Source of the DNA: Taxawa tesnikishii (nom. ined.)
Lineage: Eukaryota; Ascomycota; Dothideomycetes; Dothideales
Reading direction: 5' to 3'
DNA: 64,000 nucleotides
Assembly (NCBI GenBank): GCA_030247885.1
Contig: JAPDRO010000017.1
Location: 62,001 to 126,000 of the forward strand
Below are positions 1 through 64,000 of this stretch, in pieces (position 1 is the stretch's first letter; the number at the start of each line of letters is the position of its first letter). The notes under the pieces are model-generated. The model was given only the letters and a program-made list of their open reading frames with translations. It made no database searches and had not been told where the DNA came from. The position numbers and the translations under genes are program-made.

Positions 1-661
1 CCATGGGTCGAATCCTACACGGGAAATGTTCTCTAGTTCCTCCTTCGTCCTGGGATCGAGAACAGAGGTGCCCTTGCCATCAGCGCCTGGTGCTTGCGCC
101 TGCACCGCCGACTCTTCCTCGTGGCCGGCGGCGGCTGGTGTGGCTATACCATTTGTGATTTGTGTCATGGGAGCCGGTGTGTCCGCGTTCTTGGCATCCG
201 TCGCTTGTGTAGGGAGGATGTCGTTAGGCCGGAATGTGGGCGGTACAGTGGTTTTGCTGATGAACTTCGCATACGATAAGAGTTCGTCTACTTGGACGTT
301 ATGGCCGATTGTTGGTGTGAGAGGTGCCGGAATGCTGAGAAGGTCCTTGCGTGCATCGGCGAGTAGCCTTGTTGTGGATTTGATAGTCTCGTCAAGTGAA
401 ACGGTGGTCTGACGCAGTGAGAGAATACGGGCATAGTTCGCTTGGTGGACTGCCACTACGCGTGTAAAGGTTAATTGAAAGCTGTGGAAGCTATGAGGAC
501 GTAGTGACCGTACGTTGCTCTAGACTCTCATTGACGTCGTTGTCTGCTGCGACCAGTTCGTCGGCACTGGCGGGCGACGGGTTGTAGGCGGAGATGGAAT
601 CAAGCAGCGCATTGAGGGCGGTTTCTACCCGCTGGTAGCGAGTTTGCAGTATGCTGAGCAT
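1..661 (-). CDS. MED4: Mediator complex subunit 4 (partial, 3' end outside window)
   Basis: Subunit of the RNA polymerase II Mediator (middle module), nuclear. Read on the minus strand, the ATG at 661 opens an exon (MLSILQTRYQRVETALNALL) ending near 523. A GTACGG...GTAG intron follows (about 465-522), and a second exon runs off the left edge of the window. The second exon carries the family hallmarks: a helical segment with LRQTTVSLDETI, then TTRLLADARKDLLSIP, then LLSYAKFISKTTVPP. The LLxYAxxISxxTxPP block is the Med4 signature. The C-terminal part, including an Ala/Pro/Gln-rich stretch, is truncated by the window edge. The start is supported because no other in-frame ATG lies nearby and the intron restores frame exactly. 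Confidence 0.82.
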
Positions 662-703
662 TGTCGTCCGTCACGATGTTTGTCGGAGCGGATTCAAGGG
701 TGT

Positions 704-723
704 TGATCACGCGTGATCACGTG
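704..723. promoter_or_regulatory. Palindrome with MCB-like core and E-box upstream of MED4
   Basis: Bases 704-719 form a perfect 16-nt palindrome (TGATCACGCGTGATCA) whose centre is ACGCGT, the MCB/MluI core bound by MBF-type factors in yeasts. CACGTG follows at 718-723. The element lies about 45 bp upstream of the MED4 start codon. Function is inferred from position and motif only. Confidence 0.35.
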
Positions 724-2206
724 CTGCGGAATGGGCTCGACCGCTCATTCAATTTCTTTCTCTTCCTTCATATTTCATAGCACCGTCAACGTAGACCATC
801 GGGATGAACGGTTCGCTTGTTCGAATGCTGAGAGCGCAAACAGCACAGGTGCCTGACAGCCTCACCTTGCACGACAGGTGCCCCATCACATGTCACCACA
901 ACCGGTCTGGCGCTCAACGAATCATGTGCTACCTTACGACTCATTGCATCCATGCGCCACATCACTCGCCTGCGACTTTAACAATGTGTGCTCAACCGGA
1001 CAAATTCGTTTGTCGACATGGCGCGTTGCGTTGGTAAGGATAGTGTTTTGGATGTATTCCACGCGCATGTTTGTGTCGTCGAGTCGCGTGGGTACACGCT
1101 GATGTCGCATGCGAAGATTGACGAGGTAGTTACAGCTCCTCCCCAATAACAGAGAACTGGGGCATGGAGCAAGTAAAGGGTAGGCTGCACTTGTGGATCG
1201 TGGTCGAGTGTTGTATCAGTTGAAGTTGGCTGTAGGCCGTTACGCCTCCTCGCTCGCCTGTTGTTTATCAACTGAAACTCCCACAGACCTCTCTAGACAA
1301 TCCGATCTGTGTGTATCATAGTGCCACAAGTCATCTACTATAAGCTTAACAACGGTAGAGACCTGAGGGTCACCACATCTTGGCGCAAGCGCATCTCTCC
1401 CTCCGCCGAGGAACATGTGATCTCTCATCCCCTTTCCCTAACTGCTTTTCAGAGGGTCGGCCCTGGATTTTGTTTACGCAGAGGTTGTGGGAAGGACGTG
1501 AGCACAAGCCAGGATTATCCCCATCGAGTAGGGATCGACCGGATCTTGATCTACAAAAGGTCAAGAAGGCGCAGTAGCCGCGGGAACGCTGCATTAGCAG
1601 GGAACCTGCGAAATTCGATGGACGGTCACAGGAGCTTCATCTCGCATCAATTTCGCCATCATTCATAACGCATGGCATTTAAGTACGATGCACGCCCGAT
1701 TGAATCTCGGTATTGTCTTATTTGGGCATCGCCACCGGCTTAAGATGGATGTAAGAGCGCCACGATATAGGCCCCCTCGCTTGTGAGTGGCCGGCGGGCG
1801 CCAACCTGGAGCGCCGCGTGTTTCATCCTGGCTTCACCAGACCTGGACGCAGACGTGTCGCCCTCTCGTCGTTCAATTGCGCTCTAGCTCTCCGACGGAC
1901 ATGGAATCAACGGCTGCCCACGTTCTTGTTTTGGACTCGTAAGATATCGTTAAGTATTGCGCTTTCTTATGCGACTGAGACATGGGTTGTTGTGAGCGCT
2001 TGCTGCACACTTAAGTTCCGGTAAGGCGGTCGGTCAAAGATGTATCTCATTTCATTCTTAATTCTTACTTTCTTGCTTCCTTTGCTTCCTGGTAACTTTC
2101 TGCGCTCTTTGCCTCTACCAGTTTCCCTTCTAATACTCGTCTTCCTTGTTTTTTCCATTTCTCAGCGGACATGTCTTGCAGGTTGAGACACTTTTAGACG
2201 GAAGCG
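724..2206. other. Gene-free stretch between MED4 and membrane protein gene
   Basis: I see no supportable gene here. Short ORFs on both strands lack family motifs and coding-like composition. The last 170 bp (about 2040-2206) are pyrimidine-rich, as in fungal 5' untranslated regions. One frame there, from an ATG at 2040, gives a hydrophobic 48-residue stretch (MYLISFLILTFLLPLLPG...) that could be a leader exon of the next gene, but no clean splice junction links them. Confidence 0.4.
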
Positions 2207-3734
2207 ATGCACGCGCGCCATATGCAACCTTCTTCTCCGCTTACATCCGTTCCAAACTTTCGTCGGTATGGGTACCGCCAGTTTGAATCGGATTTCTGGC
2301 CTTCAGAGACACCTTCGTGGGTAAGATTTTTCCTCTCTTTGGGAGATGGCTGGCTAAGAGACGCTTCTACAAAGTCAGCGGTACTGGACTCTACTCCTAC
2401 TGCCTCTCATCCCTGCCACGATCAAGACACGACTGTGGCGATAGCATCAAGTGCTGCGGCCACTCGTATCACGTCAACCGCAGAAAGTGCCTGGTCTACA
2501 GATTTCTCTACAAGCACTTCTACCAGCCACTCATCGACTGATGACCCGTCTCCTCCAATTGCATCAGCCTCAACATCTTTACAGAGTAAATCCGATATAT
2601 CGACTAACGATGTTACCACGCATTTTACAAGGACTATGACCTCAACCATGTTTCTGACTTCAACAACCACCATTCCTAAGCCGTCTTCCGCTTCGATACC
2701 CGGAACAACCAGTGCAAACTCCAGCACGTCTGGTATTGTAACAGCTCCATCGTCATCACCAGATACTCCAACAGCTGGAACACTATCTGAGAAGATTGGC
2801 GACGGTCGGGTCCCAAAACGCGCCGCGCTGATAGGCGGACTCACCGGCGCCATGGGTGGACTCGTCTTAATCGGACTCCTTCTGTTTCTTCTTCTTCGCC
2901 GACGTCGTCCTCATGATTTCCCCCGGTCCCACTCTCCCCATTCTTCCAATCTCTTTGCCTCTTACCTCAGCCCTGACCCCAACGCCTCCTACTCCTGGAA
3001 CTCGAAAGCGGCCCCGCAACTACCACCGGTCCGCATATTCACCCTCCCTGTCATTGATGACAACGTCATCCGCATCTCTTTGGACCATTGGGAGCGACCA
3101 TTCGCCCGCACCGAGTCCCTCAGAGATTCGAAAGGTCTGGTGGAATTACGCGTCACCAATCCCGATCCGACGCGCCCTTCGACGCCGCGTGTGCCCACCG
3201 CGTCTTCTGCACGATTTTGCAGCGGCAAATATCCTCTTTCGCCGCTTGGACAAACGCGCTGCGCTCAGCATCGCAGACGACGCTGCCACAGCACGAGCCA
3301 ATGGGTGGGTCGTCGCCGGCCACGGATCGCAGGTTAAGTAGAGAACTGCGCGTCGCCAGCGGCGCGCCGACACCACGGCCGACCTCGGTGTGGTCCAAGA
3401 CCTCGACGATATCAACTCGTGTACTTCGACAAAAGCCGCCCGAGGACCCGTTCTTGGGCCCCGGTCCTGTGCGACCTGTGTTGTCCACACTGCAGCCGGT
3501 CGCGAGCCGTTCAAACAGCAATTGGACGACATTTCGACTGAAGTCCTCGGGGAGGCGTCGAGGTCGACATCTGCGTCCTCGGTCCCTCGATCGGAGAGAC
3601 GGGCCACGGGGACCACGTGGAAGACAACGACAACGACGACCAGCGATCCGTTTTATCTGGACAGGGAAGGGAGTTACCGGAACGAGAGGGGCCAGACACC
3701 GAATTGGACCGTGCATGCTTATGAAGGGACATAA
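2207..3734 (+). CDS. Ser/Thr-rich single-pass membrane protein (cell-wall sensor-like)
   Basis: Unrecognised beyond its architecture. An extracellular region very rich in Ser and Thr (about residues 60-200, likely O-mannosylated) leads to one transmembrane helix (AALIGGLTGAMGGLVLIGLL, residues about 206-228) and an Arg-rich stop-transfer (LRRRR). A basic, Pro-rich cytoplasmic tail follows. This is the layout of fungal WSC/Mid2-like surface proteins, but no cysteine-rich WSC domain is visible. The first frame stops at 3337. Coding-like sequence then continues in a second frame (about 3230-3550) and a third ending at 3734. The latter switch sits at a GGGG run (3549-3552), the same defect seen in other genes here. 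No signal peptide is evident at the 2207 ATG, so the true start may be on an upstream exon. Confidence 0.5.
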
Positions 3735-6026
3735 AATGGGATGGTGGATTATGGAGAGGAACCTGATATATAATGTGACACGAATGTGTATTATACGTCT
3801 TTGATACTTCGCAAGATGACTTCGAAGTAGGGTCTGTGAATGGGGATATCCAGATAGACCGAAAAGCCAGGATATCGTTTTAGTACAGAGACACCACCTT
3901 TCGCCCTCAGCCTGTCCCTTCCGCATGCTATGGCTTCTCTGGCGAGGCACCTCAGCCCAGCCAAGCGGTGCCGCATCGGTCAGCATTTTCCGTTTGCTTG
4001 AGCTTAGAAAAGAAATACGAAATGTAGAACGTGCTTCACCAAATGGTGATTCCCGACAAGACGGGCGGTCGTAATCGTGATTGACTGCCCGAACACGTGT
4101 AGGCACCTCATGTGCTTCACATGTAACAAACGAGTCGAGCAATATTTCCACAACATCGTATCTGCATCGGCTCTTATCGGCAACCAATCGGGGTGTTAGA
4201 CCTACATGGAAAAAGTAGGTGGCTTGCTTGAGACTATCGGTTCAATGTCTGCATGTCAGCCTCACCCCTGCTTGACGTATCGAGACCGCCATGGTGAGTG
4301 TGGTATCGCTCCGGTGGTCAGCCTGATATCTGCCGCGTGCTTCCACTCGAAGCATCCCCCAGCGAGGCGACATGCACGTCTGAGATTGCGCGATAATGTT
4401 CTGATGCAAGACGCCTCCTCATAGGTCTAATTCCACTGAGTGGCTTGATGGGGTCTGAATTTGGTTGACTTGGAAAAGCACTACAGTGGTGCAGACTTGG
4501 CCTCAACCGACCTCATTCACCTTGGCTGCAAGGATTCGTATGCGGTTCTGAAACCCTGAGGCTACGTTGTTCGAAGTGGTCCGCCCAGCTTTCCAAGCTC
4601 TGTCTGTCGATGCGCCGCTTGGAGTGGTCTTGGACGAACGCACAAGAGGCGTAGGTGATGTTGGAGATTGATGACGATTCCGGATCGAATAATGGAGAGC
4701 CGGAGCGCCGATAAGGGATCCCGCTCACGAGGCAGGTTCTGCCTCATGGGAAAATGCTAATCATGTAAGCCCTTGGCGCCGGCGGGCCCTTGTCAGGGCT
4801 CGTCGCGGCTTGCAGAAGGCTTGCAGAAGACCTGCAGATACTTCCGAATAGGTTGACCTATCGACAACATGCCGTGCCTGGGGCCCGTCGGCGTGTTCAG
4901 GCGACTGACTGACACAAGACCCTTCACAGCTTTCGCGCCTCGCTTCGAGCTGCGGATTGTTTTCCATTGTACCATTTTGCCATACTGTGCTCCAGAATTA
5001 CGTCTTCAACCTCTGGAAAAACCTTCTACAGCAGTCAACCAACCCGGCCTTGACAGATGTACAAGTATCGGATAGGCTTGACGTGGAGCTGTTCAAAGGG
5101 GCCAGGCTCGCGACGAACGAGGGCCGAAACGGCGATCTCCCACTCGTCCAAAAGCGCCACAACCGCTTCCCGCCATTCTGCGGTCATGGTGGAACTCGCT
5201 CAACAACATCTCCATCAGCCCACCAGACAGGCCCACGCAAGCAGACAGAGTCTTTCTTGCGCTCTGATCATCTCACCCTGTGCGGCTGTGACGCCGACAA
5301 GGCAATCGGCATGTATTCTCCTGCCACCACCCCTGCCGAGTCAACCAAAGTTGCCCCCACAGGTACGGTACTCCATGTCCGGCCCTGACAGAAGGCGACG
5401 AAAAAACATCATCTGCAGGCACCATTGGCTGGGAGGCTCCGTCTCGATGGGAGGTGTCCGTGTGCGAGCTGCAGTTCCCAGACCAGACCATCAAACGAAC
5501 CTGCAGATCCCGTCATACTGGTTTCAGCTATGCAGATATCCCACGCTCGTGGCAGCCAAACTCTACCCTTACACGATTATTGCGGATACGTCCTAGAGAA
5601 CCAGCAGACGGAAAATGGCGTCTTCCCTCGAAAGACTGCCGCGATGGATGCATGCTCATCTATCGTTTGAATGGGCATATCATCGCACTGCATCAACTTG
5701 GCACGAACCAGCCCCTGAAAGGTAGGTATCCACTGCGGCCGACCAGGGCCAGTGTCTCGCAGAGACTGCTCTACTGCTCCCCAACTCCGAAGGCCAGACG
5801 TGGCGGGCTCAAGTGAGTATATCTTTGCTTGTAAGCACAACCAATTTCTACTCTCCTCTTTCTCGTCTCTTGTTCAAGTCTCCGCTGCTGGTCATTCCTT
5901 TCCCACTCGCTTTTATCAACACAGAAGAGCCTGGAACCTTCCTTGCGTTTGCCACTTGCAAGATCGCTTTGTCTTTATCAGGCTTCGAGACCACCCAAGC
6001 ATCCACTAAAAATCCAATCACCCATC
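3735..6026. other. Gene-free stretch before the repeat-protein gene
   Basis: Several overlapping ORFs of 60-180 codons exist on both strands, but none shows a recognisable motif, consistent codon preference or plausible splice structure. From about 5800 the sequence becomes pyrimidine-rich, with a run of C/T-rich segments typical of the 5' leader of the secreted protein gene that starts at 6027. Confidence 0.4.
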
Positions 6027-6605
6027 ATGATGGCCGTCACGACCTTCATCTCAGTTTTGCTGCTGCTCCCAACGGCCCTTGCCGCACCCTTCGGCTTCGA
6101 CTTCTTCAAACACCCCAAATGGAGCCATCCCACCAACACCACCGCCTTCCTTACTGGTTTCCCTACCGGCTTTCCAACCGGTTACCCCACTGGCTTCCAT
6201 ACCGGTTACCCTACTGGCTTCCCTACCGCCTACCCGACCAGTTTCCCATCCGAGTGGAAGGAGAAGCGCCACTATGGCGGCGAGCCACCATTCCACGGTC
6301 CCTACCCAATCCCGACCGGCTTCCCCACCGTCTACCCAACCGACTTCCCCGTCCCTACCGGTTTCCCTACCGCCTTCCCTACCGCGTACTCGACCGGATT
6401 CCCCACCGAGTGGAAGGGCCGCTGGGCGGCTCACGAGAAGAACGTCGAGAAGCGCTTCGAGGGCCCCCGGCACCCAGGCTACTGGGGTCACTTTCCCAGC
6501 CCGAGCTGGGTCATCCCAACCGGTACCGCTGCCCCTACGTTCCCGACTGCCTACCCGACTGGCTTCCCGACCGCCTGTCCTACTGGCTTTCCCTGGAAGG
6601 CGTAA
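6027..6605 (+). CDS. Secreted FPTGFPT-repeat protein with dibasic processing sites
   Basis: A 192-residue protein of unknown function. The start at 6027 is chosen because it begins a clear signal peptide (MMAVTTFISVLLLLPTALAA); upstream in-frame ATGs would spoil it. The mature chain consists of three blocks of degenerate (F/Y)PT(G/A/S) tripeptide-pair repeats. The first two blocks end in a Ser/Thr-Glu-Trp-Lys segment followed by Lys-Arg: KEKR at about residue 79 and VEKR at about residue 143. Kex2-like proteases cleave after Lys-Arg, so two to three peptides could be released. There are few cysteines (one near the C terminus) and many aromatic residues. Candidates are a wall-associated structural protein, a hydrophobic repellent-type peptide precursor, or a ribosomally made peptide precursor. 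No intron or clustered modifying enzyme is visible nearby. Confidence 0.72.
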   Translation: MMAVTTFISVLLLLPTALAAPFGFDFFKHPKWSHPTNTTAFLTGFPTGFPTGYPTGFHTGYPTGFPTAYPTSFPSEWKEKRHYGGEPPFHGPYPIPTGFPTVYPTDFPVPTGFPTAFPTAYSTGFPTEWKGRWAAHEKNVEKRFEGPRHPGYWGHFPSPSWVIPTGTAAPTFPTAYPTGFPTACPTGFPWKA

Positions 6606-7650
6606 GAAGTCGAACAACGAATGACACGCATGGGGACAAGGCACTGGGTGCCGTGAGAGAAAATGCGATGCTGGTTCCATCTCGACAAATGAGGACGAGA
6701 CATGAGGCAACGGGTTCACCAATTCCATGGAATCGGGAGTTTGGTCACAACTGGGAAATAGACTGGATTTTCGTGTATGAGATAGAGACGTTATCACCGC
6801 CGCTTTTTGAAAGTGTTGCGCGGGGTATGAGACACTTTTCTTTGGGTCACGCGATCACTCTTGTTGGTGCCGTATTCCGGGTGACATTGTGAACTGTGAA
6901 TGTTGTGTCGCAGGCTGAATCGTGGGACTAATGCACTCCGTGGTGTGGAGGCGGCGATGCTAGACTATCGTTTGACGTGATGTATCGTGCTGTTGAAGCA
7001 GCGTTTATAACGACGAGGCAAGACCATTCCGACGCAGGGGCGGCGTCTGATTAATTGGCATCCTCCTCCAACCGTAGGGGTACCTGGGCGCTAGGGTGAT
7101 GTTTGGATTTCGGTCTTCGGGACGATTAGATGGGACATTCCCATGATCTCTAAGCAGCGGATTATAAAGCTCGAGAAGCAATTTGAAAGTTGGTTCTTCT
7201 TGAGAGACAGAGCAAAGGACTATCCGTCATGCTCGATGTCGATGTAAGAGAAAAATCCATCCCGTCCCCTCGCTCAGTCCTTGGGGGTTATACGTCACCC
7301 CTGTAACTCGTGAAAGCACACTATCCCCTGCTTCCAGAAAGACAACCCTGCGCCATCTTCCTGATCCGTCCAAGTAAAGTGGTGTTGTTTCCATTTCCCA
7401 TAAACTTAGCATCCTTTCTTGCACCATGTGACTCCGCACCCGACGATTGAGATGACGCCTTTCGCCCGGACCGGTAATAAGATCTTCTATTGCATGAGAG
7501 AGCGCCGTTATTCTGGCGTTTGTTGGGAGCCGCAGCAGCGTTACGCGTCCTTTCGTTCCGCTGGAAAACCGGAGAGGAAGTCTTCGTTGGGTAGGTTGGA
7601 GGGAAATCTTGTTCCGGTTTGTTCTTGTCTGCTGTGGCTCCCGCCTCATG
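6606..7650. other. Gene-free stretch between repeat protein and SF3B6
   Basis: This is the convergent 3' region of the repeat-protein gene (plus) and SF3B6 (minus). ORFs of up to 140 codons on the minus strand (7227-7649) have no recognisable motif and lie directly beyond the SF3B6 stop codon, so they are probably untranslated region. Confidence 0.45.
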
Positions 7651-8155
7651 CTATTCGATGCCGTGCTCGCGCTTGAGTTTTTCTAAGTTCTCCTGGCGCT
7701 CGGCGAGGTCTTGGGCTTGTTTTGCCATCTTCTCCGGCTGGTGGTATAGCACGACCAGGTAGCGGTTCTGGAAGTTGAAGCCGTTGAGCTTGTCGCAGGC
7801 TTGTTTTGCGTCCATGACGTCCTCGAATACGACGAATGCGGTGCCCTTTGTGTTGTTCGCGATGCCCTGGCGGATCTGGCTGTTGATTATCTCCGTCAGT
7901 CTCCGGGTAACTTCCGAGTGATGGCTTCCATATGGAGCAAGACAGCGACATTTTTGAGCGCTTGAGAAGACGTACCGGACAGGTCCGAACTTGCCAAAGA
8001 GCTCGAACAGCTCCTCGGGCGATACGTTGTAACTCAGGTTCTTTACGAAAAGTGCGCTGGGAAGAGGCCACCGAGTCAGCACGTGCTTGTCGCGAGAGGC
8101 TGTGTTACGGGACGTACCGGTTGACTTCTGGTGCAAGCTTTCCTCCGCGACTCAT
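7651..8155 (-). CDS. SF3B6: Splicing factor 3B subunit 6 (p14), branch-site RRM protein
   Basis: Component of the U2 snRNP SF3b complex that contacts the branch-point adenosine during pre-mRNA splicing; nuclear. Three exons, 8118-8155, 7976-8056 and 7651-7879, give 115 residues, close to the usual length. The spliced protein begins MSRGGKLAPEVNR and contains one RRM with RNP2 (LFVKNLSYN) and RNP1 (NTKGTAFVVFED), then the conserved DAKQACDKLNGFNFQNRYL segment and the charged C-terminal helix. Both introns start GTACGTC and end in CAG, and both split an Arg codon in phase 2. Nearly every family-invariant residue is present, so identity is secure. Confidence 0.95.
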
Positions 8156-8668
8156 CTTTCCTTCAGTATGCCGTGTGTGCGCTGTTGTGGTATGCGCTCG
8201 TGGTGTGGATGTAGGAGATGGAGATGAGACTGTATGAGTAGGCTGTATGAGTAGATGCGGCGGTGCTGTAGGCACAACAGCTTCGGCGACTTCCGGAAGC
8301 TTGGCGTTGCAGCAAGCAGCGCATCGCATTCCACTTCGTGCACCTCGCGCTCAAAGCCACACACGAATCGAGGGCTTTCAGTGCCAATTACTTGTCCGTT
8401 TCCAGCCTTGGCCAGACGCTCCAGAATCGTTTCCGCTGCTGTCCGCTTCTTCACTTTTCCGTGGTGAAAGACGCGGTTTCATGCCCTTCGGAGCTGTGCG
8501 CCCGCGCCCAATCATCACCCCACCGAAGCGTCAGGCCGTCAACAGACACAACCGAACACCACCACCTACTCTGCCACCACCGCGACTCTACTACGATCCT
8601 CACACGAAGACCACTGGCCGGTTCCAAACCACTGAGAATGAGTGTAGCATGATCTAGATCGCGCTTGC

Positions 8669-11600
8669 TTGTCGCAATCTCTCCATACCGTCACCTTTGC
8701 AACCACCACCTCCGAAAGTACACCGCCCATCATGCACTCGTACCGCCCCACGTACAAGCGCCCCGCCAACTATTATACCACCCTCCCAAGGCCTTCTTCG
8801 CCTGTTCAGCCTACCTTCGAGCCACTCTCACCACCTCGTCCGATCGAGCCTACCTTCAACTACCCTGCACTTGACAGGCAACAACAATGGACGTTTTCGC
8901 AACAAGCGCCGCACAGCGTACAGCACGCGGCCGCTCAGAACCCAAGCCGGGGAGAACATACAGACCCATATGGGCTTCAAACACCTGCGACTGGCGCGCA
9001 CACTCATGGGCAGAAACGCAAACACCAGCGCACCCCATCTACTATTGATGAACTGGCCGACGCCGCGCTTGCGACCAGTCCCACATACACAAACTACTCC
9101 AGGAAGAGCTCGTTTGCAAATGGACAGGACCGCATCTTGCCCCCACCTGTCTTCGGCCATCGGCAAGCCTCCCCTCAAGGACCGGGAAACTACTTTGAGG
9201 ATGTGAAGCGCGCCGCCAAACGCGCTCGCTCGGAAGTCGGACCTTCCCCAGCAACACACCCATTCGCTTCTCGACCGTCCACGAGCTACGTGCCAGCGCA
9301 CGAATTCTCTTACAATGTCGAACAGGGGATTGATAGGGCTCGGAGACAGTCTACCAACACGCAGTACAGCAACGTTGAAGATGCCGAATTGCTACTCAAC
9401 TTCGCTGGCCGTGTTGCACCCCGCCCACCTCGTGTACCAAGCCCGATTCACGAAGCACCAGTGCTGGCACCTTCGGCACTTCCAGCTCTGGATGAGACTA
9501 CGAAAGCGCCCTTGCCTGCATCCATGGAGGAGCGCGTAGCTGCACCAACTACCCTGCCCCTCGCAGTTAGTGCAGTAGAATCCTTTCCGACACCTGTACA
9601 ACAAGAGGATCCTTCAGTGTCTTTGCCATCGCCGCAAGACACTAACGAAGATGATGGGAAGAGTTCGAAGAGCCGGCAGGAGAGCGTTCCGTTCAACCAG
9701 ACTGCAAGTGCACCAGAGCCAGTACCTGAGGACATGCTTGCTCTGCAGCAAATCCAGACCCCGCCAGAAGACGACAAGGCGCCAAAGCTGGTTACAGACG
9801 CAGATATTGTCATGGTAGATGCTCCGGTGACGGAGACAACGACGATTGCGACAGAGGCTACTGAGCCGACGGATATCTCCAAATCAGGCACGACAGACAC
9901 GGATGCAGTGACAGAAGAGGAGGCGCCGAAGAAGTCGCGTCGCGGTTGGCCGAAAGGGAAGCCAAGAGGGCCACGCAAATCTTCGAGCACCGTAAAGTCG
10001 CGCCCCAGGCGTCAACGTACAGCTGGTTCGTCGGCCAAATCCGAGGCCGGCAGCGCTCTAGAGAGCGACCAGTCTGATGAGGGTGATTTCTCAGCTACTC
10101 AGCGTCGAGCTTCATTCCCGGCATACTCTGATTCTTCGTATGCAGCTCTCCAGGAGCGCATCAAATCGACCGAAAGGAGACGAGAAGGATCAGTACCGCC
10201 GAATGTTCGTATGGTCGTCCTGCCGCCACAGTCAAAGACCTCAGCACCACGAAAGTCTGCGAGCAAGGCGAACCAGGAGACCGTCTGCGCCCAGTGCAAC
10301 ACGAGTCGAGAGTCGGCCACCGGCGAACTTGATCAATGGATTAGTTGCAATGGCTGCAAGCAATGGTTTCACTCCGATTGCGCGGGCTTCCAGAACGAAC
10401 GCGAAATCAGAGATGTAGACAAGTACTTTTGCACGTCGTGCGAACCCAAGTATGGAGCGACGACCTATGTGCGCAAGTCTGCTCGTGCGCATGCTGCGGT
10501 CGATTACGCTGGCTTGAATCAGGGAGTGCTGAAGACCTCTGATGACAACGTTGAGCATCACTACATCCAGCCCATCAAAGACGGGACCTTCACTTTTGAT
10601 CCGGAAACGTTCCCGCGGATGCGCCCGGAACTTGTCACGAAAGAATACTTCGAGACGAGTGCTTCCTTCTCGGAGCCAGTGCTCGTTCCGGCCGAGTTCA
10701 ATCCGCGGCCGGGCGTCTGGCAAGCCGAATCCGAACCAAGTGGGGGTGCGGACGAAGGTTTCGCAAGCGCTCAAGAGGAGAGCTGGATGGTTGAAGATTA
10801 CGAGTACGAGGTTGCGCCGAACGATGGTCAAGACAGACTGGATATGGTCATACCCAGAGGTCTTACAGTACGCCAGGTGTGTCATTTGGTCGGCCCCGAC
10901 GAGCCGCTGGAAGTCATCGACGTCAAGACGCAAGGCACAGAAGGCAAGCACTGGAACCTGGCGAAGTGGACGGACTACTACGAAGCAGAGGGCGAGAAGA
11001 CCGTGCGGAATGTCATCAGTCTTGAAGTGTCCAGCACCAAGCTTGGCCGCTTACTGCGCCGTCCCAAAGTGGTACGACAGATCGATCTGCAAGATTCCGT
11101 TTGGCCCGCAGAGGAGACGGCCAAAGGAAATTACCCCAAGGTCCAATTCTACTGCCTCATGTCGGTCGCTGATAGCTACACCGACTTCCACATCGATTTT
11201 GGCGGTTCCTCTGTCTACTATCACATCCTCCGTGGCAGCAAGACCTTCTTCTTTATCCCGCCCAAGCCGAAGCATCTCAAGGCGTACGAGGACTGGAACA
11301 ACTCGCCCGAGCAGAATTACACGTTCCTTCCAAACATCACCAAGGAATGCTACCGTGTCGACCTCTCCGAGGGTGACACCATGCTCATCCCATCTGGTTG
11401 GATCCATGCGGTATGGACGCCTTCCAACAGTCTCGTCATCGGAGGCAACTTTCTGACCCGCATGCATTACCCAATGCAATTCCGCATCGTTGAGATCGAG
11501 AAAGCCACCAAAGTGTCTATGAAGTTCAGGTATCCGCATTTTCAGAAGGTCATGTGGTACGCTGTTATCAAGTATCTCGAAACAGATCCCCTCCCTCGCG

Positions 11601-13363
11601 AGGTCGAAGATCTCTTTCTGAACGGGAGCAAGTTCCACCGCGAGCGGCCCATCTGGCACAAGTTTCGAAGACATGGCGTAACGTCGGACGGCGGGCCGGA
11701 AGCCTACAACGCCCGATATTACTCACAGGCGGAACTGGACGGTTTGCCGGACTTGATCAACTTCATCTTCCGGACGGTGATGATCTCGCTGGGCCGCATC
11801 GAAGGTGTTTCAGAAGACACTCGGAAGAAAGTGGTTCGGTCGATTCCTAAATCGCACGGCGAACCGTTGGATGTAGCGCGAAAGTTCGCTCTCTGGGTAG
11901 CATGGAAACGTGGCAACGAGGATCCTCCCGCGTGGGCCCATCCAGACGCTGTGCTGCCAAACAACAAGGAAGGCGGCCAGGCCAAGAAACTCAGCGCAAA
12001 GGCTCTGAAGGAACTGCAGAGGCAGGAAGCCATAGAGGCTTGGAAGATCGCAGGCCCCGACCGAGTGTCCGCGCGCCAGCAAGCCGCCAAAGCCGCTGAA
12101 GCGAGCGTCAAGGCGAGCGCTTCACCCGCACCCAGTGTGAACCCCCGAGCGGTTTCGCCATCGGCACCGCTCAACCAGTACACCAGCACTCCGAAGACTT
12201 CTGTTCTCGGCCCTAAGAGGGTAGCGTGTGATGCTTGCCGCAAGCGTCGGATTAGATGCAAGCACAAGGATGTTGTGACGACTGCCGGGATGCCCGGTGC
12301 AGCGGCGCCGGCTATGCTGCCCAAGGAGATGTCCTTTAATTCCGCAGAGAGCGGTGACTTTGGAGTTCAGCTAAGCACATCTCGCGTGCAGCTGGGGCCG
12401 TTGTACGATGGAGCGCAAGATCGCACAAGGATGGAAGCCGCCGCTCCTCCGCCCGCTGCTCAGACGGGAATGGTTCAGGCGGCTTCCTCAGACGCTCACG
12501 GACCGGCGCTTGTTCCGGGCAGTGCGTTGCTCGCAGAGTCGAGCAACAAGCGGGGAAGAAGCAAGGCTTGTTTCGAATGCCGCAAGAGCAAAGTAAGTAC
12601 CTTATGTATTCTGGTTCAAATATGTCCCTGTAAGCAGCAATAAGCTAACGTGTGCGCGCAGAGGCGATGCATCCATGACGAGTACGGCAAAGTAGATCCG
12701 GTCAAGGCAGCCGAAGCGCCCGTACCCAGGGGAACAGCGACTAAGAAACGCAAGTCTACGGGCGACGTCGAGGGCATGCAGGCGCTGCCAAACAAGAAGC
12801 CGAACAACCAGCGGCAGTCTCTTCCGGTGGTGTCGCAGTCGCAGTACGCTCCCGATGGCTCCGGAGGGCCGCAGTCGGAGGCAGCAAATGCATACAGCGA
12901 GCCATCACAGCTAGCGCCGAGCTACCAGCCCAACATGATGCCGAGTTACACGGAGAACTGGCAGATGGCGTCGTACGCATATCCGGACCCGACTGAGAAC
13001 GACAACATCGTCGTGGCCGGGCCGTATCATGGCAACACGGCTACCGTCAGCGACAACCAAGTGCCGTACAACACGTCTCTGCAACAATTTGCGAGCGAGG
13101 TGTTGGAGAGCTACCCCGATGACGAAACGGTTAGCGCACAGCAATACCCGGATCCCACCGCCGTCGCGGCGTTTGGCAACGGCAATCCGCCTTATTCTCA
13201 GCATGCGCAGGACGAGGGAGGTTTGTTGAATGGTGAGGGGAATGGGGACGGGCAGCCCAGAACGCCACCGAACGCGAAGCCGCAAGAAAGCGCGGACAGT
13301 GGCATAGCTTTGGATGTTCGGCATGCAGTCGAAGGGATGCGGCAGGAGATGGCGGATGGGTGA
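8669..13363 (+). CDS. PHD finger and JmjC domain histone demethylase (JHD1/KDM2 type)
   Basis: Likely nuclear Fe(II)/2-oxoglutarate histone demethylase, by family acting on H3K36. Two exons (8669-12592, 12662-13363; intron GTAAGT...CGCAG) encode about 1541 residues; a start at the internal ATG 8732 is equally possible. Order: a long disordered N-terminal half with an AT-hook-like RGWPKGKPRGPRK (about 430-442); a PHD finger with CAQCNTS, CNGC and FCTSC (about 539-592); and a JmjC domain with the iron ligands in TDFHIDFGG (about 842-844) and the distal His in GWIHAVW (about 913). Two zinc-cluster-like half motifs follow, CDACRKRRIRC (about 1188) and CFECRKSKRRC (about 1301). The intron falls inside the second. 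The Gln/Pro/Asn-rich tail has no domain. The frame is open throughout 4 kb. Confidence 0.88.
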
Positions 13364-13771
13364 GGGTCAGAATGATGGTGGCTGATGTTGTTTCTGGCGC
13401 GCGCAGGAGGGGCAAGACGTTGACGAGTCGCATGGATGATGGGTTATGGGTTCTGGTCTGGTCTGGTCTGGTGTGGCATGGTCGGGGTTGGAATTTGTGC
13501 GGGCGCTTCCGGAGAGGGGTTAGAGGGTTTCCACGATTTCTCATGCCACACGAGCGCGAAGCATTTGGGAGTGTGAGAGGATGCAGAAGATGATAACGTG
13601 TCAGTGATAGCCGCGCGCTGGCGAGCTGGACGCTTTAGCTTGTAGACGGCCGCTTGCGATGGTAGCTTGTAGAACGAGAAAATGAAAGCTGAACAGACGA
13701 CGTTCTCAAAAGCCCAGCCTGGCATTAGCGAGTCGCAAGGTGGTAAGTCATTGCAGACGACAAGCCCGTGT

Positions 13772-13849
13772 GAGGTATGATAGTGTTGTATGATAGTGAG
13801 GTATGACAGTATTGTATGATAGTGAGGTATGACAGTGTTGTATGATAGT
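13772..13849. repeat. Three copies of a 26-bp tandem repeat
   Basis: Units at 13772-13797, 13798-13823 and 13824-13849 differ at two positions only (T/C and G/A transitions). The unit is itself built from two related halves containing GTATGATAGT or GTATGACAGT. Confidence 0.85.
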
Positions 13850-13900
13850 ATGGAGGAGTGTTGGGAAAGAATAAGCCGGCCTTCTTGATCCGGCATGGAG

Positions 13901-13954
13901 TTCCCGAGGCTCGCTTAGTTCCGGAGGCTCGCTTAGTTCCGGAGGCTCGCTTGG
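13901..13954. repeat. Three copies of an 18-bp tandem repeat
   Basis: Consecutive units of TTCCGGAGGCTCGCTTAG type; the first has TTCCCG and the last ends TTGG. The array lies about 50 bp downstream of the 26-bp array. Confidence 0.8.
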
Positions 13955-14217
13955 GCTTGGGCTTAGGCTTGGGCTGGGGCTTGGCGTGGCACTCGCGCGT
14001 TTGTGTAACGCTGCCTGCCACCTGCCACCTGCCGCCTGCTGCCTCCATTCGTCAGCACATCACTTTCTTGCGCCTACCGCCATTGCTTCACGCCCCCAAC
14101 ACCAACATCATTCCCCGAAGCGTCCCCGCTACTGTTACTGCTTTGCGCGCGCGCTCCAGCCATACAAACCATCTTCGCGAACAAGATACTGTCAACCTTG
14201 GCGGCAGCGCGACAGAC

Positions 14218-14298
14218 ACGCGTGACGTGACATCAGGCCTCAGTACCGCAGGGTTTGGCGGAAAGCTCACCCAGCGACAGCCGACCTCACAAACGCGT
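14218..14298 (+). promoter_or_regulatory. Two MCB boxes (ACGCGT) upstream of RAD21
   Basis: ACGCGT occurs at 14218-14223 and 14293-14298, about 250 and 175 bp before the RAD21 start. In yeasts the cohesin kleisin gene is a G1/S target of MBF, which binds this hexamer. The regulatory role here is inference. Confidence 0.4.
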
Positions 14299-14312
14299 CG
14301 CGTCAACACCCA

Positions 14313-14350
14313 CCAAGCACAAGCACAAGCACAAGCACAAGCACAAGCAC
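14313..14350. repeat. CAAGCA hexanucleotide microsatellite
   Basis: About six tandem copies of a CAAGCA/CACAAG hexamer in the presumed 5' leader of RAD21. Confidence 0.8.
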
Positions 14351-14473
14351 CCATTCTTTGCGACACCACGCCCTTCAACCCCACCACCCATGCTGTAGCT
14401 ATACCATCGACACCACACCAGTCGCCGAGCCACGCTCTACTCTACCTGACACTGCTCGCCAAATCCACCCACC

Positions 14474-16495
14474 ATGTTCTACTCGGATACGCTGCTGTCC
14501 AAGACCGGGCCTCTGGCTCGCGTCTGGCTGGCCGCCAACATGGAGCGCAAGCTCACAAAAGCAAACATCTTGCAGACGGACGTCGAAGACAAGGTGCACC
14601 AGATCATTGACACTGGTCAGGCGCCTATTGCGCTGCGTCTGAGTGCCCACCTGTTGCTCGGTGTCGTCCGCATCTACAGTCGCAAAGCGCGTTATCTGCT
14701 CGATGATTGTAACGAAGCCCTCATGAAGATCAAACTGGTATGCCTGACGTTCTCCATCCCCTTATCCCAAGCGCGATCTGCATTCGGTACTGACTGCCTG
14801 ACGCGCAGGCCTTCCGCCCGGGAAATGTCGACCTTCCAACCAGCCAAGCGCACACCGCCAACCCAGAGAACCTGATACTGCAGGAGACCATTACTATTGC
14901 CGATCTGGACGTCGTCCTTGGACCGCCTTTGGGAGACCCCGATCTCCTCCTCAGCGAGGCTGGCAGACGCGCACCCACCGAAGATCCAACGCTTCTCGAT
15001 TGGGGTACCAGTCAGATCCTCCAGCACAGCGTAGACACCCATCGAGCGCAAGATGACACAATGGGGCTTATGGAGGACGACCTTGGCATCGATATCGGAG
15101 AACCAGACATCACCGAGCCTGCCGATGTCACCGAACGCAGTATCGAAGCCGGAAGACGCGCAGAGGCTGCACGCGCCGATCTGCGCGACGAGAGCATGCT
15201 GTATCAGGACGACCTTCCTATCGACCTCGGCTATGACGAACCCACCGTCACACGTGAGACCGACATTGCTCCGATCCCCGAGGAGGAGCTGCATGTTGGG
15301 GACGATGTGGAAATGGGCGGCATGGATGATTTCAATCTCGGAATTGAGGAAAGCAACATGTCGGCTATAGCGCGCGCCGAAGAACGTCAACAAAGGCAAC
15401 GCGACACGGCCTCTCCGCTCTCCGAAATCGACCCCGAACAGGAGCGCGAGCTGGAGCAGACCTTCTACCTCGACCAACAGGCCGCGCAAGAAGAGGACGA
15501 GACCATGGCGCAGGCGCAACAGCGCGTCAAGCGCCGCAGGGTCCTGCACGCCGACGCCACCACCGAACTGCACAACTCGCAAATCAAAGCGCAGCAGGAA
15601 GACCGCAGCAAGATCCTCCGCGCCCCGACTTTCCTGCCCCGTGATCCCGTCTTGCTAGCACTCATGCAGATGCAGAAGAGCGGCGGTTTCGTCTCATCCA
15701 TTTTGGGCGACGGCCGCAGTCTCGGTTGGGCACCCGAACTGCGTGGCGTGTTGTCGTTGGAAGTGGTCCGACGCGCTGGAGAACTGAAGCGCAAGCGTGA
15801 CAGCGGACTGCCCGCGCTCGACATCCCGGCAGACGAGCCGCTTCCCTCGCCGACCGCCGAACCAGGCGCTCCTGGTGTCACCACCAGCCCGGCGCCCGAG
15901 GAACAGGAGTTCGAAATCGGTGGCGAACCTACCATTCCTGACATCACGATCGAGCCCGTCGCGCCCGAAGATGAAGCCGCCGCCGCCCCGACAGAAGACG
16001 AGCCATACTCACCCGGCGGGGCGCCTCTTTCACCGGGCGGCCCCGGTTTCGACGAGACCACCCTCCCCTCGTGCCCCCGCCGATTCCGGACCCGTCTCCA
16101 TCCCCACCGCGCACGCCGTGCACGCCCTCCGCTCGCGCTTCTCAATCCTCGCGGGCCAGCACCCGGCCTCCACCGAGCCGCCGTCACCCAACACAAGGCG
16201 CCAACAATCCGTCCTCTTCACCGACCTGTGCCCCGAAGCGACAACCTCGAAGCAGGACGCCACGAAGATGTTCTTCGAGATCCTGGTGCTCGGCACAAAA
16301 GACGCCATCAAAGTGGAGCAGAACGCGGGCGTCGCCGCCGCAGACATGCGTCTCGCCGGCGACATCAGGATCAGGGGCAAGCGGGGGCTCTGGGGCGAGT
16401 GGGCCGAGCAGGGCGTCAGTCAGATCGGCACCGGCGGCACCCAGAGCGCCGCCGGCGCCATCGAGGCCATGCAGGACGTGAACCCGCTCGCCTAG
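14474..16495 (+). CDS. RAD21: Cohesin alpha-kleisin subunit Rad21/Scc1
   Basis: Closes the cohesin ring between Smc1 and Smc3 for sister-chromatid cohesion and repair; nuclear. Exon 1 is 14474-14737, the intron GTATGC...GCGCAG is 14738-14808, and exon 2 runs from 14809. The N-terminal kleisin domain is complete (MFYSDTLLSKTGPLARVWLA, later RLSAHLLLGVVRIYSRKARYLL). An acidic middle contains SEAGRR (14953-14970) and SIEAGRR (15139-15159), which resemble budding-yeast separase sites. The C-terminal winged-helix domain (VLFTDLCP, then ATKMFFEILVLGTKDAIKVEQ) lies in another frame ending at 16495. The switch lies between two C runs, 16065-16068 and 16074-16078; one more C in each would give one continuous frame through the expected LPLVPPADSGPVS segment. 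No GT-AG intron can bridge it. I treat it as an intact gene with two base-call losses, not a pseudogene. Confidence 0.9.
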
Positions 16496-16912
16496 ATCGT
16501 CCTGCCTTGTTGTTCAATTGGGGGATAGGGGATAGGGGAAGAATCGAGCCCCCGAGGCGCCTCGGCGAGCAGCGGGCCCTTTTATGTAATCTTGGAGGAC
16601 GACCCCGTCCTCCAAGACAGGGGCCATTGGGGGTTTCCTTGATACGTTGTGCTATCGCAGTTCGGCATGCTGGATCAGGAGGAGGGTCGAGGCTTGGTGT
16701 CTGGCAGCGCGGCACGGGGTTCTGATGCGGCCGGCCTCTTTTTGGTTGGACGTTCAAGGAGTGAAGGAGTAAACGGAAGTGGGTTCACGCGTAAAGCTTG
16801 TGTGGAGCAAACAAATGGGGGAAGGGTGTGACCTTTTTCTTTCTCTCTTCTTTTCACTTTTTTGGAATTTTGCTTGAGAGCGTGCATTTGTAACGGTTGT
16901 TGAATGTATCGT

Positions 16913-19900
16913 TCAGCGGCACAGTGGTCGCGCTTGAGGTATACGAGTAAAACCAAGCTTGATCTTTTCGACAATTCCGCTCCCCGTTTCGGACATATGC
17001 AGGGATAGCTCCGCTCTATCGGGCATCTCTCTAACCATCGAAGAACAAAATTGTACAAGGTAAAAATTAGTGGCGAACATGCCTGCCCCCCCCCCCCCCC
17101 TTTTTTTTTCTTCCCAAGAACCAAAAAACAGAGCACGGCCAAAAACTCGTACACTACTCTCTCTCTCTCTCTCTCTCTCTCTAGACATTCCTGCTGTACC
17201 CGCCCACCAAACCCTTTTAGCGATCCTTCTCTCGTACCACTTCCTGCCCTCGTCGACCCAGAACACGGAACTCGCGAGCAGCGCCAACCCACCCAGATCG
17301 CGTAAGGCGAGCGCCTCGGTCTGGAACACGCTCTGCAGGGGCGGGAAGTACACGACGAGCAACTGGCCGGCCAAGCTGCCGGCGACGGCGAGGTTGAACA
17401 TCCTATTGACGCCCTTGCGGCCCCACAGCCGCAACTCGCCGCGCAGGAGGGACTTTGTGGCGGAGCGGCACGTGAGCGCGTTGAACATGTCGAAGAGCAC
17501 GAAGGCGGTGAAGGTCAGGGTGGTGTCGCGCGGGCTCACCTCGTGCGCGGCCAGGTCCGCGGCGCTGAGGTTGCTGATGTAGGTGTAGAGCGTGCCGAGC
17601 ATGATGATCAGGCCGGATTGGAAGACGCGGCGGAGGAGCCGTGGGGTCAGCACGCGTGAATGCCGGGAGCGGGGTGGGAGGGTTAGGTAGGCGGGGTCCA
17701 CGGGTTCGACGCCCAGGGATTGGGCGGGCGGGCCGTCCATCAGGATATCTGGGGGTATGGCGTGTTAGCGGCAGTAGGGGCGTGGAGGTGAGTGCGTTGC
17801 GCATGGACGGTGTGGGATGGGGTGGGATGGGAAGAAATTGGGAGGAAACGGGGAAGCACTTACTGATCCACAGGATCTGCATCGCATTAAGCGGATTCTT
17901 GTACCCCAACGCGCTGCTCAGCATGACGAGCCCCAGCGCGGCCGCACTCGTGCTGAGCTGGAACGTCAAGAAGTTCTGGATATTGTAGAAGATACTCTTG
18001 CCCTCTTCGATGGCGTTCAGAATGGTGCTGAAGTCGTCGTTTGTGAGAATCATGTCGGCGGCCTCCTTGGCCACATCGGTGCCCAGCTTGCCCATGGCGA
18101 CGCCTATATCCGCCTTCTTGAGCGCAGGGGCATCGTTGACCCCATCTCCAGTCATAGCTACCACATCGCCACGGCTCTGCAGCGCTCGGATGATCTTCAT
18201 CTTGTGCTCCGGGCTTGTGCGCGCGAAGATTGAGGTTCTGACTATGGCTTGGGCGAGGTCGTCGTCGCTCATACGGTCGAGTTCGTCGCCGCGCAGCACG
18301 GGCGATCCCACGGCTGAGTTCATGTTCACGGGCATACCCAGCTTCTTGGCGATGGCGACGGCGGTCGTTTCGGCGTCGCCAGTGATCATGATGACCTTCA
18401 CGCCGCCGGCCATGAGCCGTCGGATCGATCTGTCCACACCTTTGCGTGGTGGATCGCTCATGCCGACCAAGCCTGCGAAGCAGAGGCCTTGGTAGACGTG
18501 CTCGTCGTCCGCGCCCGACTTCTCCTTCCCACCACCCGGTCGCGGCGTGGCGTTGCCACTGCGTGCGTGCGACCCATTGGGCCTGCGTGACTCGCGTATC
18601 GGACCGCTCGCAAGACCGAGAACGCGGAGACCGTCTTGGGCCATGGCTTCGGCGGCCTGGAACGCCTCCTGGCGTCTGCGCTCGTCGAGTATGACCTCAC
18701 CGCCCTGAGGCGTGAGGTATGTATCGCAGCGTTGCACGACCTTCTCCAGCGCACCCTTGATGTACGCGACTTCCGAGCCGTCAGATTGAGTGACCACGCC
18801 CATCCACTTACGGTCGGAACTGAATGGGGTCTCTCTGGACCTGTGCAAACTTTCTCGGATGTCATCTTCACCGAACGCATCTAACAGGTCGAGCAACGCG
18901 ACGTCCGTCGGCTGGCCCGTCCAACGGCTCTTGGCGTTAGCCAGGTCGCCGCCCATCGTGGACGACAGTATAGCGGCCGAAGCGGCCGTGGCGTGCGAGC
19001 TTACGCCGGCGTTCAAGCGTCCATTGTTTACGATATTGCCGACCCTCAAGATCGTTCGCGTCGCATGGTCTGCAGGCGCTGTGGCGTGTACTTTGACCGT
19101 GTCGACGGGGCTTCATTTTCGAAATGCCACATCTTGGTCACCGTCATGTGGTTCATGGTGAGCGTGCCTTACAACAAGTCAATTAGAATCGCTGCGCCCC
19201 TTTGACGACTTGAGGCTCTAAACCTACCTGTTTTGTCGCTGCAGATCACGTTGACGGAGCCCAGCGTCTCCACACTCGGAAGCCTGCGCACAATCGCATG
19301 CCGTTTGGACATGCGCAGCACGCCCAGGGCGAGCGTAACAGTCACGATGATCGGCAGACCCTCCGGAATAGCAGCGACGGCCAGGGAAACGCCAATCTGG
19401 AACAATTCAAGGAACGGCCAGCCCCTCCAGAGTCCGATGAGCATGATGAAACCAATGATGCCGAAAGACATGTAGCTGAGCTCTTTTCCCAACCGATCCA
19501 TGGACAGTTGTAGAGGCGTCCTGGGACTTTCTATTTCTTGCAACGAGGCGGAAATGGCCCCGAATTCTGTGTCTGCTCCCGTTCCTACCACAATGCCCTG
19601 TCCGTACCCAGAACGCACCAGCGTGCCCATGAATGCGATGTTTGTCTGTTCGTTCAACCTGAGGTCCACACCGACCGCGCCAGAAGCCTCAGATGCGTAA
19701 ATGGGCGACGATGGGGTGGAAGGTCTCTCCCGTGCAACCGCACTTCTGTCCAGCGTCGCCGGGGACTTGTTGACCGGCTCAGTCTCGCCCGTAAGATTTG
19801 ATTCGTCAATGGACAAGTCGGCCGAATGCGTGATCCTGATATCCGCAGGCACACGATCTCCAGTATGGAACAACACAATGTCTCCCTTGACCAATTGTGT

Positions 19901-20533
19901 CGCAGGCAGTGTCGTAGATGCTCTTTGCGCAGCCGCCAAGCTCGTCACATTGTCTCCAACGGCATCCAATTCTATTGATCCATTCTCTTTCGACCCTCCG
20001 TTTTCCTGGCGCCTTGAACCGCTCCGGATGACATGCGCCGAGTGAGGGACCAAGGAGTTCAGCGCTTCAATCGACTTCTCCGACCTGTACTCCTGCACGA
20101 ACGCAACAGTGACGACAATGGTGACTGCGATCGCTATGCTGACCGCATCCTCATAGTTTCCCATAACCGCAGAAATGGCGGCGGAAGCGAGCAGCAGCAG
20201 AATAAGCGTCTCCTGGAACTGCTTGACGAATCGCAGCCATAGTGGCTCTGGTTCCTCGTGCGGTAACTCATTTGGTCCGTCGCTATGTAATCTCGCCTGC
20301 GCTTCTGATGGTTGCAAGCCATGCGTCAGGGAAGTGTATAGGCGTTCGGCGGCCTCTTGGGGTGTGAGGACAGAGAAGCCAGATGTTATTGATCGTGGGC
20401 CGCCGCCATCTCTGCGCCGTGACGTGGACGGTGTTCGAGTTTCAGATCGGTTTGGTGGGTGTGGTGTGAGGGATTTTGCCGCGTCGCGAGACACATTGTA
20501 GAGTGGCAGCGCAGGCGTAGAGGATCTGGACAT
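16913..20533 (-). CDS. PMR1: P-type Ca2+/Mn2+-transporting ATPase, Golgi PMR1 type
   Basis: P2A ATPase pumping Ca2+ and Mn2+ into the Golgi. Exons are 19228-20533, 17864-19167 and from 17748 downward; introns 19168-19227 and 17749-17863. Visible: N-terminal cation-ATPase domain ([10 protein letters not shown]...GPNELP), actuator [13 protein letters not shown], phosphorylation loop ICSDKTGTLT split by intron 1, the nucleotide domain, hinge [22 protein letters not shown], and C-terminal membrane helices with [14 protein letters not shown]. Frame is lost once, at GGGG 19107-19110 (plus strand): after FENEAP the frame changes before [14 protein letters not shown]. The C terminus is uncertain. The recognisable protein ends near [12 protein letters not shown] (about 17200), but the frame stays open through a CT microsatellite (read as Arg-Glu repeats) and a C15T9 run to a stop at 16913. 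Confidence 0.88.
17086..17183. repeat. C15-T9 homopolymer and (CT)n microsatellite
   Basis: Bases 17086-17100 are all C, 17101-17109 all T, and 17158-17182 an uninterrupted CT repeat. Both lie at or just beyond the 3' end of the PMR1 coding region. Their lengths are likely unreliable in any assembly, so the reading frame of the predicted PMR1 tail cannot be trusted. Confidence 0.85.
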
Positions 20534-21328
20534 CTACGGAAGCTGTATGGCCATACAGCCGAGTGAGCAGGACTCGGTCAAGGTTGGAGAGTCGCAGATG
20601 ATATATTAAGGGGACTTCCGGTGGTGCGATACCAGTGCAAGCGGAACAGAGAACAGATACGGAAGAACGAGTGCAGCTGAAGAAGGGTTGTGATTGCAGT
20701 GTCTTGGTAGTTTGTACTCGACTCGATGCACTGTATGTACCTAGGGTTAAGCAGTAATCTCAGTACGGGGTTCTCACGGTCCGGCTTTCAGGAGTGACGA
20801 AGCCAAGACGAGACAAGAACAAAAGGCTGCCGCCGCCGGCGTCTCGCTTCCGCAATCTAGCCTCAATGGGAAAATTCTCCGTTATACCATCAACCATCAT
20901 CCATGCTTTCGGTTCCTATGCATTTCCGCCATTACACGCTGTCATCACATATCACGGTGTTTGACGACTCGTCTCGCTGTTATCTGTATGGCAGTCTTTC
21001 CGTCTCTGAAGGGGTGCTGGCTGGCGTTCACAGGTGCAGTGTCTCGCAGGATCGAGGCTTCTCAACTAGTGCGGCATTTCAGGAAATGAGTTCGGGCGTT
21101 GCTAGCCAGACCTACGCGTCTGCAATTTCATACATTGCTACACCGTGCCTCAGTGGCAAGCGAAATGAGGGCGAACTTTGCGACAACTCTTCCAACAAGC
21201 AAATCGCACGTCACGCGAACTACTCTCCAGAACCTACCTATAAGCTGGAATCCTAAAATAGATTAAAGGTCTAGCTAACGCTGAAAGGAAGACGCGTAAG
21301 CACCCTTATACCCCACACACGCGTGTCC
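20534..21328. other. PMR1 upstream region / downstream flank of glycosyltransferase
   Basis: Intergenic between PMR1 (starts at 20533, minus) and the stop of the next minus-strand gene at 21329. A TATA-like GATATATTAAG at about 20598-20608 lies about 70 bp upstream of the PMR1 ATG. A 117-codon plus-strand ORF (20903-21256) shows no motif and is not called. Confidence 0.4.
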
Positions 21329-22676
21329 TCAAGGCACCAACAGCCCCTTCTTCAGTGTCTTGGTCACCTCCGGGGCTTTCTCGTACACGATGCTCTCTCT
21401 GTTCTGCTGTAGGTGGACAGTACCATGCCTCAACAACTCCGCGAAGGTGCCTGGCTCACAGTCCTTTCCTTCATTCTCATCCCAGAGCACACCTAGATGC
21501 ACCGAATTGGTCAATCCCTTTCCGTGCGTAATCTTCTGCATGCTCGACTTGGTAAGCAATCTCCAAACCAGCTTGTGCGCCGTCTGGTAATCCTCAGACT
21601 CCGGGTCTGCGTCAAGCTTCACTGAGAGCAGATCGAACATCTTTTGTCCGGCGTTGGGAAATCCAATCGTTCCTTCGGCGCCCCAAATCTCTTCCAGCGA
21701 GTCGAATAGGAGGACGTTGCTCTGCCAGTAACGGGTGCAGTTGAAGCCGTCGCCCGAATCTTCAATCATGCAGAGACGCATCCACGCCAGAACTTGGGTG
21801 ATGTATTCCATGACAACGCGTGTCTCTACTTTGAAGTCCCAGTAGAACTTACTCATGCGTGAATCGTCGAAAGAGAGTTCCTGGCCGAACGAGACCAAAG
21901 GGTTTTCGATCAGGCCGCTGGAATTCTTCTTGCCTTTCCAAAGATGGACGAACAGCTCGTGCCTGTTGCGCGTGAGCGAAGGTTGGTTGTCCGGGTGTGC
22001 ATCAGGATGCACTTTACCATCGCTTGATAAATGGGTCTCCCTTACGGCTGGCGACAAAACTGTTCGAGATTGTAATCCCATACATCCACGGAGTCGAGAC
22101 CTGGAATGGGGATCCGGGATCTTCGAGCTGCTTCCAGCAGATCCGATCAAGGTCACGGATGAGGATGATTCCGACATCCATGAACACACCGCCATGCAAG
22201 AACAAGCATGCACCACGGAGAAAGTCGGCGGAATGCGGGCCAATGTACGGCCCATCCATTGCTCCGGCTACGAAGCTCTCCGGGAGCATGTCCTTGGGCA
22301 GATATCTGAGCGCGTAGTTCTCAGAGGTAGTTACGCTGTCAAGTATGCGAACCGTCCACGATGGGCCGCAGAGACGCACCCAATTGATGACATTGCGCTG
22401 GCACCATGCTGGCATAGAGTGGAATCCGGAATGCCAGAACGCCCAAACGTTCTTCTCGGAGATGATGGGGTTGTACGAGCTCAACGCGTTCTTAATCTCT
22501 TCATCCGAGCGGTTATCTTTGGCGTTCACACAATGGACTTGGTCGCGGAACTCATCCGGGATAGTGAAGTTGGGTTTCTGCATTTTGTCGTTCCGGATCC
22601 TCGAGAAGCTTTGCTCGTCTGGGCTATCCTTGACAGTTCCAAATATGAAGATGTTCATGAACTGGTTGAGACACAC
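21329..22676 (-). CDS. Capsular-polysaccharide-type glycosyltransferase (GT32-like)
   Basis: Probable sugar-nucleotide glycosyltransferase; donor and acceptor unknown. Two exons (22018-22676 and 21329-21962; intron 21963-22017, GTAAAG...ACAG) splice within a Trp codon and give 430 residues. The N-terminal half has the Caps_synth/Gly_transf_sug pattern: NVWAFWHSG, then WTVRILDS, then HSADFLRGACLFLHGGVFMDVG followed by ILIRDLDRICW. The position of the usual DxD motif reads Asp-Val-Gly, which some fungal members share as far as I recall, so activity cannot be assumed. The C-terminal half starts with a conserved-looking HELFVHLWKG segment and contains TRYWQSNVLLFDS. No signal peptide or membrane anchor is visible; the short N terminus (MCLNQFMNIFIFGTV) is weakly hydrophobic. 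Confidence 0.75.
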
Positions 22677-23014
22677 TTAACGTTGCTCGGTGAGAAATGA
22701 AGCAAAAGGTCGAGATTTTCAGGCAATTCAACCCCTACAATACTTTCTATGTTCTTAGATCGAAACTCATGCGATGACAGATCAGCTGTGTCCGTATTAC
22801 AAAGAACTGGGGTTATGCTGTAGGATTCATCTTTTCGCTGTATCGGTTCCAGCTTCTGCCGAAAATTTGCGAAGCGCGTTCGTCTTCCAGCATGTCGGAC
22901 TGTGAGTGGATGGAGCAGAACGTCTGCAGAACCGTCTTACGACGAAAGGGCATATACTCTTATGCATAGGAAGTATCAAAATGGATTAGGGGTTGATCCT
23001 TTACCGTCGTGCCC
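22677..23014. other. Upstream region of glycosyltransferase gene
   Basis: Presumed promoter of the minus-strand glycosyltransferase gene. I see no coding sequence or clear motif. Confidence 0.35.
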
Positions 23015-23079
23015 CGTGGGGTCTATTGAGCGCCCCTCGATTTATTAATGCGGGTCGAGGGCGCTCAATAGACCCCACG
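23015..23079. repeat. Near-perfect inverted repeat (25-bp arms, 14-nt loop)
   Basis: Left arm 23015-23040 and right arm 23055-23079 are reverse complements apart from one extra C in the left arm. They share GTGGGGTCTATTGAGCGCCC at their core. The spacer is AT-rich. It lies between the 5' end of the glycosyltransferase gene and the 3' end of the acetyltransferase gene. It could be a foldback MITE remnant, or an RNA hairpin in the 5' leader of the glycosyltransferase or the 3' region of the GNAT gene. Confidence 0.85.
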
Positions 23080-23237
23080 CTCGTGCCCTGACGGCTCCAC
23101 ACGAAGCATCCTAATCAGTACTACTAGATTAATGCAGGGACGCCGGTTAAACATCGGCCCGTGAGGCCTAGCTGTTGAGGCTGATGCTGATGCTGATGCA
23201 TCATTCTGATGATACCTAGATACTAGACGACATCGTT

Positions 23238-24197
23238 TCACTGTGCTGCAGTTGTAGCTGCAGCGCCCTCAGCTTCCTCGTCTTCCTTTGTCTTTGTCCA
23301 CAAAACAGCTCCGCCACCGGGAGCCCTCTCGCCTAACGGGTTCTTGTTGCCATTATCATCAATACCCTCACTGGAATAGCCAACAAGCAACTCAAAACCA
23401 CAACGGCGATAGAAAGTCTCTTTCCCTTTCGCTGCAACCACTACAGCCGGTACACCATCTGCCTTTGCTCGTTCGAGACCCCAGGCTGCCAAGTCACGCC
23501 CGATGCCCCGGTAATGGTAGTCGGGATGCACGGCGAGCACCTCAAGGGACCAATGGTTGCGGCGCCAGGGTGGGCTGAAGTAGGACTTTGTGAACGGGAT
23601 CAGACGTTGGATGAAGTTGTAGTAAGTCAGTGGATAAGGGTCTGAAGGTGTTGGCCGGGCAGACGCTCGATCAGGAACCAAGAATCTTTGAATGCGATTG
23701 CAGAACTTCACGAGTGGTCTGATCAATCGTCCTGCTGGGGCATGAGTATGTGGAATTGCCCATTAACGGAATGCATTGGTGCGAGTGCCACTCGGGTGAT
23801 CAGATGGCTCTAGCAACGGACACTCGATGGACTGCAGGGGACACTTACTTGGATCCCACCACCCGATACCCCATACGTCCTCCCAGCCTTGACCGACTTT
23901 CTCCCATTCGGCAATACCAGTCAACACTTCTCTAGTGTTCCGCGATCGGACAAGCGCGTCGGTCTCCGAACGACCGCCATTGGTTCCTTCGTTGACAGTC
24001 TCGTATGAGACGACGAACACTTTCGCATAGTCCCACCAGCTTTCGTATGTCTTCAATCGCAAAGCTCTAACAAAGTCTTCGGGATATTCCTTCTGGTGGG
24101 GAAACATGACCTGGAACAAACGGTCGGGGCCGAAACTGGCGGCAAGCAACTCCGCAATGCGGGGCACATCAGCGTGAGTTGCGATTCGAAAGGGCAT
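23238..24197 (-). CDS. GNAT-family N-acetyltransferase
   Basis: Acetyl-CoA-dependent N-acetyltransferase; substrate unknown. Exon 1 is 23849-24197 (starts MPFRIATHADVPRIAELLAASF, the usual first strand and helix of fungal GNATs); exon 2 is 23238-23734. Together they encode about 281 residues. The acetyl-CoA-binding motif A is visible as LEVLAVHPDYHYRGIGRDL, with the R-G-I-G-R loop, followed by a helix and ETFYRRCGFEL (motif B). The intron starts GTAAGT and ends in a CAGCAG tandem acceptor, so two isoforms differing by one residue are possible (Thr-Gly-Arg versus Arg-Arg at the junction). The tail is Ala/Glu-rich. No cluster partner suggests a substrate. Confidence 0.82.
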
Positions 24198-25767
24198 TTT
24201 GTTCGTGTCAGTCTACGACGAAGTATGGGTGACCTGATTGACCGGATGTGCAGGGAAGCGGGCAGAAATAACAGCACTGCTCTGCAGTACCCCAACACTG
24301 GACCGCTACGTTGGCATAACCCCGCAAACGGCACGCGAAACCGTGGCGCACTACTCCAATCAGCACCCATGCTTCTACAACCTCTGCCTTCAGCCGGAAG
24401 ATAAAGCATGCGATATCATATGCAATTCAATCGGTCCGCGCATGCTTCCTACTGATTGCGTGTCTTGTACGGTTCTTGTAGGATTCGCGCTGCCCTTGTT
24501 AGGCGATGAAAGACTCTCCCAGACTTTCACGGTGTGCGGCCAAGATACGCCGAGCTTGACGGGCCTTGGAGTGGATACCGATGCAAAAGACGGCGTCTGT
24601 GTCGCTGAAGTCGATCCCGGAGTTTGTACGGCTTTGTAGCGGGAGAGCCGCCCGAACTCGCACGAAGCTCTTGATGTGTTTTGGTAGATAGCTTCCACGA
24701 ACGGCTGTCGCTCGTCTCTGAGCGGATGATCTGAGCGTCTCTTTGCCGGCCTGCGTAGATTCCGGGACTACAGTGATTCGGATAATCATCTTGGCAACGC
24801 GGTGTGCATGGGGTTTAGTCGTACAGTTCGAGAGATGTCTGAGCCTTTTCTACCCATCGCGGTACATCGATGCAGACTTATGCTGCATGCTGCCATGCTT
24901 AACTAGCTTTGCTGAGAGATCGGAGTCTGCGGCCCAGTACATATATATTTACTGAGCGCGTCCTCGGTACGAACTGATTTTGGCGAGGGACCTGTTTCTG
25001 GTGGGGTGTGCTCGACCGACCTCTTAGTCAGTGAAGTCGCGGCGATGGTTCTCGGCGTTTGTCTCTCGGTACGCGATGAGTGAACGAGAAAGGGGTTGAA
25101 GCGAAGAATGAAGCGGGAAAAGGCGAGGAGTATAGGGGATCTCGAGGCAGTGCTTCTCGGCGCTGACCGAACGAATGCTGAGTCGTTTCTCGAGGGAGCG
25201 TCTGAGCTTGGCAGAGAGAAGGAAGTGGTACTGGTAATACGAGAGACAGGGCTAGACGTGCGACGCCCCAAGAACATTACAGTACTCCGAAAGGTCACGA
25301 TGAATATCGAGATCATCCCGAATGGTTTCATTGTGGTGGAAGGGAGAAAATGAAGTTGGGCCCCCAAGCGCGGGGCAAAGGTCACTATAAAGGAGTATGG
25401 AAAAAGAGTGGAGTTACTCTGCCAAAGGTATTGGTCTACATAGACAATCTACCTTGGGTCGGGCATGTAAGCGCGTTATGAGACCTCCCACCCCACGGAA
25501 CACAGGAGCAGCAGGTCAATTTTACGGGCTAAGCAAAGCACTGCTCTCGGAACGTTGATGAGGGCCTGCACTGCCAGAGACAGATGGCGGCGAGGCGTGA
25601 CAATAGAGTTCCTGGTAACCACAACGTGTCGTTGAGAAATGCCCTTGTGGACGAGGGCGAGGCAGGGTGAGCCTTAAAATAGGTCTGAGGTGATAACGAA
25701 CGTCCACATTGACAGAGTCTAGGGGTTAGGTGGTAGAAACGTTGACGACGAGGTAAGAAACACCTTC
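24198..25767. other. Gene-free stretch
   Basis: About 1.6 kb between the start of the acetyltransferase gene and the stop of PPM1. ORFs of 70-160 codons occur on both strands (for example 24903-25385 minus) but carry no recognisable motif, and their amino acid composition looks like shadow frames. Nothing is called. Confidence 0.4.
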
Positions 25768-26988
25768 TCACATCATCTCATCATCAGCACTCTCGCTGTC
25801 CGTCCTTCCACCTCTTACCTCTTTCCAAGCCCTGCTGAACACATCCACGTTATCGCCATCCCTCCAACCCCAGGCGACGCAATAATGCCGCCCTAACAAC
25901 CTCCATTCCTCCATTTCGTCGAGCCACTCCAATCTTTCAACCCGCGCTCTTTCTTGGGCCCCAATCCAAGCCTCCTCACCCTCTCCATAATAGATGACCT
26001 CGACATCTCGCGCGCCTTGCCCAGACCCAAACCCGGCCTGCCGCAGCCTGAGCCTCTGTGCATCAAGCGAAGAATACCGCTTCAGGGTCTGCATATGAAT
26101 CCCACGGCTGGCAAGGTTCGTGATCATGGTCCTGCCGAATCCGTCATAGGGCCGAATTGGCTCATACAGGATCAGTGCGAGTGGTGTCGTGGGGTTGATG
26201 AGGATCTTGGCGAGGGCATGGAGGATGGAGATCGTGGTTTCGGGTGCGAGGTAGCAGAGACAGCATTCGCTGAGGAGGAGGGTAGGGGTCGTTCCATCGA
26301 GGTTTGGGATTGAAGGGTAGGAAGTCACATCGTCAGAACCTGAATGGGCCAGAGCCCGAAGGTCGAGAGCGTGGATGTTGTAGGTTGGCGAGGTCAGTGT
26401 CGCCTTGTCAGCACTGATGTGCAGGTCCGATGGAGAGGAAAGCGTGCTGTGGATTGCATCGAGAAGCAGCGGCGTGTGTTCGATCGAAGCGATCTTCTGC
26501 GTAGTGTTGGATGGGAAATCTATCTCGTGGTAGACAAGGTTCTTGGTATTCCTGCGTCTGAAAAACCGCGTATCTGAACCGGCACCTAGAGATATTATCT
26601 GTTTTTTCGAGCCTGAGTCGGCTGCCAGGAAGTTATCGACAAGTCTGTCGATCGCTGTTGTGCGCACATAGGTGCCACGGTTGATGATGGGATATCTTCT
26701 GGATATTTGACCTTGTATGAAGGCCCTGGTGAACGGGTCCTCTAAATAACCCAAGGCTATAGCGCTCATACGGGACGAAAGTGCATCATTGTCGGTCTGC
26801 TGGATGATCTTATCGCGGGCGCCTGCCTGATTTTCCGCATTCTGAAGGCCATCATCATGACCACCTCTTCCTCTACCACGTCCTGCACCGCGTAATCGTG
26901 TACGGCCGCGCAGACTGTTCAAATTAGGGATTGATGGGGCTGCCATTGTTCGTGGGTCGTTGTAGTTTTTGTAGTTCGGTTGAAGCAC
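25768..26988 (-). CDS. PPM1: Leucine carboxyl methyltransferase 1 (PP2A methyltransferase)
   Basis: S-adenosylmethionine-dependent enzyme that methylates the C-terminal Leu of the PP2A catalytic subunit; cytosolic. Single exon, 406 residues from 26988, or 392 from MAAPSIPNLN at 26946; the latter fits the family better. Visible features: DPFTRAFI and ISRRYPIINRGTYVRT (family N-terminal helix and SAM-contacting Arg), SAM motif I IISLGAGSDTRFFR, acidic YHEIDFP, motif LLLSECCLCYL and ILYEPIRPYDGFGRTM. All are characteristic of the LCMT family. An Arg/Gly-rich stretch (GRGRGRGG) near residue 35 may be a fungal extension. It is divergent from RPB5, sharing a promoter of about 200-240 bp. Confidence 0.93.
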   Translation of the reverse strand: MLQPNYKNYNDPRTMAAPSIPNLNSLRGRTRLRGAGRGRGRGGHDDGLQNAENQAGARDKIIQQTDNDALSSRMSAIALGYLEDPFTRAFIQGQISRRYPIINRGTYVRTTAIDRLVDNFLAADSGSKKQIISLGAGSDTRFFRRRNTKNLVYHEIDFPSNTTQKIASIEHTPLLLDAIHSTLSSPSDLHISADKATLTSPTYNIHALDLRALAHSGSDDVTSYPSIPNLDGTTPTLLLSECCLCYLAPETTISILHALAKILINPTTPLALILYEPIRPYDGFGRTMITNLASRGIHMQTLKRYSSLDAQRLRLRQAGFGSGQGARDVEVIYYGEGEEAWIGAQERARVERLEWLDEMEEWRLLGRHYCVAWGWRDGDNVDVFSRAWKEVRGGRTDSESADDEMM

Positions 26989-27188
26989 GGGTTTTCCCGG
27001 CTCGGCTGGTTCCGAGGGCGGTCAAAGTGAAAGTTCGTGAGGTTCGACGTCGCGCGCGGGTCTGGCTCATTCAGTCGTTATTAGCATTTTCGCACTCGGC
27101 AACCGCTCTTGTCCTCGACTTGTACATTGCGCGTGCGCAGTAGAATAGCAGCCGTCGAAACCGCACAGAGGCCGAGTCCAGAATCAGA
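26989..27188. promoter_or_regulatory. Shared promoter of divergent PPM1 and RPB5
   Basis: Only 200 bp (240 bp if PPM1 starts at 26946) separate the start codons of PPM1 (minus) and RPB5 (plus), so both core promoters must lie here. No TATA box is obvious. Confidence 0.5.
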
Positions 27189-28000
27189 ATGTCGGACGAT
27201 GAGAACGCGCGGGAGATGTCCCGTCTCTGGCGTGTGTGGAAGACGGCGAAGCAGATGTGCTACGACAGAGTATGCGCGCTTTTCCTCGAGAGCTGCTCCA
27301 GTGCATGGCTAATGATTGTGCCTCAGGGCTACGAGCTTACAGAAGACGAAATCAACCTCTCACTAGACGACTTCCGCTCCATGTGTTCTGATGGTTCAGG
27401 TGCAGCAAAGTACGTCGAGCCGGTCACTATTTAGTATCACAGCCAGGGTTAGTACGACTAACACTGCTGCACAGCAAAGCGAAAATGTCCTTCTCCGCGC
27501 GCCCTTCCCAAGCCATGCTCGAAAAGTATACCGACCTTCCCACGAAAGCGAACCCAACTCCCGGCGAACCCAAGATCGGCACCATCTACGTCGAGTTCAG
27601 CACTGAGACCGCAAGCGTCGGAATCAAGCAGTTGCGAGCCTATGCGCAGTTCCTTCACGATAGAAACTTCTACAGCGGAATTTACATCACCAGCGGAGCA
27701 CTGGGCGCTGCTGCGCTCAAGCAAGCCGCCAACTTTCCCATCACAATCGAGGTCTTCCCAGAGCAGGATTTGCTGGTCAACATCACGCGACACGAGCTGG
27801 TACCGAAGCACATTCTTCTGAGTCCCGAAGAGAAGAAGGCGCTGCTCGCGAGGTATCGCTTGAAGGAGACACAGCTGCCGAGAATCAGGGTTGAAGATCC
27901 GGTCGCAAAATACTTGGGTTTGAGAAGAGGACAAGTTGTGAAGATCATCAGGAAGTCCGAAACGGCTGGTCGTTATGCAAGTTACAGATGGGCGATATGA
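27189..28000 (+). CDS. RPB5: DNA-directed RNA polymerases I, II and III subunit RPABC1 (Rpb5)
   Basis: Shared subunit of the three nuclear RNA polymerases, forming part of the lower jaw near downstream DNA. Exons 27189-27269, 27327-27409 and 27475-28000 give 229 residues, near the usual 210-215. N-terminal jaw: [16 protein letters not shown], then [16 protein letters not shown]. The C-terminal assembly domain is highly conserved: [20 protein letters not shown], then [40 protein letters not shown] and [14 protein letters not shown] at the C terminus. Introns begin GTATGC and GTACGT; a CTAAC branch site precedes the second acceptor. The frame is continuous and the identity certain. Confidence 0.97.
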
Positions 28001-29210
28001 GGCGTGTCGTTTGGGAAACAGGCATGGCAAGGCGTTTGCGGAGAAAGGATCACGGGTGCACAAAAATGGTGCGTGAGGGTGCTACATGGCGTTAACAAGT
28101 CCCACAGCGTTTAAACTTGACTGGCAATGAGTTGCTGGCAGGAGACTTTTACTCTCCAGCAACTGAAAGGGGCTGCTTGAAGCGCTGATTATGCAAAAGA
28201 ATCTGAAGGACATGTACTACCACCGAATGCCTTTTGTCACGTCAGCAGCCGCACAGCTGAATGAAGAACAGCTCAGGTGGTGTCCTTTGCTGGGACTTGG
28301 CTCGTATACCTTGAGTATGCTGTGCTGTGTCCTGTGGGCTCTGATCAGAGGACGGAGATTGTAGTCGATGGTCCCTGAGGTGAGCCGTCGAGACGGGGTC
28401 TGCCGGTGTTTGTGTTGTAGTTGGTCCACGAAACGAATTGCGAAACGCACCGTATGCACGTCCAAAGCTTGTAGCCGTGGTACGCGTGGCTTGCTTCCAC
28501 TACCACAATCCAACCTGAGAAGATCACTGCTACGTCTGTGGTCGGCTTGCCAAACAAGGAAGAAAAGGAAAAAGAGCTATGAACTGCATAGATGTAATCT
28601 TACAGAGTAGAACAAGAACAAGGTCCCTCGTAGACCTGCCTAAAAGGTATGTTTGTGATTCCGGGAACATGCAAGCGCCAAACGCCAAGAATCATGGCAC
28701 GGCGCGTAGGCGGAACTAAACCGAAAATCGGTCTGCCCCTGAGTTACTTCACCAACAGCATCTCACCAGCGTTTGCTCTGCAACGCATTGCTCACTTGGT
28801 GGTGGTTTCGTCTGCGTCCCCGGAACGCCACGAACATTTCAGAGGCCTCAGAGTCGCCAAGTCAGCATGCACAGCTTCTGCGACCGAGGCGTGACCTCCA
28901 ATTGGTGCACTCGGCTATGCAATGCAATGCAATGCAATGCATGGACAGGGTCTATTCTTCTTCGTCCCTGGAATGCTTCGTAAAAATCCACAACCGTGAA
29001 GTGATCATCTGTTTTCTTCATCACATAGGATTGTCTACCTCCCAGCACTCGCTTTGCCCTACACAAAATCCACCACGCTCGTTGTTGCACATTTCTTTGT
29101 TCAATTTACTGGGCGAGCAGAGCTTTTACCACCTTTCCGCCACCCGGTCTTCTCTCCAATCCCTGTATTGCTCCACACGTTCACTTCAAGCAAGATCCAC
29201 GCCCTGAATC
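28001..29210. other. Gene-free stretch upstream of bestrophin-like gene
   Basis: No supportable gene. A five-base microsatellite (ATGCA repeated about five times) occupies 28917-28942. The last 170 bp are pyrimidine-rich and probably form the 5' leader of the following gene. Confidence 0.4.
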
Positions 29211-30668
29211 ATGGATACCTCTGAGAAGATGAACGGCAGCAGCCATACCGTGTCGGACCCCACAGGCAGTGTTGGTGTCTCTAGGGAGCCAACCTGGAAG
29301 ACCCCCGACTTTCATCCCACCAGCCGCCACCACACTCAGCACTCGCTTGACCTCGATGACTATTTCTCCGGTCCTCGTGACCTTCACAAGCATTCGAAAT
29401 GGCCTTTCTTCATGCGTATGCATGGCAGCGTCCTTCCAAAGATGATGCTTCCCCTCACCTTCATCGGCGGCTGGGCGACGGCCATTACCTGTATCTCAGA
29501 GTTCGTCCACGAGCTCGGCATCAACTCCGTTCTGCTTACAGTGCTTGGTTTCGTCGTCGGTTTGGCTCTTTCATTCCGTTCCTCAACCGCATACGAGCGT
29601 TATAACGACGGGCGCAAATATTGGGCTTCGCTCGTGCTCATCTCCCGCAACACTGCTCGCCTCATCTGGGTCCACGCACGCGAACGTCATGATGAAGACC
29701 CCGAACTGGGCAAGGCCGACCTTCTCGCAAAGCTGACTGCCATCAACCTTCTCAATGCCTTTGCTGTCGCTGTCAAGCATCGGCTTCGATTTGAGCCTTC
29801 CACTGAGTATCCGGATCTTCAGCCACTGATCGGACACCTCAACACCATGGCCGGCAACGCGGATCAGGCTCAGCTCCGTCAACGCAAGCCTTCGCCATGG
29901 AAAGCGTAAGCTACTCACCTGCTATTGCATCTGTGATCCGACGTCAATGCCGATACTGACTGGGTGCGCAGAACCGGCGAATACCTTGGAGTGTCCTTCG
30001 CCGAGTCAAACCCGCGTAAACTCATCAAGCGCAGCAAAGACAACCTAGGCAACCTGCCACTCGAGATACTGAGTTACCTTTCCGCATACATGGACACTAT
30101 CTTCGACAACAAAACCCTCGCAACCCCTATTCACCAAACGCACGCCATGAACAATGTCGCCGCCCTTGCCGACGTCCTTACGGGAGTCGAGCGCGTCCTC
30201 GACACACCACTACCCATCGCGTACTCCATCTCCATATCCCAGATCACCTGGTGCTACGTCATGGTCCTGCCCTTCCAGCTCCACAAAACCCTCGGCTGGA
30301 TCACCATTCCCGGCACCCTCGTCGCCGCATACATCATCCTTGGCCTCGCCACGATCGGCAGCGAAATCGAGAACCCATTCGGCAACGACGTCAACGACTT
30401 GCCGCTCGATAGCTACTGTGACGAGCTCGCAGCCGACATCGACGTGCTGACGTCGCAGCCGGCACCCAAACCGGAAGAATTCATCAAGAGTGTGAACAAC
30501 AAGGTGCTGTTCCCGCTCAGCATGACTGGATACCAAGGATGGGAGCAGAGGAGTGTGGAGGATATCAGGGACGCGCTGAAGGTGAAGGCGACGACGGCCG
30601 CGAAGAGTGTACAGATTGAGAGGGCCAAGACGAATGTGGAGAGTGAACAGATGACGCAGGACGTATAG
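29211..30668 (+). CDS. Bestrophin-like anion channel (RFP-TM / UPF0187 family)
   Basis: Predicted membrane chloride or anion channel. Two exons (29211-29905, 29972-30668; intron GTAAGC...GCGCAG) encode 463 residues. An N-terminal soluble part precedes hydrophobic helices at about 82-102 and 106-125. The family signature SFRSSTAYERYNDGRKYWASL lies directly after helix 2. The second exon contains LPLEILSYLSAYMD, TPLPIAYSISISQITWCYVM, then WITIPGTLVAAYIILGLATI and IENPFGNDVNDLPLDSYCDE, all typical of fungal bestrophin homologues. The location could be plasma or vacuolar membrane. The ORF is continuous. Regulation is not evident. Confidence 0.88.
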
Positions 30669-31696
30669 GCGCTCTGAGAGCACAGGGATTTGTGAATGAG
30701 AGTGAAAGCAAGAAAAGAGGGGTAATGTACATGCGGAAAAGGATCTGGCTTTACTGGGCATAGCGAGCGTGTGGCGTATCGTATATTCAGGCGTCAGGTC
30801 AGTGGGAAAAGGAAAGGGAGTTTACTCGGAAACTATCTACAGAAAATTCGGTCAGGGCACAGTCGTCTCATAGTGGCGCTGGGGACAAATACAGACATTT
30901 ATCGCACACAACCCATTGTGTGTCGGCTCGGATGGTGCATACATCAGTGAAGCACAAGAAGATGGTTCTTGCCGTCCTTTCCGAAGCCACTGATCTCCTC
31001 GGCCGCGGGATGTGCCGTATATGGTTGATAAGCAAAGGCATGGCTGTTACATTTCATGACCGTCCCAAGCCCACCTATGCTCACTTCAGACGGCTCAGGT
31101 AACCAGAAGCACGAATTCAACATGAGGAGATCGTGGAAGGCGTTGCTGGTATCTGTCACATGGCGTCTCTTATGGCTTTTAGTGGCAAGGCAAAGGAACT
31201 CATTCCCACTGCGGTATGTGTCAAGCGGTCGCGTACGCTGCAGGACCGCCAAATTATCGAAGCCCGCAGAGGAGTTAGTTGTTGGTGAAGTATTCTGGAA
31301 AAGGGGCTTGTTGGGCTCGAAGGGAATTTGAGAGCACCAACCTCGAGGTCAAAGATAATAGCTAGGGAGATGAGCAGAGTCCACTATCGAAGCCGAAAAG
31401 AAGTTTTCGAACGAGGACTGCACCTTGTTTCTAGATGATGTACTATTTGATGCAAAGAAAATCCGCTAAATAGGCTACGAATGCTCGAAAAAGGCGTAGG
31501 TTCAATACCTCCTCCGGCCCCCCCAGATACCCAAGATACAATGCATTTTGAGCGCTTTTGAACAAGGAAGACATCAACATCAGTAGTGGCTCGAAGTGGA
31601 AGTAGAAGTATAGAACATGTCTTGCGCCAAGCAGTTGCAGATTCGCCACCGACTCGGCTACGATGGTTCTCTTGCTCTGAAGCATATGCTATTTAC
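30669..31696. other. Convergent intergenic region
   Basis: Three-prime flanks of the bestrophin-like gene (plus) and BFR1 (minus). No coding sequence of any conviction is seen. Confidence 0.4.
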
Positions 31697-33445
31697 CTAC
31701 GACTCAGCCGTGGTCTCGTCCTCGATCTTGGCCTCGGAGAGCTCCTTGGCGACGTCGTCGGCGGCGTCCTTCTCTTGCTCGAGCTCGGCGCCGGCGTTGG
31801 CTTGGCCGTTGACGGATTGCATCTCAGTTGCTGGCTTGCGGGCGGTCTCGGTAGAGCCGGATGGGGCGCCGTTGGCCTCGGCCTCGAGGCGGTCGATCTC
31901 CTTCTGCGCCTTTGCAATGTTCTAGAGCGCCACATGTCAGTTTGTGTTCTGCTTGGGTGTGTATGGTTGGGATGATAGCTGGGGACTTACCTCCTTGGTC
32001 TTCCGGTCCTGATCGCCCTTCCAGAAGTCGAGCTTCTCCTTCAGCTTCTCGACGACGCCGGGTACGTCGCCCTGGTTCATGGGTGGCTCGACGCCAACCT
32101 TGGCCAGCTCCTCGATGACACCAATGCTGAGGTTGAACTTGCCCTCAGCTGGCGTGCCGGCAGGGGACTCGGTCTTTCCGCCTCTCCTGCCCTTCTTGCT
32201 CTTCTTGCCGCCAGTGCCGACAAAGTAATCCTCATCATCCTCACCCTTCTTCGGCAATCTCGTACCCTTGAGGCCGGAGTCGTCAACCGTCCGCGACGCC
32301 TGCGCGGCGAACTTGCCCGGACCAGCGGCCTGCTTGGCCTCGACGGAGCTGGGGTCGAAATGCCTGATCAGGCCTTGCGCGGTGAGAATCTCGTCCTGGA
32401 ATGCGGGTGCGCTCGCCTCCTCGAGCTTCTGGTCCGCGACTTGCCTCCTCTTGCCCTTCTCGTATGCCTCGCGCTCGGCCTTCTTACGATCCTGTCGTAT
32501 CCGGTACGCCTCGCGCTCGTACTCTGCGTGGGCGCGCTTGGCCTGGAAGTACTTGTCCTTGATGTCCTTGACCGCCTGATACTTGACCTGCTGCTCCTCG
32601 TGGGCCTTAGTCCGCTGGTCGCGCAGAGCATTCAAGTTCTTGTAAACTTCATCTTGCTCGGCCTTGATCTGGTCGAGTTCCTGCGTGATTGCGGTGTATC
32701 GGTCGCTCAGCGCCTTGTGCTCGGGGTCGTCCATCTGCTTGCGGAGTTCGGCGATTTGTGCCTTGACGTCGTCAATGCCCTTCTGCGCCTGGTCAAAACC
32801 AGCAAATCCCTTCTTTTGCTTGTTCAGTGCGGTGATCTCGGAGAGCGCCTTCTTTTCGTCAACCAGCTTCATCATACCACCGTCAACCTGCTTTTGTAGA
32901 CGGTCAATCTCCTTTGCACTTCATCGGCGGACTTGAAGTTTACACGGCTGCGAGCGGTCTTCTGTTCGTTGATGCGGGACTTGAGCTGTTCATCGAGACG
33001 CTTGATCTTGTCTAGAACTTGACCGCGGGAGGACTTGTTGCTCTGCTGCTGTTGACGGATAGAGTTGAGTTCGGCGCGAAGTTCTTGCTGGCGTTTCGAA
33101 GAGGGCGAGTCCTTGTTGTTGGGCTTGGCGAGGTCGAGCTTGGCCTTGATGGCTTTCTGTCAGATGGTCAGCTGGCTGATGCTATACCGTAGAAGGCTCC
33201 CTGGGGTCTAACGCCGCTCAGGACTCGAAGCGAGCCTGGCGCACACAGAATCGAATGGGCGAACGTACCATGCGCTCGTTGGAGGCATTGAGCTCCTTGT
33301 CAGCCTTGGCGAGGTCGGTCTTGTATTGCTCCTCATCGGGTCTCTCTGGCTTGGCAACAGTGTTCTTCTCCTTGTTGGGAGGAGTTGCGGTGCCGGCATC
33401 GATAGTAGACATGGTTGCAGCGGAGGGAGTCGCGAGGTCGGCCAT
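31697..33445 (-). CDS. BFR1: Bfr1-type mRNP / nuclear segregation protein
   Basis: Coiled-coil protein of polysome- and ER-associated mRNPs, linked in yeast to secretion and nuclear segregation. Three exons: 33269-33445, 31991-33156 and 31697-31921 (introns 33157-33268 and 31922-31990), about 522 residues. The body is almost entirely charged coiled coil, with family segments FAGFDQAQKGIDDVKAQI, KAHEEQQVKYQAVKDIKDKY and KRRQVADQKLEEASAPAFQD. A Gly/Lys-rich GGKKSKKGRRGGK stretch and LGVEP-like KVGVEPPMNQGDVP follow. Frame is lost once, near 32911 (CC, plus strand): NFKSADEVQR should run on to EIDRLQKQVDGGMMKL but the printed sequence lacks a base. Divergent from the PQ-loop gene. Confidence 0.86.
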
Positions 33446-33879
33446 AAGAGGTGCGAGAGGACGAGACTTGTCAAAGACCGTCGGGGATGGGACAGATACT
33501 GATGATTGTGCGTAAGCAAAGATGCTGGAAACCGCCTTCGTAGATGCGTTGGGAGAGGGTCGGTGGAAGGGGTATCGTATCTCCTATGCGTGGGGACTAA
33601 CGAACTTCTAGTTGTAAATTTGGCTTGATCGGCTGGACTCGACACGAAATTGTGGAGTTTGTCCGCGCCCCGAACAAAGGGAAAAAGGCCAGGGTCCGCC
33701 CGTCCCCGTTCACTTGGCGTGCCAGCGGACTTCATCTCATCGTCTACGACGAGTGCGCTTGCTTCAGTTGGATAAGTATGTATGTCTTCATTCGATACTG
33801 TCTCAACACAATCTGTTGAAGCATTGATCTTGAGCTACTGCAGTCTCTCTTCATACACTTCAGCCTCTGTGTTTCCGTC
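33446..33879. promoter_or_regulatory. Shared promoter of BFR1 and PQ-loop gene
   Basis: The 434 bp between the BFR1 start (minus) and the PQ-loop start (plus). No gene of its own is seen; both promoters must lie within it. Confidence 0.45.
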
Positions 33880-34941
33880 ATGGACGTCCCCGTAGCTGCC
33901 AACGTCCTGGGCACCATGGGTGCAGTACGTCCTTCAATCCGCTCAGCCTTCCACTCGTAGTCTGACAGAAGATGCTCGTAGGTATGCTGGTCGATCCAGG
34001 TGGGTTGGCAAGACTCGCCTGTCCGTGACAACCTGCTAAACAGATGTGCTATCTAGCTCGTCCCACAGATCATCATCAACTACCGCAGGCATAATGCAAC
34101 AGGCCTTCAACCAACCATGATGATGTTCTGGGCTTGGGCAGGTGTGCCACTGGGCGTGTACAACATCGTGTCCGATTTCAACGTTGCCCTGCAAGTACAG
34201 CCGCAGATCTTGGCCTTCCTAAGCCTGTTGACCTGGATTCAGGTGTATTACTACGAGAAAGTGAGCCTCACTGCGATCCTTGCTCTGTATAGCCTCAACC
34301 TACTAATCGATGTGAATAGCATTGGTCGGTAATGCGTTCACTCACCGTTATTCTGCCAATTGCCGGTGTCATGGCCGGTATCGAGGCCGCTCTGATCTTT
34401 GCATTGCGTATCGGTCTATCACGCGGCACGCGCTGGCCAGTGACGCTCATGGCCGTACTTGCGGCGCTTTTTTGGCACTGGGAGTACTGAGGCATTATTG
34501 GGACATTTATGTGCATCGTACGGTCAGAGGCATCTCATTTATTTTCTGTGGAATTGATGCGTTGGGCGATTTGACTTCGCTGATCTCGGTCTTTTTCAAC
34601 CTTCATTTGATGTGTTGGGTATGATCATCTACGGGGTAGAGCTAGTGCTCTGGCTTGGTGTGTTCGCTTGCGGTGGGTACTTCAATCTAATGCCGTGGAT
34701 GAAGAGAAGGATTAGCAGCGCTTCGAGAAGGCCTTCTTCAGATCGTAGCGGGGAGGACGGTGCAGAACATCATACGGCCGGGCGCGACACCTCCGAAGGG
34801 ATCACTCTATACGACCTGCCCTCCTCGACATCAGTCTTCCGGACTCCGTCCGGCGAGCTTGCTGCCCGTTCAAGAGCAAGCATCAGACAGAGCGGCTGCG
34901 AAAGTCGCAACCACATTGGAGGAAGTGCCCACATCGCCTAA
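33880..34941 (+). CDS. PQ-loop repeat membrane protein
   Basis: Seven-helix membrane protein of the PQ-loop family (lysosomal/vacuolar amino acid or ER transporters); substrate unknown. Four exons: 33880-33924, an 18-nt microexon 33982-33999 (VCWSIQ), 34057-34260 and from 34320. Introns of 57, 57 and 59 nt have proper borders. Key motif VPQIIINYRRHNATGLQP follows the microexon, then MMMFWAWAGVPLGVYNIV, QPQILAFLSLLTWIQVYYYE and RGISFIFCGIDALGDLTSL. Frame is lost twice in exon 4: at T6 34468-34473 (before LALGVLRHYWDIYVHRTV) and near 34597 (before PSFDVLGMIIYGVELVLW). The Ser-rich cytosolic tail ends at 34941 in the third frame. The conserved sequence on both sides of each break argues for missing base calls. 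Confidence 0.8.
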
Positions 34942-35798
34942 GCTATATGTTTGGTGCGCGTGGTTGGGGTTATCGACGAAAACCCGGCGCAGTAGCCTAT
35001 TCGGTACAAATGATCCATTGTAGCCTGCCAAAGTAGATACTGACCCGAGTTCGAGTCCGGTACATTCGACGCACCTTCGCCATCCGAAAGCAGTACTTTT
35101 GGCCGAATCACTATCGTAACCGTACGATAAACAAGAGCAAACTTCAAGAGTTTCTCGATACCTTAAGCGGTGTCCCCTTTGTATCTTCTTCCTCCATCAA
35201 CTTGCATTTGTTCCACTTCCCGGGAACACCCAACCTTCACATCTTCTTACCAATTCCACCGCACCTCACGTCCCACTTCCCTGACGACTCTCACCTTTTC
35301 ACCACGTGCGGCCCGAGACTTGAACTAGACAACTCCGACTTCTCACCAAACAGCCACCTTCACACTTCAGTCCGCGCACACCCACCACGCGGAACCACAA
35401 CTCGTCAGACTCTCGTTGAATCGCACGCATTGCACGACGCGACTGAGACAGATCTTTCTACAAGTAAGAACGTACTCCTCCCTCGGTGCGCTCTGCTCTG
35501 TGCTTCGTCTCTGCCCGTCTGCTCTGCCTCACCTCTTACCATCCATTCCCGACAGCCGACCTTCACCACTTCACCGCCTGCGACGGCCGCTTTCACGCGC
35601 GCAACTCTGACAACGCAACCGAAGCTGTTTGTCACCCTTCACTCGAATCATTCACCTCACGCTAACGGCTTTCTGGAAATTCTCCACGCGTGCCTATAGG
35701 GACCTATCTCTCTGCTTCCCCATCTTTCCGACTACCTACTACAACCATCCGGCCTGGCTTCCTTTACCTACTCCAAACATAGACAAAGCAAGCGTTTA
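34942..35798. other. Intergenic region, pyrimidine-rich toward the right
   Basis: No recognisable gene. From about 35200 the plus strand is strongly C/T-rich, as in long fungal 5' leaders, and may belong to the transcript of the next gene. A 165-codon ORF (35202-35699) is composition-driven (Ser/Pro/Thr/His) and not called. Confidence 0.4.
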
Positions 35799-35880
35799 CG
35801 CATAACGACCTTATACTACGTATAACGACCTTACGCTACGCACAACAACCTTGCACTACGCATAACAACCTTGTACGCTA
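35799..35880. repeat. Four copies of a 20-bp tandem repeat
   Basis: Units start at 35799, 35819, 35839 and 35859, each reading CGCATAACGACCTTATACTA or a close variant; the last unit has 2 extra bases. The array ends about 30 bp before the ATG of the next gene, within its likely leader or promoter. Confidence 0.8.
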
Positions 35881-35908
35881 ATTACGTACTAACGCACAAC
35901 GCGTCGGC

Positions 35909-36514
35909 ATGATGAACAACTCTAACATTAACAACCGTATGCGCGCCGGTACGTTTATGCGTTTTGCGCCTCCGTTTATGCTCGTTATACTAACTTAATG
36001 CATAGATAGCGACGTGACTATGCCCGGCGCTCCCACTCCACCCGAAAACACCCCCGCTACTCGCCCCGCCCATTCCGCTACTTCCTCCGTCGCGGTCACT
36101 AGTCCAGTTCTTCGCGGCACTGCCCGCGTTCCCGACCCAACCGAGATCTCCGAAGCGTTGAGCCTCACCGCAGCCGCCGAGGGTCAGCACGTCGGTCTCC
36201 CAACTCAGGTTCCAACCAACACCCCCGCTGCCTCGACCTATGCACCAACTGTCATTGGTGGTCCGAACCTTGCCGCGCTGGACACTGTCATGGAGGAGAA
36301 CGGACTCACCGTCGGATCAGGCGTTGCGGAGTTCACTACCTGGGAGCACGCGGCCGAGGAGGACATGGCTGCTGCGCTGCTGCGCGTCGCGCAGCTGGCT
36401 GAGGACGAGCATAAGCTGGATGAGAGTGTCAGTGTGGAGGAGCGCTACAGCCGCTACATTGCCGCACTACTGGCTAAGGGGCCAGTCAAGTTCAACGCCT
36501 CGTTCCTGCAGTAA
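35909..36514 (+). CDS. Small hypothetical protein
   Basis: Unrecognised. Two exons (35909-35948 and 36006-36514) give 182 residues starting MMNNSNINNRMRADSDVTMP; the intron (GTACGT...GCATAG) joins within an Asp codon and keeps frame. The N-terminal half is Pro/Thr/Ser/Ala-rich and probably disordered. The C-terminal third (about 100-182) is acidic and helical (WEHAAEEDMAAALLRVAQLA, then SVEERYSRYIAALLAKGPV). GC-rich third codon positions in the second exon support real coding. No signal peptide, membrane helix or catalytic motif. It sits at the left edge of the accessory island. Confidence 0.6.
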
Positions 36515-37173
36515 GGGATGGTAGAGTGGCATATCACCAGGCAGGTGGTTTTCCTGTACATTAGCATGATTCAATGAGTGGAGGCTCTGGGCCTCTTATA
36601 GCTCGCCCGCGCGGCCTGAGGGCCGCGCAATGGTAACCAATTTTTCACTCCTTTCATTGGCCTGTTCCAGTTCTCATAACACACTATCATAATGCAAAAA
36701 TCTTCCGGGAAAGACGCAACGGGCCGCGTGGTTTACTATGCTTATGGCGAGAGCTGTCCTGCAGCATTACCGCCGCTCAACAGCGAAGTACTACACACTT
36801 CCCATCAATCTCTATCAACCCTCACGATAGCATCCCCTGTTGTTTGTTTGAAGGTATTAACGGCGGATTTTAGACCGGAAAGGCCTACAGAGGCCGGATC
36901 CGAAAGTCTTTGTTCATGGCGATCTGCGGATGGTGACAGGGGTGAGGAGGGGAAGCCAGGAGATTGCAGGAAGCCAGAAGGTTGAGGAGACAAAGTACTG
37001 CGTTCATCTAACGTATATGCTTGGGCAGGACTGTTTCTCTTCGCTTTGCACAGGATGGATGCAAGTAGCACGTCTCTGGTGGATCCTTCTAAAGTTGTGC
37101 CTTCATTCGGATTAATAGGCTTTGGTTGCCCAAAACAGGAAGAAAACCCATGTACACTACCATGCGGCTCAGA
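36515..37173. other. Flank of accessory island
   Basis: No supportable gene; the 97-codon ORF at 36692 is not convincing. Confidence 0.35.
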
Positions 37174-37500
37174 GGAGCTGCAGCAAATCGCTAATGGCTG
37201 TGTCTGAAATCGTTGTCTGAAATCGTGGAAGGCCGCGAGACAATGTGTTTGGTGTGATAGAATGCGGCTCCATTATATAGTGTGACGGAGGATAGACGCG
37301 GGCCGTAGGCAGGGTTCTTTTCAACTAACTAATCAACTCCCATCACAATACAGTAACGTAGAACCTAATGAGGGGGTGTTGATTCACCTGTAGTATCGAA
37401 AACCTGAAATGAGCCTGCGTGACTGCGCGACGCGAACTTTCCGTTTATATTATTATTCATTTTAACGACAACTCGGTCCTCACACTTACTAGTGTACATG
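37174..37500 (+). repeat. Left copy of island-flanking duplicated sequence
   Basis: Two blocks match sequence at the right edge of the island in the same order and orientation: 37174-37245 with 44868-44926, and 37402-37500 with 45070-45166. Shared stretches include GGCTGTGTCTGAAATCGT and GTGACTGCGCGACGC. Many mismatches are C/T or G/A transitions. The left copy has an internal 14-bp duplication (TGTCTGAAATCGT). The sequence between the two blocks does not match. Confidence 0.7.
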
Positions 37501-37600
37501 CAGTAGCTCTTTGTGCGGGTGCAATAAATGTTGGATGAATGATTAACCCGTTGACTAGGGTCATGTTGTTTGATAAGGGGCTGACCGCATTGTTGTTATA

Positions 37601-37649
37601 ACGTAAACCGCGGGGTAGTAAACCAGGTAGGGTAGTGAACCACTAAAAC
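37601..37649 (+). repeat. Left terminal inverted repeat of the Pogo-like element
   Basis: Begins ACGTAAACCGCGGGGTAGT directly after the TA target duplication; GC-rich in sharp contrast with the AT-rich interior. Confidence 0.9.
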
Positions 37650-39400
37650 GCGACCCTCCGATCTTTCACCTTTGCTACTACCCGTCATGAGTGCTTCTAT
37701 AACTAGTAAACTAGTCTATACGGAAGCTAATATCTAGAATGTACTTTATGCCTTAAAAGATAAGTAATACCCTTCTATCTATAAGGCTACTAGCATATAT
37801 AATATTCCTTATAATACTCTACGTAATTATATAACTAGATAAACTTCGTACTCTATAGTATATAAATCTAAGTAAATCCTTTTAAACGTAGAGGAAAAGA
37901 TATTAATCCGATAGATTATACGTCTTATACGTATTAGCTTTTTAACTTCGCTTACTTTAGTAATATAAATAACCGAAGAAATTTAACATAAACGCGTCTA
38001 GTTATTAAGGACTTTACGACCTTCTCTTCGACTAATTAGTAAGAAGTAGCTTAACTACTTTAAGACTCGTTATCCGGAGATTATAAGTATTTAAATTTAT
38101 TAAATTAAAAGTACGCGCTTTAATATAATAAGTTATAACGTTATAAAGAAGTAATTTAACGTAATAATAGAGCTATTTATATAATATAACTATCCTTTAG
38201 AGCGCGTATATAATATAAATAAGTCTAGCTTCGTAGTTAAAGTAAGTTAAATATTAAGAGCGTTAGTTAATATACGTAAGATAGTAAGTTAAAAGTAAAT
38301 CGAAAGTAAATAAAAGTAAATAATAACAATCGAGTATATAAGTATTACTAAGGAAGTTATATTACCCTTAATTATCTTTAAGGCTAAACATACTAATATA
38401 GCGTAAATACTTACTAATATACTATAAGACTAGAAGTTTTCGACTAGTAATAGTAACTAAATATTTAATAGTTATAGTTTATAATAGCTAACTATTATTT
38501 TCGAGCCTTTAACGTAACTTAACGACTTTATAATATAAAGGATACTAATTATAGATAACTATAGTAGCTATATAATAGCGAAAGTAATAGCTTTTTATAT
38601 ATAGAATATAATCGACTTACTTATCTTATTACTATACTATTTATATATACTCTAACTACTTAATATTAGAGTATTTATACTACTAAAGCGCGCGCTAACT
38701 TTAGAAACTAACGTTACCTTATAAGTCGATTTTAACTATATATTGCGTATAGAATAAATAGAAATATATATCTACGTAAAAGTAAAGGCTCTTAAAACTA
38801 GTATTATTCTCGGCGGGTAAAAAGGCGCTAGTCTTTAGTTTCTAAGCCTTATAATAGTACTTAATAAGCTACTTATAAAGCTAACTATAATAAATATATA
38901 ACCTTATATACTTCTATAATAACTTAATTTAGACTTATTACTACTAGATAGTTTTCTTTTAAATAGTACTAAGTTATGCGAAGCGAACGTAGTACTTAAG
39001 TTAGTAATTAAAGTTACTTAAAACGTTTCTTTTCTAATTAAGTACTATATAAAGTAAATAACTTACGCTTTTAAAGTAATATATAGTAAGAACATTACTT
39101 TATATAAGTAAGTAAAAAAGTAGTAAGAGCTTCTTAATATATAAAAGACTCGAAAGAAGGGAAAGTAAGTCGTATTAAAGGGAAGGTTTATATTTAGTAC
39201 GTAAGAAGTATTTAAGATAGTAAAGGTAATCGAAGCGGAGTTATTAAGTAAAAAGCTACGTAGACGACTACGTAAGCGTGCAATTAAAGAAGTACTCGAA
39301 GACGATAGTAGTAAAGTACCTAAAAATATATATAGCGACTCAGATTCTGACTATATTGTTGTTGCGGTGCGCAAATAGTAGCTAAGGCCAGAAGAGTAGT

Positions 39401-39449
39401 GTTTTAGTAGTTTACTACCCCACCTGGTTCACTACCCCGCGGTTTACGT
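39401..39449 (-). repeat. Right terminal inverted repeat of the Pogo-like element
   Basis: Reverse complement of 37601-37649 with four transition differences; followed by TA. Confidence 0.9.
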
Positions 39450-39837
39450 TATGTACAGCGTCAACAGGAACATGTTTGGTAGTTGTGCCCAGATGTTACA
39501 ATGCATAGTGAAAGGCAATCGAGATTGTCCACAAATCAACCCAACTGTAACAAACGCTTCTTCTCCCCTTGTCCCATTTCAGCGAGTCTGCTTGGTGAAC
39601 ACCTCGTTGCAGAGAAAACACACAACAGCCTTGTTGCCTCCAATCGTTGCAATCCGCACCGCACACCTTCTAGGAGTAAGCCAAACTTCGCCTTCAAGCT
39701 TGTCGAGGAGCAAAGCCGTTACACCAGGGTTGCTCGCTGCGCTTGTTGTCCACTGCGGCGCATATCACTGCTTCCGTTCTGGAGAATCGTTGACCTTGTG
39801 GATGCCGCAGCAGTATTTCGAGCATGTCAAACTCATC

Positions 39838-42800
39838 TCAATCCCGGCCTCCTGTAGTTTCAAATCTTTCCTGAATCTGCCCAGATCCCACCGAATCTTT
39901 GTGGATCCACTGAATGGGAGCACCATTCAATACGTACTGTATCAATGACCGCAACGTTGCGCGTCCCTTTCCTTCCCACGCATCTACCTCGAGCCCCTCG
40001 TCGCCATGCTCGTCCATCAATCTCTGCATCTCGTCCCTGCGCTGATCGAACAGCAGTTGTATAGATCCTTTGCCGTGAACCCCTAGTCTCCGCACTGCAC
40101 CCTTAGCAGCATCTGCCGTTTGTACCTCACTTCCTCGCCTGTCGAGCAGTAAAGCTAGAGATTCCATGCTGCTCTCCGCTGCAATCTCTACTACCCTTGG
40201 TGTGATCTGCACATCGTTCCCGTACCTGTCAAGCAGTAGTCCTAATATCTTCGTACCGCGTGCTGCAGCTTCAGTTATTGCTGGCGTCACTTGAAAGTTG
40301 TTCCTAGATCTGTCGAATAGTAACTGCATCGCCTTCTTGCCTCTTTCCCTGGAGATGTTGCCCGCTGCGGCCTTGACCACTCCTGGTGTGATCTGAACTT
40401 CTGCTCCGCACTTGTCGAGTAGAAGTTGAACCAGCTCCTCAGCCTCGACAGGATGGCCCAATGCAGCCTCTATCACTTCTGGTGTGACCTTCACCTCATT
40501 CCTACGCCTATCGAGTAGCAGTTGTATCACTGCTGTGGCACTCCCATAACCGCTCGCTGCTGCCTTTACTACCCCTGCTGTGATTTTTACCTCGCTCCCA
40601 CGCCTGTCTAACAGCAACTCCATCACATCGCTGGAACTCCTCGCTACTGCCGCCACCACCTCTGGTGTGATTTCGACCTCGCCTCCTCGCCTGTCTAACA
40701 GCAACTCCATTACACCGCTGCAACTGATCGCTGCTGCGGCTTCTACTACTCCTGCTGTAACTTTTATCTCATGTCCTCGTTTGTCGAGTAAGAGCTGCAT
40801 CACTCTCTTGTCTGGGGTTTTAGAAACCAGTCTACTGATGCTGCAGCCTCGAGTATCCCGGAAGTGATATGCACCTCGCTCGCGCGCTCACAGAACAGTA
40901 ACTCCATTACTTGGTATGCCTCCCCGCTGTTTCCGTGGATGATCTCCCGTATTCTTGCTTCTGTTACGCGGAAGTTCCGACCTTGTGGATGCCGTAACAT
41001 CGTTTTGAGCACGCGATAATAACCCGATGCCCCATGCTCGATAGCCATGTCCAACGTGGTTTCGTCGAGATCTTCGACCTTCGTGGCCAAATCGCCCTCC
41101 AGTACCAACTCCATCAGCCAAGCTGTGTCAGTCTCAAGAGTGATGTCAACCAGCGTACAGGGCTTAGTAAAACAGTATTTTAGGGAACTGTTTTGCCGCA
41201 TCCACGCGAGTTGCCCGGTCGCTTTGTCGGAGAAAAGCCTTTCCAGCACGTTCAGTCTTCCTCGAGCAATTTCGGCGTTTTCTACGTGTATATACCACCA
41301 ATCGGCAGCATACCGGAAGAAGGCGCCATTGTCAGACTCCTGCATGGAATAAATTTGAGACATCCAGAGCTATCTGGAGCATGCACCGACTTACCTTCGA
41401 TGACTTTGTCAACTCGTCGATCTCGGACTCATCCGAATAAGACTCATCCAAATCAGACTCATTCGAATCCTCGTCTGCCCGAGAACAACCATGAAGCAAC
41501 AGATAGTCCATACAACTGTAAGCTATGAAACGTTTTGGTGGCAGTGAAAGATCTCTCTTGTGGCTGAAGGGGTCATGCTCTTTAAGAAAGTCTTCCAGTG
41601 ACTGGTGGATAACGAAGACCCTGTTGTCGACGATGTCCAATAAGACTCCGAGCTCCACACGAATGTCCTCTTCTGTCAAAGTACCTACAACGTCCTCAAT
41701 CTGGACATGCTGGTTTGTGCTGGCCTGCGGGCTAACGCTGATTGCCTCCGACAATGCGGCGACGGTTAGTGGCTCCATTGCGTACACCACCCATGCAAGT
41801 ATGTAAGCGTTTTCTTTATGCCGTTCGAGTGCCTCCGCAACTAAGGGTTCGTAGAGCTCATGAAGCTCAACCGAGCTAGCATTTATTTCTTGCTTGATCT
41901 TAGGTATGGAAAGGTAGGCCATCCTTGCCAGACGCCGAACGACGATAGTGATCCAGAGGAATGTCCTGCCAGCTCTTCGCTGGAGCTCATCGAGGATGGC
42001 CTGGCGCATGTGATTGTCGAACTTTCTCGGGAGACGCTCTATGCTGCCACGTATAAACACACTGAGATCATCCGGGTTCGCTCGCAGCTCTCGCGTTGGG
42101 TAATGACCCCATCCGTTGAGGATATCGCCATGTGGTCTGCTTGTACAGAAGAGTTTCATCACCGGTCTATCCGTCGCCCCCTTCGAGCCGAAAGCCCCGG
42201 TCAGATGATGGACTAGCTCAACCATCCCGTTGCTGTAAACGTCAAGGCCATCGATGACGCAATAAACGTCCTGGTACACTCTGCTAGAGAGCATGCACTG
42301 ATCAAATAGATCCCAGAGGACGCTAAAAGGCGCCGAGAGGAACTTCTCACTGTCTCTCTCGAAATCTTGCGGAAGACATTCGTACAAGCTACGCTGACGC
42401 TCACATAGCTGGACGATGAGTGCCCGAAGTATGGCTTCTGCGGTACGATCCCGTGCTTCATTCCTAATCGTGCAGAAGTAATAGAGGACGATGGATGCTG
42501 GACCGTTGCCCGCTCCGCTTTGCAGGGCCTTTTCCATATGCTCGACGACGAAGTTCGATAAAACCGACTTGCCTCGTCCGGGAGGGGCCGTGACTAATAA
42601 GCAACCCGAGATCTCTGAATCTCTCCACGCAAGGAAATCTACGCTTGAGAGAGCCGAGTCTTTGGTCGTGGCACCATTGCTGGGGGCAACAAGCCACTGG
42701 AGCGTTCCCATCTCTGGTTTCGCAAGTTTGTCCGAATTTCTGATTTTGGAGTACGGTGGTCTGTTCATGGCGTTCCATGCTCGCTTTTGTTGTGGCATAA

Positions 42801-44657
42801 GGTCTGTAGCACGGATGTGAGTCACCCGCATTACTCAATACGTTCGTAACGCATGGGCAGCGCTCTTAACAGTCAGCTCCACCGACTGACTAACTACTAT
42901 CGCAATGCAGCGGCACCGCTAAGCAAGCATCAAGGAAAGTAGATGCCCAGAGTCTTGTACCTTTGCCGCTGCTGCTGAGCGGTTAGGGCGAGCATAGCAC
43001 ACCCTTGAATCTAGATACATTTCATGTATGCACAAGAAGGGGGCTTGTTGCTGCCTTGCGATAGTAGTTGGTCGGTCGGTCGGTCGGACTGTCGAGAACA
43101 CCGATGCATGGCATGACCTTACAGACCTTCAAAGTTCCTGAACCGGCCTTGCACAACCCGTGGTGCTTCTTCAACAAGGTCGTGTATCTTGTCCATTACT
43201 GAAAGGTACTTCTCGTCTGGTCGTTGCTCGAATCTGACCAGTCCTCGGTGGTCAGTCGCAAGTGGTATGTGCTTATCATCACGCACACGATGGCCAACGC
43301 GCTCGGCCGAGACTTTGGTGACCATCATCGTAGAAGGGCCATTCCTCGTTGGTGCTCCATCCTTGATCTCTATGGTAGCACTCTCTTGTGTCTCGTAGTA
43401 TGAAACAATCTCGAACTCCGCTTTCTGTTCAATCGAAGCTTTGACAAATTTGTCTGTTAGTTCTCTTAAGTAAGCTGAAGGCTCCGAATCCTTGTCTGTA
43501 ATCAGATCTCTAATCAACCCTTCATTCGGTTGACCGTCAACGACTGTCAGCAACTGTTCGTGTCTGAGGCCAAGGTTGGGCACTCCGAGGAACACGAGGC
43601 CGTAGGTGGACCGATAAATGTTGTTGCTCTCCCCACCACTGCTGTCTCGCGCTTTTGCGATAGCCTAACAGATTGCATATGACTTAGCCACTCGCTATCG
43701 AGAAGAAACAAACAGAGGCAAGACTCACTTCTTTGACTACTAGCCCACCCAAGCTGTGGCCGATGAAAACGATGGGGCGATGGCTTGTCTGACGCGCAAT
43801 TAGCCCTAGTTACCAAATGTCGTTGACACAGGAATCACCTTCGTCCGCTTCCGAAACACGCCCAGACTATCCAAGAAACTCTTGGCCAGATCTCCAATAG
43901 AGCTTTTGCTCTTGCTTCCGGCGAGTCTTGTATCATACCCATACACCAACACGCGAGCTTTCGGAATATCTTTGCGCAGAAAGTCTCGAAGCCATACTTT
44001 CCATCCATCGCTAGAACGAAAGGATCCGAGAGGATGACCACCAAGGCCAGAAAGTGCTACCACACTACGAGATGCAGCACGTAAGTGTATGTTCCGGTGA
44101 TCCCTTTTTCATGAATACTCACTCTACAGAAGCCTCATCCGGGACGAAAAGTGGAGTAATGCCTAGAAAGTCTTCCTTGCACACCACGCCTTCCACATTC
44201 GGCTCGATGGTGCTGGTAATAATTGCATACCAGCTATCGTCCTCTTCTCGAACAAAGTCCAGCAAGGAACGTTGACGACCGCTTGCATTATCCTGCTTGC
44301 CATAAAACTCTCGCAGTGGAGCTTCCAGCTCTTCGCGTGTATCACCAACAGCACGCCAGAACTTGGGAGGTCTGGGTGCTGCGGTCTTGGTTGAGTCCGG
44401 TTTTGCTGAATTGGCTGATTCGGGATGGAGTAGCTCGGAAGTCGATGGTTCGGGTGTGGATGTAGAGACCTTTGCACGCGCTCTTCGGCTTGCAAGCGAC
44501 GCTGTCTGGACAAGTATATCAAACCCAACAACGAAGCGATGGTAGTGATGAGAGCGAGGACTCCATAGTCATTCTGCAGCTCCATAGAGAACACTGAGCT
44601 CTGCGCCATACCTCTCAGCCGGTAGGAAGAGTGTATGACCGTTCCGAGCTGCAACAC
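39838..44657 (-). CDS. NLR-like protein: hydrolase (SesB-like) + NACHT + ankyrin-like repeats
   Basis: Fungal NOD-like receptor, probably in non-self recognition or incompatibility; about five exons, start between 44657 and 44585. Order: a possible membrane helix (VLALITTIASLLGLIYL); an alpha/beta-hydrolase domain with LSGLGGHPLGSF, VLVYGYDTRL and nucleophile elbow FIGHSLGGLV, ending RFRNFE; a 323-nt intron (42804-43126) holding a MITE-like insert; a NACHT domain with P-loop APPGRGKS and Walker-B YCVIDGLD; an intron (41340-41394); then about eight 30-residue repeats of the LLLDRRGxEVxITxxVVxAAA type to the stop at 39838. Frame is lost near 40814-40821 and 44468-44480, and the junction near 43805 does not resolve. 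These fit the window-wide base-loss pattern, but real decay cannot be excluded for an accessory gene. Confidence 0.75.
42880..43087. mobile_element. MITE-like insert in the NLR intron
   Basis: A segment of about 208 bp with imperfect inverted ends. The left end at about 42880-42912 contains CTAACTACTATCGCAATGCAG. The right end at about 43050-43087 is its near reverse complement, with CCTTGCGATAGTAGTTGG and a GGTC tandem. Several differences between ends are C/T transitions. Removing it would leave an intron of about 115 nt, normal for this genome. Target duplication was not determined. Confidence 0.55.
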
Positions 44658-44867
44658 TCAAGAAGGTAATGGCGGCACTCAAGTTCTATATAATTAAATA
44701 AATACTAGGTGGTCTATATATTAGAGGGTTTTGAAGCAAGGTTCTGGCTTGTACACCACCCAGGTCCAAATACGAAAATGAAGTCAAGTCCATCGGGCAG
44801 GCAGCGGGCTGTTCCTCATGTTTTAATCAGCTCAGCCTTGCCATGATGGTGGAGGGGCGGCTATGCA

Positions 44868-45166
44868 GGAGCTGCAGCGAATCGCTGATGGCTGTGTCTG
44901 AAATCGTGGAAGGCCGCGAGATAATGACCCTCAACATGTTCTAAACCACAGATGCTTGGTCGCAGGTCTGTACCTCCAATGTTTCGCAAGCGACATGAAG
45001 TACCGTTTTGGAATACTCAAAATGTGCCGAAGTAGGTTGAAAGCAAAGAGAAACGGTCAAAGTCCAAGGACCGAAATGAGCCCACGTGACTGCGCGACGC
45101 AGAATTTCCGTTTACATCACTATCTATTTCAAAACAACTCGATCCTCGCATTTACCAAAGTACATG
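44868..45166 (+). repeat. Right copy of island-flanking duplicated sequence
   Basis: Counterpart of 37174-37500 (blocks 44868-44926 and 45070-45166). This copy ends about 110 bp before the BRCT gene's start codon, so it includes that gene's likely promoter; the left copy may be a duplicate of this promoter region. Confidence 0.7.
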
Positions 45167-45278
45167 AGCACGAGTGTCACAACTGAGGAAGCGTTACATA
45201 TATTTACACAGGTTCATGGCTCACTGAAGATCGAGAAGGTGCATACAATCAATCAATCCAGCCAACCCCTCACCAACC

Positions 45279-46236
45279 ATGTCTTCCCCACCACCCCACC
45301 ATCCCACTTCCGTCAACAACACCCACCCTCTCGCCGGCCAACCCACGCGCGCACACTTCGATCCCTGGAATTCCTCCTCAACCGGACACCAACGCGCGGA
45401 CAATCGTCTCTCAGGCAGCACATCATGGCGTCAATCTCGCTCTCTCAAGTTAAGCTCCCAATTTGGCGGCGGGCTGAGCGGCGGGAAAAGAGTCGCGGAC
45501 ACGGTGGGCGCAGGTAGTGAGGATTTCGGCAAGGATGACAGGCTGGCAAATGGAGGGTGGGCGAAGGGTGCGAAGGGGTTGAGGACGGGTGGGCAGTTGA
45601 GTCTTATGGAGAGTTTTGGGGTGCGGCTAGAGTGAAGAAAGAGGGTGTTACGAATGGCGATCTTGACGAGAAGAAGAAGAAGGGTCTGGAAGGACACGAC
45701 CGCGACAACGGCGCATTTGGCGACGACAGTGCGCTTGGCGTTACGCAGAACCGGTTCGAGGAGTCGAAGCGAATCGAGTCACAGAAAGAGGTACTGCAAG
45801 AAGGAGAATTACATCCGCCAACGTCAAAAACACCGCAAGTCTTCGCCGGCCTCACAATCTACATAAATGGCTCCACTGCGCCAACAATCTCAGACTACAA
45901 ACTCAAACACCTTCTCGTATCCCACGGCGCAAACATCTCCATCGCACTGGGACGACGCTCAGTAACACACGTAATCCTCGGACGGCCCAACGGATCCGCT
46001 CAAGGCAGTGGTGCTGGAGGCGGGTTATCCAGCAGCAAGATACAGAAAGAGATTGCACGCGTAGGCGGCAAGAGTGTGAAGTTCGTGAGCGTCGAGTGGG
46101 TGATTGAGTGCGTCAAAGTGGGCAAGAAAGTCTCCGAGGCCCGGTTCGAGTGTCTGAGATTAGCGCCGAAGGGGTGGGGAGTGTTGCAGGCATGTTCGCA
46201 AAAGCTGGCAAGAAGAACGAGAAAGACGGTGGATGA
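45279..46236 (+). CDS. BRCT-domain protein (REV1 N-terminus-like)
   Basis: Probable DNA-damage-response protein. The start MSSPPPHHPTSVNNTHPLAG leads to a Ser/Gly-rich N terminus with HFDPWNSSSTGHQRADNRLSG and GKRVADTVGAGSEDF, which I recall from small fungal BRCT proteins. A single BRCT domain follows in a second frame: VFAGLTIYINGSTAPTISDY, LKHLLVSHGANISIALGRR, SVTHVILG and VKFVSVEWVIECVKVGKKV. This resembles the BRCT domain of Rev1, but no polymerase region follows. The first frame stops at 45633; the switch lies at GGGG 45618-45621. A second likely loss near 46171-46179 would give the end GMFAKAGKKNEKDGG (stop 46236); otherwise the printed frame runs to 46579 with non-coding-like composition. 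No intron explains either change. Confidence 0.72.
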
Positions 46237-46973
46237 GAGACGCCGATCAACCGGCAAACCCCTACATCACACAAAACAGCATAATCACGAGGGACCGCAT
46301 ATCCGGAGTCAACAACAGCGCTCGCCACCGCGGTTGGTAAGTTGCGAAAGACCGAACGGTATTCCAGAAGAAGAGCCAATCATGCTGCATTCCCATGATT
46401 ACAAGAGCCTCATCCAAGACGGCCAACATGGCGCAAAGAGACCGATGACTATCATGTGTCAGCGTCGAAAGCGCGCCAAGAAAATGGATCGAAGAAGAGG
46501 AGGGAGAAAAAGAAACGATTGTTACAGCTGGATTATCCCAAAGGACGGGATGCCAGCAATTGTCAAGATACAAAGATAAAAATCAAGCACTACTACAATA
46601 CAAACACGTACTTGTTGGCCCGAGTTACTTCGTTGCGGTCTTCGAACAGCTACCGTTATCATGATGCCACACATCACACAGACCAACTACAAAGTCGTAC
46701 GCAGCACTCACATCCACCACGTCAAAGGACGTCCACAGCTGCTCGGTTGTCGGTACTCGTCAGAAGGCCGTTAAAACAAGAAAGAGGGAAAAGCACCGTC
46801 AGGGAAACCCGGAATCCGGCGCCACTACTGTATTGAGGCGAGAAAGTAGGTACCAGAGCATACAAAGACGTCCTAAACATGTTGAAATCGTGGGCAAGAG
46901 CGTGCTGCTTGTAGGTAGAACCTTCGGTGGGGAAAATATATATTATTAACAAAAATGCTTAAAACCAAGCAAC
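46237..46973. other. 3' flank of BRCT gene
   Basis: No gene seen. An AT-rich run (ATATATATTATT) lies just before the tRNA. Confidence 0.35.
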
Positions 46974-47058
46974 GGCCGTGTGGCCCAATGGCAAGGCGCT
47001 TGACTACGACTCCATCATCGAAATCAAGAGATTCCAGGTTCGACCCCTGGCACGGTCA
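46974..47058 (+). tRNA. tRNA-Arg (anticodon ACG) with intron
   Basis: The seven-base acceptor stem GGCCGTG pairs with CACGGTC (one G-U); the D arm is GGCCCAATGGCAAGGC; the anticodon stem is CTTGA/TCAAG; the T arm is CCAGGTTCGACCCCTGG. The loop reads CTACGA, then a 13-nt intron, then A, placing ACG at 34-36 and the intron at the canonical 37/38 site. The box A and box B promoters coincide with the D and T arms. Confidence 0.88.
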
Positions 47059-47063
47059 TTTTT
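47059..47063 (+). terminator. RNA polymerase III terminator
   Basis: Run of five T directly after the tRNA discriminator base. Confidence 0.65.
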
Positions 47064-47601
47064 GCGGGGCATTGCAATGATCTCCTCTGCTTTTGCTGGG
47101 ATGATCCTGGGAGAGGATCGAGCGAATCTAGGGCGGAGATTCTTTTTTCTCTCATGCGGAAAAAGCTCCGATGGCAGAGAAACGGCTTCCGGTTCTCCTC
47201 ACGTTTATTTTCGGCTTTTGCTCTTCGGTTAGGTTAACTTGATGAATAACAGCGAATGCTTGGCTGTACGAGTCTGTGTCCTCCTTGTTGTGAGCCTTGT
47301 ATACAAGCATTTCGAGAGCGTAGAGCTAATGCTGTTCTTTGTTTGACAATGGTTCTGGGACCGCGTTGTTCGTTACGGAATACCTTCGTGGGAAACTTTT
47401 CTTACAACCAAAGCAGGGAAGCCCGGAGAGACCAGTGTATGCCTGCCTCCATCGCATTACGGTTTTTTCTTCACAAAAAGTAGGTCTCTCGTACAGTTCC
47501 AAGTCATAGATCTCGTATACAAAGCGCCCATCTCCAGCGGAGAAAACCCCCAACAGAAACCACTCTCATCATCATCCTCCTCCCTCACCGCGTGGTTGCC
47601 A
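47064..47601. other. Gene-free stretch between tRNA and acyltransferase
   Basis: No supportable coding sequence; 3' flank of the acyltransferase gene. Confidence 0.35.
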
Positions 47602-49696
47602 CTACTTCTTCGCCCCTTGTGCCACCTTGGCAACCCCATTCACTCCTCCCTTCGCGTTCGCCGCATGCTGCCTCGCCTGCGCGGCCGCCTTATCGGCCTG
47701 ATTCGCAGCAGCTTTGCTCGCGGCGTTCCTCGCACCCGTGGCATTCTTGACCCCACCCGCCATCTTGTTTACCGCCATGGAAGAGAAGGGTCTCGTGACC
47801 GCCGTCTCCGTGGGCGTCATCTTCATGGCCGTGTTCCTGATGTTCGGGGTGCTGGAACGGCGGGATGAAGGGCCCACGGGGATCGAGGCTTTCATCAGCG
47901 CTTGACGGGTTTGTTCGTGCGTGTCGGCGAGCATTTTGGCGATGGCAGGATCCATTTCGCGCTGCTTGGGTGCGGCGGAGGTGGTGGATGCGGGTTTGGA
48001 TGAGGTGAGCTTGGATGGTGCGGGTGGCGTGGAGGGTTTGCGGGGCCTGGAGGCGGCGAGGAGCGCGTCGCGAGTGTTTTGGGTGCTGCTTCGACGGGAA
48101 GGACCTAGTTGTGGTCGTTGGAAGGCGGCGAGAGGTGGTCCTTGGGTCTTTGAGGCTTGCTTTAGCGCTTGCCGCATCTCCTCGACGTTCTTCGGGGCTT
48201 TGGATGCCACGCCCGTCGTCAGGAGGTTCATCTGCTGTTGCTGTGCGACCTTGCTGAGGAGTGCGTCGAAATCGAATCCCTCGGGCAATTCGCCACTGCT
48301 GGCAGCGGTGGCGGCTGCAGTGATAGGACCGAAGATTGAAAGGAACTCTTCCCAGCCATTTGATCTCACTTCAGTCGAGATGGCTTTGGCGTGCTTAGGT
48401 TCGTACTTTGGAGCAGTCTTTCCGTTCTTTGCCTCGCTGGCAGCTTTGGCAGCCGCAGCCTCCGCCTGCATAGCTTTGATGGGGTCACCCTCAGGGTAAG
48501 AGCCATGACGGTAGAAGTACTCAAGTAGATAGTCCTTCTCGGTCCATCTGTTCTTCAGCCACATGGCAAAGGCATCGTCGCTCTCGATCGGTATCTCGGA
48601 GATGCGGTAACGTCTCCAGTACATGTTGACTGATTTCGGCGGACGACCTTCGAACATCGATGAGCGGAGAGTGAAGATGTCTTGGCCGTATTGCCCTGGT
48701 CTGTATTCCTCGTCAGTTTGCGTCACAGCCAAGATGCTGTTTCCAGGAATACTCACGGTATGCCCTCGTATGCAATGGTGCAGTCATACAGCCAGTTCGT
48801 GGACTTCTTCAATTCCTGTAAGCAAAAGTGCAGACCTGTACTCCTGGGCAGAAGCAGGTTCTTCATGTCTGCAATGCCCTGCTTGTCTGCCCAGGCTTTG
48901 CTTTTCTCTCTGGTAGTTTTACTTAGATTGGTACCTTCGGGAAAGATAAGAAGCCACATGGGATCCTGGGGATTGCTGAGTTCGCTCAGATGTCTCTTGA
49001 ATCTCGACTTGTCGACTTCCCATTTGCGGGAAAGGAAGATGAAGTTGTAGAATTGAGCGGCCCAGCCGAAGATGGGTATGTTCTTGATGGACTCCTTGAG
49101 GATGATGTAGATGCGTCCGTGCATTTTATTGGTGTATGCAATCCACCAGAGGTATAGCCAGTCTGTATATAGCTGCACGTATAAGGTGAGCAGATGCATA
49201 CTCATACATTTGCCGCGGACATACCTGGTGATTTGCCATCATGACCAGTCGATGAGGGAAATTGCACCTGAGGCTACCGTCGTCCATCTGGAAAAGCTGA
49301 CCGCGCATACTTTCGTCGCCACTAACCCTTACCACCGTGGGCGCCCACCACTGGGTCATGGTGGTGCAAAGCACGGCAAAGGACTCTTTCGTCCATGCCA
49401 TATAGCCATCGTAGGATTTTGGATCGATCAGTTTCAGTGGTGCTCCGAGGAATTGGGATGCACTGATTCTGTTCGGGCGAAGCGAGTAAGAAACCGCTCG
49501 TGTGCTGCTCGGTTGATTGAACTTACGCTAACACGCCAGACATGAAGGTTGAGGCTGCCGAAAAGGCACGTTCTGCCTGTCCCATCGGGCCATGGACAGG
49601 CGGGCCTGCTGGGTGTTGCTGGCCTTGAGTATCCGGTTTGGCCATGGAGAGGCCAGCGCCCAGCTTAGCGCCCTTGTCTATCTTCGGCGCCGACAT
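47602..49696 (-). CDS. Lysophospholipid/1-acylglycerol-3-phosphate acyltransferase (PlsC family)
   Basis: Membrane enzyme transferring acyl groups to lysophospholipids, ER-type (LPLAT/CST26-like). Four exons (49527-49696, 49225-49462, 48757-49172, 47602-48700) join without frame change and give 640 residues. Catalytic NHxxxxD box: MMANHQ|LYTDWLYLWW, split by intron 2 between Gln and Leu. Glycerophosphate-binding motif: LLIFPEGTN. Also conserved: NKMHGRIYIILKESIKNIPIFG, RSTGLHFCLQEL and the substrate-pocket segment DCTIAYEGI. The N-terminal 55 residues are hydrophilic. A C-terminal extension of about 230 residues is Ala/Ser/Lys-rich, low-complexity and probably disordered, which is longer than the yeast enzymes. 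Starts at MSAPKIDKGAKLG, divergent from the next gene. Confidence 0.9.
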
Positions 49697-50216
49697 TTTG
49701 GCTATACTGTACAATGGAGATGTCTCACGACGACACAGCCGCAATAGTAGACATTAAGATTTCAGAAAGGAACGAGGAGGTAGAGTGGCACGCCTACCCG
49801 CACCCGGACTACGCAGCCACGGCAATGTCCCCTTCCAGCCATGGCGATTATGCGGCCTGCGCGAAACAGCAACACCCCCGGCCGCTGATGATGTCGCTTT
49901 CTGTGGAGGGCGCCACAATGACGTTTCCCTCCCAGCCTCACCAGGGTTCAGACGGATCCAAGTTGGCTTCCCCAAAACCGCCAGCCGCCAGCCGCCTGCT
50001 CCAACTTCCTGATTCCACATCGCTCAACACACGACCGAAACCGACTTAATTCAACGAACTTTCGATTGCCTCAATCCTGCTCTCCATTCTCGGAAGAGTA
50101 CTTCTCGTTCGCAACGCACGACTCTTGACTCTTGCGCATTCCCCGATCCCCTCTGCGCACATCCACTGCCACTCGACTCTCAGACCCCTTCACACCGCCG
50201 TTTCAGAAACAGTACA
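49697..50216. promoter_or_regulatory. Shared promoter of acyltransferase and small unknown gene
   Basis: The 520 bp between divergent start codons. Overlapping ORFs of about 110 codons lack any motif. Confidence 0.4.
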
Positions 50217-50801
50217 ATGGCCGCTGTCCCCGCGCAAACGGAATTCCTCGCAGCAACGGCATTCCCTCCGCCCCGAAGCCACGCGCATCTTCTCTCCCCA
50301 AGAACAACATCCGCCAAGCACCGCGAGTGCAAAAGGCCGCGTCTGCGAACGGAGACGTCCCAACGAACGGCGTGAGCTCAGCCTACGCAATTATGGCCAG
50401 CCGTATCGCAAACAGAGTCGCCGAGATGGCTGAGGGCATCACATTTGTTGAGCGGTAAGTTCATGCTTCCGGGACAGCTGCAAACCCGCGATAACTAACA
50501 CCGCTCTAGTCCCAAGCCACAAGTAACATCTCCCCTCGAGGATCCGCAGGAGAAGAGGAAGCCACGCAAGCTCGAGATGCGCTTGAACATGGGAGAGGAC
50601 GTCAAGTTCAGCGCGCCATTCCTCGACAACACCCTTCAGAAGATGCTGCACCTGCAAAACCGGATGCTGTCCAGCACAGCAGACCTGGCCAAGGCTGAGG
50701 GCGTGCCGGAGAAGGTGATCAAGGAGCAAGCTGCGCAGGCCGCTGAGCTCTCAAGAATCATCGCTTTGATCTGCGCCGAGAAGGCCAGACAGGGCGCGTA
50801 A
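50217..50801 (+). CDS. Small conserved-looking hypothetical protein
   Basis: Function not recognised. The ATG at 50217 sits in a good context (ACAATGGCC), but its frame stops early. The coding-like frame resumes after CCCC 50228-50231, so I infer a missing C and an N terminus MAAVPRANGIPRSNGIPSAP. Exon 1 ends at 50454 (GTAAGT), exon 2 runs 50510-50801; the junction rebuilds an Arg codon. The N-terminal half is basic and disordered (KPRASSLPKNNIRQAPRVQK). The C-terminal half is helical (MASRIANRVAEMAEGITFVE, then EMRLNMGEDVKFSAPFLDNT and LHLQNRMLSSTADLAKAEGV), about 160-170 residues in all. The ordered, non-repetitive helical region suggests a real protein-interaction module. Confidence 0.65.
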
Positions 50802-51515
50802 AACACCAACCCAACACGATTACGATGGTTACGGCGAGATAATTCATTTCTTTACAATCTTTCACCTGTGTTCGGACAGCTAAAAGCTGTGATGGAGGAC
50901 AAACAGCATCTTTTTCCTTTCTAGGTTGAGGGTCAGGGGTTGTTTTGCATGTATGATTATGTATGGCGTTTCTTCTGGTGGTTTGAGTTTGGGGATGATC
51001 GTCGGATGACCTGTACTACGCGTACGTAGCACAAAGCAAAACAGCTATAAGCAATCGACGCTTGGATGATTCTCCGTTTGCCCAGTTTTCCAACTTTTGG
51101 GCGCTCTCTCCACTAAAACATGATGGTCTCGATGCGCGTTCTGTGCCACACCCTTCCGTTTAGTGCTACCGCGAACCCTGAGATCTTCGCGCCGTTGGGC
51201 CCACAGGCCACGATCTGCCCGGGCATGCTGTTTGTGACGTAGCGAGGCGTGGCTGAACGTACCGTGAATTGAAACGCCTTTCCGGAGAACTGCCAGCCCT
51301 CCTCTATTCCACTCTGCCTCTTGGAACGAATTGTCTCGTCTCATACGTACTCTAACTGCTTCATACCATTTCGGCATATTATCTCGGTCCAAATTAATAC
51401 AGAAGACCTCTCCACCCGGACATTGAGCGACAGCCGCGTTCATACATCTTGATATATCTTCCCGAGCATCCATTGACAAGCTCTCGAGCTTGGAACACTC
51501 CTTCAGCGCCACATC
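50802..51515. other. Intergenic region
   Basis: 3' flank of the small gene and promoter of the next. A minus-strand ORF (51045-51545, 166 codons) overlaps the next gene's start and shows no motif; not called. Confidence 0.35.
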
Positions 51516-52357
51516 ATGACCGGCTTCATCACAAACTACATCCAAAACAAGGCCATCAGCACCGCGACCGGGCTCTTGGAAAAGGGCGTAACAGCAGCGG
51601 GCACGCTCGCAGGGAACGCTGTGGGCGGCATTGGCTCGGTCATCGAGAATGGAGGGCGCTCAGTCGGCGAGGGTAAGTCACCCAATAGTTGTAACCTCAA
51701 GCCTTCTGAAACAGATCACGCGTTTTCTAGTATCTCAGGCTAATATTCCCTCTTACTCCAGGCGTCGCAGGCAGCATCAAAGGCTTTGGCGATCAGATCA
51801 CCGGCTACGGCACCTCTGTACTAAGCGCCACAGCAGCCGATGGCCCCGTCCCTGCGAAGAAGGCTCCCGTCAAGGGCACTGCAGCAAAGAAGAACCTCCC
51901 ATCGACTTCAACACCAAAGGCCCTGCCCGCTTCATCCTCCTCGACCAAGATGATCCTCCCCACTCAGCCCTCACCCGCCTCCTCCGCACCCAAAACCACG
52001 ACACCCAAGCCCGCGACACCTAAGCCCAAAGCTCCCACCTCCACCTCCGCGAAGCCCAACCCTTCCAACCCAACAGCCAAGAAATCGGTGCCTACGCCAG
52101 GTGTCTCAGGCGCCAACACCATGGCCAAGAAGACCATTTCCGCGGCCTCGAAGCCAAAGTCCGCGGTAGGAGGCGCAGCGAACAGCGTGCCAAAGCCACC
52201 CACCAGCGTGCCAAAGCCGTCCGCGCCCGGCGCGAAGCCGCCGGCGAACAACATGCCAAAGACGCAGAACCCGAACCCGGCGCCCAAGGCCAAGGTCAAG
52301 GTTAGCGCCGCGAGCAAGCCGAAGCCGGCTGTGAAGGCGGGGCCGGTTGTGAACTAA
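51516..52357 (+). CDS. Gly-zipper plus Pro/Lys/Ser-rich hypothetical protein
   Basis: Unrecognised. Exons 51516-51672 and 51762-52357 (intron GTAAGT...TCCAG) encode 250 residues. The N-terminal 80 residues start MTGFITNYIQNKAISTATGL and hold a glycine-zipper-like alternation (GTLAGNAVGGIGSVIENGG, then GVAGSIKGFGDQITGYGTS), suggestive of membrane association or amphipathic helices. The remainder is low-complexity Pro/Lys/Ser/Ala (KPATPKPKAPTSTS, SVPKPPTSVPKPSAPG) and surely disordered and basic. No signal peptide. GC-rich third positions and a clean intron support a real gene. A structural or membrane-curvature role is only a guess. Confidence 0.65.
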
Positions 52358-53230
52358 GGGTCGGTGGTGTATTGGACGCGCGACTAGAGAAGTTCAGGAG
52401 GGGTAAATGGGCGGATACGAAGGATGAAGGTTCACGAAACATGTGTACGAGAAAGAGGAACGAAGCATTGTTTTTGTGTACGGGGCAGAGAAACGGTTTT
52501 TGTATTTCTGTGTCAGGCCCTTGGATGGGAATGGCGGCCATCTTGCTGTACTTTCAGCGGCATGTTTCTCCAATGCTGCAATGTTTTAAGAGGAAATGGA
52601 AGAAGAATCAACATTTACTACCTTGCGCAGCAGCGTTGCTCCTGAGAATGTAGGAACGGGCAGGGACGACCGGGCCTGCTGTTCGACATCGCCGTACTCT
52701 GGCAGGAAGCGGTCCTTTTCACTGCAGCATCACTCCCCTGCCTTGTCACAGTCCGCGTTTGGCCAACTCTCGCATCGAGCAAAGAACTTCTTTCTTCTTT
52801 CCCTCATCAAAAACACGCAACCATAGCCGCATCGATCAACGACCCAAACCACCTCTACAGACCTCTCCGTAACCCGCCGCCAATAGTCAAATCACATTCC
52901 CGTTACCGCTACAACAATGGAACGTACCGGGGAAGGGTTTTGAGAAAAGGCCCGTTGCTCGTAGGTCTTGAGGTTCGAGCCTGTGAATGCGACTCAGAGA
53001 GGCTCTCCCAATCCGGTTGTCAAAAAGATTCCAGAGCATCAATTAATATGAGAGGAAATCGAAAAGCGAGAGGGAATCCGTCGTACTGGTTCGGATCCTG
53101 TTGGCATGCCATTGCACTTACCCACTGTCTTTCCATCATGATCCGTTGTTCTCGTCACCACATCCGCGTCAACATCTATAGTTCCATGTTCTACTCTTCC
53201 ACCTGTCTATACGCCAATCCACCCGCCGAT
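52358..53230. other. Convergent intergenic region
   Basis: 3' flanks of the Gly-zipper gene (plus) and the dienelactone hydrolase (minus). No gene seen. Confidence 0.4.
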
Positions 53231-54128
53231 CTACTCCCTCAGGTACTCGTTGAACCAGACCACAGCCTGCTCAAACGCCATCTCCTTGGCGAACTTCTTC
53301 CTCCTGTCGTTCGTATCCGCCCTGACCGCAAACCCATGCTCGACGTCCGAGTACAGCGTCAGCTGATACGGGATGTCCATGTCCTTGAGAATATCCTCAC
53401 TCTCCCTCCTCTTCTCTGCCGGGAAGATCTGATCCGTCTCCGCAGCCGCAATGCTCAACGGACCCGTGACGCCCTTCAGTTCGTCCGCCTCCACGAAACT
53501 CGGGTGCGCGGTGTAGCCCACGTCGATGCCTTGGCCGGCGTCGCGGCGTGCCTTGGACATGAAACGTGCGACGTACTTGCCGCCGAAGCAGTAGCCTACG
53601 GCGCCGATCTTCTTGACGCCGAGATCGTTGCGCATGTGCTTGATGACGGCTTCGACGACGGGGTCGACGCGGTCGGGGAGGTGGCCTGGTGGTCCCTTGA
53701 GCCATTTCATGATGTCGAAGCCTTCGGGGCGGTTCAGGGGATGGGGTCGTCGTGGAAGAGGTCCGGCATCACGACAAAGTAGCCGTTTGCTGCGAACTGG
53801 TCGGCAATGCTGCGCATCGGGCGAGTGAGCAACGTGTGCAGGTCGTTGGGGAAACAGGGAGGTTTGGGCATTGTTCGGGACGTACAGTTGGGGGTTGATG
53901 AACTTGTGACCAATGACATCGGATAGGATGAGGACGGCGTTTTCGGTGCTCTTATTCTCGGGGTAAGAGAAGTAAGTCGAGGCTACAATTCGTTACTCAA
54001 ACGCTCCAGTCAGGTCTTCTTAGGGTTGGTACCAGCGTACTCTCGCCGATGTTCTTCATCTCTCCCTTTGCTTCACCTTCGTGCTTGACGCCAACGGTGC
54101 AGCATCTTCCTGGCGGGTTGGAAGCCAT
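53231..54128 (-). CDS. Dienelactone hydrolase family protein
   Basis: Alpha/beta hydrolase of the carboxymethylenebutenolidase type; cytosolic, substrate unknown. Exons 54041-54128, 53886-53982 and 53231-53809 (introns GTACGC...TTGTAG and GTACGT...GCGCAG) give about 254 residues. It starts MASNPPGRCCTVGVKHEGEA, the usual fungal opening, then VLILSDVIGHKFINPQL, FAANGYFVVMPDLFHDDPIP, nucleophile elbow KIGAVGYCFGGKYVARF (catalytic Cys), AAAETDQIFPAEKR (catalytic Asp) and YSDVEHGFAVRADT (catalytic His). The Cys-Asp-His triad is therefore complete. One base appears missing at GGGG 53737-53740: the frame after DDPIP changes before LNRPEGFDIMKWLKG. Confidence 0.88.
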
Positions 54129-55267
54129 TGTGAATTGGGCTTGCCGTGAGTTTGGAGCTGTAGTTGACTGAAGGAGAGGATTTGAAAAACAAAGTTTCGA
54201 GATGATGTGGTGCAAAGGTGTTGTGATACATATCGACAGCTCGCAATGACCCCGCGGTGGGGCAGAATGACAGAGGGGGGCACGAATGCCGCTGACTCGG
54301 ATCAACAACACCTCCACTCACCATCGCCGCATCTCACACATTACACAGTGGTTCCGGGGTGTCGTCCGAGGTGAGACGAGCAGCATTGACCGTTCCGTAT
54401 GCTTCACTCTTTTCTCCTCCCTAGAATCTGTCGGTGGTTAGGACGGAATCTAGTTCCCGACCGCATTCTCCACAATACTATTAAACAGGAACCATTACTG
54501 ATCGTCGCTCCTTTCGAGGAGCGTGAATGGTAGTCTCTCGACAGACATGATATCTGACGGGTTCAGGCCCTTCGGCAAGATCTGCTCGACTGTATCCGGA
54601 AGGTTTGACATACAGAGCAAGTTCCATCCGGGGGGATCTGTCTCTATATAGACAAAAGACACCAGGAGGCCGCCGCCTGAAAACAAATCGAAAGCTTACT
54701 CAGGGTCCTTCGCCGTTTTTGCATTTCCAATAGACAGGACCGTTGCGCGCAAATGTTCTATTTCCATCCCGGCTGAGCCGTTGCGGTTCTACGTACCAGA
54801 TGCCGTTTACAAGCCTCGCCGTTGTAGACCGCTTTCCCTTACCGTTGTAGATTTGATTCAAACGTCTGACAGTTTATGAGCGTTACGCTTGTCGACAAGG
54901 TCGAGCTCCGGAGTCCTTTCTCTCACTATGATGGCGCAAACGGGGAGAGTCAATAGCGGCAACGGGACGGGAGATTGGTTAGTTGGACTTCATTTCCTAT
55001 GATACACGAAGACTGATTGAAAGATAGGCGCTGATATTAACAGATTGGCTGGACTGCACCCCTGTTGCCTGTCCGTGAAAGGGAACTATTGGTACGCAAC
55101 TGCCTGTAGCGACTGCAATTGCCATAGAGATAGCGACACATCTGTCGTTCGGACGAACTCTTGGTTCGGGGTCTCCTGCTGTCGTCGATAACGAACGCCA
55201 CCGCCATCACCGCGGTTTGGTATCTGGGATACGTAACTTCCTCGCCCGCTACCATCGCGCCACTTCG
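54129..55267. other. Gene-free stretch
   Basis: About 1.1 kb between the dienelactone hydrolase start and the POL5 stop. Small ORFs (for example 54495-54686 minus) have no motif. Nothing is called. Confidence 0.4.
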
Positions 55268-58200
55268 TCACTGGCGTTTGCGTGTCGCGATAGACCAGCT
55301 GACCCATTCGGTGAAGACGCTCGGCTGCACCGACGACTTGGGATCGAGGTACCATTCGGCTTGGAGGCGCGTATACGCGTTCGCCACTTCGGTGTACATC
55401 TTGACGTCTTTGTTGAGGAGGATCTTGGCCACGAACAGGCTGGAGCGGCTGCAGGCGTTGCTATGCAGTTTGGACGCGTTGGCCTTCATCTCTGTGTGGA
55501 TGTTGTTGAAGATCTCCATGAGATCGTCCGTGTTGTCTGGTTGTGGGAGCTCTTTGCTCTTGCTGCACGAGTCGAAGTATTGCTTGAGCACATTGAAGGC
55601 TTTGTCGGAGACGGCTTTGCTAGTCGTTGTGCGGATTAGCACCGTCAAAGGCATGATCAGGTCGAGCGCGAGCGGGTTGGCGTGGGCTTGCTTGACATAG
55701 ATAATCAAGAGATCGAGAACGCGGCTCTTGAAGTTAACGATAGTCTCTTTGGCGTCTTTGTTGTCCTTCTTCTTCGTGCTAGTCTTCGCCCTTTCTTTGA
55801 AGATGGTCGTGAGGTGCCCATCAAGTGCCTCCATCTAGCCGGAACGTTAGCACTGCGACTTGCAACGCACTGAGACTGCCTACCTGGTCATCATCCATGT
55901 CACTCCCGTCAGACTCTTCGTCGGAATCCCCACCAGCACCCACTCGGGATGTGCCAAGCGCCTCCGCCAACTTCATCTCAAATGCAGTGGTTTCTCCGTC
56001 TCCTTCGTTGTCATCCTCCTCGCCTTCAGACTCTGTGCTGTTTTCCTCGTCTCCGGGAGATTCGGCGTCTTCGTCATTCGCCCCGTCAATCATCTCTACG
56101 TCGGAATCATCTAGACCCTCGATATCGCTGTCGTCCTCTGCACCATCGACTGCTTCTTCTTCTTCTTCTTCTTCTTCTTCTTCTTCTTCTTCTTCTTCTT
56201 CTTCGTCGTCGCCAGCTTGCTCAAACAGTTCCTGCTGCCCTGTCATGTTTTCCTTCTTCTCCAAGATGTCCAGCATGGATTGCAGTCCATCCGTGGTCAA
56301 ATCGGCAGCAAACGCTGTGAACACCTGCTCAGCCAACCGCTTGTAGATTGACGACGGTTTTGAGACGAAGCTCAGGAGAATTTCCACAAGCGTGGTGGAG
56401 GAGTCGTCGTTCTTCCCCAAGATCTGTAGACTTCTTCGAGGTCTGATAGCACGGATACGACGTCTGCTTCCCCGTTGTAGACTTGGATGATAGACAGGGA
56501 ATAAAGCAACTTGAAGGCACGGTAGGCGGCTCTTTGCGAACCTTCCATCTTGCGTTCCTTATCTACGAGCTTCGACAGTGTCTTGACGGCCTGCTTCAGG
56601 ATACCGGACACAGTCTCGTCCGCGCTAAAGAATAGCTTCGATGTTGATTGCTTAGCATACAGCCGTGTGGCGATAGTAAAAGGCAGGACGAACTCGCTGT
56701 CAATTTTGGCCGTTAGTACATGTGTGAGGCATGAGACCATGCGAGCTTGGAACACTTCTTGAGACGCCTTCGTAAACGGCGGAGAGGCAGCCTTGTCTGA
56801 GTCCAGAGCCCCGTATCCGAGGTCGACCATGGTCTCGAAGAGGGATACCCACGGCGTGTTGGACGGTCCACCGTCTGCGACAAGGATAGGCTCTGGACGC
56901 CTCCGTCGTGCGAAGTTTAGAAGCATGTCCGCAAGCATGCGTCTTCTGGAGTCCGCCTGGGCTTGTTCAACCGTTCCCGGGCTCAGAGCGAGCTTTCCGA
57001 TGAGTTTGGTTATGTCAGATGCGCCCTCAGCGTCTGCACGGGAGAGCAGCTCGTCTACCGTCTTCGTTTTTGTGAGTTGGTCAAAGTTGATCGCTCCATG
57101 CCCAGAAATAAGGGCTTCGACGAAAGTGGGCACAGCGTCAGCGTCCGCCTTCGCGCGCTGAACAATCTGATCCAAAGGACCCTTGGCAGCATCGTGTAAG
57201 TATCTATCCTTCTCGTTCCTTTGATTGATAATGCATCGCACAATGTTCGAGCCGAACAGGCAGTGAAGCAATGCTGTAGGAGTCACCACAGGAGTCAATG
57301 CCAGTGATAGGATCTGCAGACCAAGAGCTTTGCGTTCTGTGCTTGCTGATGCTGAGAACAATCCGTTATCTACAGCTTCAATCCAGAACTTTTCAAAATC
57401 CGATGCTTTGTCCTTCTTGCTAGGCTTGTACCGTTCAGCCAAGCGCCGAAGGACAAGCTGCCACGCGAAACTAGGACTGCTCTGAGGCGCACCAGTACTT
57501 TCCGCCTGATGGGTTCCTTCTTCGCCAGGCTGAGCGCTGCTGTTACCTCGCAAGATCTTCGCCACAGTGGTGCGCTCTTTGGATGAAAGCGGATCGTTCT
57601 CGTGCCAAACTCCCTTGGGCAGGTTAATTGTCGGAAAGCCGCGACTTGCTGTGAGCCAAATAGCGATGCCTTCGGGTGTCTTCGCAAGCTTGCGAGCTTG
57701 CAACTTCTTGATCATGTCAGATGGAAATTGCACATCCACGTCACCCTCCTGTGCAACCTGCACCAGGGTGAGCAGGGACTCATGCAACATCAGACCGCAT
57801 TCTCTACGAAGCCAGATGGTTTCTGTTGCGAGCGAATAAACTAGGTCGAGAAGCGATTCCCAGTCCGCAAGTGGCGCGCCTTTCCGGAATAACAACTTGC
57901 TCTGGACTAGGCATTTCAGAGCGAAGCAGCGGCCTAGAAGGTAGTTTTTGCGTTCCTGACCAGATGTGTTAGTGTTGTGTCTTCCTCTCCCGACTTGACA
58001 ACGATCCAACGCTAACCTGACTGTTGCTCCTCACTTCAGGCTCGGTATGCGTGACAACTCTCTCTATCAGTGCAGCGACACGTAGATCAACATTGTCCGC
58101 CGTCTTTTCTCGCAGTTCCGCCGTGAGTCGGAAGACTTCTGTGAGCGCTACTGAAAATCCGGAGCGTGCTGCCTTACGACTGCTGCAAAGACCCTTGATG

Positions 58201-58430
58201 AGCCTGGTGAGAACACCGTCTAGTTTTTCGGCTTCTGCAGATACTGTGCGAACGAGTTCAGCAGCAGCCTTCAGGCGGACCTGCTTGACATCGTCCGCTA
58301 AGTCATTGTAGAGCTTCGCCAGCTGTTTATCGGCTTCAGTATATCCCACGCGCCGCTTGCGCGAAGGATGGATGGAATCCTCAGCTGCGACGCTTTTGCT
58401 ATCTTCATCTCTGCGGCGTTTGCCAGCCAT
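55268..58430 (-). CDS. POL5: POL5 / MYBBP1A-family nucleolar protein
   Basis: Nucleolar HEAT-like protein needed for rRNA production; despite the name "DNA polymerase V" it is not a polymerase. Three exons: 58017-58430, 55884-57955 and 55268-55834, about 1017 residues. It begins MAGKRRRDEDSKS with a basic nuclear signal (RKRR). The first domain has KQLAKLYNDLADDVKQVRLK and RLIKGLCSSRKAARSGFSVA; exon 2 opens ERKNYLLGRCFALKCLVQS, a family landmark. Then LQARKLAKTPEGIAIWLTAS, a long helical-repeat region and an acidic tract with about 20 consecutive acidic residues encoded by a GAA microsatellite. Exon 3 is helical (HTEMKANASKLHSNACSR). One base seems missing at CCCC 56415-56418 (between EEVYRS and GKNDDSSTTLVEILLSF). 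Confidence 0.88.
56153..56204. repeat. (TTC)n microsatellite coding for poly-Glu
   Basis: An uninterrupted trinucleotide repeat of about 17 units inside POL5; on the coding strand it is GAA/GAG and gives a polyglutamate tract in the acidic region. Confidence 0.9.
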
Positions 58431-61400
58431 CGTATTTACTGATGTGGTGTAGTGACTGGGTGACGGAGGCGAGATCGCGCTTCACGCCAAAAATTTCCCT
58501 TCAATTGAGCCGAAGCTAGCCCGTATATCATAATGCCAAGCATCTGTTTACGGGGTATGTTATTCAAGCAGCAGTGTCAGATTAATTGCCGACTTCTCGA
58601 ATCAATGTGTGCTTGCATACAGAGATTTTTCTCACCTCGGCTGTAGAATTTTCAGCCCTCGATGTTACGCGCTCTATTGCTCCTGAGAACGGATTGGGTT
58701 ATACAGCAGCCAATCTCTGAACGTTTGCAATCAAATGCACAATCTCACAATCCATGTCCATGCACAGCCTATACAGTGATGCTCATCACAACGCACTATT
58801 ACCCATAGCGCAACGGTGCTCGGAGTCGCCTTGTATAAGGAGCATCCAACGGTAAGTGCAATTCGGGCGTTTGGAAATGAAGAAGCAATGCATCGGCAAA
58901 GCGTATCTGTACCGTCAATGCAGACGTCGTCGCTCCCCACTGATGAAGAGCATGATCTCATCTACAACGGCGATGCTGCGAACCAATGCCGTTGAGCCTC
59001 TGGTCTGGGAATTCGTGACAATAGCCGTGAAGGATTCGTCACGTCTCATGGGGCGACAGAGGAAGGATTCTGTCAGAATGCAGGAGAAGGAATACGACGG
59101 CGAGTAGCAGAGGTTCTTGTACAGCCAATGCGTTCGGTACCATGACCAACAGAATGAATACAGTTCGCTGATACTGCGGTCTTATGCGGCCTAACGTGAG
59201 TAAAGAGAAGATTTTCTGCAGAAGAATGCGTGAGATGCGGGCCGTTAACCGCAACGCCCACAATTTGGCCCACATTCTTCCAGAGAACATGCATGGCGCG
59301 GATGTCCGTTGCTCTGGCATTGGGGATTTTTTTGCGGTGGATATGCACACTCTTCACTCAGACCGGCGTGCATGTCCTCGATCACGCCAAGTCGTACATG
59401 GGGTCGCGGTCCGCTTCACAACAGAGTTTCAGCTGCAGCATTTCATACTTTTTGGTTGTCAACTGGGGACAGCGGAGAGCGTCTTTTGGATGTTCTAGAC
59501 GTCGCGTGCGCCATAGTAACACGTCCGAAGTCGCCGGAAGTGGGCATTTACTGTATGGCGGGAATGGTGAGTAAAGCCGGTCGAACCAAATCCGGAATCG
59601 CGCAGCCCAACTTTCGCGTTTTAGCTCTGTTTATCCCCAACGCGCCCCGCGTCCTCCACCGAAGCGCTTGACGGCCATTCCACCCGACGCCTTTGCCGGT
59701 CGTTATGTGACACAGCAAGCTCCGAAGTCGAGTTACGCAACCTTGCAGCACATCCCATATCGCGGCTAGGCGCTGCTGCGTGGTTTTTCCGTTGGCAGTT
59801 ATGGTGGCCGATAGGCGGAGTCGAAAGGCTGCATATCTAGCCTGAGTGCATTGACGTGTCAGCTCGCCATGACGAGACTTCGCAGCAGAGCGAGCGCGCG
59901 TCCTGAGCGCGCGAACGGCTGTATATTGATTGCAGAGGAATTGGCCCTGAGACTTTCCTACGCTGTTACAGTTGACGAGGACGAAAACTTGGATTTGTAC
60001 GGCCTCTGGATTCAGCGGCGCTGGATCTCTTATGCATAGCCATTGCTGTGTTAAGATCTGCAGCGGCAGGATGACGTCGCATGGTATGCTGAGAATCGAA
60101 AGAAACCATGATTGGAAGTGGGTTCTTCGATTACAGTGACCAGAGGGCTTTGCTGGCTCGCGTGGCCGCAGGGCACGCAAGGACATCTTCAGGCACGCCG
60201 TTCCGTTCACGGGCCACCAACGTGCCAAGCGTACTTTACGTGGGCGCTTCTTGCCCTCGAAATTGACCGGTTTTTGCTGTTAATAAGAGCGTATTACGGG
60301 CGGCTACGAGAAGATCATCTAGCCGCTTTCGAGCGGAGCGACCAACGGGAGTGCTGGACAGCACATTGTTTTCGAGCGAATATCTTGCGAATAAGCTTAT
60401 ATGACGAAGTGGAGCGCGTTGGAATTAGGAAGTGATCAGAAAAGATCATCCAGGCGAAGTCCAATGAAACCTCGTTACCGGGTGAAGTGCACAGGGGCTC
60501 TCACACAGCTACACAAAGGCTTTGTAAGACTCCGATCCAGATCCGCGGGCAGGAGGATCAGATGTGAGATGTAACAGACGAGTCGCGTGTGGAGCGAGTG
60601 AGCCCTTGCTGTACCAGAATCAACAGATTGTAAAGTTTGCACGGGTCACGGCGGCCCTTGTGTGCCCTGGCTTGGGAGGCTATGGGCTGTGCGCGGTGCG
60701 ACGAGCAAATCCTGGGACAAACGCAGATGCATTTGCATTGCAGCGAGTAGCGAGCAGCGAGCAGCGAGCAGCAAGACGATGAGATGCAGGTACGGGCTCG
60801 CTTTGCAGCGAAGTTGAGGCGCTTGGCACGGAAGATGGTAAACTCTGTTGCGGTTGTTCGGGCTTCGGTTGTTGCGTGATGGGGAACGTGTGGGCACTGC
60901 GATCTTCACATCGTCGATATAGAGCGTTGATTCCTACGGACAACCTTGGTGCTAAGGCGAGCGTGTCTGGCACCAGTCATGCCGGCCTGACGCAGGAAAC
61001 GGACACGAGCGTTGTGATTTGCCTGAGTTGCCGCTGCTACAGCACGCCTTTGGCAGCTAGCGTGCGTTGGTGGGCATGCAGCTAGTCAAGCGAACGCTGA
61101 GGCCCTCCAGACGACTATGTCCGTGAACGGGACGGGATGTACCAGAACGTGAGACGTGTGGGGGGAGGAGGACATGGCAAGCTTGCCTTGCTCCTGCAAC
61201 CTGCGCAGCTCGTTACCAGGGCGATACCCTGTCGGCTTCACCACCTTTAACTGAGCCCACCAGCTTCTTCCTCCTACCCATTGTCGTTCCTTAAAGAGGC
61301 ATTCGGTCTCCCGCTGTCGTTCGGGCCTGCCTACTGTGCATCAACAGCGAGCTTGTTTGAGCCATTGGACTGCTATATCATCGAATATCCGGCCATTGGA

Positions 61401-61693
61401 CCACTGGACCTCCGACACGCCCAACTCGCAGCACCCTATGCACGCCCGATCTCGACAGCTCGACCAGTCACGTCTGACCAGCCTGCACAACACCACTGCA
61501 AGGGGACTTTAACTGGTATTCTAGCAGTGCATACCGATTGGACATCGCAGTGCAACGATATCTGTACCTGCATCGACCTTCTCGAACGCATCCAATTCTG
61601 GAGGTAAAGGTTTAGAACACCATCCATCCCTCTCCTCAGCCAGCAGCATATACACTCTTCCGTACAATATCAACCCTGTATCCTCTCTCGACA
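58431..61693. other. 3.2-kb gene-free region between POL5 and MIH1
   Basis: Divergent promoter space. I examined both strands: ORFs up to 226 codons (59548-60228, minus) have no motif and look like composition artefacts. A short CAGCGAG-type tandem array lies at 60742-60775. Sequence from about 61250 on is pyrimidine-rich and probably forms the MIH1 leader. A long leader with upstream ORFs would fit a cell-cycle phosphatase gene but is not shown. Confidence 0.4.
60742..60775. repeat. 7-bp tandem repeat (CAGCGAG type)
   Basis: Four to five consecutive GCGAGCA/GCGAGTA units. Confidence 0.75.
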
Positions 61694-63540
61694 ATGATGG
61701 AATTCTCGTCTCCGTTGGCTGCCATGCACCCTCCTCCTCGGCCTGCCTGGGTCAACTGTCGAGACATGCCCGCTTCTCGCCCGATGTTCTCTGGAGCTCA
61801 AACCTACGGAGCCAACAGCTTCAACTTCCGGGATCTCAGCATGAAGAAGCCATCGACCGACTATTTCACCATGAAGGCTCCCGTCAGAGGCTCTTCGCCC
61901 ACTGCCAGCTTGGCAGCGGATCTGTCGACTAATTTCCACATCGACAAGAGGTACAATGCATTCCACGGGTAACAGGTCTAGACCTAGCTCACATTCTGCA
62001 GTCCTCAGCTGCCCACTCCACGCCGTTCGCTGTTCACCACGAACCTCTTTGCTCCCCGCAGTGCTATGGGTAGGTTTCAGCATGTCTAAAACAGCGTGGC
62101 TCGGAACAACGGCTGACACCAGGGAAAGAACATCTCACCACCCCGCCCGTTGACTACGAAGGAGCTACCACCCCGCCGATCCCATCTTCCTCCCCAGGCA
62201 TTGACATGATGGATGTCTCACCTCTTCCCCACAAAGCACCCTGCTTCGTTGCTCGCGTCACCCTTCCATCGCCGTCCCCAGAGCCAACCCCAAGCGATGA
62301 TTACATGCTTGTGCATCAGTCCGGGGGCACACTCTAGGAGTGCCAGGTCATGAGACAATGTTCCCAGTTCAACCTCCAGTGCAGCCGCAACCCAGAAGAT
62401 CGTTACACAGGCCTTCGCTGTCCAGGAACAAAGCATACTCTACAACGAGCGTTCCCCAGAAAGAGAGGACACCACTTCCTACATTCAAGTTCGGCAACGG
62501 CGTGTCAGGGTTGTCTTGCTCTTCGACTCCAACATTGGTGGAAGCTTTCACCGAGTCACCAATGGAGGAAGCTACCCCCACCCCTTCACCATGAACCTCA
62601 TGCCTCCACCCTCCCGCCGCACTTCACTTTCGGCTCAGGGTCGCAGCAATGGGTCACCAATGGGTCAAGTCAAGAAAGCGGCCCCTCGTCCCCGCAAGCA
62701 ATTCCGCAGATCCCACAGCATGTTCGAGCATCCTGGCGATGTGATGAAGCAAGACAGCCCAGACTACGAACCACCACCAAGCCTCGGATCCGTTATGGAC
62801 ATTGATGAGCCTTACAAGCAGAAGCTTCCTCACTTCGTCTCTGAAAGCGAACCAGACAGCCTTCCCCGCATCCATCAAGATACCATGATCAACGTCTTGA
62901 AGGGAGAGTACAATGCCCACTACGACAAGATCGTGGTCGTCGATTGCCGATTTGAGTACGAGTACAACGGTGGTCATATAGACGGCGCTGTCAACTACAA
63001 CGACAAGGAGCTCCTCGCACAGAGACTATTCGACGAGGCCTCGTCGACCCCCAACACCCTCCTCATCCTTCACTGCGAATACTCCATTCATCGTGCACCG
63101 CTGATGTATGTCCCGAACGCCGAATATTCATTGAGATCATTGCTGACAAGTACTGCAGGGCCAAGTTCGTCCGCAACAAGGACAGAGCCGTCAACGACTT
63201 CCAGTACCCCAAGCTCACCTACCCCGAGATGTACATTCTCGAAGGCGGTTACAGCAAGTTCTTCTCCAACCATAGGACCATGTGCTTCCCTCAAAACTAC
63301 GTTGAGATGGAAAACAAGGACCACGAGTACGACTGCGAGAAGGGCTTGGCCAAGGTCAAGCAACGGGTCAAGCTCAACAGGGCGCAGACCTTTGCCTTTG
63401 GCCAACAGTTTTGCCAGATGGAGGACAGCCCCACCGCCGTATCACGCCTTGGGCCGCGCAGTAACAGCATGATCGCCGCGAGTCCAGATCACAGCTTCAG
63501 TCCTCTGGGCAACTTTGCTCGACGCATGGCCTCTTACTAA
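61694..63540 (+). CDS. MIH1: M-phase inducer phosphatase (Cdc25/Mih1)
   Basis: Dual-specificity phosphatase that removes inhibitory Tyr phosphate from Cdk1 at mitotic entry. Exons 61694-61950, 62002-62069, 62123-63105 and 63159-63540. The N-terminal regulatory half contains [17 protein letters not shown] at the exon 1/2 junction and many Ser/Thr-Pro sites. The rhodanese-type catalytic domain has [40 protein letters not shown] and the active-site loop [10 protein letters not shown] (HCx5R with Cys and Arg present), followed after the last intron by [15 protein letters not shown]. Two base losses are apparent in exon 3: at or near GGGGG 62323-62327 (before GVPGHETM) and CCCC 62581-62584 (before [13 protein letters not shown]). 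The catalytic half is intact and ends RMASY. Confidence 0.92.
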
Positions 63541-64000
63541 GCCATCATCACTTCCTGCGTTTCTCTGCGTGCATTGCATGGCGTTTCCGGCATAGAACGG
63601 GCGGTGTCTCCACCTGATTATCCTTGCATAGCGAGTCCTTCCATCTGCGGCGTTCAAGCGATCGATTTTATTCGGCGTTCGATTTCGGTTTTTATGTATC
63701 ATGGCGTCCCGGCGTGTCCGCCTCACACTCGGTTGGGATATGAGTGGGCAGCCTCATCATGGTCGGCGTCCGGTCCACAACGGTTTCATTTTGTTTAGAG
63801 CGTATACCCTTCTAGGGCTCGAGCTAACTCGCCCTCTTTCTTACTGCCTTTCCCATCGGATCTTAGCCACAGACGAATGGCTTGGGTTACTTCTTCTTTC
63901 CACCACATCTGATTTTTTTCCCTTGCAGCAAGAACAGTACCGACTTTGATGGCAACGGCGTCACGGTTTCACGATGGCAAAAGAGCAACTGCCTGTTCCA
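63541..64000. other. 3' flank of MIH1 to window end
   Basis: No gene seen; downstream sequence is T-rich. Confidence 0.35.

Follow-up and report, generated by a model that had tools for sequence, protein, structure and literature searches.

One-base frame breaks near short homopolymers in conserved genes of a fungal genome assembly

Conserved genes in this assembly change reading frame at places where one base appears to be missing. These frame breaks are almost certainly homopolymer-length errors in the assembly consensus, and they affect the sampled genome generally. Sequencing error is the most likely source rather than any biological feature, and the affected genes are very probably intact in the organism. 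In 254 kb of sampled sequence, apparent losses of a base exceeded gains and gathered at homopolymers, conserved genes were also broken on other contigs, and long runs were scarcer than expected. The printed sequence would be one base short preferentially where at least four identical bases stand together, and the base calling or the consensus of long reads would be the probable cause. Individual sites that lack family homology could still turn out to be introns, faulty gene models or true mutations. The stretch analysed here, called the window, comprises 64,000 nucleotides (bases 62001-126000 of contig C9), and the whole genome comprises 29.4 Mb in 34 contigs.

Frame changes in the window

The 16 places listed in the first-pass annotation were inspected in all six frames, and the two places in RAD21 were counted as one change. 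The breaks proved to be present in the sequence as 15 changes between open frames (Table 1). The expectation that each case is one missing base, always in the same direction, held for 14 of the 15, all of them -1 steps that leave the sequence short of one base. RAD21 alone steps by +1, which corresponds to two losses or one gain, and it fits a common direction only if two losses occurred in neighbouring runs. The breaks had also been placed nearly always at runs of identical bases. A run of at least four lies inside 13 of the 16 printed intervals and 34597 adjoins T5, while 32911 (CC) and 44468-44480 contain no such run. This placement is no evidence by itself, because the overlap within which each shift could fall extends over 34-935 bp, and none of the 15 overlaps is free of runs of four or more.

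Table 1. Genes with frame changes in the window, with the best bridging-intron score and the corresponding event of the codon-model scan (in order of sites where two are given)
Gene	Span	Strand	Frame step	Best intron score	Scan event
Unnamed gene, weak case (open frames)	3342..3731	+	-1 near 3549-3552 (G4)	4.7	
RAD21/REC8-family cohesin gene	14450..16492	+	+1 near 16058-16078 (one extra base or two short)	2.7	extra base, 16058
PMR1-like P-type Ca-ATPase	17406..20533	-	-1 near 19107-19110 (printed as G4)	5.5	missing base, 19109
BFR1-like coiled-coil gene	31940..33159	-	-1 near 32911	7.2	missing base, 32894 (beside T4)
PQ-loop protein	34057..34938	+	-1 near 34468-34473 (T6); -1 near 34597 (beside T5)	4.8; 7.7	
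NLR-like gene (NPHP3_N/NACHT-type ATPase and DUF7104 repeats)	39841..44657	-	-1 near 40814-40821; -1 near 44468-44480	8.1; 6.3	missing base, 44473 (second site)
BRCT-domain gene	45228..46576	+	-1 near 45618-45621; -1 near 46171-46179, after the domain	6.1; 5.2	missing base, 45539
Unnamed gene, weak case (open frames)	50013..50798	+	-1 near 50228-50231 (C4)	4.7	
Dienelactone hydrolase family gene	53234..53982	-	-1 beside 53737-53740 (printed as G4)	8.7	
POL5 (DNA polymerase phi family)	55824..58030	-	-1 near 56415-56418 (C4)	4.7	missing base, 56425
MIH1/CDC25-like gene	62074..63469	+	-1 near 62323-62327 (G5); -1 near 62581-62584 (C4)	6.5; 5.8	

Family sequence on both sides of every break had been claimed, and Pfam matches bore this out for part of the set. 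In the dienelactone hydrolase gene, the DLH profile was matched from 30 to 51 (weakly, E=0.04, under the cut-off) and from 56 to 217 in the next frame, leaving 11 bases for four profile positions where 12 were wanted; a PDB search for this gene gave one weak match only. The POL5 profile ran from 51 to 560 and resumed in the next frame from 573 to 717; 5 bases separated the two parts where 12 positions wanted 36, a difference of -31. The N- and C-terminal ATPase domains of PMR1 lay in two frames, separated by a variable stretch and by a real-looking intron, which we take to fall in the DKTG motif beside the -1 step. The SPCA1 match to this gene in the PDB search began downstream of the break.

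At the other sites the flanks were less informative. No Pfam match was found on either side of the 3549 break, and none above the cut-off at 50228, in the pieces tested. The junctions in RAD21, BFR1, PQ-loop, BRCT, MIH1 and at NLR 44468 lay outside the matched domains, and their flanking family sequence is presumed from what is known of homologues. Rad21_Rec8_N was found in one frame and the Rad21_Rec8 C-terminal domain in another. The PQ-loop repeats were likewise in two frames, and the middle piece had no Pfam match of its own. The BRCT domain was whole in one frame, with neither step inside it. We assume the names BFR1-like for the coiled-coil gene, which had no BFR1 family match in Pfam and no match in PDB, and MIH1/CDC25-like for the gene with a Rhodanese domain, which lay downstream of pieces that had no Pfam match. 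There was no Pfam match around NLR 44468. Sites without a matched domain at the junction therefore rest on presumed homologues and on the weak intron scores described below.

The NLR-like gene contains DUF7104 repeats in series, whose LLLDRRG units are rich in leucine. Across the 40814 break the repeat spacing was 107 bp, compared with 84-102 bp in the neighbouring units, so no space is left for an intron. Even spacing within one frame is trivial, and the argument uses only the 107-bp interval that spans the break. Elsewhere in the window, a large open frame with a PHD finger and a JmjC domain (8648-12643) was unbroken, unlike its neighbours.

Direction and homopolymer bias across the sampled genome

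Missing and extra bases were called with a codon-model gene finder that imposed equal penalties on both and admitted introns with a score of at least 7.5. The sample of 254 kb combined the window with 19 pieces, each of 10 kb, taken from contigs C1-C10, which is less than 1% of the genome and 10 of its 34 contigs. The AT-rich stretch L001 was left out, and the sample also served as the training set of the model. The scan yielded 159 introns, 44 missing-base events and 15 extra-base events in 128,863 coding bases. In the 190 kb outside the window, 38 missing-base events stood against 11 extra-base events (p=1.4e-4). Half of all missing-base events (22/44) lay within 6 bp of a run of at least four identical bases, compared with 12.5% of random coding positions (p=1.7e-9), whereas this was true of only one of the 15 extra-base events. 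Thirteen of these run-associated losses were at G/C runs and nine at A/T runs, and the remaining 22 losses had no run nearby. Six other scan settings agreed, with p values between 4.1e-9 and 5.1e-8 for the run enrichment and between 4.3e-7 and 0.0019 for the direction outside the window. When 336 random inserts were placed in synthetic genes, 66 missing-base and 87 extra-base events were called, which shows no preference of the model for losses. Clean synthetic genes gave two and four such calls, respectively, in 288 kb.

Within the window, the scan recovered five of the 15 changes as missing-base events and the RAD21 change as an extra-base event (Table 1), and missed the other nine, including both steps in MIH1. 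The sixth window loss was at 43647. Further extra-base events were seen at 3203, 14468 and 22023. The event load of the window (6 missing-base events in 64 kb) was no worse than that of the rest (38 in 190 kb). Taken over all of the sample, the counts suggest that a spurious loss occurs about once every few kilobases of coding DNA, although an uncertain share of these would be missed introns.

A similar picture was obtained from Pfam matches outside the window. Matches to the CCT, kinase, tRNA synthetase and HSP70 profiles formed 64 neighbouring pairs; the rows were picked by eye, and those that stood alone in their gene were dropped, as were a few tRNA synthetase and HSP70 rows that overlapped. 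Thirty-seven junctions had room for an intron, 21 were in frame, and in six the frame changed across a surplus of under 42 bp. Every one of these six was a -1 change, and none was +1 (two-sided p=0.03). The frame-broken families were CCT, HSP70 and kinase, on contigs C1, C3, C4, C7 and C14. The profile excess was exactly -1 in a CCT subunit on C1, at G4, and in an HSP70-family gene on C3, at A4. One of the other four junctions (excess 38) was close to a short intron. On contig C2, several near-equal kinase-domain matches shared the same internal stops (for example near 413883, 810272 and 878577, and near 91522 and 543198); these are perhaps a repeated family or an accessory contig.

Long runs were depleted. 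The 254 kb held 14 runs of seven or more bases where 36.4 were expected from dinucleotides. The yardstick for this comparison was 50 kb of E. coli, which is not a fungus, and there the 14 runs observed matched the 13.7 expected. The surviving long runs included two of C15 and one of C19, so not all long runs were shortened and the shortening was not uniform. In the window, one C15 is followed directly by T9 (17086-17109), within a genome otherwise poor in long runs; C15 and C19 also occur in L002 and L020.

Homopolymer undercalling in the assembly, which the first-pass annotation had proposed, is the best explanation. It was upheld by the direction of the events outside the window, in sequence on which that annotation was not based, by the gathering of losses but not of gains at runs of four or more, and by the uniform -1 at the roomless Pfam junctions. 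In the window itself 14 of the 15 changes were -1; the scan of the window alone found no excess in either direction (6 versus 4).

Introns and other alternatives to assembly error

The frame changes might instead be spliceosomal introns with weak splice sites that we failed to recognise, in genes that are normal and in an assembly that is right. Phase-correct GT-AG pairs of 42-160 bp were indeed present at all 15 sites, with 4 to 73 candidates per site, and a permissive gene model of 264 kb (median intron 64 bp) bridged most of the sites with introns. With that model, four losses and two gains sufficed for the 264 kb, and none of these losses was in the window; the counts of losses and gains therefore depend on the intron threshold. 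In RAD21 this model made a single frame change, which looked like a gain. The scan events at 43647 and 22023 also coincided with introns of this model. However, the best bridging score at each site was only 2.7-8.7, compared with 8.2-12.2 at 13 frame-changing homology gaps in CCT and HSP70 genes. This comparison set was drawn from 20 junctions (18 intron candidates and two frameshift controls), of which only the 13 frame-changing ones were counted; five in-frame gaps (4.3, 6.5, 8.3, 10.7 and 11.5), which are not certainly introns, were left out. Fourteen of the 15 sites scored below the comparison range, NLR 40814 closely so (8.1). The permissive model, which accounted for nearly everything with introns, was dropped, as introns at homology gaps scored much better.

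The profile or repeat register left no room for an intron at the dienelactone hydrolase, POL5 and NLR 40814 sites, and on this ground the highest-scoring candidate, that of the dienelactone hydrolase, was ruled out. Judged by score and register, and at sites without homology by score only, no bridging intron combined a good donor, acceptor and branch point without removing family sequence. The statement that no intron is possible was too strong, given the weak GT-AG pairs at every site, even though the register at these three sites leaves no room for one. The warning that automatic annotation would invent introns was borne out by our own permissive model. Missed introns would, moreover, have given both directions about equally, as in the synthetic control, and would not gather at homopolymers. 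We consider it very unlikely that they explain most of the changes.

Real one-base deletions, reflecting recent gene decay in the sequenced strain, appear less likely still. Natural frameshifts, too, arise most often by slippage at runs, and some of the affected genes, such as the NLR and the unnamed open frames, may be dispensable. Against this, the breaks affect conserved genes that are presumed essential (POL5, RAD21, the CCT subunit and the HSP70-family gene), and in these the family profiles remain strong to either side of the break. On a third reading, the base is really absent from the genes, and the reading frame is recovered in the cell through programmed -1 frameshifting, transcript editing or slippage. 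Slippage would need one dominant direction and an enrichment of runs, as observed, but half of the events had no run nearby and the sites were scattered over unrelated genes. The canonical slippery heptamer for programmed -1 frameshifting is X XXY YYZ, and by eye none was seen at the two exact sites inspected, G4 in the CCT gene and A4 in the HSP70-family gene. We know of no such frame-restoring system in fungi, and this reading has hardly any probability. In its most novel form, which has hardly any probability either, the printed sequence would be right and the fungus would decode many one-base-short genes by -1 ribosomal frameshifting or by the addition of bases to transcripts at short runs; if true, recoding of this extent would be new for fungi.

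Relation to long-read assembly errors and use of the assembly

Deletion errors at homopolymers in the consensus of long-read assemblies were reportedly described by Watson and Warr in 2019. A study of a long-read bacterial assembly describes more false deletions than insertions, with a peak at runs of four to five and with A/T runs affected more often than G/C runs (PMC12007338). According to another source, mostly homopolymer-length errors remain in long-read-only assemblies (PMC8812927). The errors proposed here resemble those in the bacterial assembly in that they are mostly false deletions beside homopolymers that fragment genes, and differ in that G/C runs were hit at least as often as A/T runs (13 versus 9 events). 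For fungi, two reports describe nanopore-only assemblies in which conserved genes break at homopolymers and which long-read polishing cures only in part (PMC7500977, PMC9453082). As in these accounts of Drechmeria coniospora and filamentous ascomycetes, a contiguous assembly here contains conserved genes that lose their frame at homopolymers. In D. coniospora, polishing gave more insertions than deletions (PMC7500977), so the direction of the error depends on the pipeline. In contrast, losses dominate here.

The error type is ordinary, yet it is a trap for annotation. This assembly is not a reliable source of gene models, of pseudogene calls or of claims for novel introns and split genes, and isolated frame breaks next to runs in this genome should be discounted.

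The sequence also contained AT-rich DNA of a distinct kind, whose very strong RIP-like signature, together with the short GT-AG introns of the permissive model, suggests a filamentous ascomycete. GC content was 25% at 38001-39000 in the window and 23% in L001 (C1:100001-110000). The (CpA+TpG)/(ApC+GpT) ratio was 0.04 and 0.03, respectively, with a TpA/ApT ratio of 1.8. Both stretches carry an extreme signature like that of repeat-induced point mutation.
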